In this document: piece by piece, positions 1-64,000 of the stretch
Position numbering within the stretch: the stretch's first letter is position 1
How the letters are laid out: the number at the start of each line of letters is the position of its first letter
DNA from: Mucidula mucida
Taxonomy: Eukaryota > Basidiomycota > Agaricomycetes > Agaricales > Physalacriaceae
Reading direction: 5' to 3'
DNA length: 64,000 nt
Assembly: GCA_015501055.1 (NCBI GenBank)
Contig: JADNYV010000201.1
Coordinates: 1-64,000 of the forward strand
Made by a program: the position numbers and the translations under genes
The notes under the pieces: model-generated
What the model was told of the DNA's origin: nothing
Seen by the model: only the letters and a program-made list of their open reading frames with translations
Databases searched by the model: none

Positions 1-212
1 TAGGAGAGAACAACATCGATCCTTTCGGAGTCCGATGTGAGGTTGTTCTTCTTGTCACGGATGTATGTGAACATCGATCGCCACCAGCTCTTGTACTTGG
101 ACTTGTCCCCGTCATAGTCATAAGGCTTGTTGACCAGGGATTGGCCTTTGGTTTCGTCATTGGTGTGATGAGCGGGTGTGTGATGAGCGGCTTCGGGTGC
201 TTCGTTGGACAT
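1..212 (-). CDS. Gypsy-type gag polyprotein, N-terminal fragment (runs off left edge)
   Basis: An open minus-strand frame begins at the ATG at 210-212 and continues to base 1 without a stop. It has an Ala/His/Pro-rich start with an AHHTPAHHT repeat. It then has a KPYDYDGDKSKYKSWW stretch of the kind that opens the capsid region of fungal Ty3/Gypsy gag proteins (a Y/FxGD..K..SWW block before the first helix). The matching LTR at 812-1340 lies upstream on the same strand with a leader between, as expected for gag behind a 5' LTR. The rest of gag and all of pol lie outside the window, so intactness cannot be judged. The family call rests on a short stretch plus context. Confidence 0.7.
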   Translation of the reverse strand, partial: MSNEAPEAAHHTPAHHTNDETKGQSLVNKPYDYDGDKSKYKSWWRSMFTYIRDKKNNLTSDSERIDVVLS

Positions 213-811
213 GATGGATCGGGGTGATGGGATCGGAGAGTGAAAGGGTGAAAGTGGGGATATGGGTGATGCGGATTTGGATGAAACAGGTGAGGGAATA
301 GAGGTTTGAATGAATAGGGAGGGATCGCCTAGATCTGAAATAGAATCCAGGACTTGGTAGGGTGGGGAATGATGATGTGTATCGTAAGGTAAGTAAAGTA
401 GGTAGGTATTGTAACTGTCTACTCTATTTTACCGGCTACTGACTATGTATCTACGGAGCCCAAGAGCTCGTCACAAGTTCGCAATTGCCCAGCCGACGTC
501 CCTCTGGTGTGAGGTAAGCCGAAGTTTTCCTGGGAACGGGGGTTGACCCGTAAACAGCGCCCACTGAAGTGCAACTGCCAAAAGTTCGTTCTCGTGAGAG
601 CGGCTACTTCCAGCACCCAAGGCAGTTATCTCTAACTGTTAGCCGGCGCTACTGGGACCAATACACATGTATGCGAACGTGCGCTGGAATTAGGAATCCG
701 TCGATCTGTAAACAGGGAAAGGGAACAGGGGAATGTGCGATGATCAAACAGCGAAGTGCTGATCGACGATCAGGGATGTGTGGTAGGTGGTAAAAAGTAG
801 TTCCGATCTTC
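213..811 (-). other. Untranslated leader of the left-edge Gypsy element
   Basis: About 600 bp between the gag start and the inner edge of the LTR. I see no credible gene; the 74-aa frame at 569-793 has no coding character. The primer binding site should lie just below 812 on the minus strand. The sequence there does not obviously match the usual initiator-Met complement, so I do not assign one. Confidence 0.45.
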
Positions 812-1340
812 TGTTAGCGACTGACTAAGCCACGAGACTCAACCAGGTACCACAGCAAGAACTAAGGAAAGAAGCGTTTGCGTTCGTAAGACTAGGCTAG
901 GCCAGGTGTATAAACGAGATCGGAACTAACGTACAATGATACTACACTACTGCTTATATACTAGTAAGCCTGTGTTTGGGACTCCTTGTCCATACGTGTT
1001 TCCGCTAGGGATAACTCCACGCCCTTGACCCAGTGTTGTATGCTACTAGTCCGTGAAACCATTAAATACGAGTGGTAACTGCATGTAAGTAATAATACTG
1101 AAACGACCATGTGTGCTACGAGTGTCGGTGGTGTGTATACAATGTGGAATCCATGAGGTATCGGCATGTATGATGTCATCCATGTGTTAGGCGTGTGTCC
1201 GACATGAGTACGGCTTCGGTAATGAACAGGAGTATGATCGGTGACAAAACAGATGATGAAACAGTCCGTTGGTTGATAAGACAAGGCCCCCGATAAGATA
1301 TGATAAGATGTGAAAGTGTGAAATATGGCAATTCATAACA
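812..1340 (-). repeat. Gypsy LTR (5' LTR of left-edge element)
   Basis: A 529-bp sequence bounded by TGTTAG...ATAACA, matching 61966-62497 over its whole length with scattered substitutions and small indels. On the minus strand it starts TGTTATGAAT and ends CGCTAACA, so it has the TG...CA ends of an LTR. Because gag starts below it on the minus strand, this is the 5' LTR of an element whose body lies to the left. The host flank at 1341-1345 is ATTGG; the second target copy is outside the window. Confidence 0.85.
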
Positions 1341-1511
1341 ATTGGACGCGGCAGAGAGTACAACGTAAACTGAGTTGTTTCTTGCGCGCAGAAGAGGAGG
1401 TCTTTGGGCGCGTATTTCTCTTGCAGTTTGTACACTGTATGGCGCCTAAGCAGACACAAATTTCTGCTTGATGTCCTGCATGGTTTTGATTTCCATTGGA
1501 ATGCCACGCCC

Positions 1512-1519
1512 ACTTCGTT
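1512..1519. repeat. 8-bp target site duplication of hAT copy A (left)
   Basis: ACTTCGTT, repeated exactly at 2825-2832 on the other side of the element. Confidence 0.85.
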
Positions 1520-1655
1520 TAGAGATGGACACGAGTCCATACTCGAGTATATTCGGACTCATCGTATGAGTAACTCTTACCTCAAACCCAATACTCAAGA
1601 CTCGAGTCTTCACTCGAGACTCTACTCGAATATCTACTCTACTCGAGAGTACTTC

Positions 1656-2270
1656 ATGAGTCTCGAGTATTCGAGTACTCGAGTACGATCCGAGTATACT
1701 CGAGTGTCCAACCTTTCTACTGCGTCGGCGACTTGGCAAGGAGAACAGCTACAACCGAATGTTTTACCTGCTCAGCATGTTTGCCGGGAAATTCTTTGGG
1801 AGTTATTCGAGACCAATTTCCGCTACGAGTTCCTCGCGCTCGACCGCCTTTGCTACGACCTCAAGCCCGTGGGCTTCAACGATCCGCAACCTGACACGGA
1901 GCTTGGGCAAGCAGTGCCTTACGACAATTTGGATGCCTCGTCTTTCGGTGACCGCCAGATGCAGATTCTCGGTGCACTTTTCAACGGCCGAGTCGTCCCG
2001 GAGAGCATTGACTGGGGTCGGATGGGGCTGGCGGCAGCAACGTTTACGGGACGCGCGTCTGTCCTGGCTGCTTTGTACCGGGTGATGCGACGCTGGTGTC
2101 GTGTTCCACCAATGCCGGCGGGAACTTCACAGGCCGCTCACAAGTTGATCTGTGGCTCTCTGATGTCAGAACGGGAAATGCGGACTGTTGAGTACGGATT
2201 AGCTGAGTACTATGTGGACTGTTACGTTACAGTTTTCGGGCGCGCACCCCTTCTTCCTCACGGACTGTAG
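1656..2270 (+). CDS. Passenger ORF of hAT-like element A, unknown function
   Basis: The frame is open from 1404 to a stop at 2268-2270, but upstream of about 1710 it reads through the CTCGAG subterminal repeats, so the true start is uncertain. The Met at 1656 is only one choice, and an upstream exon is possible. The convincing part is the last 175 residues: an REILWELFETNFRYE block, a SFGDRQMQILGALF block, an RVMRRWCRVPP block and an EYYVDCYV end. I know REILWEL..NFR-type blocks as recurring uncharacterised proteins of Agaricomycete genomes, from general knowledge only. I see no DDE triad, zinc finger or signal peptide. The ORF is unchanged in copy B at 18211-18825. It may be a captured host gene piece or an accessory gene. 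Confidence 0.5.
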   Translation: MSLEYSSTRVRSEYTRVSNLSTASATWQGEQLQPNVLPAQHVCREILWELFETNFRYEFLALDRLCYDLKPVGFNDPQPDTELGQAVPYDNLDASSFGDRQMQILGALFNGRVVPESIDWGRMGLAAATFTGRASVLAALYRVMRRWCRVPPMPAGTSQAAHKLICGSLMSEREMRTVEYGLAEYYVDCYVTVFGRAPLLPHGL

Positions 2271-2479
2271 AGTATTCGTTTTTGTGGACGATTTTGTAGT
2301 TTTTTTGTATATTAGATGTATCATACTCTTCACCTGATGCGTCGTATGCGTCGCTTCGCAACAGTACTCGCATCAGGTTTGTTTGTAGCACAACATTTTG
2401 TATGGCCTTCATGGCCTTTGTCCTTTTTTTTGCTAATGGCATTTTACCTAATTATGTGTGATCTGGACTGAAATTGTAT

Positions 2480-2610
2480 AATGAATATGCCCTTTTGGCG
2501 CAGTGGTTATACTCGTTGTTGTGCTGATGCACAGAAATGGCTGAGCTCCGTGGGTTCAATGCTCACGGGGTTCATTTTGTTCAAAAAATATATATTAGGA
2601 GCTGAATACT
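2480..2610 (+). other. tRNA/SINE-like segment with pol III A and B boxes inside hAT copy A
   Basis: TGGCGCAGTGG at 2496-2506 fits an A box and GGTTCAATGC at 2553-2562 fits a B box. The spacing is tRNA-like, and a CAAAAAATATATA tail follows. The same block is at about 19035-19165 in copy B. It does not fold as an intact tRNA by eye, so I read it as a tRNA-derived SINE-like relic carried in the transposon. Confidence 0.4.
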
Positions 2611-2878
2611 CACGAATACTCACGAATATAAGAATACTCATGAGTATTCACGAATATTTATGAGTATGAGTCTATCGAGTATTCGTGGCCCCAAACTGAA
2701 ACTCTAGACTCACCATAGACTCTAGACTCTACTCTACTCACGTGCGAGTATACTCTTGGCTTGCATGATGAGTATGAGTTTATTCGTGAGTACTTTTTTT
2801 ATTCTATACTCGCGTCCGACTCTAACTTCGTTTGGTTCCACTTTTTGGGTGCCTTGTTTCGACAGTATCTGCGAGTGA

Positions 2879-3518
2879 TTAGGCGCCGCGGGTAGTCTGT
2901 GAAAATATGACTATGAGGTCGTGAATTAATGGAGGAATAGAGGGTGTTGTACCTTCCTCGTCGTTGGTATTCTTCTCTTCCTTCAACAAACTTTTATCGT
3001 CTGAGCCGTCAGGGTTTTCCGGCTTGACACTGTTGGTTGGTGCTGGTGACGGCTGCAACGGCATTGGGACTCCCATAACTGCTCCCGGTGTCTGTCCAGT
3101 AGGCACAAGAGTACCCTGAGGTGGTATTTGCAGCGGGTGATTGAACATTGGATTCGGAGGGCCAACACCTAGATGAAGGACAATGAGAAAGAGATGAAGA
3201 GAAACAGAACGCATACACACCATTCCCAGCTGCTTGTAATGGGTATCCGGACGGTGCAGCATAGATACCGCCGTAGCTATAGGCTGGAGGCATAGCATAA
3301 GGATAAGGAAAAGGAAAAGCTGGTGGATATAGCTGGGGATGAGGAACTCCATTGGTATATGGTGGTATTGCCGGTTGCGCAAATTGTGAATGCTGAAGAG
3401 CGACATTTGGGTATAGATAAGGCGGGTATGGTTGACTTGGTGGTGGTGGCGGCGGTACTTGAGTAGTCGAGGTCTCATGTCGAGGACCGAACAACTTACG
3501 CCGCAAGGCTTCGAACAT
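2879..3518 (-). CDS. Proline-rich protein of unknown function, two exons
   Basis: Exon 1 is 3518-3221 and exon 2 is 3168-2879, split by a 52-bp GT...AG intron (3220-3169). The join keeps the frame and gives 195 aa. The N-terminus is a short basic FEALRRKLFGPRHE segment. A long low-complexity region follows, rich in Pro, Tyr and Ala (a PPPPPP run, YPPYLYPN, FPFPYPYAMPPAYSYGG). The second exon is PM/PQ-rich with an acidic Lys stretch (KEEKNTNDEEG) and a hydrophobic end. No catalytic domain is visible. Proline-rich low complexity suggests a scaffold or disordered adaptor, but that is inference. The hAT copy A target site lies only about 50 bp past the stop codon, so the 3' UTR or terminator was probably altered by that insertion. 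Confidence 0.6.
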
Positions 3519-3743
3519 GCCTCGCGTTTCTGGGAGCGCAAAAGTCGTTGCCTCTTGAAAAGACGGAAGACCATCACGTGTCAGTCCGAGGAGAAATACT
3601 TCCGTCGACGGTCAGGAAAGCAAGACATCGGCTGGTCATGCAAAATCAAGCTCAATGGGATTGTAAAACATAGTTTATTCAGGTCCAAACGCGACAGACA
3701 AGAGGCGACGGCCGGGAAATAATCTAGACGACAGGTATGCCTG

Positions 3744-4163
3744 TCAAGAGTGACCACGGGCCGTAGTGGTACCAATTTGGTATCCTGGGTACCGTAGATA
3801 CAGGCCAGTCATAGGGCGAGGCATCCAAGTTGTGAGGCGGGCATCGGAGTAGCAGTAGGTGCAGATATGGTGGTAGTCGTTGAGGAAGAAGGCGCGTGGG
3901 AAGACATCATTCTTCTGTACGTCACGAACGCGCTCGAATGGATCGTCCGCCAACACCGACCTTGTACAAGTTCCTTGCTGCAACAAGTTACTTGGTATAA
4001 GTTTACAATAAGCCCTCAGCAGTGATCCAGTTGATATGGACGTCGAACACGGCATCATCAGACTTATGTGGCCTTGATTCAATGCTATAAGCTATTTTAA
4101 TTACATGGAGGTACGGGAAACGCCCGCTGGCAGCGTCTACGACGTCAAAGCGAGCTCAAGTGA
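3744..4163 (-). pseudogene. Possible decayed gene of unknown function
   Basis: Two coding-like minus-strand stretches lie end to end. One (about 4163-4015) reads RFDVVDAASGRFPYLH and later DDAVFDVHINWITAEG. The other (about 3960-3744) reads DPFERVRDVQKNDVFPRAFF and ends near a TGA at 3744. A plausible 29-bp GTAAAC...GCAG gap sits between them, but no splice choice keeps both parts in one frame. It is therefore either frameshifted or mis-joined by me. No start codon or family is recognised. Confidence 0.3.
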
Positions 4164-4171
4164 CTCGCAGC

Positions 4172-4216
4172 TCAAGTAACTTACAAGTGCGACAAAGTCA
4201 CTTATAAGTTACTTGA
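4172..4216. repeat. 18-bp inverted repeat (hairpin) within an AAGT-rich tract
   Basis: TCAAGTAACTTACAAGTG at 4172-4189 pairs with CACTTATAAGTTACTTGA at 4199-4216, 17 of 18 positions matching, with a 9-base loop. Further CAAGTGA/AAGTAAC copies continue to about 4390. It may be a transposon end or a subterminal repeat cluster; no gene overlaps it. Confidence 0.6.
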
Positions 4217-4560
4217 TCGCGACAACTTCACTTATGAGCCAAAAAGTGAATCCAAGTTAGGCAAGTGAACTTTTGGCGCGGCAAGTGAATGTGTCAAAGT
4301 GAAATTGTTAACCATCCGATGGAGATGTAACTTGATCGACAACCACCATCACAGTACTCCTCAAGTAACCTTTTACAATCTGATCCTTCGCCTACGTGCA
4401 GTACCCACACAGTACAGTACGCACACGCAGTATAAGCGAAATGAAGGCGTTTAGTCATTGTACTGGGTACCCGGTATGTTTTGCTAGCTAAACTGGTTCC
4501 CTGGCTCATCTAAACGCGTTTTTACCAGACATCAAGTAAACGCTCCGAGTCTCTCTTTCT

Positions 4561-5848
4561 CTAAAGCTCCGGCGCGACTCGCTCCACCATGCCCTGCGGA
4601 TCGCCTGTGAAGCGGTTCTTCAAGTAAACCATCGGCGCCTCTTCGACGTACAGAACGTACTGCCGAGGGCACTCAGCATGTGCAGGTTCCAAAGGACAGA
4701 CTATGTCATGCGGGAGAACACCATTTCGCGAGGGCTCCGCCAGAGGCACGTTGTTCCGAATTCCTGCACGGGCCGCAGCCTATGTGGTGTGTCTATAGTG
4801 CTTTTTGATATGCAGATGCTGAGGTCAGGACAGGATCTTCCCAGAAATCCTTATCCTTCGTCGACAGTCGCGCTCTCCATGAATTCAACGCCTGATCATG
4901 TTTCCTGTTGACTATGCGCGTGCTAGACAACCTATGCCGACCGGTACAAGTCCCATACCTTTGTTTCGTGGCGCGCTCGATGCGCCTTGATCTGTATCAC
5001 AGTTCGTACGAAGATGCGCTAATACTATTCGATGGAGCTTCGTTGGCGGACAGGACTCTCTAGAGGGTTTGAAGGCTCCGGTTCTATGGGCCTTGATGCA
5101 GTTCGAGAAAGACGCCAAAATGCACTCGTGAGCACCGCGCCCCTTGCTCAAAGCGCCAGACGCGCCTTGCTAAGTCTTCCTCCAGCTCCAACAAAACTTT
5201 TCGTGCACACCAAGTAACCGACCGGTGCTGAACTGTACTGTTCATCGTGCGAGATGCCGCTTCCGCACCTTAGGGAGCCAGGACCGGCGACACAGATTGC
5301 GAGGATATTTACATAACGATGCGCGGGACGATAATGCGCCACGAAGGGAGAACGTGCGAGTTTTACGTGGTTTTTGCCAGAGGCTCGCTGCTCGCATTCC
5401 TGATAGCTACAGGGCAGATAATACAATGGCGTGTCTATGATGCTTTTGGTGATTGGAGGTCGTGTCTTGTCTATGCGTTTTGATTTAGCAACAAGGACGG
5501 ACAATCTTCAGGCGGACGATAATGTCTGTCTCCCTGTCTTTTGCAAGACTTAACGGCGTTGTTCAAATCGTTCAAGGATAATGTCGTGACACGCGCAATG
5601 TGCCTTGGAGGGCGGCGTCTTTTCGCGATGGAGCTCCGTTCAGAAACAGGTACAACCCACACCTCAAGCACCTTGGCTCCGTGGGTTGCGATAGGATACC
5701 GGGGGTTGACCACTTCGACAGAAAGGTCAGTCGTTACCGAGATTGCTCGCTCGTGGATCTCAGTACCTCCATCGACGACGTAGGAGTTTGGAGACGGTCT
5801 AGTACACCTGAAAATCATGTTAACGAGGACAACCTTGTGCGGCATCAT
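4561..5848 (-). other. Possible degenerate multi-exon gene region, unknown
   Basis: Three coding-like minus-strand stretches lie in order: 5848-5471 (125 aa, with VVNPRYPIATHGAKVLEVW), about 5150-4912 and 4749-4561 (ending VEEAPMVYLKNRFTGD... and a stop). I could not connect them with good splice sites. The first stretch resembles, in spacing and residues, the SKPGPYPVVAYRHSHLMEDW frame at 21425-21177 in one segmental duplicate. It may be a relative of that decayed gene. No function is recognised. Confidence 0.25.
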
Positions 5849-6410
5849 GTTTCAATACTCTCACGTTTGGTCAGTCTTACTGTGAAGATGCTTCTGAAAT
5901 GTCCTAAGTATGCTCTCCAAATTCTAATTACACGGTTCCTTGTATTATCCTTGTGGCGATAACTCTTGACTGAGACTGCTCAGAAATTTCTTGTTCAGAG
6001 TGTTTTGAAACGAGGAGGCTGATCGTCTGGCCAAGTTCGGCACCACGTTGCCTATGTCTGTCTGGTTTTTTAACAAGCAATCTTCACCACGAGGGATGAG
6101 TTTATTGACTTTTTTATAAAGTATTCACGGAATATCGCCGTCGTATCTCCCCACTGCGAATAGGAAGCGCGGACACATTGGTCCATAAAGTCGCCAGACT
6201 GACAGTGGCGCATCCGGCCTTGATCTGAACACTTCATCGTGGCCACAGCGTCACCATTTCGATGAACGTGATACGCGCCAAACTATTCCTCATTCGCATG
6301 TAAGTATTGGACACTAGTGTACACTCTCTCCACAATCATAAATGGGTACTGGATTATTGAACATGAGGATGTACCTACTACTGATAACATTGACACCTTT
6401 CACTAAGACT
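5849..6410. other. Intergenic stretch
   Basis: No credible gene on either strand. From about 6150 it aligns with 11130-11400 as the 3' flank of the duplicated small-gene locus. Confidence 0.5.
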
Positions 6411-7022
6411 TCAAGCTTCCATCCTTCTCCATTGGAGGTCGCGATTGGAGGGAAGATTGTCTGATATATCATACGCCTCCTTTGCCGCAGCAATCAGTTC
6501 AGGCCTCATAATCGAAGCCATATACTCGTCGCTCAAGTTGACGCCGAGGACGATAAGGAAGAAGGGACCGACGATTTGTATACGGGGCAGGAGCTCGAAT
6601 CTGCTTTCTCCATCAGACCGAATATATGTAAGTTCAGACGTAGCACACACCCAAACTGGTCCGCGTACTTGAGTTCCTCCCAACGTGGAAGCGCGATCTT
6701 ACTCTGAATCTCCCAAGGAAAACAATGATATTTGGCAATCTCGTCCGAGTCCAGGATGAATTTCCAGCATAACATGTAGGTGGGGGTCCTACGCCCGTTT
6801 ATGATGGTGTCTACGGGTGGCGGGCGTTCCGTCGCTGTGTAGAACAATGGGAATCCATTTCTGGGAAAGGTGAATGACGGTCGGGGAGAGCCACGAAGGA
6901 CGACTTACACGAGTTCACCCGCTTGGAACTTTCTTCTGCTGTATTATATTCCATTATCAACTTCGAGGACGCTATCATGAACAAACTTACATGTAGTCTC
7001 TACGCCTCTGTGCGTCTGACAT
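6411..7022 (-). CDS. Small four-exon protein of unknown family, copy 1
   Basis: The exons are 7022-6991, 6938-6909, 6860-6651 and 6600-6411, giving an in-frame product of 153 aa. The introns are short and have GT...AG ends. Exon 1 encodes MSDAQRRRDY and exon 2 a basic RRKFQAGELV. Exon 3 carries the family signature NGFPLFYTATERPPP, YMLCWKF and LPRWEELKYADQFG. Exon 4 has a hydrophobic core (IVGPFFLIVLGVNLS) and a charged end, AAAKEAYDISDNLP and WRRME. There is no signal peptide; the hydrophobic run is too short and polar-flanked for a sure membrane segment. The exon structure is preserved in copies at 11400-12026 and 33791-34433, which argues that it is a real gene. I do not recognise the family and assign no function. 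Confidence 0.65.
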
Positions 7023-7199
7023 GGTGGTTGACTCCAACGTGTATTCGTAAGATGCGCGAGATGCTCTGTGAAGACACGCTAGAAAGGATAAGTATGGCGA
7101 AGCTATGGGATCTGGTCGGAAGCCGAAAGTGGGTTGATCACTAACCGCCATCATCGTTTCCGTGAATCATTTCACTTTTTTCCTCTTCAGATCAGGAAA

Positions 7200-7760
7200 T
7201 GTTGCTATGGTCTATGTGCGTTGGCTACACGCCCTGCACGCGTAACTTGCTGACGATGTCGACCAATAGGCCTACCTAATCGTTTTCGAAGCGCCTGCTG
7301 CACCGCCGTTCGCAAAAGAGGACAATGCATTGGCCAGATACGGTCGAGAGTTCAAGGCCTGGCAAATTCGTCGCCCCCTACAAGAGAAATTACTGTCGGG
7401 CATGAACGCGCTTGCAGATCTGGTGCGTAGTCCCGTCCATATCACGCACCAAATTCGAACTAATTCCTTCGTAGAAAGTAATCTACTCTATGGTGTCACC
7501 TCTGGCTTAATCCGCCAAACTCAATGGTATCCCCCAATTCAAAGGCGACCTCTAAAGTTCGCCATTATATCGCCCCGACATTCGGTTCCTTCGGAGGTGA
7601 CACTGGACGTATATGACCAGACGCCCTATCGTCTACGTCGATTCACATCACATAGTCCGTGTACGCCCAACGAACGCGCTAGAAAACCGGCACATCAGTA
7701 TAGGTACGTCGCGCATCTTGGAAACTGCACTGTCTTTCATTTGCTGATTGTGCTCTAGGT
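7200..7760 (+). pseudogene. Decayed plus-strand gene upstream of small-gene copy 1
   Basis: The sequence reads APPFAKEDNALARYGREFKAW, then a frame with ALADLVRSPVHITHQIRTN. The same residues recur in the duplicate at 12230-12560 (APPFAKEDNTFAGYGREFKAW followed there by a good GTAAGT donor). Conservation across the duplicates suggests one ancestral exon. Here the donor is lost and no start is visible. The family is not recognised. Confidence 0.3.
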
Positions 7761-8469
7761 CCTCCCTCCACTACGACGCTCCATTCATCTGAAAGGTCTT
7801 CCTTTCTTCGCTTCCATTACGGCTGTCCGCCGTCGCTACCGTATTCTGTATGCCCAGATTTTCTCGCGCCAGGGACGCCGACTGAGTCGAAGGGCGGTCG
7901 GCGGTGAATCGACTGTCGAGCTATGTTCAGACGATAGCGGAGGTATACTCTGCTCAAGGAAGACCACCAAGCATTAAGCTGTCTCTCGTACTGGAACAGT
8001 GCTCGCAGGTCTACTTTCGACTTCGACTTGAAGACAGGCCTGCGGATGAGGAGGCAGTAGCTGTGCTTAGCTCCTACCTTTTCCATGTCGCTTATCTACA
8101 AGTGCACGAACGACTTACTGGTTTGTAACTTTTGATGATCTTGTGTTTCAATGAATCCTTATACCTCTGGTCAAAGACACGCACTATTGCCTTTGAAGGC
8201 TCCACACATCACTGTCCACTCTTCAGGTGTACGCTACAGACAAGCCAACAATGCTGCGCATATCCGCTGACTGGATTTAGGCCCCGCTACACCTCTTGGT
8301 CGTAGACTTCAAAATGGCCGTGCGCTTTTCGGCGGAGCATCGCTTGAATACGGCACCGTTACTTGGATCGGCAATTTGTGGTCAATTTTCCCCTCGACTC
8401 TTCATGATTAACTTGGACGACGTCGGTTGTTTCATTCATGCATTTTTTCACGCCATGTATGTTTATATA
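7761..8469. other. Intergenic stretch
   Basis: Only short frames; the 89-aa minus frame at 8086-7817 shows no domain. Nothing supported. Confidence 0.4.
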
Positions 8470-9018
8470 CTACAACAAATCCATCCTTCTCAAGACCAAC
8501 TCCTGGATCAGCAACATTTCCTCTTCCTCCGGCTCAGAAATGTCCTCATCGTCGTTGAATGCCCCCTTGGGTGACTGCATCGGAACGTTTGATCTTAACA
8601 CAGTGTGACTGTGTATGTCGTGTCCTTTGAGAGTTGAAGGACAAGATGGAAAAAGATCAAGGATATCCCCTAGCGAGTCTTCCTCCGAATCGTTTGACGA
8701 AGCCACCGTGCTTCTCCTCGACTTCCGCCCAGTGAACAACGAACGCAGTGAATCGGAGAACGACCGGATGTGTAATTTGGTCTGGGAATGCGAGCGCGTT
8801 CGTGGGCTGGAGAGGAGGCTGGAAGACGACGAGGAGCTGCCTGAGTGATGATAGACGGACGATGATAACGTGCTCATAAAGCGTTGGGTGAGGGTGGGTA
8901 ATGAGTTCGACCGGGATCGGGAAGAGGATTGGTCGACTTCAAGGAAATCAACTTTCACTGATGATTGCTTCTGCATGTTGGATATTTGAGTGTGGATGAA
9001 GAAGGCTGGTGAGTGCAT
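8470..9018 (-). CDS. Ser-rich/acidic-tail family protein, subfamily A copy 1
   Basis: A single-exon frame of 182 aa from the ATG at 9018; the family start MHSP is shared with the other copies. The order is a variable MHSPAFF.. N-terminus, a KVDFLEVDQ segment, a TLTQRFMSTLSS block, a poly-Ser run, a basic RTRSHSQTK..IRSFS..LRSLFTGRK segment, an acidic DSEEDSLGDILDLFP block and a conserved tail SEPEEEEMLLIQELVL ending MDLL. There is no signal peptide or membrane segment. It looks mostly disordered with two short conserved acidic/hydrophobic motifs, which could be docking peptides (inference). It is one of seven copies in this window and intact here. No known family recognised. Confidence 0.6.
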   Translation of the reverse strand: MHSPAFFIHTQISNMQKQSSVKVDFLEVDQSSSRSRSNSLPTLTQRFMSTLSSSVYHHSGSSSSSSSLLSSPRTRSHSQTKLHIRSFSDSLRSLFTGRKSRRSTVASSNDSEEDSLGDILDLFPSCPSTLKGHDIHSHTVLRSNVPMQSPKGAFNDDEDISEPEEEEMLLIQELVLRRMDLL

Positions 9019-9063
9019 TGTTGATGGAGTAAGAAGTCGGAAATCTTGGTTTAAGTATCTCAA

Positions 9064-9790
9064 GCAGGTTAGGAGCTACCCCACCGACATTTGCTTCCGT
9101 GCGGAACGGGGTAGACAGAAGTGGTTATCACCGCCTCGTTGGTTCAGCTATGTTTGTTGATGCTCTCCGACACGCGAACGCTTGCTCTGGAAAGTGCTCA
9201 TAGTGATGGCGATGGCGTAGCACTGCGACTGCGCGAAGATAGGTGCTGAACGCATGTCGACCAGAGGTGCTGGGATCACGGACTCCGGAGCGCCAGTGTT
9301 CGTTCGTGTTTCGCTTTGTGTGCGTCATATGATCGCAGTGCACTTCTTCAGACATGAATGAGGATGAGGTGTGTCTCTTCAAGGCTTCACTCCGGTGTTA
9401 TAACCTAGACCCGCTTGTCCACTATTTGCCGGCTTGGACAACATCTCCGCGACACCAGGCCTCAGGCTTCGAAACAGCAACGGACAGAAAGGCGTTAAGG
9501 AAGATAGTAGGCCCCGATTCGGGATGTGTCCTGAGGATCAAAGCATACGTGCCCGCCCGGTGTTCATGGGTCGTCGCAGCTCATGGCCTCATCTCACTGT
9601 CCACTCTTCACGCTTACGCTACCAACATCTCTGCACACGTCCGACGCTGGCTCGACTTGGGAGCAGGCTACACTTACTGGGTAACTGCAAAGTCACCTTT
9701 TTTCTTGACTGGATATTGTACGAGGGGGCTGATTCCGACTTTCACCAGATTTTATTTACTCTGGACTCTCCACCGATGAACTCGCGCTCA
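9064..9790. promoter_or_regulatory. Conserved upstream module of Ser-rich gene copy 1
   Basis: Blocks shared with the other Ser-rich copies, in the same order relative to the gene: CGGAACGGGGTAGACAGAAG at about 9101-9120, a TTTCGCTTTGTGTGCGTCAT block at about 9310-9330, GGTGTTATAACC..GACCCGC at about 9394-9415, and a distal CTACACTTACTGGGTAACTG block near 9670-9690. No protein frame spans them consistently. They may be promoter/enhancer sequence or simply part of the duplicated unit. Confidence 0.45.
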
Positions 9791-9982
9791 CGAGTACTGT
9801 GTTGTCACTCAATCGGTCGCAGACTTACTTGCCCCAGCAAAACGGCCATGGTCTGTTCAATCGAGCATCGCTTCAATGAATGCGGCACCGTAACTTCAAA
9901 TTTTCCTCACAATCGTTCATGACTATCTTGGACCACGTCATTTGTTTCAATCATGCTTTGTTGTTCCATGTATGCTCATATA

Positions 9983-10504
9983 CTACAACAAATCCATCCT
10001 TCCCAAGACCAACTCCTGGATCAGTAGTATATCCTCTTCCTCCGGCTCAGAAGTGTCCTCGTCGTCATTGAATGCCCCCGCAGGTGACAGCATCGGGATG
10101 TTTGGTCTTAACACGGTGTGGCTGTGCGTGTCGTGTCCTTTCCATTGTGGAAGAGTTGAAGGACAAGATGGAAAGAGATCAAGGATATCCCCCAGCGACT
10201 CTTCCTCCGAATCGTCTGAACAAGCCACCGTGCTTCTCCTAGGCTTCCGACCAGTTAACAACGAACGCAGTGAATTAGAGAACGACCGGATGTGGGATTT
10301 GGTCTGGGAATGCGAGCGCGTTCGTGGGCTGGAGTGGAGACTGGAAGACGACGAGGAACTGCCCAAGCGACGATGGATGGGCAATGATAGCGAGCTCATG
10401 AAGCGTTGGGTAAGGGTGGGTAATGAGTTCGATCGAGGTCGGGACTCGGAAGAGGTTTGAACTTCGTATGAGTCAACTTTCAAGACTACCGATTGCTTGC
10501 GCAT
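9983..10504 (-). CDS. Ser-rich/acidic-tail family protein, subfamily A copy 2
   Basis: The frame gives 173 aa from an internal Met (MRKQSVVLKVD). The family's usual upstream start MHSPMFFA is present at about 10554 but runs into a TAA before this Met, so the N-terminal 15-20 residues are lost or initiation has moved. The rest is intact: TLTQRFMSSL, poly-Ser, basic RTRSHSQTKSHIRSFS, acidic DSEEESLGDILDLFP and the tail SEPEEEDILLIQELVL...MDLL. It lies in the same orientation 0.9 kb from copy 1, so the two form a tandem pair. Its upstream module is at 10600-10830. It may be functional or a recent pseudogene. Confidence 0.5.
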   Translation of the reverse strand: MRKQSVVLKVDSYEVQTSSESRPRSNSLPTLTQRFMSSLSLPIHRRLGSSSSSSSLHSSPRTRSHSQTKSHIRSFSNSLRSLLTGRKPRRSTVACSDDSEEESLGDILDLFPSCPSTLPQWKGHDTHSHTVLRPNIPMLSPAGAFNDDEDTSEPEEEDILLIQELVLGRMDLL

Positions 10505-11399
10505 GGTGGAAACTTAAATGTGGGCGTGGGCGAAGAACATTGGTGAGTGCATTGTTGATGAAAAAAGGCAATCGAAAATCTTTGTTTAAGTACCTTCAGC
10601 GACCTACATTTGCTTCCGTGTGGAACGGGGTAGACAGGAGTCGCCTCGTTGATTTGGCTTGAGCGCAAATTGACCGGAGGAGGCAGTGTAAGTGTTCGTG
10701 TCTCGCCTTGTGTGCGTCATGCGATCGCAGCAGTCTTCTCCAGACATGGAGGCTTTGGGCTTCAGTCCGGTGTTATCACCCAGACCCGCTACGGCCCACT
10801 ACATGCCGAACTGGTGTTTCGTCGTTTCAAAAATCACTGCTTGGGTCAGAGAACAGAACGCAAGCAACGAGTGAAAACATTGCTTGTTATCAGTTCGAAC
10901 TCGCCAAAACAGACAATTATATGCAGAGAGCTTTCCTAGTTGTATGACGGATTGACTCTTACACAAACTCGCCTGTTTCCAGCTTCCTTCTACCATAAAA
11001 ACATATCGTTAGTCATGCGGAAGTTATCAGAATATACCGACTTACATGTATTCTGTGCGCATCTGCGCTGCTGTCCTGATCTTTGGTAAGGTACGCCTGA
11101 ACATCACGCTGACAGGGACTGCCTTGCGTGCCAGGATGTTTCGATAATCTCATTTTTGGCCAGTCTTACTGAGACTGAACGTGACGTTGTTCTTGATGTG
11201 AATACTTCATCGTGTGCATCAGTGTGGCGTCACTACTGACAATCTCGATAGACTTTACATCCGACTGCGCGCCGAACTGTTCCCTCGTTAGAATTGGACG
11301 CCAGTGTACATTTCTCCTCATAGTCATGCATGGGTACTGGATCGTGGAACATGAGTACTAACTATAGACACCTTTCACATCAATAATTCATGAGAGTCT
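10505..11399. other. Upstream module of Ser-rich copy 2, then intergenic
   Basis: 10600-10830 carries the family blocks (GGAACGGGGTAGACAG, TCGCCTTGTGTGCGTCAT, GGTGTTATCACCCAGACCCGC). 10830-11100 has no gene I can support. From about 11100 it is the 3' flank of the duplicated small-gene locus. Confidence 0.45.
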
Positions 11400-12870
11400 T
11401 CAATCAGTCATCCTTCTCCATTTGAGGTCATAATAGGAGGGAAGATTGTCTGATATGTTATATGCCTCCTTTGCCGCAGAAATCAGCTCAGGCCTCGTAA
11501 TCGAAGCCATATATTCGTCGTTCAAGTTGACGCCGAGGACGATGAGAAGGTAGGGATCGACGATTTTTATACGGGGCAATAATTCAAATCTGCTTTCTCC
11601 ATCAGACCAGGGACAATTTCATTCGTAGCACGCACCCGAATTGGTCCGCGTACTTGAGTTCCTCCCAACGCGGAAGTGCGAACTCTTCACGAATATCCCC
11701 AAGAAAAGATTTATATGTGCCCTCAACCTCGTCCGAGTCTATGACGAGTTTCCAGCACAACATGTAGGTGGGGGGCCTACGGCCGTTCACGATGGAGTCC
11801 GCGGGCGGCGGGCGTTCTGTCGCTGCGTAGAGCAATGGGAAGCCATTTCTGGGAAGGTGAACAATCACTATCATTGTGGTGCGAGAGCCACAAAGAACAA
11901 CTTACACGAGTTCACCCGCTTGCAACTTTCTGTGGCTATAATACAGCCCATTAAGTATTATGCGGCGCGAAGATGCCATTATGACTTGACTTACAGGTAT
12001 TCTCTGCGCCTCTGTGCTTCTGACATGGTTGTAAATAGCGTGTATCCTTTACTCAAGATTGAAAAGCGCGAGGTACTTCTTAAAGACGCGTTGGAATTGC
12101 CTAAAATGCTTGATATGCTAAGGTTAGTGGTGGTCGGAAGCCAAAAGTGGGTTGATCACTGACTGCCATCATCGTTTCCGACGTCCGTCAATCAATTCAC
12201 GCCTTTTCTCTTCAGATCAAGCACTGCGTAGACAATGTTGATATAGTCCTTGGCTAGCTGGTGCGTCGGCTACACGCCGTGCATGCGTAACTTGCTGACG
12301 GTGTCGACCAACAGGTTACAGGCCAACCTAATCGTTTCCGAGTCGCTTGCTGCACCACCGTTCGCAAAAGAGGACAATACATTCGCCGGATACGGTCGAG
12401 AATTCAAGGCCTGGTAAGTTGGTCGCCCCCTACAGGCCTATACAGCAGGCCCACGGGAAATTGGATTGCTGGCGGCCAAGGACGCGCTTACAGATCTCGT
12501 GCGTAGCCGCGTCTATATCACGCACCGAATTCAAACTAATTCCTTCCTAGAAACTAATCTGCTCTGTGGTGTCACGTATGGCCCAAAACTCAGTGGTATC
12601 CCCAGGTTCAAAGACGACCTTTGAATGCTCGCCATTATACGCCCCCGACATTCGGTTCCTGCAAAAGTGACACTCGACGTATATGATCGCTCTCAGACAC
12701 CCTATTGTTTATAGTTCGTCTACGCCCAACGAACGCGTTAGAAAGCCGGAGCATAAAAACTTGGGGTACGTCGTGTGTCTTGGAAAACGCACTGTCTATT
12801 ATTTGCTGATTGCCCTTTAGGTCCTCCCTCCACTGCGACATCTGGAATCTCCACGTTTCTTTGTTTTCAA
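11100..12870. repeat. Direct segmental duplication, unit 2
   Basis: Partner of 6150-7900. The upstream plus-strand relic (APPFAKEDN..GREFKAW) is at about 12230-12415, with a splice donor after it. Confidence 0.65.
11400..12026 (-). CDS. Small four-exon protein of unknown family, copy 2
   Basis: The ATG is at 12026 (MSEAQRRREYL) and the stop at 11400-11402. Exon 3 is 11848-11636 and exon 4 is 11589-11400. Exons 1 and 2 (32 and 30 nt) match copy 1 in length, and the total gives 154 aa in frame. The signature residues are kept: NGFPLLYAATERPPP, YMLCWKLVIDSDE, LPRWEELKYADQFG, FELLPRIKIV, LIVLGVNLND and AAKEAYNISDNLP. It sits in the second unit of the direct duplication, in the same orientation as copy 1. 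Preservation of every splice site despite clear divergence of the flanks suggests selection on the coding part. Function unknown. Confidence 0.65.
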
Positions 12871-13370
12871 TCGGATGAGCGCCATCGCTACCCGCGAGTG
12901 ATTAATTCTGTTTGACTAAAAGGGTAGACGTGCAGTGCATGAGCAAGAACTTTATAATCCCATCGTCCCGCAGCAAATCTGAGAGGCGCACATCATACGG
13001 AGCCACTTCAACTAGGTCGATTAACAGGACAACAATGTGCGCGCTCATAGAGACCGTGATATCAGTGGACGTACGAGTCCGCTTAATATCGTTACGATGA
13101 TTTGGTGCAGGGTTTGCTCCCTCGCGGTCGGACTACCTCAAAATTTTGAGAAGGTCAGGCTGAATATAACCGCTCAAACCTCATCCCATCAGCCGGCGAT
13201 GAGAACGTCTCTGGGAAGATTGGCGCTGGTACGGTATCATTGGTTCGACTGCGTCTCTCCTGGTACTAACGCCGATTGTTAACAGGTTCGGTCAGGGAAG
13301 ATCGATGAGAATGTATACATTCTGCGTATGACTTGATGCTGGATTGACACTGGTACGCCTGCAGTTTATT
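12871..13370. other. Intergenic stretch
   Basis: Short frames only; nothing supported. From about 13370 the sequence joins the Ser-rich subfamily B unit. Confidence 0.4.
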
Positions 13371-13579
13371 AACAGGACGCGCTCACAACGACCGCCAGCA
13401 TCAGCGGATATACAAGTCCGCATATTATCGTCACGATCATCTGGCAGGCCAGGCCGAACGCCTCTGTGGACACTTCAGCAACTGTATTTACGACCAATTC
13501 CCGTCGCGAGCGTCTTCGATATCATATGCCATCGGATATATTCAAATATTACATTCATATATTCTTCTCTTTCGCTAAA

Positions 13580-14194
13580 TCACAGCCCGAAATCATTCTT
13601 TCGAGCACCATCTCCTGCATTAGCAAGAAATCGTCTTCCTCCAGCTCGACATCTCTTCCTCGTTGAATTGCCCCGCGGATATTAGGATGTCTAGCGCGAG
13701 AGGTTCTTCCTCGCGTATGGGTCCTGTTACAGGATATTGGGATGGTACGATGTTCCCGTCCTCAATGTTCAAATACACCCGGTTCACGTCGTTGAATGTT
13801 GACACGTCGGGGATGGGCATGTTTTCCCATGGCGTCATATTGTCCAACAATCCCGCCGTGTTTCTCCTCGGCTTGTCGCTTCTCCTCCGCCCGACGAACA
13901 ATGAACGGAGGTTGATTCGCGGGAACGAATCTGAGAAGGACCTGACGTGTGATTTGGTTTGGGGTTGGGTGCCGACGCGGGGGTGTGGAATGAAGGCTGG
14001 AAGACGAGGAATTGGCCGAGCGACGGTGGCTTCGCGACAGTTGCTCTTAAAGCGTGGGTAAGGGCGGGTAATGAGTTCGCCCGAGGTCGAGAAGAGGACT
14101 GGTATTGGTCGACTTCATGGCAATCAACTTTGACTGCTGATTGCTTCTCCATCTTGGAGACTTTGGTGTGGGTGGAAAAGGCAGGCGAGTGCAT
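13580..14194 (-). pseudogene. Ser-rich/acidic-tail family, subfamily B pseudogene
   Basis: Starts MHSPAFS at 14194 and follows the subfamily B copies at 27908 and 57234 (SAVKVDCHEVD, RPRANSLPALT, FVGRRR, TAGLLDNM, DVSTFNDVNRVYL, EDGNIVPSQYPVTGP). It changes frame at least twice: near the Ser-rich middle, and again before the acidic tail, where DDFLLMQEMVLER is out of frame. The stop equivalent to the intact copies is at 13580. It is in the same orientation as the 57.2-kb copy. The upstream family blocks follow at 14265-14560. Confidence 0.7.
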
Positions 14195-15537
14195 TGTTGA
14201 TGGTTTTAGCAATCGGAAATCTGGGTTTATGAACCTCTAGCAGGTTAGGAGCTACCCCACCTACATTTGCTTCCGTTCGGAACGGGGTAGACAGAAAGTA
14301 GTCATCACCGCCTCGTTGGTTTGTTGATACTCCTCGATGTGTGCCGGTCTGCCTTCAGAGGCTTGGCGACGGCGTAGTGCTCAGAGATGCTTGACGATAT
14401 CTAAACGCAGGTCAACCGGAGATGTTGCGATAACGCAGTGTGCAAGTGTTTCGTGTTTCGCTTTGTGGGCGTCATCCGATTGCAGGGTTCTTCTTTAGAC
14501 ACGGATGTCTCTTCGAATCTTCAAAGCTTCACTCCGGCGTTATAACCCAGACCCGCTGGGCTGGCCGAGGTCCATTATTTGCCGGCTTCAGACAACATCT
14601 CCGTAAGAGCAAGCCTCAGGCTTCAAGAATATCGCGTTAGACGAAATCTGCTTGTTAGCTCATCCGTATTCATTCTATCGAGCGTGTGTCCAACGAAAGG
14701 AGCAGACGACTCGTCGATTAGATACTGCAGGGACTACAAGCCAGTGGGGGTAGGGAGAGAGAAGGTGCTTACGGTCATCGCCGGACAAATGCTCTCGGGG
14801 ACTCAAATATCCATTATTGCGAACGCCACGGGCGTGCTGGGATCACAATTAAGACTTCATACAAGTGTGCGAGTGGAGATATGGTGCATGTGTTCTCCGA
14901 AGAGAAGGAGAGACGAATCGTGCCAACAAGATAGATAGTGAATAATGATAGAAATGTTCGGAAAGAAACTAAGCGATTGAAAATGGTACGGAAATCCTTC
15001 ATTTAACCACGTCCCGGGATATAACAGAATCAGAGCTCAACTCGCCGACCCTGCGGTACGACTTCCAACAGCGTGTGCTTTGGACCGTGACAGCTGCGAC
15101 GTCGTCATGTTGAGTATCACAACAGATGAACGATACGTACCTTTTGCCTCTTATGAAGCCTCTCAGAATCGTCAAAGAGCTCTTTCCTGGTCGAGGTTGA
15201 CGGGTTGTAGGATGGTGGTATGTCGCTAAGGAAGACTCGTCAACATGTCAGGTAGCAAGCCAATCAGAATGAGACTACTAACATCGGGGATCCGTGTCTT
15301 CCTGTCGCTGATTCCTTTCATATCCATGAACTTTGCCTAGGATGTAGCGTTAACAATCGATACCGTTGACCGAGCTGGAGTAGCCGACGCACAACAAGCG
15401 CCTTAACGCCATCATAGCCGTCATCCGTGTCCTAAAGTCGCGAGTCATTCCTCCGTAATACGGGTACAGTGTAGAGCTCACCGCCAATGGTACGACATCC
15501 AGATCCTTTGGATAGAACTTTTCATGCTGGAGAGTGA
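14195..15537. other. Upstream module of the subfamily B pseudogene, then intergenic
   Basis: 14265-14560 holds CGGAACGGGGTAGACAGAA and GGCGTTATAACCCAGACCCGC blocks. 14660-15060 shows nothing. At about 15100-15240 a minus-strand stretch reads IPPSYNPSTSTRKELFDDSE and looks coding, but I could not connect it to the gene at 15538-16044. Confidence 0.4.
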
Positions 15538-16044
15538 TCAATGCTCTGGCTGGTCGAGAACATGGATGAATGAACGAACAGGAAAATCGGGAAACGCCTA
15601 TGGTGGAATGTCGATTAAACAGTGCAAGAGCGGGAGAAATGGGTAAGGCATACCATACCGCGCTATGAAATTCATCTTTGTAAACCATCATAAGCTGCTG
15701 ATGGTACGCCTGCTGGAAGACAGTCAGATCATTCGAATAAGAGCGATAAGAGGGCAGCGTACCTCTTCTGGTGTGCGTCCGAATCGTGCATTAAGCGTGT
15801 TCTCCACTTGCTGCATGCTGCGAGAAGCTGAGGCATGTTAGCGGCGCGCCCAACAAAGGCGAGAACGCTGCGTACCGAGATACGCGTCACCGTCATGTGC
15901 TGCATACGCGCCAATGGATGCAAAGAACAACTGACGACTCAGCGACGCCTGCGATTTGACATAACTGATCTCTGCCGCCTGAAGGTCTTGCTTCAGTACA
16001 GCGTTTGAGGCGGCAGAAGGCTCGGGGGTCTCTAGGTGGCTCAT
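15538..16044 (-). CDS. Hypothetical 114-aa protein, four exons
   Basis: The predicted exons are 16044-15876, 15827-15763, 15709-15659 and 15597-15538. They are joined by three GT...AG introns of 48, 53 and 61 bp that keep the frame throughout, which is good internal support. The product is Ala/Gln-rich and probably helical at the start (LKQDLQAAEISYVKSQ), then reads SMQQVENTLNARFGRTPEE, HQQLMMVYKDEFHSA and a short FPDFPVRSFIHVLDQP end. No known domain, signal peptide or membrane segment. An alternative reading continues through 15350 with a different last exon. Family not recognised. Confidence 0.5.
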
Positions 16045-16533
16045 GTTGAGGAAAGAGGTAATCGTCGCTCAGGTGGTGGTATAAGACAAGAGGTATCGTC
16101 ATGACGTGAGCCACAAGTTCAAGTTAATCACGTCCAGATCTAATAATAGTCGGCGCCTTGAGCGGGAAGCGCCGACGCCATAGACTATAATGCGCCGTGA
16201 GCAATGGTCAAATGATCAACTGCGAGAACTACACACTTCTAATTGGAAAATTGAGGCTGAATCAAGAGAACGTTGGTGGTAGAGAGCATGGAGGATGTGA
16301 ACCAGAAATGGACATGCAGGGTTGTCATCCTTCCGCGATGACACGTGGTATGCACCTTGGTCCTTCAGCTTCAACCCTCAAGGCATCGCACCCGTCTTCA
16401 ATTCGCGTAAATCTAGCTGGAGAAATAACTTCCTTCAATCTGATTTACGGTGCCGTTCGCAGTACACTTCCGCGGCATATATTTTCTCAAGACTACGTGA
16501 AGGGTCAAAGAATACTACTCGTTGTAAACAACC
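16045..16533. other. Intergenic stretch before the chimeric gene
   Basis: Presumed promoter region shared by the divergent gene at 16044 and the gene at 16534. No supported ORF. Confidence 0.4.
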
Positions 16534-17712
16534 ATGTCAGAAGCACAGAGGCACAGAGACTACCTGTAAGTCATTTCATCGTAGCATCTTCGCGCCGCGT
16601 AATAATGGGTTATGATTATAGCAGGAGAAAGTTCCTAGCTGGTGAACTCGTGTAAGTCGTACTTTGTGGCTCTCGTGGCACCCCAAGTTCACCTTCCCAG
16701 AAACGGCTTCCCATTATTCTACGCACCTACAGAACGCCCGCCACCCGTAGACTCCATCGTAAACGGCCGTAGGACCCCCGCCTACTTACTGTGTTGGAAA
16801 CTCGTCATAGATTCGGACGAGCAGGCCTTCAATGATCACTCAGTCTTTATGCTTCATATCTCTAGAACGAGTGAGCAGTGGAAAGTTTTGGAGCTCCATG
16901 TTGGCGGAGATGACTTTGAAAACTTAATGGGTGGCCGACACCGTTCCGGGTTTACCGTACTGGAGTCGCTTACCCTGGCACTGAAGGGCGATGTGATCAA
17001 TATGGTCCTTCCAGAAGAGCTTTCATCCCATGCACCAGTCTTGTCTAATCTTGTATTATTGGATTCTTATGCCGATGACAGTGAGCTGGCGTGGGAGGAC
17101 TGCACGCTGCCTAGTGCAAGCCTGCTTACACTTCGCACCAACCGGCAAAACCTATCAGATCTACCCGCCCTCCATTTCGCTGAAACCAATGCCACTACGA
17201 GTCTTGTCGTATGTGGTCTAGGCCACTTTGTCCCATCTGGTGTCGAGCTCGGAGAACTGTGGATAACAAATCTCGTCCTTGATCCCGCTCCGGGTTCTTG
17301 GACGTCCGGATTAACATCTTTTCTCGAGAAAGCGACCATCCCTTACCTCGAGACTCTCACATTCATCTGCTCGCCTTCCAAAGTGTTGCTCGAGAACCTC
17401 TGTGACCTCTTGCGCGCAGTGCCCAAGTTGTTGATGAACTCAGAATGCCCCTTTACATCATTCAGTTTCATCATGAATAGCACAGGCTGCATGGATCGAC
17501 GAGCTGCAACGCAGCCGAGCCTAGCTGACACGCTCCTCGAGATGTTTGAGTGCATGTATTGGTTGGAGAGCCTCAGCATTATCGAATCGGTATCGGGACC
17601 AGCCATCCTCACCGAGGAGTTCATCAAAGGAATTTCGGGGCGCGTGCTTCTCCCCGGACTCACGTGCTTGAGCTCGTCTGGGCGGAAGACCATGTGCCAA
17701 ATGAGAACGTAA
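16534..17712 (+). CDS. Chimeric gene: small four-exon family N-terminus fused to F-box/LRR-type repeat region
   Basis: Exons 16534-16565, 16622-16651 and 16701-17712 join in frame. The start MSEAQRHRDYL, RRKFLAGELV and NGFPLFYAPTERPPP...LLCWKLVIDSDE is the small four-exon family. Right after DSDE the frame continues as a leucine-rich region typical of fungal F-box/LRR-like proteins (TSEQWKVLELHVGG, ENLMGG, LESLTLALKG, LSNLVLLDSY, LPYLETLTFI). There is no F-box. The frame stops at 17710-17712, but LRR-like coding resumes in another frame (VLELVWAEDHVPNENVIP to RASVW, stop 17879). A one-base loss near 17664 therefore truncates it. This is either a real chimera with a shortened C-terminus or a pseudogene. 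Confidence 0.55.
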
Positions 17713-17879
17713 TCCCTATGCTTAATTCCCGTGTTGACGGAGACGGTGTCGATAGAGAACAAAACGCAAGGTTGTCTTCCGCCGTGCTGGGAGTCCGAAA
17801 TGGAGGCGAACTCCCGCGCGCAATCTTGGAGCACATGGAGGATCTTAGAATGGAGGGTATTCGTGCATCTGTCTGGTAG
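17655..17879 (+). pseudogene. Out-of-frame C-terminus of the F-box/LRR part
   Basis: Reads VLELVWAEDHVPNEN, then LSSAVLGVRNGGELPRAILE and MEDLRMEGIRASVW, an end seen in Agaricomycete F-box/LRR paralogues. It is separated from the upstream frame by a single-base shift at about 17664. Confidence 0.5.
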
Positions 17880-18074
17880 TAGTGAGAGATGATAGATACA
17901 CTCATGGCCCGTACTGGTAAGCATAGGATTCTTTACTCTTCTGTACATGCTATAATTTTGAAGGAAGAAAGTATCTGCTCATGCTCGAGTACAATGTCAC
18001 TCAGGGTTGCGAGGAAATGATATACACTGTGTCCTCAATAACGACCATTACAATCATGAGAGCTCAACTATAAC

Positions 18075-19376
18075 TAGAGATGGACACGAGTCCATACTCG
18101 AGTATATTCGGACTCATCGTATGAGTAACTCTTACCTCAAACCCAATACTCAAGACTCGAGTCTTCACTCGAGACTCTACTCGAATATCTACTCTACTCG
18201 AGAGTACTTCATGAGTCTCGAGTATTCGAGTACTCGAGTACGATCCGAGTATACTCGAGTGTCCAACCTTTCTACTGCGTCGGCGACTTGGCAAGGAGAA
18301 CAGCTACAACCGAATGTTTTACCTGCTCAGCATGTTTGCCGGGAAATTCTTTGGGAGTTATTCGAGACCAATTTCCGCTACGAGTTCCTCGCGCTCGACC
18401 GCCTTTGCTACGACCTCAAGCCCGTGGGCTTCAACGATCCGCAACCTGACACGGAGCTTGGGCAAGCAGTGCCTTACGACAATTTGGATGCCTCGTCTTT
18501 CGGTGACCGCCAGATGCAGATTCTCGGTGCACTTTTCAACGGCCGAGTCGTCCCGGAGAGCATTGACTGGGGTCGGATGGGGCTGGCGGCAGCAACGTTT
18601 ACGGGACGCGCGTCTGTCCTGGCTGCTTTGTACCGGGTGATGCGACGCTGGTGTCGTGTTCCACCAATGCCGGCGGGAACTTCACAGGCCGCTCACAAGT
18701 TGATCTGTGGCTCTCTGATGTCAGAACGGGAAATGCGGACTGTTGAGTACGGATTAGCTGAGTACTATGTGGACTGTTACGTTACAGTTTTCGGGCGCGC
18801 ACCCCTTCTTCCTCACGGACTGTAGAGTATTCGTTTTTGTGGACGATTTTGTAGTTTTTTTGTATATTAGATGTATCATACTCTTCACCTGATGCGTCGT
18901 ATGCGTCGCTTCGCAACAGTACTCGCATCAGGTTTGTTTGTAGCACAACATTTTGTATGGCCTTCATGGCCTTTGTCCTTTTTTTTGCTAATGGCATTTT
19001 ACCTAATTATGTGTGATCTGGACTGAAATTGTATAATGAATATGCCCTTTTGGCGCAGTGGTTATACTCGTTGTTGTGCTGATGCACAGAAATGGCTGAG
19101 CTCCGTGGGTTCAATGCTCACGGGGTTCATTTTGTTCAAAAAATATATATAGGAGCTGAATACTCACGAATACTCACGAATATAAGAATACTCATGAGTA
19201 TTCACGAATATTTATGAGTATGAGTCTATCGAGTATTCGTGCCCCAAACTGAAACTCTAGACTCACCATAGACTCTAGACTCTACTCTACTCACGTGCGA
19301 GTATACTCTTGGCTTGCATGATGATATGAGTTTATTCGTGAGTACTTTTTTTATTCTATACTCGCGTCCGACTCTA
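18075..19376. mobile_element. Non-autonomous hAT-like DNA transposon, copy B
   Basis: Same termini as copy A (TAGAGATGG...CTCTA), with its own 8-bp duplication ACTATAAC at 18067-18074 and 19377-19384. It is 1302 bp against 1305 in copy A. I found three single-base deletions relative to A (near 19150, 19241 and 19325) and no substitutions by eye. The different target duplications prove two independent insertions rather than one segmental duplication. It lands at the edge of the segmental duplicate that starts near 19390. Confidence 0.85.
18211..18825 (+). CDS. Passenger ORF of hAT-like element B, unknown function
   Basis: Identical in translation to the ORF at 1656-2270 of copy A, including REILWELFETNFRYE and the EYYVDCYV end. 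The start is uncertain for the same reason: the frame runs back through CTCGAG repeats. Identity fits very recent transposition, so it is not by itself evidence of selection. Confidence 0.5.
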   Translation: MSLEYSSTRVRSEYTRVSNLSTASATWQGEQLQPNVLPAQHVCREILWELFETNFRYEFLALDRLCYDLKPVGFNDPQPDTELGQAVPYDNLDASSFGDRQMQILGALFNGRVVPESIDWGRMGLAAATFTGRASVLAALYRVMRRWCRVPPMPAGTSQAAHKLICGSLMSEREMRTVEYGLAEYYVDCYVTVFGRAPLLPHGL

Positions 19377-19472
19377 ACTATAACGATGAAATAGACTATC
19401 TGAGAGATACATGTGAGGCTAGCTAAAAGTATGATACCTAGTATACAGGGCAGGTGTCGAGCAACAGAAATA

Positions 19473-19711
19473 CTGTAGCGTTTCGACCTTCACAGCCTGT
19501 GACCCATTATGGTCTGAAGTTACAGCGAACAGCTTCACAGACCCTTAAATTGCCTTTTTTGGACAGTTCCGCTTATAGCGGGACCTGAAATTTCCTTATT
19601 TGGAGGCTCGTGCCTGACCAAAGTGGTCCGTGACCCGTTATGATGTATATATAGCTTCACTTCAAAGACCCCCGTGACCCGTTATGTGAATTTGCGGTCG
19701 AAACGCTACAG
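19473..19711. mobile_element. 239-bp MITE, Tc1/mariner-like (TA target)
   Basis: The ends are CTGTAGCGTTTCGACC and its exact reverse complement (16 of 16), flanked by TA on both sides (19471-19472 and 19712-19713). The paralogous site at about 53465 lacks the whole insert and has a single TA, so it is a natural empty site. Inside are three copies of GTGACCCRTTATG near 19500, 19630 and 19668. There is no coding capacity. The TA duplication and TIR style suggest mobilisation by a Tc1/mariner-type transposase elsewhere. Confidence 0.85.
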
Positions 19712-19787
19712 TAACAGCAGAGCATAGTACAGTAAGTAACAAAGAAAGCATTCATAAGTTTCCTATCCTAACGCCAACAAGGCAGGA

Positions 19788-20710
19788 TCAATGACGCCCG
19801 TGCAATATAGGCTTGATCTCCTCGCATACGCGCCTCTCCACCACTTCCACTTCCACTACCGGAACCTTGGCCTGCAAGGCACGCGCTTTCTCTTCCTCTT
19901 CCTCCGCCTTTGCCTCTGCCTTCTTCTGATACGCAATCCATAAAGGAAGGAGATAATCGGATCGTGGGCCAGGAAGGTCGCCCTCTGGGATCGGGCACGT
20001 AGGGTCATTGTACTGATAGTACTCCAGTGGGTGCGACGGAGTCCACACGGGAGGACCCATCGCGCCCCGAGTAGACGTCTTCGGTGATTCGTGTTGAACG
20101 GAGCCACTGGCAGCGGGTGGTGAAGTAATGACGGCAGGAGGAGATGAGCTTTCAGGCTTGCGCTTGGGACCCACCGCGCCTAGGGAGAACGGCGTCGGTG
20201 GCTGGTATTTAACGGGAACACTTGGAGCGACCTGTATTGGACGAGTAGCGGATGGTGGTGGAATTACGGGAGTTGGAGATTGGTTTTGTTCAACCTGGGG
20301 AGCGGCGCGTGCAGGCTCAGGCTTTGGCGGCCTGCGCTCGTAAGGCTTAGTATTCTTGCGCACGGACTGCTTAGTAGACCGCTTCGTAGTCTTCTTCATA
20401 TCGTCTTTATACACACGCGTTCAGGCACCGTCCGCCCAGGCTCCAACGACCTATCAGGTGTCGGCATCTCAGACGACACATGCGCCACCGACTCCACGGC
20501 ATGTTTAGCTCTCTCGCGCGCCAAATCCCGTGCTCTATTTAATCGACCTCCAAGGCTGTCCCAGAACAGTTGTGGCGCTGAAGTGAGGTCACCATAGTCT
20601 TTGCCGACGAAGTCGACGTAGTTGTCTCTACGCAGTGTAGAGGTGCCTAAAGTTTGGAATCGTCTGGTAGGATCTTCCCTGCCAGATGTAGTTCAAAGGG
20701 TATGACTTGG
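19788..20710 (-). pseudogene. Proline/lysine-rich segmental-duplicate protein, decayed copy R
   Basis: The C-terminal two thirds are open (20414-19788, 208 aa): PVIPPPSATRPIQVAPSVP, then TSTRGAMGPPVWTPSHPLEY, NDPTCPIPEGDLPGPRSDY and a Glu/Ala/Lys helix. The N-terminal third (20415-20710) matches the WQGRSYQT region of the intact copy at 53513-54460 but has stops and frame changes. The end differs too: the normal DPALLALG tail is out of frame. A truncated protein from the internal Met is possible, but I treat it as a pseudogene. Confidence 0.6.
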
Positions 20711-23700
20711 CGGCAATGTAGTAGAATAAATGACAGGTTCGCCCAGCGAAGGAGAAGGAGGCAGCGCAGTGAGGCAGTGGTGGGAGTCGATGGGGAGTTA
20801 CAAAGAGCGCGCGCGGTCCATTGTTAGATCAAAGCCAGTCACGTGCGACGCGCTTTGACTGATGTCCAATTCGAGCCATTCGGTCCACACAGAAGCTGAC
20901 GATGGAATGACATTATGGAAAGCGGAGCATTTGTTAGGCGGTGCTTCGAGAATTACCGAAGTGTGGCGTAGTAATAATCTACAACAAATGATTAGGCCCA
21001 CCATTTCAATAGAACCATTGAGCCGACCGTTTGACAAGTCACATTTTCCAGAACGCACTGCTGCCTAGGAGGAATTGTTAATCTTCTGGCCGATTTCCGT
21101 TGCATGGACTACTGACATTGACATCATGGCCAACATAGAATGCCGTTAGACGCGAGGCTGCGCAGAGCAGATAATATCAGTACGTTCTCATCTCATTTAT
21201 AATGTCATTCCAACTGACCAAGCTAATTCGAGGCAACATGCAAATGTGTCCGCTCGGATTGGACACGCTGATCTCAATCTTCATCCAGTCTTCCATGAGA
21301 TGGGAGTGCCGGTACGCTACGACAGGATACGGACCAGGCTTAGATACGGCAACAGCACGAGCGCGGGGACTACGTGCGGATGCTTTGCTTGAAGTTGATT
21401 TACGACCAACGCGTAGCCCAAACACGACGTGCCAGACAACCGAAGCTAGTGACTGCCAGTAAGTGTATCATCTGTTTCCGAAGTATGCGAACTTACGTAG
21501 GCTACGAAGGAATTCTGGCCATGGCGCATCGCAGCAATAGTACCCGACAGACGAAAGCGGAGCTTAGAGAGAAGTTACAGGGAGGTGGGTGTGGCCACCT
21601 CAATCTTTTCGAATCCTTTTCGAAATCGAAGCGTGACACCAGCGCCTTCGATTGATTCGAGTCCTAATTCAAACTATACCGAATTCGTCCATCGATTCAA
21701 CTAGCCAGCCGTGATTGAGTAACGGTACAAGGGAGGAATTATGGCCAGAACGCGCGTTGAAATGAAGACGTTCTGCCCGCATGTTACCTACGCAAAGCGT
21801 CGTCTTTCCTTGTCCAGCACTTGCCTCCGGGGTCCAGCGTTGACTTTCGATGCGGCGTTGGCCCGATTCGCGTTCTCGTTCCCGATCCCTGCCTGGCATA
21901 GTACTAACGCAGGAGCACCGGACAACCCGCCGGGAGGGTCAAGCACGTTCAGAAGAGAAGAGAACGGCTGGAGGTATAGGCTTTGAGAGCCTCGATCCAA
22001 GTTCTGCGGAGTAGCATAAGATGCAATGTTGTTACATTGGAATAGGACTCACAGAACACTGTGTTCTGTATAAAGAGTGTTTTGACCAACGTCCGGAGGT
22101 AAATGGGTTGACGTATATCAACCAGTCAACGAGAGAACATGAATAAAGCAATCACCGAACAAAAGAACACCAGACCCAGCCGAATCGAATAATTCCGTAT
22201 CTGTCCAGTCGCCGTCCTTGAACTTAATGGCCATGTAGCACTTAAAATTACAAAGTCAGCCGCAAATTTGACGAATATCGAGAAATTTCGGATAACGGTC
22301 CCCACAGGCAGCTCAATCCACTCGGTCGTGTCCGAAGGCGTTTTCCCTGCATGACCGGATTGTATTATGGATACATACTTTTGAGGACGGATGCCAACTC
22401 GAGAAAGAGTCGTGGCGTGGATAACTGCATTCTCGTCAGTTCCATTATATCGCCGAAAGAAGAAACCACAATCTTACCGCGCCAGCGACAAGTATAGCCC
22501 TCTCATTGTAGTGGGGCTGATTACTTCACAGGTCCAGTTCAAGCAAGTCTCCATCTCAACGCCGGTCAACGTCGACCCCTTGCGAACGACTCGTGTCAAA
22601 GTTGTCGAGGCGACTTGGACAAGGGGAAGTACGTTACGGCCAGGCCTGCGCGACACAAGTAGAGGATTTTTCACGTCGGCGAGCAGACGTGGTGTGTCTC
22701 TTCCCAAGTTCCGGACTAGCTAGCAATGACATTAAGATCCAGTGAGTCCAAGAATCCAATTGGCATTTTCGTAGTACTTTCTGAAGACATGGAGGATTCC
22801 CATTACCATCCTCATATATACAGACTCTCCGCAGACACGCTAACGTTCTCAGCTCCCTGATGTCCCATCAGCGACCCATATTCACGAAGGATCAGATTTC
22901 AAGCTTACCTGTAAAACAATTCAGATCGCTGGCTATGGTCTCTCTTAAGCGCGTCAAACAACCAGCTAGGGACACCGTCTCGTACGGCCTTGAGTCACGA
23001 GGCGTTGAAGCTGGATTTATCCCTCGGCTTGGCGAGGATCGTAAGCTTAGTGGCGGGGAAGAAATCCGTATAGCGCCGACGACGGGGCATCTAGAGACAG
23101 GCCGCGAAAGGGAGGTTTCTTGAGTCGGCAAGGATCACATAGTATTTTTTGAAGATGTCCTGTATAGGTTGCAGCGAGAGCACGTGTAGAGCGTGCCAAA
23201 GAGTGGTGTGGGGGAGTCACGAAGAGTATCTGTCAGCTTTGCTACATGTCTGCATAGCTATTCACGGACGACATATGGACGCACCATACTTTCTAAGCAA
23301 TCAACCGGACGACGTTCCATTCCCCTCGTCTACGGCTGTCCAATGTATTCGAGTCTACGCAGGCCATTAGGTGGATGTTAACCCTTGCCCAGGTTATCCC
23401 GCCGGTGAGAGTTGTCCAGAGTCCTAGTCCGGCTGTGCGCGTAACTTCTATGTCTAGGAGAAATCTGACCAGAGACTTTGGCGCAAGCATCGCGTAAATC
23501 CCAACTTTGCTCGGATACCTTGCCTACCAGAGCGCGTGCCCTTGTACGGACTAGCCCTGGGCTGGTATTCGCGTTCTTGGCGTCGTGCCTTTTGTTGACT
23601 CGTTTGCTGAAGGTATTTCGGCGGTGTTGGTGGAAAGGATAAGAAAAGATGCCGGCGGCATTCCTCGATTTTGATCTGAGCTGACCAGGAGCCTACTGCA

Positions 23701-24015
23701 TTTTACCCCTACCATTAAATACTAATCACTGAACAACGGTGGCAGAATGAAAGACGAACATAGTATGTTGAGAGGCGAGCGGTCTTGACCGCGGTATCAG
23801 GAAGCTGTTTAAAGCAATGCCGATTTATGCCCCAATAACAGACATGCCAGGGCTCATCAGCTCATACTCTCTCACAACATACTATCTACATAACTACTCA
23901 CAGACTATTCCCCTTCACTCTACCAAGACATTGTTTTTGCGTAAAGTAAGTTATTATGAGTATAGGAATTCATAAGTGATCATAGTGCGTTGTAGAGGGA
24001 TACATTACTCCGCTT
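20711..24015. other. Degenerate interior and edge of segmental duplicate R
   Basis: No intact gene. The best coding trace is minus-strand 21425-21177, SKPGPYPVVAYRHSHLMEDW then IEISVSNPSGHI. It has broken counterparts in the other duplicates (near 55100 and 30200), where a stop interrupts it. Another minus trace at 22707-22474 reads RVVRKGSTLTGVEMETCLN and matches 55940-55990. These are probably exons of one dead gene. 23500-24000 holds nothing recognisable. Confidence 0.45.
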
Positions 24016-24483
24016 TCAGCAGGAAACTCCCACGGTCCATTCCCGAGGAATCTCATCAGGATACGAAGGAAGAAGAGGACCCTCAGGAATAAGGTGCATC
24101 ATAGTATCGTGATATATGTGGTCCATTACAACTTGAGGGCCAAAGTGCGGATCCAAATCTGGTGCGAACGAGCCAGGAGGACCAATCATCGGGTACGTAG
24201 GAATATGGACGTCAAATGGAGGAGGCATTGGACACTGAATAGGCTTGGGGAGTCCAAATGGCAGGGGTCCTTGGCACTGTTTGGATAATCCAGATGGCTC
24301 GTCCTGTTCAACGGGAGGCCAAGACGCGCCAGGTGGCTCACCGGCCCGCGCGCTTTGTTCAACCTGGTTCCGACACGACTTTCTCCGGGAAGCGCTCGAC
24401 ACCTTGGGTTCAATGATGTACTTCCGTGGGATGAGAAGCGTGATGGAGCAGTGATTTGAACCGATGAAGCACCAATTTCGCAC
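24016..24483 (-). CDS. Possible proline-rich ORF, unknown
   Basis: A 155-aa frame with a basic segment (SASRRKSCRNQVEQSARA) followed by a Pro/His-rich region (PMPPPFDVHIPTYPMIGPP). A shorter relative at 34837-34655 shares EPKASSRKSRRKQVEQSA. Two diverged copies keeping the same residues support translation of at least part of it. The start is unclear: the listed Met falls in sequence that also belongs to the upstream module of the Ser-rich gene at 24712. No function recognised. Confidence 0.35.
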   Translation of the reverse strand: MRNWCFIGSNHCSITLLIPRKYIIEPKVSSASRRKSCRNQVEQSARAGEPPGASWPPVEQDEPSGLSKQCQGPLPFGLPKPIQCPMPPPFDVHIPTYPMIGPPGSFAPDLDPHFGPQVVMDHIYHDTMMHLIPEGPLLPSYPDEIPREWTVGVSC

Positions 24484-24711
24484 TTAGTATCCCGTAGCGG
24501 GTTTGGGTGATAACACCGGACTGAAGTCGGTTTGAAGAACAGTGCTGCGATAGCATGACGCACGTAAAGCGAGACACGAACATTTGCACTGCTTCCTCCG
24601 GTCAATTGGAGAGCCGAATCAACGAAGCGCTTCTGTCTACCCCGTTCTGCACGGAAGCAAATCAGTAGGTGGTACTTAAACAAAGATTTTGGAGTGCTAT
24701 TTCCATCAACA
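24484..24711. promoter_or_regulatory. Upstream module of Ser-rich gene at 24712
   Basis: Inverted relative to the 9-kb copy but in the same order relative to the gene: GCGGGTTTGGGTGATAACAC near 24496, an ATGACGCACGTAAAGCGA block near 24555 and CTGTCTACCCCGTTCTGCAC near 24634. The layout matches every other family member. Confidence 0.45.
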
Positions 24712-25272
24712 ATGCACTCACCAGCCTTCTTCGCCGACATGAAAGTTTTCACCATGCGCAAGCAATCGGTAGTCAAAGTTGATTCATGTGAATTCGAGTC
24801 CTCCTCCCGATTTCGATCGAACTTATCACCCACCCTGACCCATCGCTTCATGAACACCCTATCATCACCCACCCATTGTCACTCGGGCAGTTCCTCGTCG
24901 TCTTCCTGCCTCCTGTCCACCCCAGAACCGCTATCACATTCCCAGACCAAATCACACATCCGGTCGTTCCCCAATTCGCTGCGTTCGTTGTTCGCTAGGC
25001 GGAAATCGAGGGCAAGCACGACGGAATCGTCGGACGATTCGGAGACGGAGGAAGAGTCGCTAGGGGATATCCTCGATCTCTTTCCTTCTTGTCCCTCAAC
25101 TCTTCCACAATGGAAAGGACACGACATATGCAGTCACACCGTGTTGATATCAAACGACCTGTTACCGTTACCTGCGAGGGCAGTTCACGATGATGAGGAT
25201 ATATCTGAGCCGGAGGAAGATGATATGTTACTGATCCAGGAGTTGGTCTTGGGAAGGATGGATCTGTTGTAG
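24712..25272 (+). CDS. Ser-rich/acidic-tail family protein, subfamily A copy 3
   Basis: An intact single-exon frame of 186 aa from the family start MHSPAFFADMKV. The order is KQSVVKVDSCEFE, TLTHRFMNTLSS, the poly-Ser run, SHSQTKSHIRSFPNSLRSLF, an acidic DSETEEESLGDILDLFP block and SEPEEDDMLLIQELVLGRMDLL. It is the most complete A-type copy. It lies head-to-tail with the broken copy at 26304 and the B-type copy at 27908, giving three plus-strand family members within 3.8 kb. Function unknown; the disordered, acidic/Ser-rich character suggests a regulatory or adaptor protein (inference). Confidence 0.6.
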   Translation: MHSPAFFADMKVFTMRKQSVVKVDSCEFESSSRFRSNLSPTLTHRFMNTLSSPTHCHSGSSSSSSCLLSTPEPLSHSQTKSHIRSFPNSLRSLFARRKSRASTTESSDDSETEEESLGDILDLFPSCPSTLPQWKGHDICSHTVLISNDLLPLPARAVHDDEDISEPEEDDMLLIQELVLGRMDLL

Positions 25273-26303
25273 CATATGAGTATACATGGAGAGTATACAT
25301 GGAAATCAAAAAGCATGATTGAAACAACCGACGTGGGCTGATAATCATGAACGACTGTGAGGAAAATTTGACAAAATGCCGATCCAATTGACTTGCTTGG
25401 GTAGGCAAGTCTGCGACCAATCAGTTATAACACGGTATCCCTGAGCGCGAGTTCATCGTAGAAGAGTCCAAAGTAGTAAATATCTGGTGAAAGTCGGAAT
25501 CAGCTACCTCGTAGTACGATACTATCCAGTCAAGAAAAAGGTGACCGAACTTTAGGCAGTCCATGCGCGTAGCGTTCCCTGGTCTTGCATGGAAGGTGCG
25601 TGGATCCCTTGACTTCGCAGTTACCCAGTAAGTGTAGCCTGCTCCCAAGTCTCGCCAGCGTCGGTTGTGTTGGCTGGTTACTAGTGTAAGCGTTAAAAGT
25701 GGACTGTGAGATGAGGCCATGAGCTACAACGACTCATGAACGCCGGGCTACTTACTAGTGTCCGCTACAAACATTGTCGGCGCCCGGGTGTACGTAGAAC
25801 TCATGACGTGTTTCGACCTCTTACAAGGTGTGAATATGAGTATAATACAGAAAGCGAGGCAAAATTTGTCAAGGATACAGCGATTTCAACACTGCGACTA
25901 CTTTTTCAACGTCCGCCGCCGTCCACGAGTATATGTGAGCTGTCCACCTTCGCCTCCCTTAGGACTCTTATTCTTCTGGTGGCGCAGTCTCTAGTTGCTT
26001 CGATTCTGTTTTCTGACCCGAGCAGTGATTCGAAACGATGAAACACCAATTCGACATAGTATAGCGCAACGTGGCGGGTTTGGGTGATAACACCGGACTG
26101 AAGCCCAAAGCTGCCATGTCTGGAGTGCTGCGATCGCATGACGCACTAAAGCGAGACACGAACATTTGCACTGCTTCCTCCGGTCAATTGGGAGCCGAAT
26201 CAACGAAGCGCTTCTGTCTACCCCGTTCCGCACGGAAGCAAATGTAGGTCTGACCTGCCAGAGGTACTTAAACAAAGATTTTCGAGTGCTATTTACATCA
26301 ACA
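25273..26303. other. Intergenic: 3' flank of copy 3 and upstream module of copy 4
   Basis: 25420-25720 is the distal upstream block of the family (a CTTACTGGGTAACTGC-type sequence, here reversed). 26060-26245 carries the proximal blocks (GGGTTTGGGTGATAACACCG, CTGTCTACCCCGTTCCGCAC). No gene. Confidence 0.45.
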
Positions 26304-26841
26304 ATGCACTCACCAATGTTCTTCGCCCACATTAAAATTTCTACCATGCGCAAGCAAGCGCCGTGAAGTTGATGCGTTTGAAGTCCAGTCCTCCTCCCGA
26401 CACCGATCGAACTCATTACCCGCCTTCACCCAACGCTTCATGAGCACGCTATCATTGCCCACCCATCATCACTCGGGCACTTCCTCATCGTCTTCCAGCC
26501 CACGAACACGATCGCATGCCCAGACCAAATCACACATCCGGTCGTTCTCCAATTCGCTGCGTTCGTTGTTCGCTGGGCGAAAGCCGAGGAGAAACTCCAC
26601 AGAGTCGGCGGACGATTCGGAGACGGAGGAAGAGTCACTAGGGGATATTATCGATCTCTTTCCATCGTGTCCCTCAACCCTTCCACAATGGAAAGGACAC
26701 GACCACACCGCGTTGAGATCAAACGATCCGATATCGTTACTTGCCGGGGCATTCGACGTTGATGAGGATACATCTGAGCCGGAGGAAGAGCATGTGTTGC
26801 TAATACAGGAGTTAGTCTTGGGAAGGATGGATTTGTTGTAA
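26304..26841 (+). pseudogene. Ser-rich/acidic-tail family, subfamily A copy 4 (frameshifted)
   Basis: Starts MHSPMFFAHIKISTMRKQA, then hits an early TGA at about 26364 because bases are missing where the intact copies read KQSVVKVD. Downstream the family frame is open again to 26841 (TQRFMSTLSLP, SHAQTKSHIRSFS, DSETEEESLGDIIDLFP, SEPEEEHVLLIQELVLG). A shorter product from a later Met (about 26440) is conceivable. Confidence 0.65.
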
Positions 26842-27907
26842 CATATGATCATGAAGTGAATGAGAAGTGCATGATGATGATTGAAACAACAGACGTCGTC
26901 CAAGATAATTATGAGGACCGGAGGGAAGTTCAACCAAACTCTGCCGATGCAAGTGAATACACCACGACCATTTTGCTTGGGTAAGTAAGTCTGCGACCAA
27001 TGCGGTACCAACACGATGTGAACGCAAATTCATGTAAAAGAGTTCAGACTAACGAGAAAACATATCTAGTAAAAGTGGGAGTCAGACGTGTCGTACGATA
27101 TCGAGCTATAGAATAGGTGACCGTACTTTACGCACCACATGCGCGTAGCGTTCGTTCCTCGCCTTGATTGGAGAGTGCGAAGATCTAGACTTGTAGCGTA
27201 ATCCCAAGTTTAATCTAGCCAGCGTCAGACGGGCGCAGACATGTGGCTTGGTCGATATCGTAAGCGCGAAGAGTGGTCAATGAGATGATGCGACGACTCT
27301 CAAACAGTGCAGTAAATCAAGAAAGAATACAATTGCCTGTGTAAGGAGCAGGCACCGCTAAACAGTGGGTATGCTTTAATTTCCATGGCGCCTTCCGATG
27401 TTGTCCTACCGAGGCCTGTTATCTTCCCTAACGCCCTTCCGTCGGTTGCTTCGTGAAGTCCTGGGCTTGCTGTCGTGGATATATTATCCGAGCCGGCGTA
27501 AAATGGACCAGCCAGCCAAGCGGGTCTCGGTTATAACACCGGACTGAAGCCTCGAAGAAACATCCCTCCATCCTCAACGATGTCTGAAGAAGAGCACTGC
27601 AATCGTATGACGCACATAAAGCGAAACACGAACACTTACATTTTGCACGGTACATTATCCTCGACTCCGGTCGACCTACGTTCAGCTATCTTCAAGCAGC
27701 CCACAGCATTACGCCACCACCAAGCCTGCAGCAGTTCTAGGCGCAGACCGCCACTCGTCCAGGAGTATCAACAAACAAAGCTGAACCAACGAGGCGGTGA
27801 TAACTACTTCTGTCTACCCCGTTCCGCACGGAAGCAAATATGGGTGAGATAGCTCCCAACCTGCTAGAGGTACATAACCAGAATTATGACTGCTAAGACC
27901 ATCAACA
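26842..27907. other. Intergenic, with upstream module of the 27908 gene
   Basis: 27120-27230 is a diverged distal block of the family module. 27415-27850 carries the proximal blocks (CGGTTATAACACCGGACTGA, CTGTCTACCCCGTTCCGCAC). Segmental duplicate Q begins at about 27415. Confidence 0.45.
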
Positions 27908-28528
27908 ATGCACTCACCTACCTTCTTCGCACGCACCAAAGTCTCCAAGACGGAGAAGCAATCGGCAGTCAAAGTTGATTGCCATGAAGTTGACCACTAC
28001 CAGTCGTGTTCTCGACCTCGGGCGAACTCGTTACCCGCCCTCACCCAACGCTTGAAGGGCACGCTGTCGCGGAGCCAACGTCACTCGTCCTATTCCTCAT
28101 CATCCAGCCTTCATTCCACACCCGCGTCGGCACCCAGTCCCCAGACCAAACCACACGTCAGGTTCTTCTCAGGTTCATTCCCGCGAATTAACCTCCGTAC
28201 CTTGTTCGTCGCGCGGAGGAGAACCTACAAGCCGAGCAGAAACATGGCGGGATCGTTGGACAATATGGAGCCAAGAAAAAACATGCTCTTCCCCGACGTG
28301 TCAACATTCAATGATGCGAATCGCGTGTATTTGGACATTGACGACGGGAGCATCGTACCATCCCAATATCCTGTGACAGGACCCATATGCGAGGAAGAAC
28401 CTCTCGCGCTAGACATCCTAATATCCGCGAGGCAATTCGATGAGGAAGAAGATCTGTCCGAGCCGGAGGAAGACGATTTCTTGCTAATGCAGGAGGTGGT
28501 GCTCGAAAGAATCGATTTCCGGCTGTGA
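27908..28528 (+). CDS. Ser-rich/acidic-tail family protein, subfamily B (206 aa)
   Basis: An intact single-exon frame, almost identical to the 57851-57234 copy. Subfamily B keeps the A-type plan (MHSP start, SAVKVDCHEVDHYQ, LTQRLKGTLSR, Ser-rich run, basic segment LRTLFVARRR). It adds a central region absent from A: MAGSLDNMEPRKNM, then FPDVSTFNDANRVYLDIDDG and SIVPSQYPVTGPICEEEP. It ends LSEPEEDDFLLMQEVVLERIDFRL, matching the A tail in pattern. The central block is well conserved even in the 13.6-kb pseudogene, so it is probably a folded or interaction segment. Function unknown. Confidence 0.65.
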   Translation: MHSPTFFARTKVSKTEKQSAVKVDCHEVDHYQSCSRPRANSLPALTQRLKGTLSRSQRHSSYSSSSSLHSTPASAPSPQTKPHVRFFSGSFPRINLRTLFVARRRTYKPSRNMAGSLDNMEPRKNMLFPDVSTFNDANRVYLDIDDGSIVPSQYPVTGPICEEEPLALDILISARQFDEEEDLSEPEEDDFLLMQEVVLERIDFRL

Positions 28529-30902
28529 TTTAGCGAGAGAGAAGAATTTAAAAATGTAATTTGTGAATATATCCAATGACATATGATATCGAAGCAGTCC
28601 GCGACAATTCGGTCGTAAATGCAGTGGTTGAAGTGTCCACAGAGGCATTCGGCCTGGCCTGCCAGGTATCAGACGTCCCAAGCAAGCGTCGGCATCCAAG
28701 TGTAAGGAAGGAAGGAAGACATGCAGGGCTGAACGCCAGTCGCCGGGGGAAAATGATTGTTTACAAAGGCTCAAAAAAACAAAACCGCTGCTGATTGGGG
28801 TGGGATATCCTGTTGATAGTGTGGAGAGTAGTTTGTGTTTGAGAGTATGAACTGGTAGATCCCGGCAGGTCTGTTATCAGTGCACAACTCCCGGTCATCT
28901 TATTAAACAGCTTCCTGAGCACAACAAGTAGCCCGCTCGCCGCTCAGATTACTGTGTTCGTCTTTCGAGGTCCCACTGTTGTTGGGTGATTGTCGTTTAC
29001 TAGAAGAGCCGTAGGGGTAGGTGTTCGGGGCGAACCGAGAAATGCCGCCGGCAATTTTCCTCACCGCCAACGTTCATCGTTCTTGCCATTACCAGTACTA
29101 ACAACGCTAACGCATTCCACCCGAGAACGAGCAAGATGCATGCCACGAACAAACGGCGCCGAGAGCGCGAGTACCAGGTCCGTGCAGGGGCACCCTCTGT
29201 GGTGGGCTCTGCAAGAGTTCATAGACGGAATCGGGATTTTCGCGATGCTTGCGCCAACGGCTCTCTGGCCGGAGACATGGACCTTACGGATGAGGACCAT
29301 GATAGCTCTCACCGGCGGGATAACCTGGGCGTTAACATCAACATGCAGCGATGCGTATTCACGAAATCATTGGGCAGTCCGCGAACGAGCTGAAAGGAGT
29401 GTCGTTCAGTCTATATGGTGCGTTATGTCGACCGCGACTAGATATCCAAAGATTAACGAACTCCTCACAGATAAACACCCTTCGCAATGTGAAACTCCCC
29501 CAACCACTTCTTGGCGCGCTCTCCCTGCAACCTATATACTGCTGCTATGTGGTCCTTGTCTTCGCGGTCTGTCTCTAGATGCCCCTTCGTCGGCGCTATG
29601 TGGATTTCTTCCTCGCCTACACAAAGCTCATGCGCCAAGCCGAGAGATGATATAGAGCGGATCCCAATGGCGTACGAGATCAACTGGTCGTTTGACGCGC
29701 TCATGAGAGACCACAGCCAGCTGCCTGAGAATCGCCCTACAGGTAAGCTTGATATCCGATCCTTCGTGTATTGGTGTCGCTGATAGGGCCAATAGGGATG
29801 GAGATATGGATGTTGCTATTCCTTCAGAGAGACTGCCTGTATGAGCGGATGCGATTCTCTCAATCCTCCTTTCGCTGATAAATATTCTCAACTTACGCCA
29901 CGACTTCTTCTCAACTAGGCATCGATCTCCATAATGCTAGGCAGAGAAACCGAAGGGCGAGTGGATCCACCATCGAGCTACTACCTGTGGAAAGGATGAT
30001 CAGATATTTCTTGATAACAGTGAAACTGCGACTGCCTTCGGTTCGTCAATTACTAAGCACGCACGTCCATCCGATGATGGTAAGTTCGCAGACTTCGGAA
30101 ACAGATGATGCACTTACTGGCAGTCACTAGCTTCGGCTTTCTGGCACGTCGTGTTTGTACGCGTTGGTCGTGGATCCAAAGCATCCGCAAGTCCCGCGCT
30201 CGTAGAGAATGCAATGCGGACAACCGTTGCTGCCGTATCTAAGCCGGGTTCGTATTCTGTTAGAGCGTAGGGGCATTCCAATCTCATGGGGATGAAGATT
30301 GCGATTAGCGTGTCCAAACCGAGCGGACACAGGTTCTCCGTTGCCTCAAAATTTAGCTTGGTCAGTTATAATGGCATTATGAGTGAGATGAGAAGCGTAC
30401 TGATATTATCTGCTCTGCGCAGCCTCGCGTCTAACGGCCTTCGATGTTGGCCATGATGCCAATGTCGGTAGTCCATGCAACGGAAATTGGCCAGGAGATT
30501 ACCAGTTCCTCCTGCACAGCAGCGCGGTCTCGGCAATGCGCCTTGTCAAAAGGTCGGCTCGATGGTCCAATTGAAATTCCGGGTCTAATCAATTGTTGTA
30601 GATTATCGACACGCCACACTTCGGTAATCCTCGAAGCACCGACACCAGCAATATTTCGCTTTATTCGCCTAACAAATGCTCCGCGTTCCATAATGGCATT
30701 CCATTGTCAGCTTCTGCTTTGACCGAATGGCTTGAATTGGACAGCAAAGCGCGTCGCACGTGACTGGCTCGATCTAACAATGGAGCGCGCGCGCTCTTTG
30801 TAACTTACCATCGACTACCACCACTGCCTCACTGCGCTGCCTCCTTCTCCTTCGCTGGGCGAACCTCTTCATTTTCCCATTTATTCTACTACCTTTCCCG
30901 CC
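28529..30902. other. Degenerate interior of segmental duplicate Q
   Basis: No intact gene. Coding traces on the plus strand match other duplicates: 29655-29760 (MAYEINWSFDAL then PENRPTGKLDI), matching minus-strand 56130-56070, and 30130-30340, matching 55170-55030 with a stop in the SKPG frame. These look like dead exons of one gene. Confidence 0.45.
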
Positions 30903-31801
30903 ATGTCCCACCCGTTCAACTACGTCTGGCAGGGAAGATCCTACCAGACGGTTCCACACTTCAAGCAACTCTTCAGCGCGTACCAGCACAACTACACGGA
31001 GTTTGTTGACAAAGACTGGTATGAGCTCACTTCGGCGCAACAGTTGTTCTGGGACAGACTTGGAGGCCGATTAAGCAGAGCACGGGATTTGGCGCGAGAG
31101 AGAGCGAAAGATGCCGGGGAGTCGGTGGCGCATCACCCGATAGGTCGTCGGAGCCTGGGGGGACGGTGCCTGAACGCGCTGTTCACAAAGGCGACTTGAA
31201 GAAGAGTACAAAGAGGCCGCGCCGTCCCACACAAAGCCAATCCGCACCTGCCTTCATTCCACCACCACCACCCGCCACTCGTCCAGTCCAGGTTCCTGTT
31301 CAGTACCAGCCACCGACGATGTTCACCATAGGCGCGATGGGTCCCCAGCCAAAGCCTGCGCGCGCCGCTCGTCGTCGCAAACAAAGCCCATATCATCGTG
31401 CTGTCATTACTCCACCACCCGCTGCCAGTGGCTCCGTTCAACACGAACCACCGAAGACGTCTACTCGGGGCGCGATGGGTCCTCCCGTGTGGACTCCGTC
31501 ACACCCACTGGAATATTATCAGTACAATGACCCCACGTGCCCTATCCCAGAGGGCGACCTCCCTGGGCCGCGATCTGATTATTTGTTTCCTCTATGGCTT
31601 GCGTATCAGAAGAAGGCGAAGGCAGAGGCAGAGGCAAAGGAGGAGGAAGAGAAAGCACGTGCCTTGCTGGCCAAGGCGAAGGCAGAGGAAGTGGAAGTGG
31701 TGGAGAGGCGCGTTTGTGCGGTGAAGGCCCAGGAGATCAAGCCTATTGCTTGGGCTGACTACACGGGCGTCATTGATCCTGCCTTGTTGGCGTTAGGATA
31801 G
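30903..31801 (+). pseudogene. Proline/lysine-rich segmental-duplicate protein, copy Q (deletion frameshift)
   Basis: Starts MSHPFNYVWQGRSYQT and follows the intact copy for about 78 residues. A deletion of roughly 20 bp near 31134 then changes frame, and that frame stops at 31197-31199. The original frame resumes at 31166-31801: RPVQVPVQYQPPTMF, TSTRGAMGPPVWTPSHPLEY, NDPTCPIPEGDLPGPRSDY, the Glu/Ala/Lys helix and the DPALLALG tail. Apart from the deletion it is nearly identical to 54460-53513, so inactivation came after the P/Q duplication. Confidence 0.7.
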
Positions 31802-32279
31802 GAAACTTATGAATGCTTTCGTCGTTATTGTATTATGCTCTGTTGTTATTCCTGTTGCTCGACACCTACCCTATATAAGTACCTTAATTTTAGCTAGCCT
31901 TGCATGTACTATCTCTCGAATCGAATGTACATGCCAACGATTGGCAGTGTAAGTTGTTGTGAGGTCTTCATGAGGAACGAACGATTGTAGGTATAAAGAC
32001 AGGACAGATTGAGGAATATTCACTCTTCGCAATTACCTATGTAATAAGTACTATGCACGCGTACGATCCACCCAGCGGTGACAATGGTCTTCAGAAAATG
32101 GTGTGCCACAGTCTCGAAATGGAGTCTTGATCAACGGGCCTCTACTCTAACATTTTCCCTTTTGTCAGTGACGACAGCAAATCGTGTTCGTCAGTATGGT
32201 TTCATTCCTTCGCTTTATACTTTGGGCATCTCAGATTCCTCAGAGTACTCATTGCAGGCAGACTTCTACCTCTGCCTGT

Positions 32280-32518
32280 CCTCCGTGATTCGTCTTCTCA
32301 CGGCCTATGCTGTTCATTTTCACCAAGCTCACATTTGCCGTCGAGCTATGTGGGATGCACTCGACGATGCGCTGTCCCTCAAGGCTTTCAGCGGAGTGAA
32401 ACACATAGATTTTGAGATATGGGATGATAAAGCCGTTATCACCTTCAGACCTCGCATCCAAAACACAGGGTGCCCTACCACGCCTTGACGGTAGAGGTGT
32501 CCTTTGCTGGGTGTGGAT
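32280..32518 (+). pseudogene. F-box family C-terminal remnant
   Basis: Reads MWDALDDALSLKAFSGVKHI and then LPRLDGRGVLCWVW (one frame change), matching the C-terminal end of the F-box gene at 51656-52969 (AWDALDKVLAHAAFSGVQQV, MPRLAGRGVLCFL). No F-box or upstream LRR part is present. Confidence 0.5.
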
Positions 32519-32895
32519 AGGGTGAGTATTCTTGCTTGTGCGAACGACGCTTGGGTGTACTTCCTTTATCGCCATGCTTTCCTGTTGTTTCTCTTGCTCA
32601 TCACCTACAGCCTCATGTACCCTCCTTATAGCTCCCATCTCTCGTGTACATCCTGAATAGAATGTACAGTCTGATTCGTCATAGTAGTCGAGCTTTCATA
32701 GTCAGACACGTCGAAAGCTACGGTCGTCATTCAGGACACCTACCCAATGCATCGTGATACACATGTACATTAGAAATTGGCTGTACAAAGAGGTCGAGCT
32801 GTCCACTATACTTGGTCCTGTGAAAACTGCCCGTCCTCTCTAATTCTTCCCAACCTAAACCAGACGAAGAACACCGCAACTCGTCAGTTGAGGAA
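32519..32895. other. Intergenic stretch
   Basis: Short 3' flank between two F-box remnants. It contains a TGTACA..AATTCTTCCCAACC tract resembling the 3' flank of the 47.7-kb F-box gene (about 49000). No gene. Confidence 0.35.
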
Positions 32896-33720
32896 AGGCA
32901 CGGCATATTTGTCGGCGACAGCCTTAGCGCTAAAGCCATTGTTATCCTCAAAATGGATGCTTCGCACAGCGCTGAACATCGGATGCGCTAGGCTGTCATC
33001 AAGCGACTGACAAGCCGATTTGAGGGAATCGATCTCTTCGAGATCATTGAACGAGAATGTGAGCTCCGTGAAATAAATTGTCGCTTTAGATTTGGAGAGG
33101 GCACGAAGTGTCAAAGACCACCACATGACGAAGTCGCGTGTCCTGGGAAGGCCTCCGGAGAAAGTTAAGCTCAAGTGTACGTGTTTGAATGGCAGACCAG
33201 CAAGGGGGAGTGTGGTCGAAGTGATCGGAATCCTCGAGTTCATCAATGAAGTCTGCAGTCATTGTCAGATCCCAGAGTCACAATAATCAGCAAATGCTAC
33301 GAGCCATCTGTCACTTCCAACACGAACAGCTCGAGGGGAGGAAATCCTAGAAGCAACAAGTCCTGCCAACAAGAAAAACTGCGCACAACATCTAGGATGA
33401 TCTCACACTGCTTTAGGTTGGGAAGGTCAAAATGATGAATGAGGGAGCTGTGGAATTCCTTTTCGAGACCTTCGACTCCAAAGCGAATGTGTTCTAGGGA
33501 GGGAAGATGCCAGCGCTCGTGTGTGGTCCCCAAGTCCACCTCAGTGGAGAGAACATCGCCAGTCAAAATGACGTGCTTGATGTTCGTTCCACTCAAAACC
33601 GCAAAAACATCGTGAAAGGTTTCGGCAGAATACATGTCGATTTCAAGCTCGACAATAGACGCGTTCCCCGAGAGGTTTGGGATAGCCTCTCGCCATGTTA
33701 TTGCGTCTGCCTTTCGTTCC
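32884..33720 (-). pseudogene. F-box/LRR-like gene, truncated (no F-box)
   Basis: Two frames match the F-box gene at 47729-48980. The first, 33720-33297, reads IPNLSGNASIVELEID, TFHDVFAVLSGTNIKHVILTG and FDLPNLKQCEI. The second, 33246-32884, reads FTELTFSFNDLEEID, LKSACQSLDDSLAHPMFSAV and ends early. The F-box and first repeats are missing: homology begins where the upstream small gene (stop at 33791) ends. The splice between the frames does not keep phase. It is a truncated paralogue sitting directly 3' of small-gene copy 3. Confidence 0.6.
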
Positions 33721-33790
33721 GACAATGAGGTGTTTGTGTTGAAAGTATATGGCGCGCGCCGACAAGGTTCGTAACGGACATTAGTAAGTA

Positions 33791-34433
33791 CTACGCCATC
33801 CTTCTCCATTCAAGCTTGCGGTCTTCAGGCAAATCGTCGGGTATATTATACGCTTCCTTCGCAGCAGCCATCACCTCAGGCCGCATGATCGAACTGATAA
33901 CATATTCGCTCTGATTAAAGCCGAAGAGGACAATGAGCTCGCCATTGATGGCCCTCATCTGGGGAAGAAGATCGACTCTATAAAAGTTCTGTCTTCAGGC
34001 CGGCGAAAAGGAAGCGTAGACTCGACTACGCACCCAAATTGGTCCGCGTATCCAAGGCTCTTCCAGCGCGGAAGCGCATTTGAGCGCCGGAGCGCGACTG
34101 GGTCAAGATCGTTTACGCGCTCAACATCGTAGAAAGAGAGTTTCCAACACAACATGTAGAAGGGTACCTTATGGCCGTTTACGAAGGTATTTGCGACCGG
34201 CGGGCGTTCGGTGGCTGTATAGAGCAAAGGAAACCCGTTTCTGTGAAGGGTGCCCGTTAGTTTTGGGGGTAACTACAAAGAAATACTTACACAAGTTCAC
34301 CCGTCTCCAGCTTTCTTGTACTGTAAAGTAAGTCGTTAGCCACACGAAGGTATCAGAATAAAGCGACTTACAGGTACTCTCTGCGCATTTGTCTTACTGT
34401 CATGGGCTTTGGCAAGGTCTCTTCGTGGCTCAT
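33791..34433 (-). CDS. Small four-exon protein of unknown family, copy 3 (166 aa)
   Basis: Exons 34433-34372, 34320-34291, 34240-about 34034 and about 33992-33791. The 3'-most intron boundary is ambiguous between two choices that give the same length. Exon 1 is longer than in copies 1-2 (MSHEETLPKPMTVRQMRREYL). Signature parts are NGFPLLYTATERPP, FYMLCWKLSFYDVE, LPRWKSLGYADQFG, LIVLFGFNQSEYV, MAAAKEAYNIPDDLP and WRRMA. It is diverged from copies 1-2, yet the frame and three introns are kept, which supports function. The F-box remnant lies immediately downstream. Role unknown. Confidence 0.65.
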
Positions 34434-34654
34434 GATTGAGTCGTGGTGGTGGTCCGAGTTGAAATCCTGTGAACGAGTAATGAATGACTACTCATGTCGT
34501 GTAACGTCGCCTACTTTCAAGGCGCATTACGCCCGATCTCTTTGGGAACACAGATGCGATGGAAGATGGATAAATAGCGCTGGCGCGTTTTCGAAGGACC
34601 GGGTTCATGGCCATCCAATCTTCAAAGCTCCAGCGTGATGGGCGGACCTCGCCT

Positions 34655-34837
34655 TTACCCTCTGACGACTGTCTCTGCTGTACTTGGTTGATCTTCGTAA
34701 CGTCGTTCAGAATCAAACATCTCGCCCTGCTGAACTGGAGGCAAATACGCGACAGGTGGCTCAACGGGCGCGCTTTGTTCAACCTGCTTCCGACGCGACT
34801 TTCTACTCGACGCCTTGGGTTCAGAAAGCATCAGCAC
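34655..34837 (-). pseudogene. Fragment related to the proline-rich ORF at 24016
   Basis: Sixty residues with EPKASSRKSRRKQVEQSA and PPVAYLPPVQQ, matching EPKVSSASRRKSCRNQVEQ and PPGASWPPVEQ at 24016-24483. Too short to call a gene. Confidence 0.35.
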
Positions 34838-34957
34838 AGCATCAGGAAAAAGGTCCCCAGGTTATATTTCGAGAATAGTTGTAGAATAGGCCTAATTTGA
34901 CTATTCCGCTTCGATTACAAGGACTATCACGATTAGCCAACATTTTACTTTTTAAAT

Positions 34958-35259
34958 TGTTGTAGAATATGGGGAATATGATGTTGCAGTGGCTAACTGC
35001 GAGACTCGAGCTATGTGAGGATGAGGGAGAAGTAAAAGTAATTAGATTCTTCTGAGGGCCTTGCAGGCCGCGTATATATATACTACAAATTGTAGAGTAC
35101 TAGAATGTTCTACTATCTACTGAAATAAATACTTGACTCATTTGCTGAGTGAGCAGACGAGCGAACGTCCCAAATCCGCGTGAACGAGTATGTACGCGAA
35201 GGTTCCGGAAGATGCCGGATTGGGACGTGTCGTGCACAGCCACGACTGCTCCTTCGACA
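34958..35259 (-). repeat. Copia 3' LTR
   Basis: 302 bp, TGTTGTAG...TTCGACA. As the 3' LTR of a minus-strand element it follows the polyprotein stop. It contains a TATATATATA tract likely to act as the TATA region in the 5' copy. Confidence 0.95.
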
Positions 35260-35272
35260 CTCCCCCTCAAGC
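35260..35272 (-). other. Copia polypurine tract
   Basis: On the minus strand TTGAGGGGGAG abuts the 3' LTR; it overlaps the polyprotein stop codon (35267-35269). Confidence 0.75.
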
Positions 35273-38200
35273 CGGCATCAGTCCAAGTTCTCGGACAAAC
35301 TTCTCGTGCTTGGGCCGTGGCAGTGCCTTCGTAAATATGTCGGCCACCATCTCATCCGTAGGACAATAGGCCAACTCGATAATCCCGTGCTCCACTTTTT
35401 CGCGGACAAAATGGTTCTGGACGTCAAAGTGTTTTGACCGGGCGTGATATTGCGGGTCGTGCGCGATGGCGATGGTGGATTGGTTGTCCTCGAAGACCAA
35501 GGTGGGTTCTTCTTGTGGATAGCCTAAGCCTTCTAAGAGGTTTCTGTTCCAGATGGCCTGGCGTGTGGAATGGGCTAAAGCCGTGTACTCTGCCTCTGTG
35601 GATGATAGCGCGGTGGTGGATTGTTTTTTCGAGCTCCATGCGAATGCTGCTCCTCCCATGAGGAATGTGTAGCCAGAGATGGATTTCCGATCGTCTGGGT
35701 TCGACGCGTAGTCCGCGTCGCTGTATCCGGCACAAATGACTTCTTGTTCTTCATTAGCTCGGAAGGTGAGTTTGTAGTTTCTTGTTCCAGATAGGTACCT
35801 GAACACTCGCTTCACAGCTGTCCAGTGTTCGGGACCTGGATTCGATGAAAACTGGCTTAGCGTCTGGACGGCGTATGCAATGTCAGGACGCGTTCCAATT
35901 GCCGCGTACATGAGCGAGCCTATCGCGGACTGGTAGCCGCTTGGGATGGTGGATTTGACTTCGCCGTCTTCTTGGCGCTTTCGTAGGATAACATTTGGGT
36001 CCAGTGGAGTGGAGACGGGCGACACATTGTGGAGACCAAAGCGGGTGAGTATCCCATCGATGTATTGTTCCTGGGATAGAGAGATAGATCCATTGCTGCG
36101 GTTCCTCTCTATCTCTATTCCGATTATCTTCTTTGGCTCTCCCATGTCTGTTATCTCGAAGAGTTCCTTCAGCTGACTTTTTGTTGCCTCTAGGTCGTCA
36201 TTCGTTTCCGCGAAGATGAGCAAGTCATCGACCCATACTGTGATCAACACTTTTTGGCCGTTCTGGATGCGTTTGTATACGCAATAGTCTGCGTCGAGCT
36301 TCGAGAATCCGATGGAGGTGAGTTTCCTATCAAATTCTTTGTTCCATTCTCGGCCTGACTGTTTCAACCCATATAGAGTTTTCACAAGTCGGCAAACACG
36401 TCCGGACTGGTCGTTATACCCTGGCGGCTGCTTCATGAAGATTTCTTCTTCGAGTTCTCCATTTAGGTAAGCGCCTTTGATATCCATCTGACCTATTTCG
36501 AGGTGTTCAATGGCTGCGATTCCCAGGGCTGCTCGTACGGATTCAAGGCGAACGACTGGCGCGAATGTCTCGGTGTAGTCTACACCAGGGATTTGTGAAA
36601 ATCCCTGTGCGACAAGTCTGGCTTTGTACCGTGACACCTGTCCATGTTCATCGTACTTTTTGATGAATGTCCATCTGCACCCCACGACGTCTCGTCCATC
36701 TGGTAAGTCGTTTAATTCCCATGTTCCCATCTGATGAAGCATGCTGATTTCCTCATCCATAGCCTCTTTCCACTTGGGCCATTCGAGCGAGGCTTGTGCC
36801 TCTGCTAGGCTTCGCGGGAAGTCATCGCGGTCCATGTGCTCGCCATCACCGGCAAGATAGCTCTGTATGACGGCAAGATTTGCGGACTCGGGTGGACTGT
36901 GCTCGGATGGCGACGGACGAGGGATTCGTGATGTTTGGGATGAACGAGCATTTGGGTTGTTGAGTTTGGCATAGTTGTGATCTGTCGCGGTGCGACTAGA
37001 CCGCCGGATTGGTCCTGATGGTGGTTTCGGGATTTGTGATGGCTTGGGGATTGTCGGTGGCGTAATTGGTGGGTTGACTGCTGTTGGTGCCTCTTTCTTC
37101 TGCTGATCCGTATCCTGCTCAGACTTTTCTGGCAATTGCGGGTCGCTAGCACCTCCTGTCTCCCCCTCGAGCCGCATATTGTCAATGTTTTCGACGTCAA
37201 CTGCTGGTGCCGGCTGCACAAACTCGTAGTTCCGTGATTCCCGGATGGATCGCAGGCCCGCGTCGTAGTATTTTATGACTACGGGGTCGTCTGAAAACCC
37301 GACGAAGGTATGCTTTGTTGCTTTGCTCGAGTTTCCGCCAAGTTTTGACAAGTTTTTGCCTTCTCTTTTCACCCAGACTGGACACCCAAACTCCCGGAGA
37401 TGCGAGATGTCGGGCTTCTTGCCTGTCCAAGCTTCTTCCGGTGTCTTTCCTTCGAGCGCACGTGTCGGTGCGCGATTGCGGATATATGCCGCATACTCAA
37501 CCGCGCATTCCCACAGGAACGATGGAAGGCCTCGCGCGATAAGCATTGCGCGGGCGAGTTCAACTAGGGTGCGATTAAATCGTTCAGCTACCCCGTTTGA
37601 TGAGTGGGCATATGGTGCCGGTGTCTGTAAGTGAATTCCTTCCTTCTTCAACCATGCTTTGACCTCTCCGCCTGTCAGTTCTTTAGCGTTGTCTACCCGA
37701 ATGACTTTGGGTTTGACTCCATCCTGCTGCTTGATAAAGGTAATGTATTCCTTCATTTTTCGAAATGACTCTGACTTCTGTTTTAGAAACTCAGGTCTGC
37801 AGCGGCGTGTCGCGTCGTCGGTGAACGTGATGGAGTATTTTGACTTCTGCAGGGACTCGACGCGGGCTGGACCCCAAATATCGCCATGGGTCAATTCTCC
37901 TGGCTGTTTGCATCGGTTTTTCGCTTCCTGCGGGAATGGGCGGAGTGTCATCTTTGCCTGGATACAGGCTTCGCATTGGCTGAGCGGCGGCGAGTCGTCC
38001 GATATGGTAAGTCCTTCAACGAGTCCTTCCCTTTTCAGTCTTTCTAACCCTGCCTTTCCTAGGTGTCCCATCTTTCGATGCCATGCATCCCATGTGTCTT
38101 TGTTGCTTGTTTCGGCGACATTTGACTGCTCGGGCGCTACAACGCGTGCGCATGCCTTCATAAGGTACAGTCGGCGCGTCTTCTGTCCTTCCGCTAGGAC

Positions 38201-39436
38201 TTTCCCGTCTCTGCGGAGGAATCGCACCTGACCTCCTTTAAATGAGGCTTCCATCCCGGCGTCATCGAGTCTGCTGATGGAGATGAGGTTGTTGGCGGCA
38301 TTCGGGGCAAATAATGTGTCTTTGAGCTTGTGAGTGATAGTTTGCCCATTGACTTTGCAGTCTAACAGGACTGTTCCTCTGCCCACAGCTTTGATTGCGA
38401 TGTTTCCGATGCCATTGATGGAGGTTGCCTCGAGCGGCCGAAAGTCGACAAAGGTAGCGCGGTCATTGGAGATATGTGACGTTGTGCCTGAGTCTGAGAG
38501 CCAGGTGTAACGGGCGAAGTGGTTATCGAATTGCGGTTTCGTCTCCGCTACGTGGTAAGACGTCTCGACTACATCATCGTGGGCATTCCCTGACTGGGCC
38601 TGGTTAGATCTCTCCTTCTTCCTTTTGTTCCTGCCCGGGCCTTTTCCTTCCTGACCGCCACCCTTTGACCAACATTGGTTCTTGGTGTGGCCTCGTTTGT
38701 GGCAGTTAAAGCACTCAACATCGTCGGATACTCTCCCTGACGTGGAGTCTCTGCCATTCCAGTTTCTGCCTGTCTGTCTTCCGCTTCGCGCGTACATGGC
38801 TGATTCGCCCTCACCAGACTTCTCCTTTCGGCGTCGGTTCTCTTCCTGAATGATGGAGATGAACTCGTGGGAGGTAACGGTGGGGTTATTTCCGGTAGCA
38901 CCAAGGTACGCTGATGTGAATTGGTCCCAGGACTCAGGCAATGAACTGATGAGTAGCATTAGGAAGTCTTCGTCGGTGACGACACTTCCCAATATGCCGA
39001 GTTCTTCCTGGACGCGGCGCATTTCGGTGGTGTGTTCGGTGATGTCTGTAGATTCGTCGGCAACGGTGCGGTAAAGACGGCGGCGGAGTGATAGTATCCC
39101 TAATTTTCCTCTAGCTTCCTTCACTAACTTCAGCTGCGACCACATTTCGGCTGCTGTCTTGGCTCCCGCGATATGTATCATCTGCGAGTCACTCAAGGTG
39201 AGCTCGATTTGTGTCTGCGCTCGTCCGTCTTCTTCTTCCCATTTCCTAATTTTGGTTGCTTCCTCCGTAGTGATGTTGTTGGCATCTGCCGGCACGGGGA
39301 TTTTGGTCGTGCCGTCGGCGTACTTCAAGAGACCTCGTTCTCGCAAGATCGCGGTGACACGACGCTTGTACGGAACCCAGTTGTGCTCTTGGAGGAGCTC
39401 AATACGGAAGAGCGATGAAGGGAGAGAGTCGGACAT
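35267..39436 (-). CDS. Copia gag-pol polyprotein (1389 aa), intact
   Basis: One open frame. Residues 1 to about 230 are a UBN2/retrotran-gag type capsid region. The nucleocapsid knuckle CFNCHKRGHTKNQC (CX2CX4HX4C) is near 241. The protease motif is DSGTTSH near 315. The integrase has the HHCC zinc part (WHRKMGHLGK to CEACIQAK) and DDE residues in HGDIWGP, RVDNAKE and NGVAERFNR. Reverse transcriptase has QMDIKGAYLNG and VWVDDLLIF. RNase H has SDADYA, SSTEAEY and EDNQST near the end. Every catalytic residue I looked for is present and there are no stops or shifts. Length and single-frame layout are normal for fungal Copia. It makes a particle, processes itself, copies its RNA and integrates the cDNA. 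Confidence 0.95.
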   Translation of the reverse strand: MSDSLPSSLFRIELLQEHNWVPYKRRVTAILRERGLLKYADGTTKIPVPADANNITTEEATKIRKWEEEDGRAQTQIELTLSDSQMIHIAGAKTAAEMWSQLKLVKEARGKLGILSLRRRLYRTVADESTDITEHTTEMRRVQEELGILGSVVTDEDFLMLLISSLPESWDQFTSAYLGATGNNPTVTSHEFISIIQEENRRRKEKSGEGESAMYARSGRQTGRNWNGRDSTSGRVSDDVECFNCHKRGHTKNQCWSKGGGQEGKGPGRNKRKKERSNQAQSGNAHDDVVETSYHVAETKPQFDNHFARYTWLSDSGTTSHISNDRATFVDFRPLEATSINGIGNIAIKAVGRGTVLLDCKVNGQTITHKLKDTLFAPNAANNLISISRLDDAGMEASFKGGQVRFLRRDGKVLAEGQKTRRLYLMKACARVVAPEQSNVAETSNKDTWDAWHRKMGHLGKAGLERLKREGLVEGLTISDDSPPLSQCEACIQAKMTLRPFPQEAKNRCKQPGELTHGDIWGPARVESLQKSKYSITFTDDATRRCRPEFLKQKSESFRKMKEYITFIKQQDGVKPKVIRVDNAKELTGGEVKAWLKKEGIHLQTPAPYAHSSNGVAERFNRTLVELARAMLIARGLPSFLWECAVEYAAYIRNRAPTRALEGKTPEEAWTGKKPDISHLREFGCPVWVKREGKNLSKLGGNSSKATKHTFVGFSDDPVVIKYYDAGLRSIRESRNYEFVQPAPAVDVENIDNMRLEGETGGASDPQLPEKSEQDTDQQKKEAPTAVNPPITPPTIPKPSQIPKPPSGPIRRSSRTATDHNYAKLNNPNARSSQTSRIPRPSPSEHSPPESANLAVIQSYLAGDGEHMDRDDFPRSLAEAQASLEWPKWKEAMDEEISMLHQMGTWELNDLPDGRDVVGCRWTFIKKYDEHGQVSRYKARLVAQGFSQIPGVDYTETFAPVVRLESVRAALGIAAIEHLEIGQMDIKGAYLNGELEEEIFMKQPPGYNDQSGRVCRLVKTLYGLKQSGREWNKEFDRKLTSIGFSKLDADYCVYKRIQNGQKVLITVWVDDLLIFAETNDDLEATKSQLKELFEITDMGEPKKIIGIEIERNRSNGSISLSQEQYIDGILTRFGLHNVSPVSTPLDPNVILRKRQEDGEVKSTIPSGYQSAIGSLMYAAIGTRPDIAYAVQTLSQFSSNPGPEHWTAVKRVFRYLSGTRNYKLTFRANEEQEVICAGYSDADYASNPDDRKSISGYTFLMGGAAFAWSSKKQSTTALSSTEAEYTALAHSTRQAIWNRNLLEGLGYPQEEPTLVFEDNQSTIAIAHDPQYHARSKHFDVQNHFVREKVEHGIIELAYCPTDEMVADIFTKALPRPKHEKFVRELGLMPA

Positions 39437-39499
39437 TATGGTATGTGTTTTGGTGAGGTAAGTTGTATAGTGAGTCTTGGTATAGTTTAGTTAAGGTTG

Positions 39500-39511
39500 G
39501 GGCCCATAACC
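39500..39511 (-). other. Copia primer binding site (half-tRNA initiator Met)
   Basis: On the minus strand GGTTATGGGCCC abuts the 5' LTR. It is complementary to the anticodon arm of initiator tRNA-Met (GGGCCCATAACC), not to the tRNA 3' end. Drosophila copia is known to prime from such a cleaved iMet half. Confidence 0.8.
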
Positions 39512-39813
39512 TGTTGTAGAATATGGGGAATATGATGTTGCAGTGGCTAACTGCGAGACTCGAGCTATGTGAGGATGAGGGAGAAGTAAAAGTAATTAGA
39601 TTCTTCTGAGGGCCTTGCAGGCCGCGTATATATATACTACAAATTGTAGAGTACTAGAATGTTCTACTATCTACTGAAATAAATACTTGACTCATTTGCT
39701 GAGTGAGCAGACGAGCGAACGTCCCAAATCCGCGTGAACGAGTATGTACGCGAAGGTTCCGGAAGATGCCGGATTGGGACGTGTCGTGCACAGCCACGAC
39801 TGCTCCTTCGACA
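39512..39813 (-). repeat. Copia 5' LTR
   Basis: 302 bp, identical by eye to 34958-35259; the transcription start should lie in this copy. Confidence 0.95.
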
Positions 39814-40150
39814 TAAATAGGTCCCCTGGCTAGTTCTCGAGCATTATCACAGAAAAGAACAATATTCTCACTGAACTTCTCGTTGATTTCTGCGAAAGAT
39901 GTCACGAAACGGAGGTCCTTTACAAATCAATTCTCTTGTGATTATCCCCAAGCAGGCAGAGTATTTCCCATTCAACTTCACATAGATGATAGCAAACAAG
40001 GTGCCATATGGCATAAGATTCTAAACAAGGGGTGCTACATGGTACTGCAGGTACTAGCTTTGAAGAACTGAAAGGAGGACAGAGCGCTAGACTGTACGAA
40101 GACAAAAGAAGCAGCAAGATTAGGTATTACGACGAGTGAAGGCAATACGA
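39814..40150. other. Copia right flank / 3' region of the DUF6532-like gene
   Basis: TAAAT duplication, then about 330 bp without a supported gene. The short minus frame (SFAEINEKFSENIVLFCDN) ends at the Copia insertion and may be a gene tail, but nothing confirms it. Confidence 0.4.
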
Positions 40151-43113
40151 TTAAATTGACGGCTGGCCCCCATCGTCGTCATCATCTTCGGTGATGGCAT
40201 CCCATGCAGTGGCGGCGATAATCTCCTCGTTGGAGAGGCCATGAGTAGCAAGAGGTTGGGCGCCGCTGAAATGGGATCAGTCGCCGATCAAGAAATAGAC
40301 AAACACACACGTTGCAGCTTGGAATAAATCATGAGTAAGGCGGTGGTAGTACAAGGGCTTGCGGTCCTTGAGCGCATTGAGCATTACCAAATGGCTCCTG
40401 AAAGCTCCTTCAACGTTATTACCCGAGAAGTGGTCCTTCGAGTTGCGGGACCACTCCATCAAGACGGCATGGATCTGCAAATGTATGAGTAGGGTGAGCA
40501 TGAAACAGTTGTACACTTACCGCGGTCACGACGAGAGCTAACATGAGAGCTGGAACCTCTCGTTCTTGTGCGCGAGGTCCTTCCATGTACGTCGACGTCA
40601 GACTGTCAGCATATTTGTTCAACGGCGATGTCGCGTTCTTTGCGAGAGTAGCCGTAACCATCGTCTGCACAACATGAGCACGGTACGGTTGCGCCGGGTT
40701 GGCATTTCCCTGAGTAAGAATTGAGTACGCATGCGAGGCAGCAAACACAACGTACCGATTCCTGATGACTTCCACAATGATAGGTGAGGTCGTCGATCAT
40801 GGAGCGAGCGCGAGCGCGACCGGCGTCCGTCTTGGTAAGTTGAAGCTCGGTGGGAACAACAGTGATTGCAGCCTCCTTAAACGTCGAACGAAAGGCAATG
40901 AGACGTTGAACAATCTGATAGACAGTCAGCAGCGAATGTCAGTGCAAACAGAGACCTACATAGGTGACGAGGGGGCCGGAATATGTCGCCTCATCATCCT
41001 CCCGGATTCTGGTGGCTAGATCGTGCGGACCGGTATCGAGACCGTCTTCCGCAGCAGTCACCAAGAGGGCATCCATGGCGATAGCCTCCAGACCACCAGA
41101 AGAGAACGGCTGTGGGTCAGTGTCAGCGTTGCGACCCAGAAGCGTGGCAAGAGCACGGTCTATGGAGCGACCGATAAACCGGTCCATGGCCTTGCTCTGA
41201 CTCTTCTTTCCAATTGTGTACCGGCTGCCTAAACCTTGCTTCTCAACAACAAGATGCGTGTGAGCGAGCCATCCACCTATCATTTGAGGGGAAGTGGGCG
41301 GGTCATCCTTGACAGTGGTTGGCGTAGCTCGGACATGAGCAGCGCGCGCGACGGGGGCAATGGAAGCGGCAGACGTAACGGAAGTGTGAGCTACGGCGGT
41401 CAGAGCATGATCAGAAGACGTCGTCTGGGCGGGGGCCTTGCGGTAGACAGGGCCAGGAGGATCGTTGGCAGGAAATTCGGCGTGCTTCAGAGAAGGCTGA
41501 ATCAGTAAGAAGGCTGGCAAGACGGAAAACTCACCTCGCGTTGAAGAATACTCTGATTTCCAAGCTTAGGGACCTTACGGCGCTGAGGTGCCTCGTCCTC
41601 ATTGCGGATTTGTGCAGCCGCACGTTGGTTGAGTTCCTCCTAAAATTGAGTGAATGTCTGTTTAGTACAAGAAAAAGGATACAGACCTCCAATGCTTTCA
41701 CCATATCTCTAGGTAAATCATCCCCGTCGAGGTCGAATCCACCGCGCGCGAAAAGGTCTAACAATTCGGCGCCGCCGATATCGAGGTCGAGGTCAAGAAC
41801 CGACGAGTTTCTTTTGGCGTCGTTGTTGTTAGCCGTGTTGTCGGCGTCTCTGTCGTCAATATCCTCGTCGGAGAGGTGGCGGTTTACGTCGAAAGAGCTC
41901 GCGGACGAGGCCTTTGAACGATAGTTGGCGAAGGCACGGGCACGCTGCTCAGCGTAGTCGTCGTTGTCGTCGTCTTGGTGGTTTGAGTAAGAGTCATGGT
42001 GGTTTGAGTAAGAGTCAACTGTCCGATCAATTAGTAATCAAATCTCTTTTCAACCACAACTCCCACGTACCGTCCATCGACCTGCGGCTGGACTTGCGAC
42101 TAGCGGGATGTTCGATGACGACGGCGCCCTGGAAGTACGTTGTGAAGTAATTGACGCGTGAAAGTTCGGTTGCTGACCTCGCTAAACAAGTCCTTCGCCT
42201 CGATCGCGGCGGCACGCTCTTTCTGACCAAGAGTGTGCGCTTCTGGCAAATCGTCGTCGTCGCTGTAGTCCAACGCACCGGGTGCCAGCACCTTATTATC
42301 CTCATCGCTCTCCGACTCCTCCGCTGCGGCTGCGCGCATAGCTGCCTTCTTCTTGATGGCCTCAACGCGGTCTCGGACGTCCTGAGCAACTGTGGATGGC
42401 TTGACTGTTAAAGGTTGGTCAATATTTGCACAGAGTAGAATGTTTCTGCTCACCTTGAGGCTCCCTAGGATCGGCATCTTCTGGACCGTCCATAGCTGGC
42501 GACTTGAAAGTGTTATGGGCATCCGAGTCTGGGAACGTTAGTGAGGAATTTACGCAGTGAAATACTCGAGCTCACCTTTTGCAACAGACTCATCGGATAC
42601 CTTAGCCTTTTTCCTCAAGGACTGTAGTGCCCTTTGAAGGTAATTGTTCTTTGCTACAAAGAAGGTAAGTGCGACATCTCTCGCCATATTTGCCGACAAC
42701 TCACTTGAGACCACAGATTCCTTATTTGATTCCAAAGACGACGTATCGGATGCTTTGCGCTTCTTCGACGAGAGCTTCTTAACTGCCGAAGTTGCGACTA
42801 TGCAGACAAACAGGTAAGCGCGCCGAAGTCAATGATTGTGAAGTAGTGATTAACCTGAACCCAAGGAGCCCGCCTTGGACACAATGGATGCTGCATCGCC
42901 GACGATGTTGTGCTGTTTCTTCTTGTATGCCTCCCATGCGTTCGACGCCTTCGATTTAGAGGCACGCGAGGCTACCAAACGATTAGCGGTGGCATGCATA
43001 ATGGTGTCTCAGTACTCACGACGTTGTGACTCCGGCGCATCATCTGTGTCAGCGACTACCTTCTTACGCGGTTTGACAGCCGCGGCAAGTGCTTTCAAGC
43101 TCGTCTTGGCCAT
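40151..43113 (-). CDS. DUF6532-like protein, many exons
   Basis: The start is at 43113 (MAKTSLKALAAAVKPRKK) and the stop TAA at 40151-40153. At least ten exons with introns of about 45-65 bp can be followed. The N-terminal half is charged and disordered, with a basic KKLSSKKRKASD patch that may be a nuclear signal, DVRDRVEAIKKKAAMRAAAAEE, DYSDDDDLPE and a DDNDDYAEQRARAFANYRSK segment. The C-terminal half is helical: QRLIAFRSTFKEAA, RARARSMIDDL, NKYADSLTSTYM, EVPALMLALVVTAIHAVLMEWSR, then HFSGN..FRSHLVMLNALKDRKPLYYHRLTHDLF. This closing pattern is how I recognise DUF6532, an uncharacterised Agaricomycete domain. It ends in an acidic EDDDDDGG tail. It is divergent from the Plavaka gene, with 290 bp between the starts, so a shared promoter or one transposon is plausible. 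Confidence 0.7.
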
Positions 43114-43403
43114 GATCGAAATAGTTATGAGTTTAGGTTGAGGAAGTGGCGATAATAGCTAGAAAAACCTGCTTTTATTCTCGGATGTGCTGAGGTCGCG
43201 CCTCTTGAGCCCTGGTTGCGCCTCTTGCTCCAGTACACTGGCCACGCCTCCACCTCTTAGCCCTCGCAACGCGAGAGCAAACTAGGCAAGTCGCGATTTT
43301 ACTCAATTTATTCGCGCAGCTCACCGTGAGCAGTAATAGCCCACCTTACGTTTCTTCATGTGTGATACGACGTGCACCTATTCATTCTTTGCTTCGCTCC
43401 ATC
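43114..43403. promoter_or_regulatory. Divergent intergenic region (DUF6532-like / Plavaka)
   Basis: 290 bp between two ATGs facing away from each other, with a GCGCCTCTTG tandem near 43197-43230 and no ORF. Likely a bidirectional promoter; no defined element recognised. Confidence 0.5.
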
Positions 43404-46400
43404 ATGGCCCCCAATACGACTGCACGTTCCAGCTTCGTCTGCGCCGCGTGCGACAAGGATTTCCAGCGTGAGAATAATCTCAGGCAACACTGGATGAAGA
43501 CTCGTGATGCCGCCTGCGTCGCGGCAGGTGCTTCTGTCAAGGCTCACCTGCGACAAGGAGCTCATCTTCCTCGACAAAACCCGCCATCTCCTTCGCGTTC
43601 TTCCTCCTCTCATCATTCATCATCCCAATTGCCAGACAAACAGTCGCCACAACCGTTCGCCGGAGATATCTTCGGCGCTTCTAGCGACTACTCAGAAGAG
43701 GACTTTCCCGGTCTCGACAAGGAGCACACCTCAGAACCGCCATCAGATTCAGATTCTGAGGAGAACGACGCGGGTGACGCGTCTACTCAGCCTGGTTGGG
43801 AACCCCCTCGTCGGACAACCATGGAGGAAGTTCCCGATGAAGACGATAAAATGGATGTTGACATTCCGCCGCCCCGTGTCTCTACTCCGCCCCCTCTTCA
43901 GCCTCCTCCTGCACCTCAGCAGGTACCTGACACTGCTGATCCTGCTGCCAAGGCTCGTCTTGCATCAGTGCACGTCACACATTTCGGGGGGAAGGCAGGT
44001 GCCCCAATTCCAGACACTCCAGTAACTCCCAACGCCTATCTGTTGTACGAGGCGGCATTGCGCGGTGGAACCGACAAGCCACGTCCTGGGAAATACGGGC
44101 CGTTCTCAAGCAAAATGCAATGGAAGATTGCGGAGTGGGCAAAGCTGGATGGCCCAAGCGCGTCGTCGTTCACGCGTCTGCTATCAATCCATGAGGTTTG
44201 TCATTAGAGTGTCGTTTCTTTCTTTCAATTCTAATCATGTGCAGGTTACGGAGCGTCTTGACCTCTCGTTCAAGAACACCACCCAACTCAACGACATCAT
44301 CGACAAGAAACTGCCTTGTCTGCGTCCCAAGTTTATTTCTGAGGAGATCGTAATTGCGGACCGCTCGTTTGATGTTTACCGACGCGATATAATTGCGTGT
44401 GTTTGCGCTCTATATGGTGATCCCAAGCATAACGAGTACCTCTGTTTCGCGCCCGAGCGACATTACGCCGATGAGGATAAGACTCAACGTCTTTACCATG
44501 ACTTCCATACCGGACGCTGGTGGTGGGACACACAGGTATGAATTATTGTTCTTTAATGATCTTGTGCTGATTGTATGTTCAGAAAGCCGTTGAAGAGAAG
44601 ACTCCGGGCGCGACTATCATCCCCGTCATTCTGTCTTCCGACAAGACACAGGTTACGCTGTTCCGGAATAAGACTGCGTATCCGGTGTATCTCACCATCG
44701 GCAACCTTCCCAAGGACATTCGCCGTAAGCCCTCTCGCATGGGGCAGGTACTCGTCGCCTATATCCCAACTACGAAGCTGGAGCACATCAAGAACAAGGA
44801 GTCCCGTCGCCGTTCGATGTGCAACCTTTTCCATGCCTGTATGCGGCGTATTCTAATTGGATTGAAGGAGGCTGGTATTAGTGGTGCCGTCATGAGGAGT
44901 GGTGACGGTGTTGCCCGCCGTTGTCACCCCATTTTCGCCGCCTATGTCGGCGACTACCCCGAGCAGGTCTTGGTCACCTGTACGTACACTGGCGAATCCC
45001 CAGTTTGCGAGTGCCCACCTGACGCGCTTGGTGAATTTCCTTGTATGCACAACCCTCGCAACTTCCAGGCTGCCGTTGAGGCTCTCGGCTCCATTGGCGC
45101 TCCCGATTGGGGTACTCGTTGTGCCAACGCGAACATCAAGCCCGTCCAACACCCATTTTGGGAAGATCTTCCTTATGTTGATGTCTTTCGTTCTATTACC
45201 CCGGACATCCTTCACCAGCTTCTTCAAGGGGTTCTGAAGCACCTCATTGGTTGGATCACCGAGGCTGTGGGAGCAGATGAGCTTGATGCTCGTGTTCGTC
45301 GCCTTCCTCTCAACCACGCCATTCGTCCTTTCCTGAAGGGCATTTCTTCGCTCTCCCGTGTGAGCGGAATGGAGCACAAGCAAATCTGCTCATTTCTCCT
45401 CTCCGTCATCGGGGACCTTCCACACACATCTGCGATCACTTATTCCCTTATGCGCGCCACCCGCGGTATCATCGACTTCACCTATCTTTCGCGATATCCT
45501 GTCCACAGCGTCGAAACTCTTAAAGAACTCGAAGCATGTCTTACCGAGTTCCACAACAACAAGCATGTCTTTCTCGATCTTGGGATTCGCGATAATTTTA
45601 ACATTCCCAAGCTCCACTTCCTGAATCACTATGTTCGCGCCATCAAGCTGTACGGTACTGCTGACAACTACAACACTGAGGCTACCGAACGGCTACACAT
45701 TGATTTCGCGAAGGATGCTTATCGGGCCACTAATCGGAAGGACGAGTTCAAGCAGATGACGAAGTGGTTAGAGCGACGCGAGAAGATTATCGCGTTTGGG
45801 CATTATGTTGAGTGGCGGTGTAACGGTGAACCACCTTTCCCATCGACATCATCACGCGAGGCGTTAGCAAAGACGCATATTCGCATATCCTTCGAAGACG
45901 TCTCCTGCCCATACGAGATCAAGATGACGAAGCGACCATCGGAGAAGTCAGTCCTCCTCGACACGATAGAATCCCCTTCCGGCTATGGTGCTACCTTGTT
46001 CACCATCGCACTCGCTCGCTTCATTGTTCAGTTTCGCAATCCTACCCTTCCTCATGCTCATGTTGACGAGGCTGCCCACAACATAGTTCTTCCCTTCCGC
46101 CGTCTCCCCGTCTTTCACCACATCAAGTTTGTCAACACAACATTCTTTGGATCTGAAACACTAGACTCGATCCATGCCTACCCACGGACTATCGGAAAGA
46201 CGGGAAAGGTTACACGGCTGAGTCGGTTTGATACAGCCATGATTCGTGTACGACCCGCTGCCATTGGTAGCACAAGGAAGTTTGATGGTATGATCTGTTC
46301 TCTTCATCCCGGCTCTGGCTGACCATCCATAATAGGTTTACGAGTTGGTCGTGTCTGTGTTGTCTTCTCAATTCCACCTCGTGGCCTCGAGACATTATTT

Positions 46401-46694
46401 CCCATCAATATGCAGCCGCCGGAGCACCTCGCCTATGTGGAGTGGTTTAGCACCTTCGCAGCGCACCCCGAAGCTGCTTCAGGCATGTATCGCCTCAAGC
46501 GCCAGCTTGCGGGCAACGGATCACCTCTCGTGTCGGTTCTGCCCGTTTCCGTGATTCAAAGCAGTGTACACTTATTTCCCAAGTGGGGTCAGACCGTTCC
46601 GGTAGATTGGACAAACGAAAATATACTCGACCGAAGTAGTGCCTTTTTACTCAGTAATTATAAGGATCAACGTACCTTCTTTGAGTACCATTAA
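43404..46694 (+). CDS. Plavaka (CACTA-like) transposase, 1048 aa, four exons
   Basis: Exons 43404-44195, 44245-44535, 44583-46287 and 46336-46694; introns of 49, 47 and 48 bp keep phase. An N-terminal C2H2-like finger (CAACDKDFQRENNLRQHW) is probably the DNA-binding end, followed by a Ser/Pro and acidic linker. The catalytic half shows the Plavaka hallmarks: RWWWDTQ, PVILSSDKTQVTLF, YPVYLTIGNLPK, VLVAYIPTTKLE, DILHQLLQGVLKHLI, TEATERLHIDFAKDAYRATN. Acidic residues in SSDKT, D.LHQ and TEATERLH are candidate DDE positions (inference). Domain order and length are normal for the family, with no stop. An upstream in-frame Met at 43326 is possible; 43404 has the better start context. Confidence 0.9.
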
Positions 46695-46783
46695 TTATTT
46701 CATGCGAAGTGTCAGCTTTTGTTGGGATTAGTTTATGGGGCCTTGTAAGTTTATACTAATCCAGCTCTTCTGCGCGGTTTAAT

Positions 46784-46811
46784 GAAAATAGTGGGATTTC
46801 CGAAAATAGTG
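46784..46811. repeat. Tandem GAAAATAGTG motif, candidate right end of the Plavaka element
   Basis: GAAAATAGTG at 46784-46793 and 46802-46811. Ending in TAGTG, the reverse complement of CACTA, either could be the element terminus. No matching CACTATTTTC was found to the left, so the boundary is unproven. Confidence 0.35.
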
Positions 46812-46899
46812 TGAATTAGCCTCGGATTACTCCCAGAATACCTGGGAGGCTTTTTCCTGATGAGTATGACTGACCAAAAAGTCAATTCTCAAACCTGTA

Positions 46900-47330
46900 G
46901 AACGTGATTTCTAGCCTGCATATTGAGTAGGCGGTGGGTGTCTTTGGAGGACCGATTTGAAGGCAATCCGTAGGTCCCTATGGAGCCAGTTACGCCTGGG
47001 CGCTGGACAAACGGACTCGGAGCGGTGCTGACGTCTGGTAAAAACGCATTACTATGAAGGCGAGTCGGGTCAACATTTTGGCTGAAAATATGACCAGTAC
47101 CGATGGTCACACCATTTCGCTTCCGGAGATGCTGCAGCGCGGCCGTACTACGGTATTGCATTGGCACTGTGCTGCTAGACACGGAAAACCTATGACAAAT
47201 CAGCAGTTGCGTAACGGATTAGTTCAAAGAACGTACAATAGGTACCCATTACGCGCTCGAAGAGAGTTGTAAGAGTGTGCAAGGATATTTGAGGGGTGAT
47301 GGTGGATGCCGAATGATCAAGATACATACA
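46900..47330. repeat. Upstream repeat of F-box cluster, unit 1
   Basis: Matches 50975-51370 in the same orientation (ACCGATTTGAAGG.AATCCGTAGG, GGCGAGTCG..AACATTTTGGCTG). It lies 0.4-0.8 kb upstream of the F-box gene at 47729, as its partner does for the gene at 51656. Confidence 0.65.
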
Positions 47331-47728
47331 TCTCTTTAATCTTGTTTTCTGACCACCATCGGCATACCGAGCGCTCTATGAGATATCTTTGCAGACACTC
47401 AGTCACTGGGTCGAAATCGGGTCTCGCCCGCCATAACATTTCCACACATGGCCGTTCCTCAATGAGACCTTGCTCTGTTTCTACCTACCTACCATCATCA
47501 TCGAACCGACAACTCAATATCTTTGGGCGCGTACTTAACGAAACACTTTTTGTATCCTCTATAGCAGCAGTTTGACCTGTGCGTGTCCTCTTTCCTTTCT
47601 TTGCCGAGTCCACCAATAATCTGTTCATAGCGCTAGACATTCTTGTCTACAGTCTGTCTCTTTGTGCGCCGGTACGCCTTTGAATCACATTGACAATCAA
47701 CGCCGACGTATTCTATTAGTACTCCGTA

Positions 47729-48980
47729 ATGCCACACACGCCTTTTCCACCCGAACTTGTCGACCTGATTCTCCAACATCTTTCCGGTGATACATATACT
47801 CTGCGGAGATGCGCCTTGGTATCGCGGACATGGGCGGGGTTCAGTCAGCTCATTCTATTTCGCGACGCCCAGCTGGATATCCGCACCTCCAAGAAGATGG
47901 CCAAACTGCTTGACGACCTCACATCCACGCCCCATCTCCAAACACTCGTCCGCGCCGTGGCAGTCCCGGAACGCTGCAGTGATGATGCTATTCCCTCGCC
48001 TGTGCACATGTCTCGCATTGCATCTGTGCTTTCCCTTCTTCCCAATCTTACAAAATTCGTGATTCGCGAGTACGTTGGCGCCGACGACCAAGTTGCCATC
48101 CAGTCGTTTCTTGACCTGATCCCAAATGTCTTGGGGAACGCGCCTCTTGTCGAGCTTGATATCGTCATATATTCCTTTGAAGCCTTTCAACATCTCTTCG
48201 GGATTCTAGCAGGGACGAACGTCAAGCGGGTCACTTTGTCAGGCACAGTTCGCTGTCGTCAAGTGAATTTGGAGGCGACACGCCAGCGCTTGTGCATTCC
48301 CTCGCTTGAATACATCCGTTTCAAAGTTTACGGCGATCTACGGGAGGAATTCCACCATTGCCTCGTCCATGATTTTGACATTCCAAACCTGAAGCAGTGC
48401 GAGTTTGGCATGGATTCTCCAGATCAGTTGCTGGATTGGCAGGGCACACTGCGTCAAGGATTTCCTCCAGTTGGGGTGGTCAAATTGGAACTAGGCTTTT
48501 GTACGTTGTCATTGTTGACTAATCCATTCTTTGGGTCTAACTACGGCTTCAGGCATTCCCTGGTCTCTACCGTTCATTCAAGATCCTCCCGACCAAAACG
48601 AATTTCGCCCTGTTACCCACCCCATCGCGCTTACTGGTGTCTACTTTCATCATGTGCATCTGAAGGCCAACTCGGTCTCAGTCAGAGAGACACGCCTGTT
48701 CATCAACTGGTGGTCTTCTACGTTTCGCGCCCTATCCACCGACTCGAATACGACGATACATTTTACGGAGCTTACGTTCACGTTTACTGTATTTAAAGAC
48801 TTTGATGCTCTCAAATCAGCGTGCCAGTCGCTCGATGATAGTCTAGCGCATCCGATGTTTAGCGCCGTTCGACAGATCCGTTTCAAGAATAGCAACGGGT
48901 TTATTTCCGAGGCTGTCGCCGCCAAAATACGCCTTGCCTTGCCTCAAATGGCAAGTCGCGGTGTTCTCTCTTTGGTCTAG
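47729..48980 (+). CDS. F-box/LRR-like protein, 399 aa, two exons
   Basis: Exon 1 is 47729-48500, the intron 48501-48552 (52 bp, phase 1), exon 2 48553-48980. The N-terminus is a compact F-box: PFPPELVDLILQHL, RRCALVSRTWAGFSQ, LILFRDAQLDI (residues about 4-52). It should bind Skp1 in an SCF ubiquitin ligase (family knowledge). The rest is leucine-rich with degenerate repeats: HLQTLVRAV, LPNLTKFVI, APLVELDIVIYSFEAFQHL, IPSLEYIRFKVY, IPNLKQCEF, FTELTFTFTVFKDFDAL and LPQMASRGVLSLV at the end. This region probably selects the substrate, which is unknown. Paralogues are at 51656 (intact) and 32.9-33.7 kb (broken). Confidence 0.85.
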
Positions 48981-50974
48981 GGTGGCCTGGTTGGGAATAA
49001 TGAACGAGGACGAACAGTTCTTACAGTACGAAGTATAATGGACAGTGTGACCTCCTTGTAATAACAGCTTATCTAGAGCGAAAATAGATCTGGTAATGGA
49101 GAAGTGTGGCGTAGTAACAATCTTCAGGCAGGGACACGTCTTTATATTGATTGCATGCACCTAATAAACGGTTGCCCACTCATTACCGCTCATGGGCATC
49201 TCCAACGAGTCCAACACGATACGCATCTCTGAAAGGATCAACTTCAAGTTCCGGACTATGAGAATGAATGTATGGTACGATATCTGGGTGCAGATCGAAG
49301 CGTAAGGTAAGATGAAGGATGGAATCTCGGAGATGTGAGCCAATCCAAGTCCGTCCTGGGAGAAACAGCTCTTGTGGCAGGTGGTCGCAACAAGGATATC
49401 CGAACGCGAACCTCGAGTTCTCAACCCAAGAAAGTTGCAGGATCTTGCTCCTATGAACGAATCGGCGTCAGTACCAAGACAGAACAAGTAAATATTACCA
49501 GGTGCGTACGGCAGTGCTACTATTAAACAAATAACTCCGTTCCTTTGAATTAGTTGTTCGGCGGCGCTCCAGCCAGCCTCGTTTCGTTGTGCAGCGCGCT
49601 CTATACAATCAGTCCGTCATTCACCGCGCCGCGACTCTTGGACGTGTTCGAAAACATGCACAACAACTCACGAGTTGAATAGTCGGGCGACGTAGAAAAT
49701 GAGACGCTACATACGAGAATGTTCGGTGATCAGTCCTCGTAAGAGGGAGAAGGAGAGATTCGGCTCTTAGAGATTTAATCCAAAAGCTGATGACCAGAGA
49801 TGGCAGTTTCTGGGTAGTTTGTCAGAGATGTGTTCATCTTGTCAACACAAGTGACCAGGTTTGTCCACAAGGTGTCTTCACGTACGTAGTAAGTAGTACG
49901 TTCGCTTTGTAGAACAGGGAGTAGACAAAATAATCTACCACTTGATGCGGCGGCGGCTTGTCTTGGCGCACAGGCTAGCGGTCACACTTATTGTGTTCAG
50001 AGCAAGAAGAGCGTCAAATCATCATGTTTATTCGTCCCCCTGGGAATTGTACGTTTTCCTCTCCATCACAAAGGACGAGTACAGATCAAGATGACTGCCG
50101 GCGGGACACTGTTCAGTCAGGCGTCTTCTCTGATCCATCGCCCCAAGGATAACAGTAGGAACTGTAGAAGGCACTTTAGTATGGGCCAGAAGCATCTCCA
50201 CAGCAAGACTGACCAAAAAGTCAATTATGAAAATATTGATACTCCACAGAACGTCCTTGCTAGGCGGGCGCTTCGTCCATTCGATGTAAAGATGTCAAAA
50301 TGGAACGAATTAACGGATGCCCTACCCAGACTGATGAGTGAGTTTCGATAACATGCCAGCTAGAACGCTTTCATTGAGCTGGCCCGTAGAACGAGGGGCT
50401 TCAAGCGGACTTTTTCGACCGACGAACTCGATCGACTGCTGATGCAAGGCCCGGCATCTTCGCACGAACTGGAAACCAGATCAAGGCGCATCGAGCGCGC
50501 CACGAAGAGAGGGTATAGGACGGCGTAGGTTGTCTAGCACGCACATGTTCGGCAATAGAGGTGCCTGGACATTCCTTGGAAAGCGATGGGTTCATGTACA
50601 ACGCGACTGGCGTCGAAGAATAGGGTCTTTTCGGAAGATACTCATCCTGTCGTGACCTTAGTATCTGCAGATCGAGTTGTAAAAAGTACTATAGACCCAC
50701 CATTTTCATATCCCTCTTCAGCCGCTACATCTTTCTATTCAATTCTTTATCGCGCCAGTCCGAGGCTAACTTGTCGTCGAAGCAGCTCATGTCCATGGAT
50801 GTGAGCCATACAGGACTTCGGCTAACACGCCTCCAACTAAGCCCTCTCGGAAAGGCCCACTTGCTTCTTTGCCTCAAGAAACTTGACGTCCTCCCGCCCG
50901 CCGTAGACAATCCTTTGGTTTTCGCATTCTCGGACCTCGGTCATCGCTCCCATCCTTGGCAATATGGCGGTGCT
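48981..50974. other. Intergenic region between the two F-box genes
   Basis: No supported gene. The 108-aa minus frame at 49487-49161 ends in a plausible stretch (LKLILSEMRIVLDSLEMP) but has no start context or domain. 49780-50115 matches 59845-60190 (shared CTTGTCAAC..A.GTGACCAGG block). A GACTGACCAAAAAGTCAATT string at about 50207 also occurs at about 46868. Confidence 0.4.
49780..50115. repeat. Dispersed repeat, copy 1
   Basis: Aligns with 59845-60190 in the same orientation: AAAAGCTGATGACC/AAAAAGCTAATGAC, CATCTTGTCAACACAAGTGACCAGG against CTATCTTGTCAACTCAGGTGACCAGG (broken into short matches), and CCTCTCCAT further on. No coding role seen. Confidence 0.55.
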
Positions 50975-51370
50975 GCACGATGAGTAGGCGCCGGTGGATG
51001 TCTTTAGAGGACCGATTTGAAGGTAATCCGTAGGTCATGGTGCGCCGGGGGCTTTGGATAAAGTGATTTGAAGCGGTGTTCACCTCTGGTAAAACGTGTT
51101 ATAAAGGCGAGTCGAGGAAACATTTTGGCTGCAAAGACATACCGGGGTACCCAGTACAATGGTGACCGGTTCGTTGTTCAAGAATTAACACCCTTGTTAT
51201 GCTTCCGGAAATGCTGAGGCGGGTCCGTACTGGAGCTTGTAGATTGGAAAACGTCGAGGGAACATTCTGGGACAGAATCAAAAAATGTATAAGAATTTAT
51301 GCACATAACGCACGTTAGATACAGAGAGCAGATTGCTAGAGTGTTTGAGCGTATTTGAGTGATATGAAGG
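50975..51370. repeat. Upstream repeat of F-box cluster, unit 2
   Basis: Partner of 46900-47330; lies upstream of the F-box gene at 51656. Together they indicate a tandem duplication of promoter plus gene. Confidence 0.65.
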
Positions 51371-51655
51371 ATAATGATGGTGGTTGCCGATCAAGTTGTG
51401 GCTTGCCTTCTGACCCAACTTCAAGGTATGATTCATTTCCTCATCCGCTGTCTAGGGCATACATCAAACAGCTTGATATTCTTTCTAGGTGCACACAAGA
51501 CAGAGTCTTGACTTTTCCTTGTGACTTCCCGGTTTCTAGAAAAGAACTCAAACACATTTGGCGGTCGAATCTACTTCCTTGTGGACAAGAGGACTCTTTC
51601 ACGCACAATACCAAGCAGTCCTGGCCCACCAAGCCATAGCTGGTCTGCTTCTGCG

Positions 51656-52969
51656 ATGGCCCCCTCTTTGCCGCCAGAGCTCTTAGACATGGTCGTTCAG
51701 TACCTGCCCAAGGATGCCGAAACGACTCTGCAAAACTGCGCGCTTGTCGCGCGAACGTGGACTGGTCCCAGTCAGAGCGCCCTTTTCCATCACATCGACC
51801 TGTCCAGGTATGGCATCATGACGAACCTACTCGCCCACCTCGTCTGCTTTCCCCATCTCCAAACGCTCATTCAGGACGTGTCGTTGTATCAATTGCCTAG
51901 AGATCGTGAACGTTACGATAGCAGCTATAACAGAGTCTATTCGACTTGTGTCTCTGCTCTCTTCCGTCTCTTCCCTCATCTAATGTCGATAACGGTCGTC
52001 ATCGGCGGACTTAAATATCAGGAAGAAGAAGGTAAAGGATATTTCCTCGAAGTCGTCAATGAATACCTTCGCCATTCATCGACGCTCGTCGCGATCGAGA
52101 TCGTCACGATATGCGATGCCTATCACTTCGCCAAAGCTATTTCGATTTTAGAAGGAAGCAGAGTGAAACGAGTTTGCTTCTGCAGTGCGGAGGAGCAATG
52201 GAGGCCCGCTCAGGAGCTCAAAAGAGTTGCGCGGCAAGTTAGTTCCCTGCCGCATGTTGACTTCCTGCGTCTGGACATATGGGAACATTGTAACGGCCAA
52301 GGTACCTTTGCGTTCTGGTTCTCTAAACCGCATATGATGTTTCCCAATCTGAAACACTGCGAAGTCGTTGCCTCGCTGGTTACTGACGGATTGGCGGATT
52401 GGCTTAGCTGGTTTCGTCAACCGTCTCTCCTGCTAGAGTCTTTCAGAATGGAGCTCAACGTCGACGGTACGGGCTTCTTCTGTTGGCCTACGAATAATCA
52501 CTCCATCGTATTTTTAGAAGAATTTTACTGGGATGTTACACCAGAGGATAATGTCAATGATGCTGCTCACCTAACAAATGTTCACTCCATTCTTCTGGGA
52601 CTACGTTGCGCGCATCTCCAAATGGGCATCCACTCATTTGTTGATGACCTAGAGCCTGATCGCGAGCAGTTGCTACTCGATTGGTGGTCCTCCTCGCTCC
52701 GCACCCTCGCCGACTCTAATACGACTATCCATTTCGAGGAGCTCACCCTCCCTTTCAACGATGCACCCCATGTTGAGGCTGTATCGGTCGCTTGGGACGC
52801 GCTCGACAAGGTACTTGCCCATGCTGCATTCTCTGGGGTACAGCAGGTCCACTTTGAGGAGATTCGTGGACGAATTGTCATCACCGACGAGACACATCCG
52901 GAGCTGACACCCAGAATACGGAACGCTATGCCCCGCCTTGCGGGTCGGGGTGTTCTTTGCTTTTTATAG
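51656..52969 (+). CDS. F-box/LRR-like protein, paralogue of 47729
   Basis: The ATG at 51656 (MAPSLPPELLDMVVQYLPK) is chosen because the F-box starts there; upstream in-frame Mets precede it without homology. The F-box includes LQNCALVARTWTGPSQSALFHHIDL. LRR-like repeats follow (FPHLQTLIQDV, FPHLMSITVVIGG, STLVAIEIVTI, VKRVCFCS, FPNLKHCEVV, LRTLADSNTTIHFEELTLPF) and the MPRLAGRGVLCFL end. The frame is open throughout (437 aa). A 51-bp GTACGG...TTTTAG stretch at 52467-52517 sits at the position and phase (1) of the intron in the 47729 gene. Removing it keeps the frame and gives 420 aa, so I predict two exons, 51656-52466 and 52518-52969. Confidence 0.8.
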   Translation: MAPSLPPELLDMVVQYLPKDAETTLQNCALVARTWTGPSQSALFHHIDLSRYGIMTNLLAHLVCFPHLQTLIQDVSLYQLPRDRERYDSSYNRVYSTCVSALFRLFPHLMSITVVIGGLKYQEEEGKGYFLEVVNEYLRHSSTLVAIEIVTICDAYHFAKAISILEGSRVKRVCFCSAEEQWRPAQELKRVARQVSSLPHVDFLRLDIWEHCNGQGTFAFWFSKPHMMFPNLKHCEVVASLVTDGLADWLSWFRQPSLLLESFRMELNVDGTGFFCWPTNNHSIVFLEEFYWDVTPEDNVNDAAHLTNVHSILLGLRCAHLQMGIHSFVDDLEPDREQLLLDWWSSSLRTLADSNTTIHFEELTLPFNDAPHVEAVSVAWDALDKVLAHAAFSGVQQVHFEEIRGRIVITDETHPELTPRIRNAMPRLAGRGVLCFL

Positions 52970-53512
52970 GATGGCATTCAAGAGGAACGTGGGGCCATGA
53001 AGGTGGGAGTTTTAGCGTAGTGTACGAGATCATGACTCTTCCTGTAAACTTATTTTATCTCATATTCTGTTCTGCACTACTGCACTTAGTTGTTCGCTTT
53101 TGAGAATAACAAAGGGTCTATCGCTGAGGCGGTGGCCCACAAAATACGCCGTGCCTTTCCTCAACTGACGAGTCGCGATGTGCTTCGCCATTTCGAGACT
53201 GTGGCACGGCATTTAACAAAGACCACTGCCACCGCTGCGGTGGATTTTCCGCGTGCATGGTACTTACTAGGCCGCGGAGAGTAAAATTTCCTCGATCTGT
53301 CATGTCCTTATTCATACATTTGGTCGTCTGTTCCTCATCGAGACAATTAATAACCGACTTACACTACCAATCATTGGCATGTTTATTCGATTCGAGAGAT
53401 AGTAGTACATGCAAGGCTAGCTAAAATTAAGGTACTTATATAGGGTAGGTGTCGAGCAACAGGAATAACAACAGAGCATAATACAATAACAAAGAAAGCA
53501 TTCATAAGTTTC
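52970..53512. other. 3' flank with F-box C-terminal remnant
   Basis: 53092-53190 reads FENNKGSIAEAVAHKIRRAFPQLTSRDVL, corresponding (in short pieces) to the C-terminal end of the 47729 protein (KNSNGFISEAVAAKIRLALPQ). Detached F-box tail, no promoter or start. Segmental duplicate P begins at about 53325. Confidence 0.45.
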
Positions 53513-54460
53513 CTATCCCAACGCCAACAAGGCAGGATCAATGACGCCCTTGTAGTCAGCCCAAGCAATAGGCTTAATCTCCTGGTCCTTCACCGCACAA
53601 ACGCGCCTCTCCACCACTTCCACTTCCTCTGCCTGAGCCTTGGCCAGCAAGGCACGTGCTTCCTCTTCCTCTTCCTCCTCCGCCTTTGCCTCCGCCTTTG
53701 CCTTCGCCTTCTTCTGATACGCAAGCCATAGAGGAAATAGATAGTTGGAGCGCGGACCAGGAAGATCACCCTCTGGGATAGGGCACGTGGGGTCATTGTA
53801 CTGATAATATTCCAGTGGGTGTGACGGAGTCCACATGGGAGGACCCATCGCGCCCCGAGTCGACGTCTTCGGTGATTCGTGTTGAGCGGAGCCACTGGCA
53901 GCGGGTGGTGGAGTAATGACAGCACGATGATATGGGCTTTGTTTGCGACGACGAGCGGCGCGCGCAGGCTTTGGCTTTGGCTGGGGACCCATCGCGCCCA
54001 AGGTGAACATCGTCGGTGGCTGGTACTGAACGGGAACACTTGGAGCGACCTGGACTGGACGAGTGGCGGGTGGTGGTGGTGGTGGAATGAAGGCAGGTGC
54101 GGATTGGCTTTGTGTGGGCCGGCGCGGCCTCTTTGTACTCTTCTTCAAGTCGCCTTTGTGAACAGCGCGTTCAGGCACCGTCCCCCCAGGCTCCGACGAC
54201 CTATCGGGTGCCGGCATCTCAAACGACAGATGCGCCACCGACTCCCCGGCATCTTTCGCTCTCTCTCGCGCCAAATCCCGTGCTCTGCTCAATCGGCCTC
54301 CAAGTCTGTCCCAGAACAACTGTTGCGCCGAAGTGAGCTCATACCAGTCTTTGTCAACGAACTCCGTGTAGTTGTGCTGGTATGCGCTGTAGAGTTGCTT
54401 GAAGTGTGGAACCGTCTGGTAGGATCTTCCCTGCCAGACGTAGTTGAACGGGTGGGACAT
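53513..54460 (-). CDS. Proline/lysine-rich protein of unknown family, 315 aa (intact copy)
   Basis: A single-exon frame. The N-terminal about 75 residues form a compact aromatic/charged part (FNYVWQGRSYQTVPHFKQLY, WYELTSAQQLFWDRLGG, RARDLARERAKDAG). A basic linker (KKSTKRPRRPTQ) and a Pro-rich stretch (FIPPPPPPATRPVQVAP) follow. The well-conserved block TRGAMGPPMWTPSHPLEYYQ, then NDPTCPIPEGDLPGPRSNY and LWLAYQKK leads into a long Glu/Ala/Lys helix, probably coiled coil, and a tail ending DPALLALG. The copies at 30903 and 19788 are broken. The N-terminal part is short and helical enough to be a DNA- or protein-binding module, but I do not recognise it. Confidence 0.65.
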   Translation of the reverse strand: MSHPFNYVWQGRSYQTVPHFKQLYSAYQHNYTEFVDKDWYELTSAQQLFWDRLGGRLSRARDLARERAKDAGESVAHLSFEMPAPDRSSEPGGTVPERAVHKGDLKKSTKRPRRPTQSQSAPAFIPPPPPPATRPVQVAPSVPVQYQPPTMFTLGAMGPQPKPKPARAARRRKQSPYHRAVITPPPAASGSAQHESPKTSTRGAMGPPMWTPSHPLEYYQYNDPTCPIPEGDLPGPRSNYLFPLWLAYQKKAKAKAEAKAEEEEEEEARALLAKAQAEEVEVVERRVCAVKDQEIKPIAWADYKGVIDPALLALG

Positions 54461-57233
54461 GGCGGGAACGTAGTAGAATAAATGGGAGGATGAAGAGGTT
54501 CGCCCAGCGAAGGAGAAGGAGGCAGCGCAGTGAGGCAGTGGTGGTAGTCGATGGTGAGTTACAAAGAGCGCGCGCGCTCCATTGTTAGATCGAGCCAGTC
54601 ACGTGCGGCGCGCTTTGACTGCTGTCCAATTCAAGCCATTCGGCCAAAGCAGGAGCTGACAATGGAATGTCATTATGGAACGTGGAGCATTAGGCGAATA
54701 AAGCGAATTATTGCTGGTGTTGGTGCTTCGAGGATTACCGAAGTGTGGCGTGTCGATAATCTACAACAATGGATTAGACACGCTATTTCAATTGAACCAT
54801 AGAGCCGACCTTTTGACACGTCACATTGCCGAGACCGCGCTGCTGCACAGGAGGAATTGTTGATCTCCTGGCCAATTTCCGTTGCATGGACCACTGACAT
54901 ATGGCCCAGACCGAAGGCCGTTAGAAGCGAGGCTGCGCAGAGAAGATAATATCAGTACGTTTATCATCTCAGTTAGAATGCCATTATAACTGACCAAGCT
55001 ATTTTTGAGGCAATGACCGGTCTGCAGATATGTCCGCTGTGCTTGGACACGTTAATCTCAATCTCCATCCAGTCTTCCATGGAGTGGGAATGCCGCTACG
55101 CTATAGCAGGATACGAACCCGGCTTCGATACGACAGCAACGCTTGTCTGGATTGCGTTCTCTACGAGCGCGGGACTACTTGCGGATGCTTTGCGTGATCC
55201 ATGACCAACGTGTAAGCCAAACACGACGTGTCAGGCAGCAGGAGCTGGTGACTGCCAGTAGATACGCTATCTGTCTTCGAAGTCTGGCGAACTTACCATC
55301 ATGGGATTGGGGTGCGTGCTGAGTCTACGAAGGAAGTCCGGCTATGTCGCGCATTAGTACCCGACAGACGAAAGCAAAGTCTAAAGAGAAATTACTGGAG
55401 CATAGGGAGCTGGATAACGGTCGCGCCATGGCTGCTTCAATCTTTCCAAATCCTCTTCGAGATGTTACTCGATCAACGAGTGATATCGGCGCCTTCGATT
55501 GCTCCGGGTCCTAATTCGACCTGTACGCATCCATAAAAAGAAAACTCCTCCGTTATTGTATAAGACACTTGATGAGCGCGAGATCTTGGAGCTTGAGGTG
55601 TGATTGTCCTTGTGAGCACGAGTACATCAATCGTCTGTTCTTGCCCGCCAAGGGCCGTCCTATACGCGTACAATTCGTCCATCGTTTAGAATTGGGCAAC
55701 GGGTTAATGGAAGAGTGCGTATATTCGGCCAGAACGCGCGATGGACTGAAGGTGTTCTGCCCAACTATTGCATATGTAAAGCGCCGTCTCTCCTTGTCGA
55801 GCGCGCACCTCCGAGATGACGTGTTGTCCTGATTCGCATACTAACTGCGTTCTCGTGAGTTTCATTTCATATCCGAAAGAGGAATCACAAACATACCACG
55901 CCAGATGCATGTAGACTTGAGTTTAAGGAAGTTTTTCATTTCAACACCGGTCATCGTCAACCCGTTGCGAACGGCACGAGTAATATGGTAAGCTCAAAGC
56001 TGTCTAGCGATTTAGCCAGGCCTGGGCGGTGCAAATTGAATACATTTCACTGCGGACGTGATCAGGCTCACCTGTAGGGCAATTCTCGGGCCGCAGCGCT
56101 TGAAACGACCAGCTAATCTCGTACGCCATTGAGTTACGGGGCGTCGCATGTAGGTCATCCCTCGGCTTGGCGAGGATCATAAGCCTAGTGCGCGCGGGGA
56201 AGAAATCCATACAGCGCCGATGACGGGCATCTAGAGACAGGTGGTCTTGGTGGTGGGTAGTGGCGTGTAGAGCGCGCCAAAGAGGAGTCTCACATCGCAA
56301 AGGGATCTGTGAAAAGTTCTTCAATTCGGCATATCTAGTCGTGGTCGACAAACAAAAACGCACCATATTTACTCAGAAGTCGCCCAGATACAGCTCGTTC
56401 CCGAGTGCGGCACATTGTTAACGTTAACGCCCAAATTAACCCGCAGGTGAGAGTCGTCCAGCGTCCTAGTTTGGCCGTACGCGTAATGACATTGATAAGG
56501 TCCATATCAAGAAGGAATCAGAAAGCCTCTGGCACAAGCATCGCGAAAATTCCGACTCCTTTTATGGACTCCTGCAGAGCCTACCATAGCGCGCAACCTT
56601 CACAGACTTGGTACTCGCGCTCGCGGCGTCATTTTCTTCGTGGTCTCTGTATCATGCTCGTTCGCGGACGGAATGCGTCGCTGTTGGTAGTAATGATGAA
56701 CGTTGGCGGTGTAGAAAAGTGCCGGCGGCATTTCTCGGTTCGCCCCGAACACCTGCTCTTCTAGTAAACGACTAGTACCCAACAACAGTGGGACCTCGAA
56801 AGACGAACACAGTACTCTGAGAGGCGAGTGGGCTACTTGTTATGCTCAGGAAACTGTTTAATAAGATGACCCGGAGTCGTGCACTGATAACAGACATGTC
56901 GGGACCTACCAGTTCATACTCTCAAACACAAACGACTCTCCACACTATCAACTGGATATTCCACCCCAATTAGCGGCGGTTTTGTTTTGTTGAGCCTTTT
57001 TAAACAATTATTTTCCCCCGGCGACTGGCGTTCAGCCCTGCATGTCCTCCTTCCTTCCTTACACTTGGATGCCGACGCTTGGGACGTCTGATACCTGGCA
57101 GGCCAGGCCGAATGGCTCTGTGGACACTTCAACCACTGCATTTACGACCAATTCTTGTCGCGGACTGCTTCGATATCATATGTCATTGGATATATTCACA
57201 AATTACATTTATGAATTCTTCTCTCTCGCTAAA
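54461..57233. other. Degenerate interior of segmental duplicate P
   Basis: No intact gene. Minus-strand traces of the dead SKPG-type gene lie near 55140-55010 (a stop after KPGSYPAIA) and 56130-56070 (MAYEISWSFQAL then ENCPTGEP). 56800-57000 matches 28930-28770 (Q) and 23755-23890 (R). Confidence 0.45.
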
Positions 57234-57851
57234 TCACAGCCGGAAATCGATTCTTTCGAGCACCACCTCCTGCATTAGCAAGAAATCGTCTTCCTCCGGC
57301 TCGGACAGATCTTCTTCCTCATCGAATTGCCTCGCGGATATTAGGATGTCTAGCGCGAGAGGTTCTTCCTCGCATATGGGTCCTGTCACAGGATATTGGG
57401 ATGGTACGATGCTCCCGTCGTCAATGTCCAAATACACGCGATTCGCATCATTGAATGTTGACACGTCGGGGAAGAGCATGTTTTTCCTTGGCTCCATATT
57501 GTCCAACGATCCCGCCATGTTTCTGCTCGGCTTGTAGGTTCTCCTCCGCGCGACGAACAAGGTACGGAGGTTAATTCGCGGGAATGAACCTGAGAAGAAC
57601 CTGACGTGTGGTTTGGTCTGGGGACTGGGTGCCGACGCGGGTGTGGAATGAAGGCTGGATGATGAGGAATAGGACGAGTGACGTTGGCTCCGCGACAGCG
57701 TGCCCTTCAAGCGTTGGGTGAGGGCGGGTAACGAGTTCGCCCGAGGTCGAGAACACGACTGGTAGTGGTCAACTTCATGGCAATCAACTTTGACTGCCGA
57801 TTGCTTATCCGTCTTGGAGACTTTGGTGTGGGTGAAGGCAGATGAGTGCAT
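57234..57851 (-). CDS. Ser-rich/acidic-tail family protein, subfamily B (205 aa)
   Basis: Near-identical to 27908-28528; the starts differ (MHSSAFTHTKVSKTDKQ against MHSPTFFARTKVSKTEKQ). Then comes the same order: SAVKVDCHEVDHYQ, LTQRLKGTLSR, Ser-rich run, LRTLFVARRR, FPDVSTFNDANRVYLDIDDG, PSQYPVTGPICEEEP and the tail LSEPEEDDFLLMQEVVLERIDFRL. No stop or shift. Nearly all differences fall in the first 16 residues. Upstream blocks lie at 57925-58660. No known family. Confidence 0.65.
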   Translation of the reverse strand: MHSSAFTHTKVSKTDKQSAVKVDCHEVDHYQSCSRPRANSLPALTQRLKGTLSRSQRHSSYSSSSSLHSTPASAPSPQTKPHVRFFSGSFPRINLRTLFVARRRTYKPSRNMAGSLDNMEPRKNMLFPDVSTFNDANRVYLDIDDGSIVPSQYPVTGPICEEEPLALDILISARQFDEEEDLSEPEEDDFLLMQEVVLERIDFRL

Positions 57852-58660
57852 TATTGATGGTCTTAGCAGTTGTAAATCTGGGTTTATGAACCTCTAGCAG
57901 GTTAGGAGCTACCCCACCGACATTTGCTTCCGTTCGGAGCGGGGTAGACAGAAGTAGTTATCACCGCCTCGTCGGTTTAGCTTTCTTTGTTGGTACTCCT
58001 CGACGAGTGGCGGTCTGCGCTTAGAACTACTGCAGGCCTGGTGGCGGCCTAATCCTGTGGGCTGCTTGAACGTATGTCGACCGGAGTCGAGGATAATGCA
58101 CCGTGCAAAACCAAGTGTTCGTGTTTCGCTTTATGTGCGTCATATGATCGCAGGTGCTCTTCTTCAGACATCGTTGCATGTTTCTTCAACGGTTCAGGTC
58201 GGTGTTATAACCCAGACCCGCTTGGCTGGCTGGTCCACTATTTGTCGGCTCGGACAACATGATCTCCGTGACAGCAGGCCTCAGGCTTCGAAACAGCAGC
58301 AATGGGCGGAAAAGCGTTAAGGAAGATAGTAGTAGGCCTCGATTCGGGATGCCCCGCGAGGATTGAAGTACATGTGCCCGCCCGGTTTTCATGAGTCGTC
58401 GCAGCTCACGCCCTCATCTCAATGTCCACTGTCCACTCTCCGCGCTTACCACCACGCAACATCTCTCGACGCTGGCTGGACTTGGGGGAGCAGGCTGTAC
58501 TTACTGGGTAACTGCGAACTCAAGGGATCCACGCACCTTCCATGCAAGGCCAGGGAACGCTACGTGCATGGGCTGTCTAAAGTACGGACACCTTTTTCTT
58601 GACTGGATAACTAACGTACGAGGTGACTAATTCCGACTTTCACTAGATTTTAATGACTCT
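57852..58660. promoter_or_regulatory. Conserved upstream module of Ser-rich gene at 57234
   Basis: GGAGCGGGGTAGACAGAAGT near 57936, TTTCGCTTTATGTGCGTCAT near 58124, GGTGTTATAACCCAGACCCG near 58200 and a distal CTTACTGGGTAACTGCGAAC near 58499. Order and spacing match the 9-kb copy. Confidence 0.5.
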
Positions 58661-60622
58661 GGACTGGGACGTCTGAGTAACGTTCATTGATCTAGAGCGA
58701 AAGTAAACGCATACTTCTATGGCTAGCGAGATATAAATCCACTGCATAAGTCAAGCCTCGACGCCAATCGTTGACTTAAGGGACAATGATCAGACGTGAA
58801 TATGAATTCACCTAGTTGAAACAGCAGTCAGTGGGCATTGCTTCGCAATCAATCAAAGCACGTACTCGCCACAGCTTGATACCAGGCGACCGGCAAACCG
58901 AGTTGAGCGACGGGCTGAGCTAGAGCGCCGAAGGTTAGGTGGTAGTGAGAGAACAGTTTGGAAATAGGAGAAATTGTAGTATATAAATGCAGATGTAGCA
59001 GGTGTACAATCTGAGAGAAAGCTAAGTATAGTAGAGTGTACAAGATCATCATGAAAGCTCATGATGTATGCTGGTAAAAGGAACGATGCAGATCAATGTC
59101 GGAGTAACGTAGTAAAGTGGATGACCGTCGTAAATGTGCGCGCCTAGAACCAGAACGGGGGCACCAATGCCTCTTCTGCCGTTTCGGGCTTGCCTGCGAG
59201 GGTACGTCCGAGGCGACGTCCGCGTCATCGTTGATTGACGGTGCGCGTTTTCCATCCGTCGAGGAGCTGGAGGCATCCGAGGATCTGTCGGCGACCTAGC
59301 AAGCATCGGGTACCGTAATCGTGACAGCCTTTGAAGGTAACGTAGAGGATGAGGCGCGAGCAGAATCGGCAGGCAGGATAGTGTCATGGTTCAAAATGCG
59401 GGGCTCAGAAACAGTACGAGAGCCGGCAGCCTCAGCGACTTCAATGCTCAGAGGGTCGGTGTTCTTAACCTAATCTGACAGCCCAACTGCGTCCTTGATG
59501 ATCCCATCTGACGCGTCGTGTGTAGTCGTCGTCAAAGCAATAATTTCTGGCACCGCCAGCCAGCGAGGGCTCCGAGTCCGGAAAAGCGTCGACGATATCC
59601 TCTGTGGGACCGGGCGAAATCTTGAAGTTTGTACCGCATTGGCATTGTGGCAACACTGCCTTATGTATGGCTCGACGCCCGAGGAGTGCGATCGCTGCAG
59701 CCCTCTGAAGCGTCGTTGCATGAAGGCAGACATGATAATCTGCAAGATTTGAGTTTGGCGATGTAGAGAATGTGACAATATGCACAGAGTCGATCTAGGA
59801 TTGGTCGTCGTAGGAAAACAAGGAGATTCGGCTTTTATCACTTTGATCCGCATTAAAAAGCTAATGACAAGTTGTGATAGTTTGTGGGTGTATATGATAG
59901 TCTGTCGATAATGTGTCTATCTTGTCAACTCAGGTGACCAGGCCTGACCACAAGGAATCTTCAGGGTACGTAGCAGTACTTGCACTCGGTGTAAAACGGT
60001 TACCACTAGAAGTGGCGGTGTGTCTCGGTGGCAGCCTGCCTAGCAGTATACTTAATAGTATACATAGTATAGAGCACCTTTCTCACAGCTTCAATCCATT
60101 ATGTGTATTGATCTGCTTGAGGAGTGTGCAGTCCCCTCTCCATGCAGAAAGGGTACATGTATCAAGATCACCGTCGCGGGAATGATCAATCATAGAGTAT
60201 TTAGGGTATCTTTGAATAGCGACGATGGTCGTACAATGCCAGTCCCTTCGAAGGCTCAATTGCTCGAATCATTACCTATTCGCGCATAAAATTTGCCACG
60301 GTAGCATTTCATGAAAATAACGTGCGACATAGGTCAGCGCAGATGTATATAGACAAAAGGTTGTTTGATACGCGGTACGGGACAAAATATAGACTTGGTA
60401 CATGCCTCTGTCGTTATGAGTCCCGAATAAAGACCGATGGCCAGATCATCAAAAAGCACGGCGGTGATGCCCATTTATGAAAATTCTTACTGCATCCCCT
60501 CCCCTGCCATCAACACGTGATGCGAAAAACGTCCCAAAGTAGTTACTACCGCGCTCGTCGGCGTTCGTTTACTATTTTTGTCCGTATTTACCACTTCCTC
60601 TCACAAATTTATGACCCTCGCG
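58661..60622. other. Intergenic region with weak minus-strand coding traces
   Basis: Minus strand at about 59730-59470 reads MQRRFRGLQRSHSSGVEPY and VPQRISSTLFRTRSPRW; at about 59450-59280 LSIEVAEAAGSRTVSEPRI and DTILPADSARASSSTLPS. Both look partly coding but stops separate them. They may be a small dead gene. 59845-60190 is the repeat shared with 49780-50115. The rest is featureless. Confidence 0.35.
59845..60190. repeat. Dispersed repeat, copy 2
   Basis: Partner of 49780-50115. Confidence 0.55.
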
Positions 60623-61965
60623 ATGGAGAATCAGCCACAGCACATATCTATTCAAAGGTGCTCTCGAAAAAAATGCAACAAAATACTTCCTGTCAACTGG
60701 GGCTGGAGGCAGTGTGCCGTCTGCCAGGAAAGCAACCGACGGTGCAAAAAGCGCAAACGCGACATAAATGACGATGAGGAACCACAACCAGGACCTAGCG
60801 CGCATGCAGAGCCACAACCGGGGACCACTGTACACGTTACTAGACCAACAAACCTTGCCGGCGGAGAGGGAAGTGACTCGGATGATGGTGAGGATACTTA
60901 CAATGTGAGTTGAAGTGCAAATACGATATGGTTGGCCGTGCTAAGCTTTTCCAGGTGGCAGCTGAGACATACGGCGATGCAGAGGATATGATCTGTGAAA
61001 TACGAGACCTATTCAAGAGTAAAACAAAGATTCATTTCTATGGCACTTACACTATGGCCGAGGATCCAATGGTATCCATGAAAGAACGCGTCAGGATGCT
61101 TGCAAATGAAATCTGGAAAGTCACCAGCTACCGCTTCTTGTAAGTCTAAGCTTGATCCAACTCGAAAGCTGCTTACGGTTAATGTAGTGTACGGGATCAC
61201 AAGTCGTCAGATCACCACCACAAGACGCGCTTCTGGTGCTGCCAGGACGCGTCTTGGAAGCAAAAGCCCCATCTAAGCACGCGAGAGGATGCGAAGCGAC
61301 GGCAGAATGTAGGAATGCAAAGATTTCCCTGCCACAGCAGATTGAACATCACTTGCCGGTTGAATGGTGACGGCAGTATGCTTATCTCCCTGCGGCTGGT
61401 CCATGAGGTCCACCACGTCCCATATTGGGACGTTTCTATGCCAGAAGGCGCGCTCGACATGATACGCACCCATATGGACTTCTCGACACCCAGTGTCCTG
61501 GCTGCAGGCATTCGCGAAAAGTTTTCTCACGTCTCGGCAGCACAAGTACATCGGGCGTGGTCAGCTATGAGCGAAACCATGTGGAAGAGAGCGGGAGATC
61601 AGATGGAATCAGGTCGGATTCTGTTGCAGGAGCTCGGAGACGACGTCGATTATTTCCACGAGATACAGCCTTCGGAGGGAGTCAAGCAACTGTGTTTTGG
61701 GATGAAGCGGATTCTCCATGCACTAAGAGGAAAGGTGGTTGAAATTGGGATGGATGCAACATGTGAGTTCCCGATATTCTTCAAATATAGGGTTAGTCTT
61801 GAATGGAAATCTAGTTAACACGAATAAGGGTCACCTGGAGCTGTACAGCATTATGGGTGAATACGACAATGATGGCTTTCCCCTTGCATATTGTTTGCTT
61901 ACGACTGCAACCGCCGTCGAACAAGGCAAGCGAACATCAGCACTCGAAGCTTGGGCTACCATACT
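60623..61965 (+). pseudogene. MULE-type transposase gene, cut by Gypsy insertion
   Basis: Exons 60623-60904, 60955-61139, 61188-61762 and 61815-61965, each join in frame. The N-terminus carries a Cys cluster (CSRKKCNKILPVNWGWRQC to CAVCQESNRRC) and a basic KKRKR. Exon 3 has a FAR1/SWIM-like Cys/His part (DHHHKTRFWCCQDASWKQK, CHSRLNITC) and an HVSAAQVHRAWSAM..MWKRA helix. It ends with the start of the MULE DDE fold (PF10551 type): EIGMDAT then KGHLELYSIMGEYDNDGFPLAY. At 61965 coding stops where the LTR begins, so the second half of the catalytic domain is displaced beyond the right edge or lost. The frame then reads VSD* inside the LTR. It is inactive unless the insertion is removed. Confidence 0.8.
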
Positions 61966-62497
61966 TGTTAGCGACTGACTAAGCCACGAGACTCAACCAG
62001 GTACCACAGCAAGAACTAAGGAAGAAAGCGTTCGCGTTCGTAAGACTAGGCTAGGCCAGGTGTATAAACGAGATCGGAACTAAAGTACAATGATACTACA
62101 CTACTGCTTATATACTAGTAAGTCTGTGTTTGAAGCTCCTTGTCCATACGCGTTTCCACTAGGGATGCTCCACGCCCTTGACCCAGTGTGGTATGCTACT
62201 AGTCCGTGAAACCATTAAATACGAGTGGTGACTGCATGTAAGTAATAATACTGAAACGACCATGTGTGCTACGAGTGTCGGTGGTGTGTATACAATAGGG
62301 AGTCCATGAGGTATCGGCATGTATGATGTCATCCATGTGTTGGGCGTGTGTCCGACATGAGTACGGCTTCGGTGATGAAAAGGGGTATGATCGGTGACGA
62401 AACAGATGATGAAACGATGGTCCGTTGGTTGATAAGACAAGGCTCCCGATAAGATATGATAAGATGTGAAAATGTGAAAATATGGCGATTCATAACA
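61966..62497 (-). repeat. Gypsy 3' LTR (right-edge element)
   Basis: 532 bp, TGTTAG...CATAACA on plus (TGTTATGAAT...CTAACA on minus), same family as 812-1340. The expected 5-bp target copy on this side is ATACT (61961-61965); its partner is outside the window. Confidence 0.9.
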
Positions 62498-62512
62498 TCA
62501 CCCCCTCCTTAA
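62498..62512 (-). other. Gypsy polypurine tract
   Basis: On the minus strand AAGGAGGGGGTGA abuts the 3' LTR, marking the plus-strand primer. Confidence 0.8.
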
Positions 62513-63081
62513 GGCGCAAGTTCCATTCTGCGCCAGAGTCGCTCCATGAGGGCTGCAGAGGGTAGCGTGACGTCGAGGGGTTCGGTATCGGGCGGTGGCA
62601 TGGGTCGGAATAGATGTGATGGAAATTGCGACATGGGGACTTCAATGCGAGCAAGCGCGGGTGGCTTCGGCTTGTTCGGATATTGTTGGTGGAAATCGCT
62701 GATAGCTTCGTCGGCATTTTTGAGATTGCATGCCGGTTCCCATGTCTGCTCGTGTGTGCCGTAACCTTTCCAGTGAACCTTGTATTGAAAACCCCCGCGG
62801 TGCTTTCGGGAATTAACCACTTTCTCAACCTCCCATTCTGGTTCGGCTCCTTCCAGCACAGGTGGTGGACGCGTGTCTCGGGGTTGTGTCGGAAATTGGG
62901 GCTCGTGGTAAGGCGTCAACAGGGCCTCATTGAACACGGGATGGATGCTTTTCCACGTGTGAGGAATCTGGAGCTTGTAAGAGCTCGTCCCAACTTTCTT
63001 GATCACTTTGAACGGCCCGAAGCGTTTGTCATCGAGCTTCTTCATTGGTCGATCCGTGCTGAGATTGTCCCTTCCAGCCAT
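62509..63081 (-). CDS. Gypsy pol C-terminal end with chromodomain
   Basis: 190-aa frame. It reads GRDNLSTDRPMKKLDDKRFGPF (in pieces, the end-of-integrase GPF motif), YKLQIPHTWKSIHPVFNEALL, then a chromodomain (EWEVEKVVNSRKHRGGFQYKVHWKGYGTHEQTWEP, split: VEKVVNSR, YKVHWKGY, TWEP). A chromodomain after the integrase marks the chromovirus branch of Ty3/Gypsy and targets insertion by reading histone marks (family knowledge). It belongs to the same pol as the next entry but is in another frame. Confidence 0.85.
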   Translation of the reverse strand: MAGRDNLSTDRPMKKLDDKRFGPFKVIKKVGTSSYKLQIPHTWKSIHPVFNEALLTPYHEPQFPTQPRDTRPPPVLEGAEPEWEVEKVVNSRKHRGGFQYKVHWKGYGTHEQTWEPACNLKNADEAISDFHQQYPNKPKPPALARIEVPMSQFPSHLFRPMPPPDTEPLDVTLPSAALMERLWRRMELAP

Positions 63082-64000
63082 ACTTTGTCGCCTTCCTTGT
63101 ACTCCACTGCCTCTGTCCGTTTCCTGTCATAAAACCGTTTCATATCCTCTTTGGCCATCTTCAATGCCGACCCCACTTCGTCCCATGTTTTCCTCATGCC
63201 GTCGGCAAACTCCTGCGCAGTCTCATTTCTCGATGCCGTTTTCGGGGCGGTGCCTTTGTAGGGGTGTCTGCCCATGTCTGCAAAGAACGGAGTGACTTTA
63301 GTTGCCGAGTGTACCCGATCATTGTAAACAAATTCGGCAGAGGGTAGCCATTCGTGCCAGTCGTTCTGATGGTAGTTGACAAATAACCGTAAGAAATGTT
63401 CTATCTCTTGGTTCAGCCGTTCCGTCTGCCCATTTGCCTGTGGATGATATGCCGTTGTAAAGTTTCCTTGTATGCCCAACAACCGGTACAACTCCTTCAT
63501 AAAACGCGAGTGGTATTGTGGACCGCGATCATGTATCATCTGGCGTGGCATCCCATGTATGGGGAAAATGCGATCTCGGTAGATGCGGGCCATGCCTTCT
63601 GACGTCAGAGTAGTGTGTGTCGGTATGATACGTAATCGCTTGGTGAAATGGTCCACAAACGTGCTGATAGTGTTGTATCCTCCCGATTCCGGCAGCTCTC
63701 CAATCATGTCCGTCCCTACTATTTCCCATGGCTCGCTTGGCACATCAATAGGATGAAGAGGTGCAGCCGGCTTCGTGCGATGTGACTTGGTGACCTGGCA
63801 TTTTTGACACCCTTCCACGTATTCCCGGACGTCTCGGCTGATTCCTGGCCACCAATAGGTGCGTGTGATCAGCTCGAGGGTCTTGTATCGTCCGGGATGC
63901 CCTGCAAGCTGTGCATCATGGTGCATTCCAATAACTCTTCCCCGCAATTCCTTGTCCTTCGGTATGTAAATACGATCCTTCCATATAATAAGTCCATTTT
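63042..64000 (-). CDS. Gypsy integrase region of pol, frameshifted and cut by right edge
   Basis: The frame is open from the edge (GLIIWKDRIYIPKDKELRG). HHCC zinc residues are in HHDAQLAGHPGRY and CQKCQ. DDE residues are in VGTDMIGELPE, IHDRGPQYHSRF and ANGQTERLNQEIE. It ends DKVWLEGTISARIDQ and a stop, while the continuation (GRDNLS...) lies in the next frame from 63081, so a small indel near 63070 breaks pol. It could be a sequencing error. Reverse transcriptase and gag are outside the window. Confidence 0.85.
   Translation of the reverse strand, partial: NGLIIWKDRIYIPKDKELRGRVIGMHHDAQLAGHPGRYKTLELITRTYWWPGISRDVREYVEGCQKCQVTKSHRTKPAAPLHPIDVPSEPWEIVGTDMIGELPESGGYNTISTFVDHFTKRLRIIPTHTTLTSEGMARIYRDRIFPIHGMPRQMIHDRGPQYHSRFMKELYRLLGIQGNFTTAYHPQANGQTERLNQEIEHFLRLFVNYHQNDWHEWLPSAEFVYNDRVHSATKVTPFFADMGRHPYKGTAPKTASRNETAQEFADGMRKTWDEVGSALKMAKEDMKRFYDRKRTEAVEYKEGDKVWLEGTISARIDQ

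What the first reader, a model, noticed from the sequence alone, without database searches (positions are those of the whole stretch)
8470..58660. Seven-copy undescribed Ser-rich protein family with a conserved acidic tail motif
Copies at 8470-9018, 9983-10504, 13580-14194 (dead), 24712-25272, 26304-26841 (dead), 27908-28528 and 57234-57851. All share the same plan: MHSP start, KVD block, poly-Ser, basic SH.QTK..IRSFS, and a tail of the form SEPEE(D/E)..LL(I/M)QE(L/V)VL. Two subfamilies exist; B has an extra conserved central block (STFNDANRVYL, SQYPVTGP). Such local expansion with retained reading frames in five of seven copies suggests a functional, fast-evolving family. I do not know any named family that matches.
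Basis: partly seen in the sequence, partly recalled or inferred. Interest (0 to 1): 0.75.

Follow-up and report, generated by a model that had tools for sequence, protein, structure and literature searches.

The report
Mushroom-only disordered protein gene family
A family of small, apparently unstructured, serine-rich proteins of unknown role, found so far only in two related mushroom genera, has multiplied in one of them by copying the gene together with its control region, while the protein reading frame still looks kept by selection.

Summary
The window (Mucidula mucida, Physalacriaceae) holds seven copies of two subfamilies at the stated places. The assembly holds at least 30: 16 A, 13 B and one overlooked founder-like gene (contig C427, intact, 235 aa), 78-80% identical to one Hymenopellis radicata protein. 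Outside Mucidula, four H. radicata proteins were the only named relatives found; no Pfam family or significant PDB match. Not a transposon: copies sit on nine contigs, in tandem or segmental duplications carrying about 430 bp of promoter. A 27-nt promoter box matches at 29 of 29 A/B copies and nowhere else. Two contigs look like the other haplotype: the two dead copies are open there, two open ones broken there. AlphaFold2 gives a disordered chain with one C-terminal helix. Best mechanism, inferred only: a disordered adaptor with a conserved AGC-kinase/14-3-3-type site and an acidic helix motif. An undescribed family of an ordinary kind (lineage-specific, birth-and-death); moderate interest.

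The parts
8470..9018 (-). A copy, 182 aa, open; probable allele C436:6585-7132 is frameshifted; carries a B-type upstream region (A/B mosaic)
9983..10552 (-). A copy; MHSP start (10552) followed by an in-frame stop, open from internal Met as 173 aa (9983-10504); probable allele C436:4979 frameshifted
13580..14194 (-). B copy, frameshifted; probable allele C436:1306-1926 is open (206 aa)
24712..25272 (+). A copy, 186 aa, open; probable allele C334:29647 also open; lacks the RxRxxS/RxxSxP site
26304..26841 (+). A copy, frameshifted after 60 nt; 133-aa frame from internal Met; probable allele C334:28080 open (179 aa)
27908..28528 (+). B copy, 206 aa, open; same coding sequence as probable allele C334:26392 (0 differences)
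57234..57851 (-). B copy, 205 aa, open; probable allele C334:2254 open
9093..9119 (-). promoter element III (exact match) upstream of copy 8470
10612..10638 (-). promoter element III (2 mismatches) upstream of copy 9983
14269..14295 (-). promoter element III (1 mismatch) upstream of copy 13580
24632..24658 (+). promoter element III (1 mismatch) upstream of copy 24712
26213..26239 (+). promoter element III (exact) upstream of copy 26304
27809..27835 (+). promoter element III (exact) upstream of copy 27908
57926..57952 (-). promoter element III (2 mismatches) upstream of copy 57234
24497..24564 (+). promoter elements I (24497-24520) and II (24545-24564) upstream of copy 24712; matches to both lie upstream of the other six window copies too

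Best explanation
These are real protein-coding genes of a lineage-specific family, seen only in Mucidula and Hymenopellis among named organisms. SHOWN: one founder-like gene (C427) is conserved between the two genera. In Mucidula there are two derived subfamilies, A (lacks the central YPVTGP..EEEP block) and B (most copies lack the EEESLxDI block). Both multiplied by DNA-level tandem and segmental duplication that carried along about 430 bp of family-specific promoter. The protein frame bears the mark of moderate purifying selection, while individual copies and alleles are broken. Copies are mosaics of one another, which fits gene conversion. The protein is predicted disordered, basic in its N-terminal half and acidic in its C-terminal half, ending in one short helix. 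INFERRED: it works as a disordered adaptor or regulator read through short motifs. The site SRPR(S/A)NSLP (RxRxxS and RxxSxP) would be phosphorylated by an AGC-type kinase and docked by 14-3-3. The acidic SEPEE(D/E)..LLxQExxL helix, whose hydrophobic spacing fits a leucine-rich nuclear export signal or another helix-in-groove ligand, would bind its partner. Extra copies would raise dose and variety under one shared set of regulators. I give the gene-family part about 0.93, the disordered motif-adaptor part about 0.5, and the specific kinase/14-3-3 plus export-type helix reading about 0.2.
For: Copies and founder. Founder against P0015: 80%, 78%. Tree: A and B each one group at full support, founder with P0015 and P0019. 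Selection: pooled pN/pS 0.442 (36 A pairs) and 0.460 (36 B pairs); true frame 0.43 (8 A) and 0.46 (5 B) against 0.51-1.45 in the other five frames; without selection, counting substitutions only, 2.6% of A and 2.4% of B frames would stay open at 0.17 substitutions per site. Promoter: element III 29 hits, one at each of the 29 A/B copies, none elsewhere, reversed-pattern control 0; element I 24 hits, all at family loci, control 0; element II 27 hits, 24 at family loci with the founder exact, control 1; footprint shared with the founder although founder-to-copy dS is 0.70-1.19. Not dispersed: 45 matches on 9 contigs. Disorder: mean pLDDT 50.9, pTM 0.13, one helix 221-228. RxxSxP at the aligned place in 18 of the 21 rows that cover it, out of 23 rows scanned. 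Four-hydrophobe spacing in the tail in 26 of 28 rows. Mosaics.
Against: No expression, localisation or binding data. The motif reading is weak: shuffled tails match the hydrophobic pattern in 4-45% of cases; basic clusters are short and absent in several intact copies; the intact copy 24712 and the Hymenopellis ortholog P0015 lack RxxSxP, and the founder itself lacks RxRxxS. A disordered call with 23 sequences may partly reflect a shallow alignment. The intact allele pairs lean to amino-acid changes (11 N: 2 S summed; p = 0.07), which hints at relaxed constraint now. Gene conversion blurs pairwise dN/dS. Elements I and II miss 6 of the 30 copies each at 3 mismatches, and element III misses the founder.
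Confidence: 0.5

Rival explanations
1. The copies are cargo or remnants of a transposable element, and the frames are passengers.
For: The neighbourhood is rich in retroelements and other mobile DNA: a Copia-type polyprotein with terminal repeats, a Plavaka transposase and an integrase fragment. Copies are repeated and some are broken.
Against: All 45 protein matches lie on 9 contigs, whereas a dispersed repeat in this window (ORF 1566/18121) gives 154 matches, whole or partial, spread over the assembly. The shared unit is promoter plus ORF plus a short 3' stretch, duplicated in tandem or with neighbours. No TE domain in the six window frames scanned. The frame is conserved.
Confidence: 0.03
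2. The expanded A and B copies are now mostly redundant debris; only the founder lineage is functional, and the low dN/dS is inherited from before expansion or kept by gene conversion.
For: 10 of 29 A/B copies are broken (6 A, 4 B), and 3 further A copies have a lost start or lost native stop. In 4 of 7 window loci one allele is broken. Intact allele pairs show 11 N: 2 S. Segments look converted between copies.
Against: pN/pS within A and within B, which counts only changes after their split, is 0.44 and 0.46. Open frames at this divergence are improbable without selection. Promoter element III is kept in every A/B copy, though this includes the broken ones and so is weak support.
Confidence: 0.25
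3. A small secreted effector or cell-surface family.
For: Clustered, lineage-specific, fast-turnover small proteins are often secreted effectors (recalled).
Against: No hydrophobic leader: the highest mean hydropathy over 11 residues in the first 35 is 1.73, and below 1.3 in 17 of 19 frames. Few cysteines (0-5), strong split of charge, no helix at the N-terminus. No signal-peptide program was available.
Confidence: 0.05
4. A polymorphic recognition repertoire (for example individual recognition), with diversity kept by gene conversion and null alleles.
For: The probable haplotypes differ in which copies are open, and divergence between them reaches 13-20% at 9000-10500 around A copies. Proteins from other assemblies (P0002, P0010, P0012) match the 19 intact frames here at 79-80% at best, while the founder fragment P0017 is 99% identical.
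Against: Overall purifying, not diversifying, pattern. Patches of high divergence also lie away from the family (7000-7500, 15%; 55000-55500, 16%). No recognition domain. Which organism the other assemblies come from is not known.
Confidence: 0.07

Closest known systems
Hymenopellis radicata hypothetical proteins P0015 (BDZ89DRAFT_1045994), P0014 (1039421), P0013 (1134117), P0018 (1146056)
   Same: Same family: same block order and the same acidic tail (P0013's tail end diverges; P0018 lacks the N-terminal half); P0015 groups with the C427 founder, 78-80% identical.
   Different: All four keep the central block that A lacks and all or part of the block that most B copies lack; four proteins found there against at least 30 gene copies here; unnamed, no function.
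Mucidula mucida NCBI hypothetical proteins CPB85DRAFT_1442769, 98580, 418078, 1260419, 1458385, 1490908, 1258414, 1256856
   Same: Database models of gene copies of this family.
   Different: Unnamed and, in the papers searched, undescribed (no paper holds either locus-tag prefix).
Lineage-specific, tandem-expanded orphan families of disordered proteins (general kind, recalled)
   Same: Birth-and-death turnover, signs of gene conversion, short motifs in a disordered chain, no domain.
   Different: Family-specific promoter module of about 430 bp duplicated with the copies and still recognisable in the founder.
14-3-3 client proteins with an AGC-kinase site (general kind, recalled)
   Same: RxRxxS / RxxSxP site at one conserved place in most members.
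   Different: Binding and phosphorylation untested; the site is missing in some intact members.

Membership tests
Any curated Pfam domain family | Score above gathering threshold | tested here: not met
   6 window frames scanned; only sub-threshold hits, best E 0.019; the founder was not scanned
Family with a solved structure | Significant profile match in PDB sequences | tested here: not met
   2 hits at E 0.1 only
Transposable element protein | Transposase/RT/integrase domain | tested here: not met
   6 window frames
Transposable element protein | Dispersed copies genome-wide | tested here: not met
   9 contigs against a dispersed control ORF
Transposable element protein | Terminal inverted repeats and target-site duplications | tested here: inconclusive
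   No inverted repeat of 150 nt or more flanks a single copy in the repeat scan; shorter ones not searched
Secreted effector | N-terminal signal peptide | tested here: not met
   Crude hydropathy of 19 frames only
Mucidula/Hymenopellis orphan family (defined here) | Acidic tail SEPEE..LLxQE and poly-Ser/basic block order | tested here: met
Mucidula/Hymenopellis orphan family (defined here) | Promoter element III within about 105 nt of the start | tested here: met
   29 of 29 A/B copies; founder only in degenerate form; Hymenopellis DNA not available
14-3-3 client | RxxpSxP-type site at a conserved place | tested here: met
   18 of 21 covering rows; sequence pattern only
14-3-3 client | Phosphorylation-dependent binding | not testable with these tools
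   needs protein
CRM1 cargo | Four hydrophobic residues with export-signal spacing | tested here: inconclusive
   26 of 28 rows, but shuffled tails match in 4-45%

The most novel reading that the evidence does not exclude
A new class of mushroom regulator: disordered, kinase-gated adaptors whose variant repertoire (A and B copies differing between the two nuclei of one dikaryon, reshuffled by gene conversion under one shared promoter code) makes each individual's set distinct and feeds an as yet unknown recognition or developmental pathway built on the conserved founder.
Probability: 0.06. Interest if true: 0.75.

Novelty: new member of a known kind. Interest (0 to 1): 0.42.

Why it matters
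It is a clean, small case of a taxonomically restricted gene family: a founder-like gene conserved between genera, two derived subfamilies, a promoter module that travels with the gene, and both haplotypes apparently visible in one assembly. That makes the birth-and-death process and its regulation directly testable, and it gives a family definition that can replace 'hypothetical protein' in these genomes. The function remains open.

Tried and rejected
Transposon origin: rejected. Named domain or solved relative: none. Distant relatives outside Mucidula/Hymenopellis: the two profile searches, at E<=1 and E<=10, found none in any other named species; P0019, from an unnamed source, is a more distant relative at 67% over 96 residues. 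The searches need shared 5-residue words, and only the 7994 best candidates were scored, so more diverged relatives in other Physalacriaceae are not excluded. Structured RNA in the window: none at gathering thresholds. Nuclear localisation signal: only short basic clusters, not conserved. The antisense frame rev 1 also shows pN/pS 0.51-0.58; this is expected because its third positions fall on those of the true frame, and the true frame is lower in all three sets. An excess of amino-acid changes between alleles was looked for and is not significant (11:2, p = 0.07). In my upstream alignment some columns far from the gene are alignment noise; I used only the blocks that the founder shares. C427 first looked like a broken copy because the DNA hit was partial; the full ORF is intact. 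Tandem repeats: only short arrays, none explaining the family. Genes beside the founder: four frames scanned, no informative domain. Literature: search listings only, no paper opened. One search (locus-tag prefixes) returned 0 papers; (Mucidula mucida + genome; Hymenopellis radicata + genome; Oudemansiella / lineage-specific / gene family expansion) no listed title or abstract start is about this family.

Full report
What was checked. Five are open; 13580-14194 and 26304-26841 are frameshifted. In copy 9983 the shared MHSP start is separated from the rest by an in-frame stop, so its open frame starts at an internal Met. The tail, the poly-Ser block and the basic block are as described.

Where it is. 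Two proteins that the database places on this very contig (length 65538) are named Mucidula mucida, as are six others on other contigs of the family; this fungus and Hymenopellis radicata are both Physalacriaceae. The window is contig C163, 1-64000 of 65538, in an assembly of 59.9 Mb and 1047 contigs.

How large the family is. DNA and protein searches of the whole assembly give 16 A copies, 13 B copies and one founder-like gene; the tool calls such counts lower bounds. They lie on contigs C163, C436, C334, C85, C210, C630, C683 and C52, with the founder alone on C427. It is 80% identical in alignment to P0015 of H. radicata (78%) and keeps both the block that A lacks and the block that most B copies lack. 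H. radicata has three more members (P0013, P0014, P0018). On a tree of 27 protein rows A is one group (100/100), B is one group (100/98), and the founder sits with P0015 and the unnamed P0019 (99/99), apart from the other three H. radicata proteins. The root is not determined, but since the founder and P0015 pair across the genera, at least two lineages look older than their split, and the A/B expansion appears on the Mucidula side only.

Is it under selection? With 9 A and 9 B open frames the pooled pN/pS is 0.442 and 0.460 (36 pairs each). After dropping near-identical copies (8 A and 5 B kept), the true frame gives 0.43 (A) and 0.46 (B); the other five frames give 0.51-1.45, and the closest, an antisense frame, shares third positions with the true one. 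Without selection and counting substitutions only, 2.6% of A and 2.4% of B frames would stay open at 0.17 substitutions per site, about half the typical pairwise dS. Against this, the few changes between alleles that are open on both haplotypes are 11 non-synonymous to 2 synonymous (summed), not significant against paralogue ratios (p = 0.07), but a warning that constraint may be weak now. Of the 29 A/B copies, 16 are open from start to native stop (7 A, 9 B), 3 A have a lost start or stop (9983, C85:91920, C85:36238), and 10 are broken (6 A, 4 B).

The two haplotypes. C334 is colinear with window 19854-60104 in four blocks at 95-98% identity; about 12 kb of the window (34842-46863, holding the Copia-type element and the Plavaka transposase) is missing from it, and it has extra sequence near 55-57 kb. 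C436 is colinear with 4322-15498 at 91-94%. I read these as the other nucleus of a dikaryon; for C436, at lower identity, a paralogous segment is not excluded. On that reading 4 of the 7 window loci have one broken allele: 13580 and 26304 are broken here and open there; 8470 and 9983 are open here (9983 from an internal Met) and broken there. Every locus has at least one open allele. The breaks are small indels, often clustered, in otherwise similar sequence, so consensus errors in the assembly cannot be excluded.

How it spreads. Identity between copies extends about 430 bp upstream and a short way downstream. In that stretch three elements and a TATA-like site stand out and are shared, the third in degenerate form, with the founder, although dS between founder and copies is 0.70-1.19. 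Element III (27 nt, with an inverted repeat TTCCG-N2-CGGAA) has 29 matches with up to 3 mismatches in 59.9 Mb, one in front of each of the 29 A/B copies, and the reversed pattern has none. Element I has 24 matches, all at family loci, control 0. Element II has 27, of which 24 are at family loci including an exact one at the founder and 3 are elsewhere, control 1. So elements I and II each miss 6 of the 30 copies at this threshold. Promoters that come along speak against retroposition from mRNA. Neighbouring sequence is duplicated too. Divergence between haplotypes is a mosaic, with patches of 13-20% around the A copies at 9000-10500 but also patches of 15-16% away from the family (7000-7500, 55000-55500). 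The closest relative of a copy changes along its length (copies 9983 and C436:4979), as gene conversion would give. Copy 8470 has an A coding region behind a B-type promoter.

Why it is not a transposon. There is no transposase, reverse transcriptase or integrase domain in the six window frames scanned, and copies are confined to nine contigs. As a contrast, the short ORF at 1566 and 18121 in the same window has 154 whole or partial matches spread over the assembly.

What the protein looks like. AlphaFold2 on 23 aligned members gives mean pLDDT 50.9, pTM 0.13, and a single helix at residues 221-228 of the founder, in the acidic tail. In 19 frames the N-terminal half carries a net charge of +5 to +16 and the C-terminal half -8 to -21, and no hydrophobic leader is seen. 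A site reading SRPR(S/A)NSLP in most members is kept at the same place: RxxSxP in 18 of the 21 rows that cover it. The founder has RxxSxP but not RxRxxS; P0015 and the intact window copy 24712 have neither. That these patterns are those of AGC kinases and 14-3-3 proteins is recalled knowledge. The tail has four hydrophobic residues spaced as in a leucine-rich export signal (pattern recalled) in 26 of 28 members, but shuffled tails match this in 4-45% of cases, so it shows an amphipathic helix and no more.

How it most likely works. I commit to a disordered adaptor: kinase site and 14-3-3 docking at the front, partner-binding helix at the end, dose and variety set by copy number under a common promoter code. 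The gene-family part is shown; the adaptor part is inferred from motifs and predicted disorder; the specific partners are a guess.

Novelty. No Pfam, PDB or functionally named relative was found, and no paper in the library holds either locus-tag prefix. It is an undescribed family, but as a kind, a lineage-specific disordered family under birth-and-death, it is ordinary.

Noticed in passing
L032:4071-4778 (C427:6071-6778, -): Founder-like member of the family, intact 235 aa, conserved with Hymenopellis P0015; the only family match found on its contig.
   Followed up: yes
window 53513-54460(-), 30903-31801(+), 19788-20632(-): A second repeated gene (MSHPFNYVWQGRSYQ..., no Pfam match); two of its three window copies lie in the same inverted duplication as B copies 27908 and 57234. 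Diverged relatives lie on C85, C210, C436, C683 and elsewhere.
   Followed up: partly
window 1520-2827 and 18075-19379: 99.8% identical 1.3-kb duplication holding a 234-aa ORF with 154 whole or partial matches across the assembly: a recent dispersed repeat.
   Followed up: partly
window 34953-39813: Copia-type element with a 1389-aa open frame and 99-100% identical terminal repeats, in a stretch missing from C334: probably a recent insertion on one haplotype.
   Followed up: partly
window 43404-46322: Plavaka transposase (44739-46322) with an upstream ORF (43404-44207) showing weak C2H2 zinc-finger hits, in the same stretch missing from C334.
   Followed up: no
window 47729-48796, 51656-52969: Weak F-box-like proteins (below the curated cut-off); DNA related to the first lies on C630 beside other family copies.
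   Followed up: no
L024 (C85:93549-94303): A B copy interrupted by a 92-nt insertion of unknown origin.
   Followed up: no
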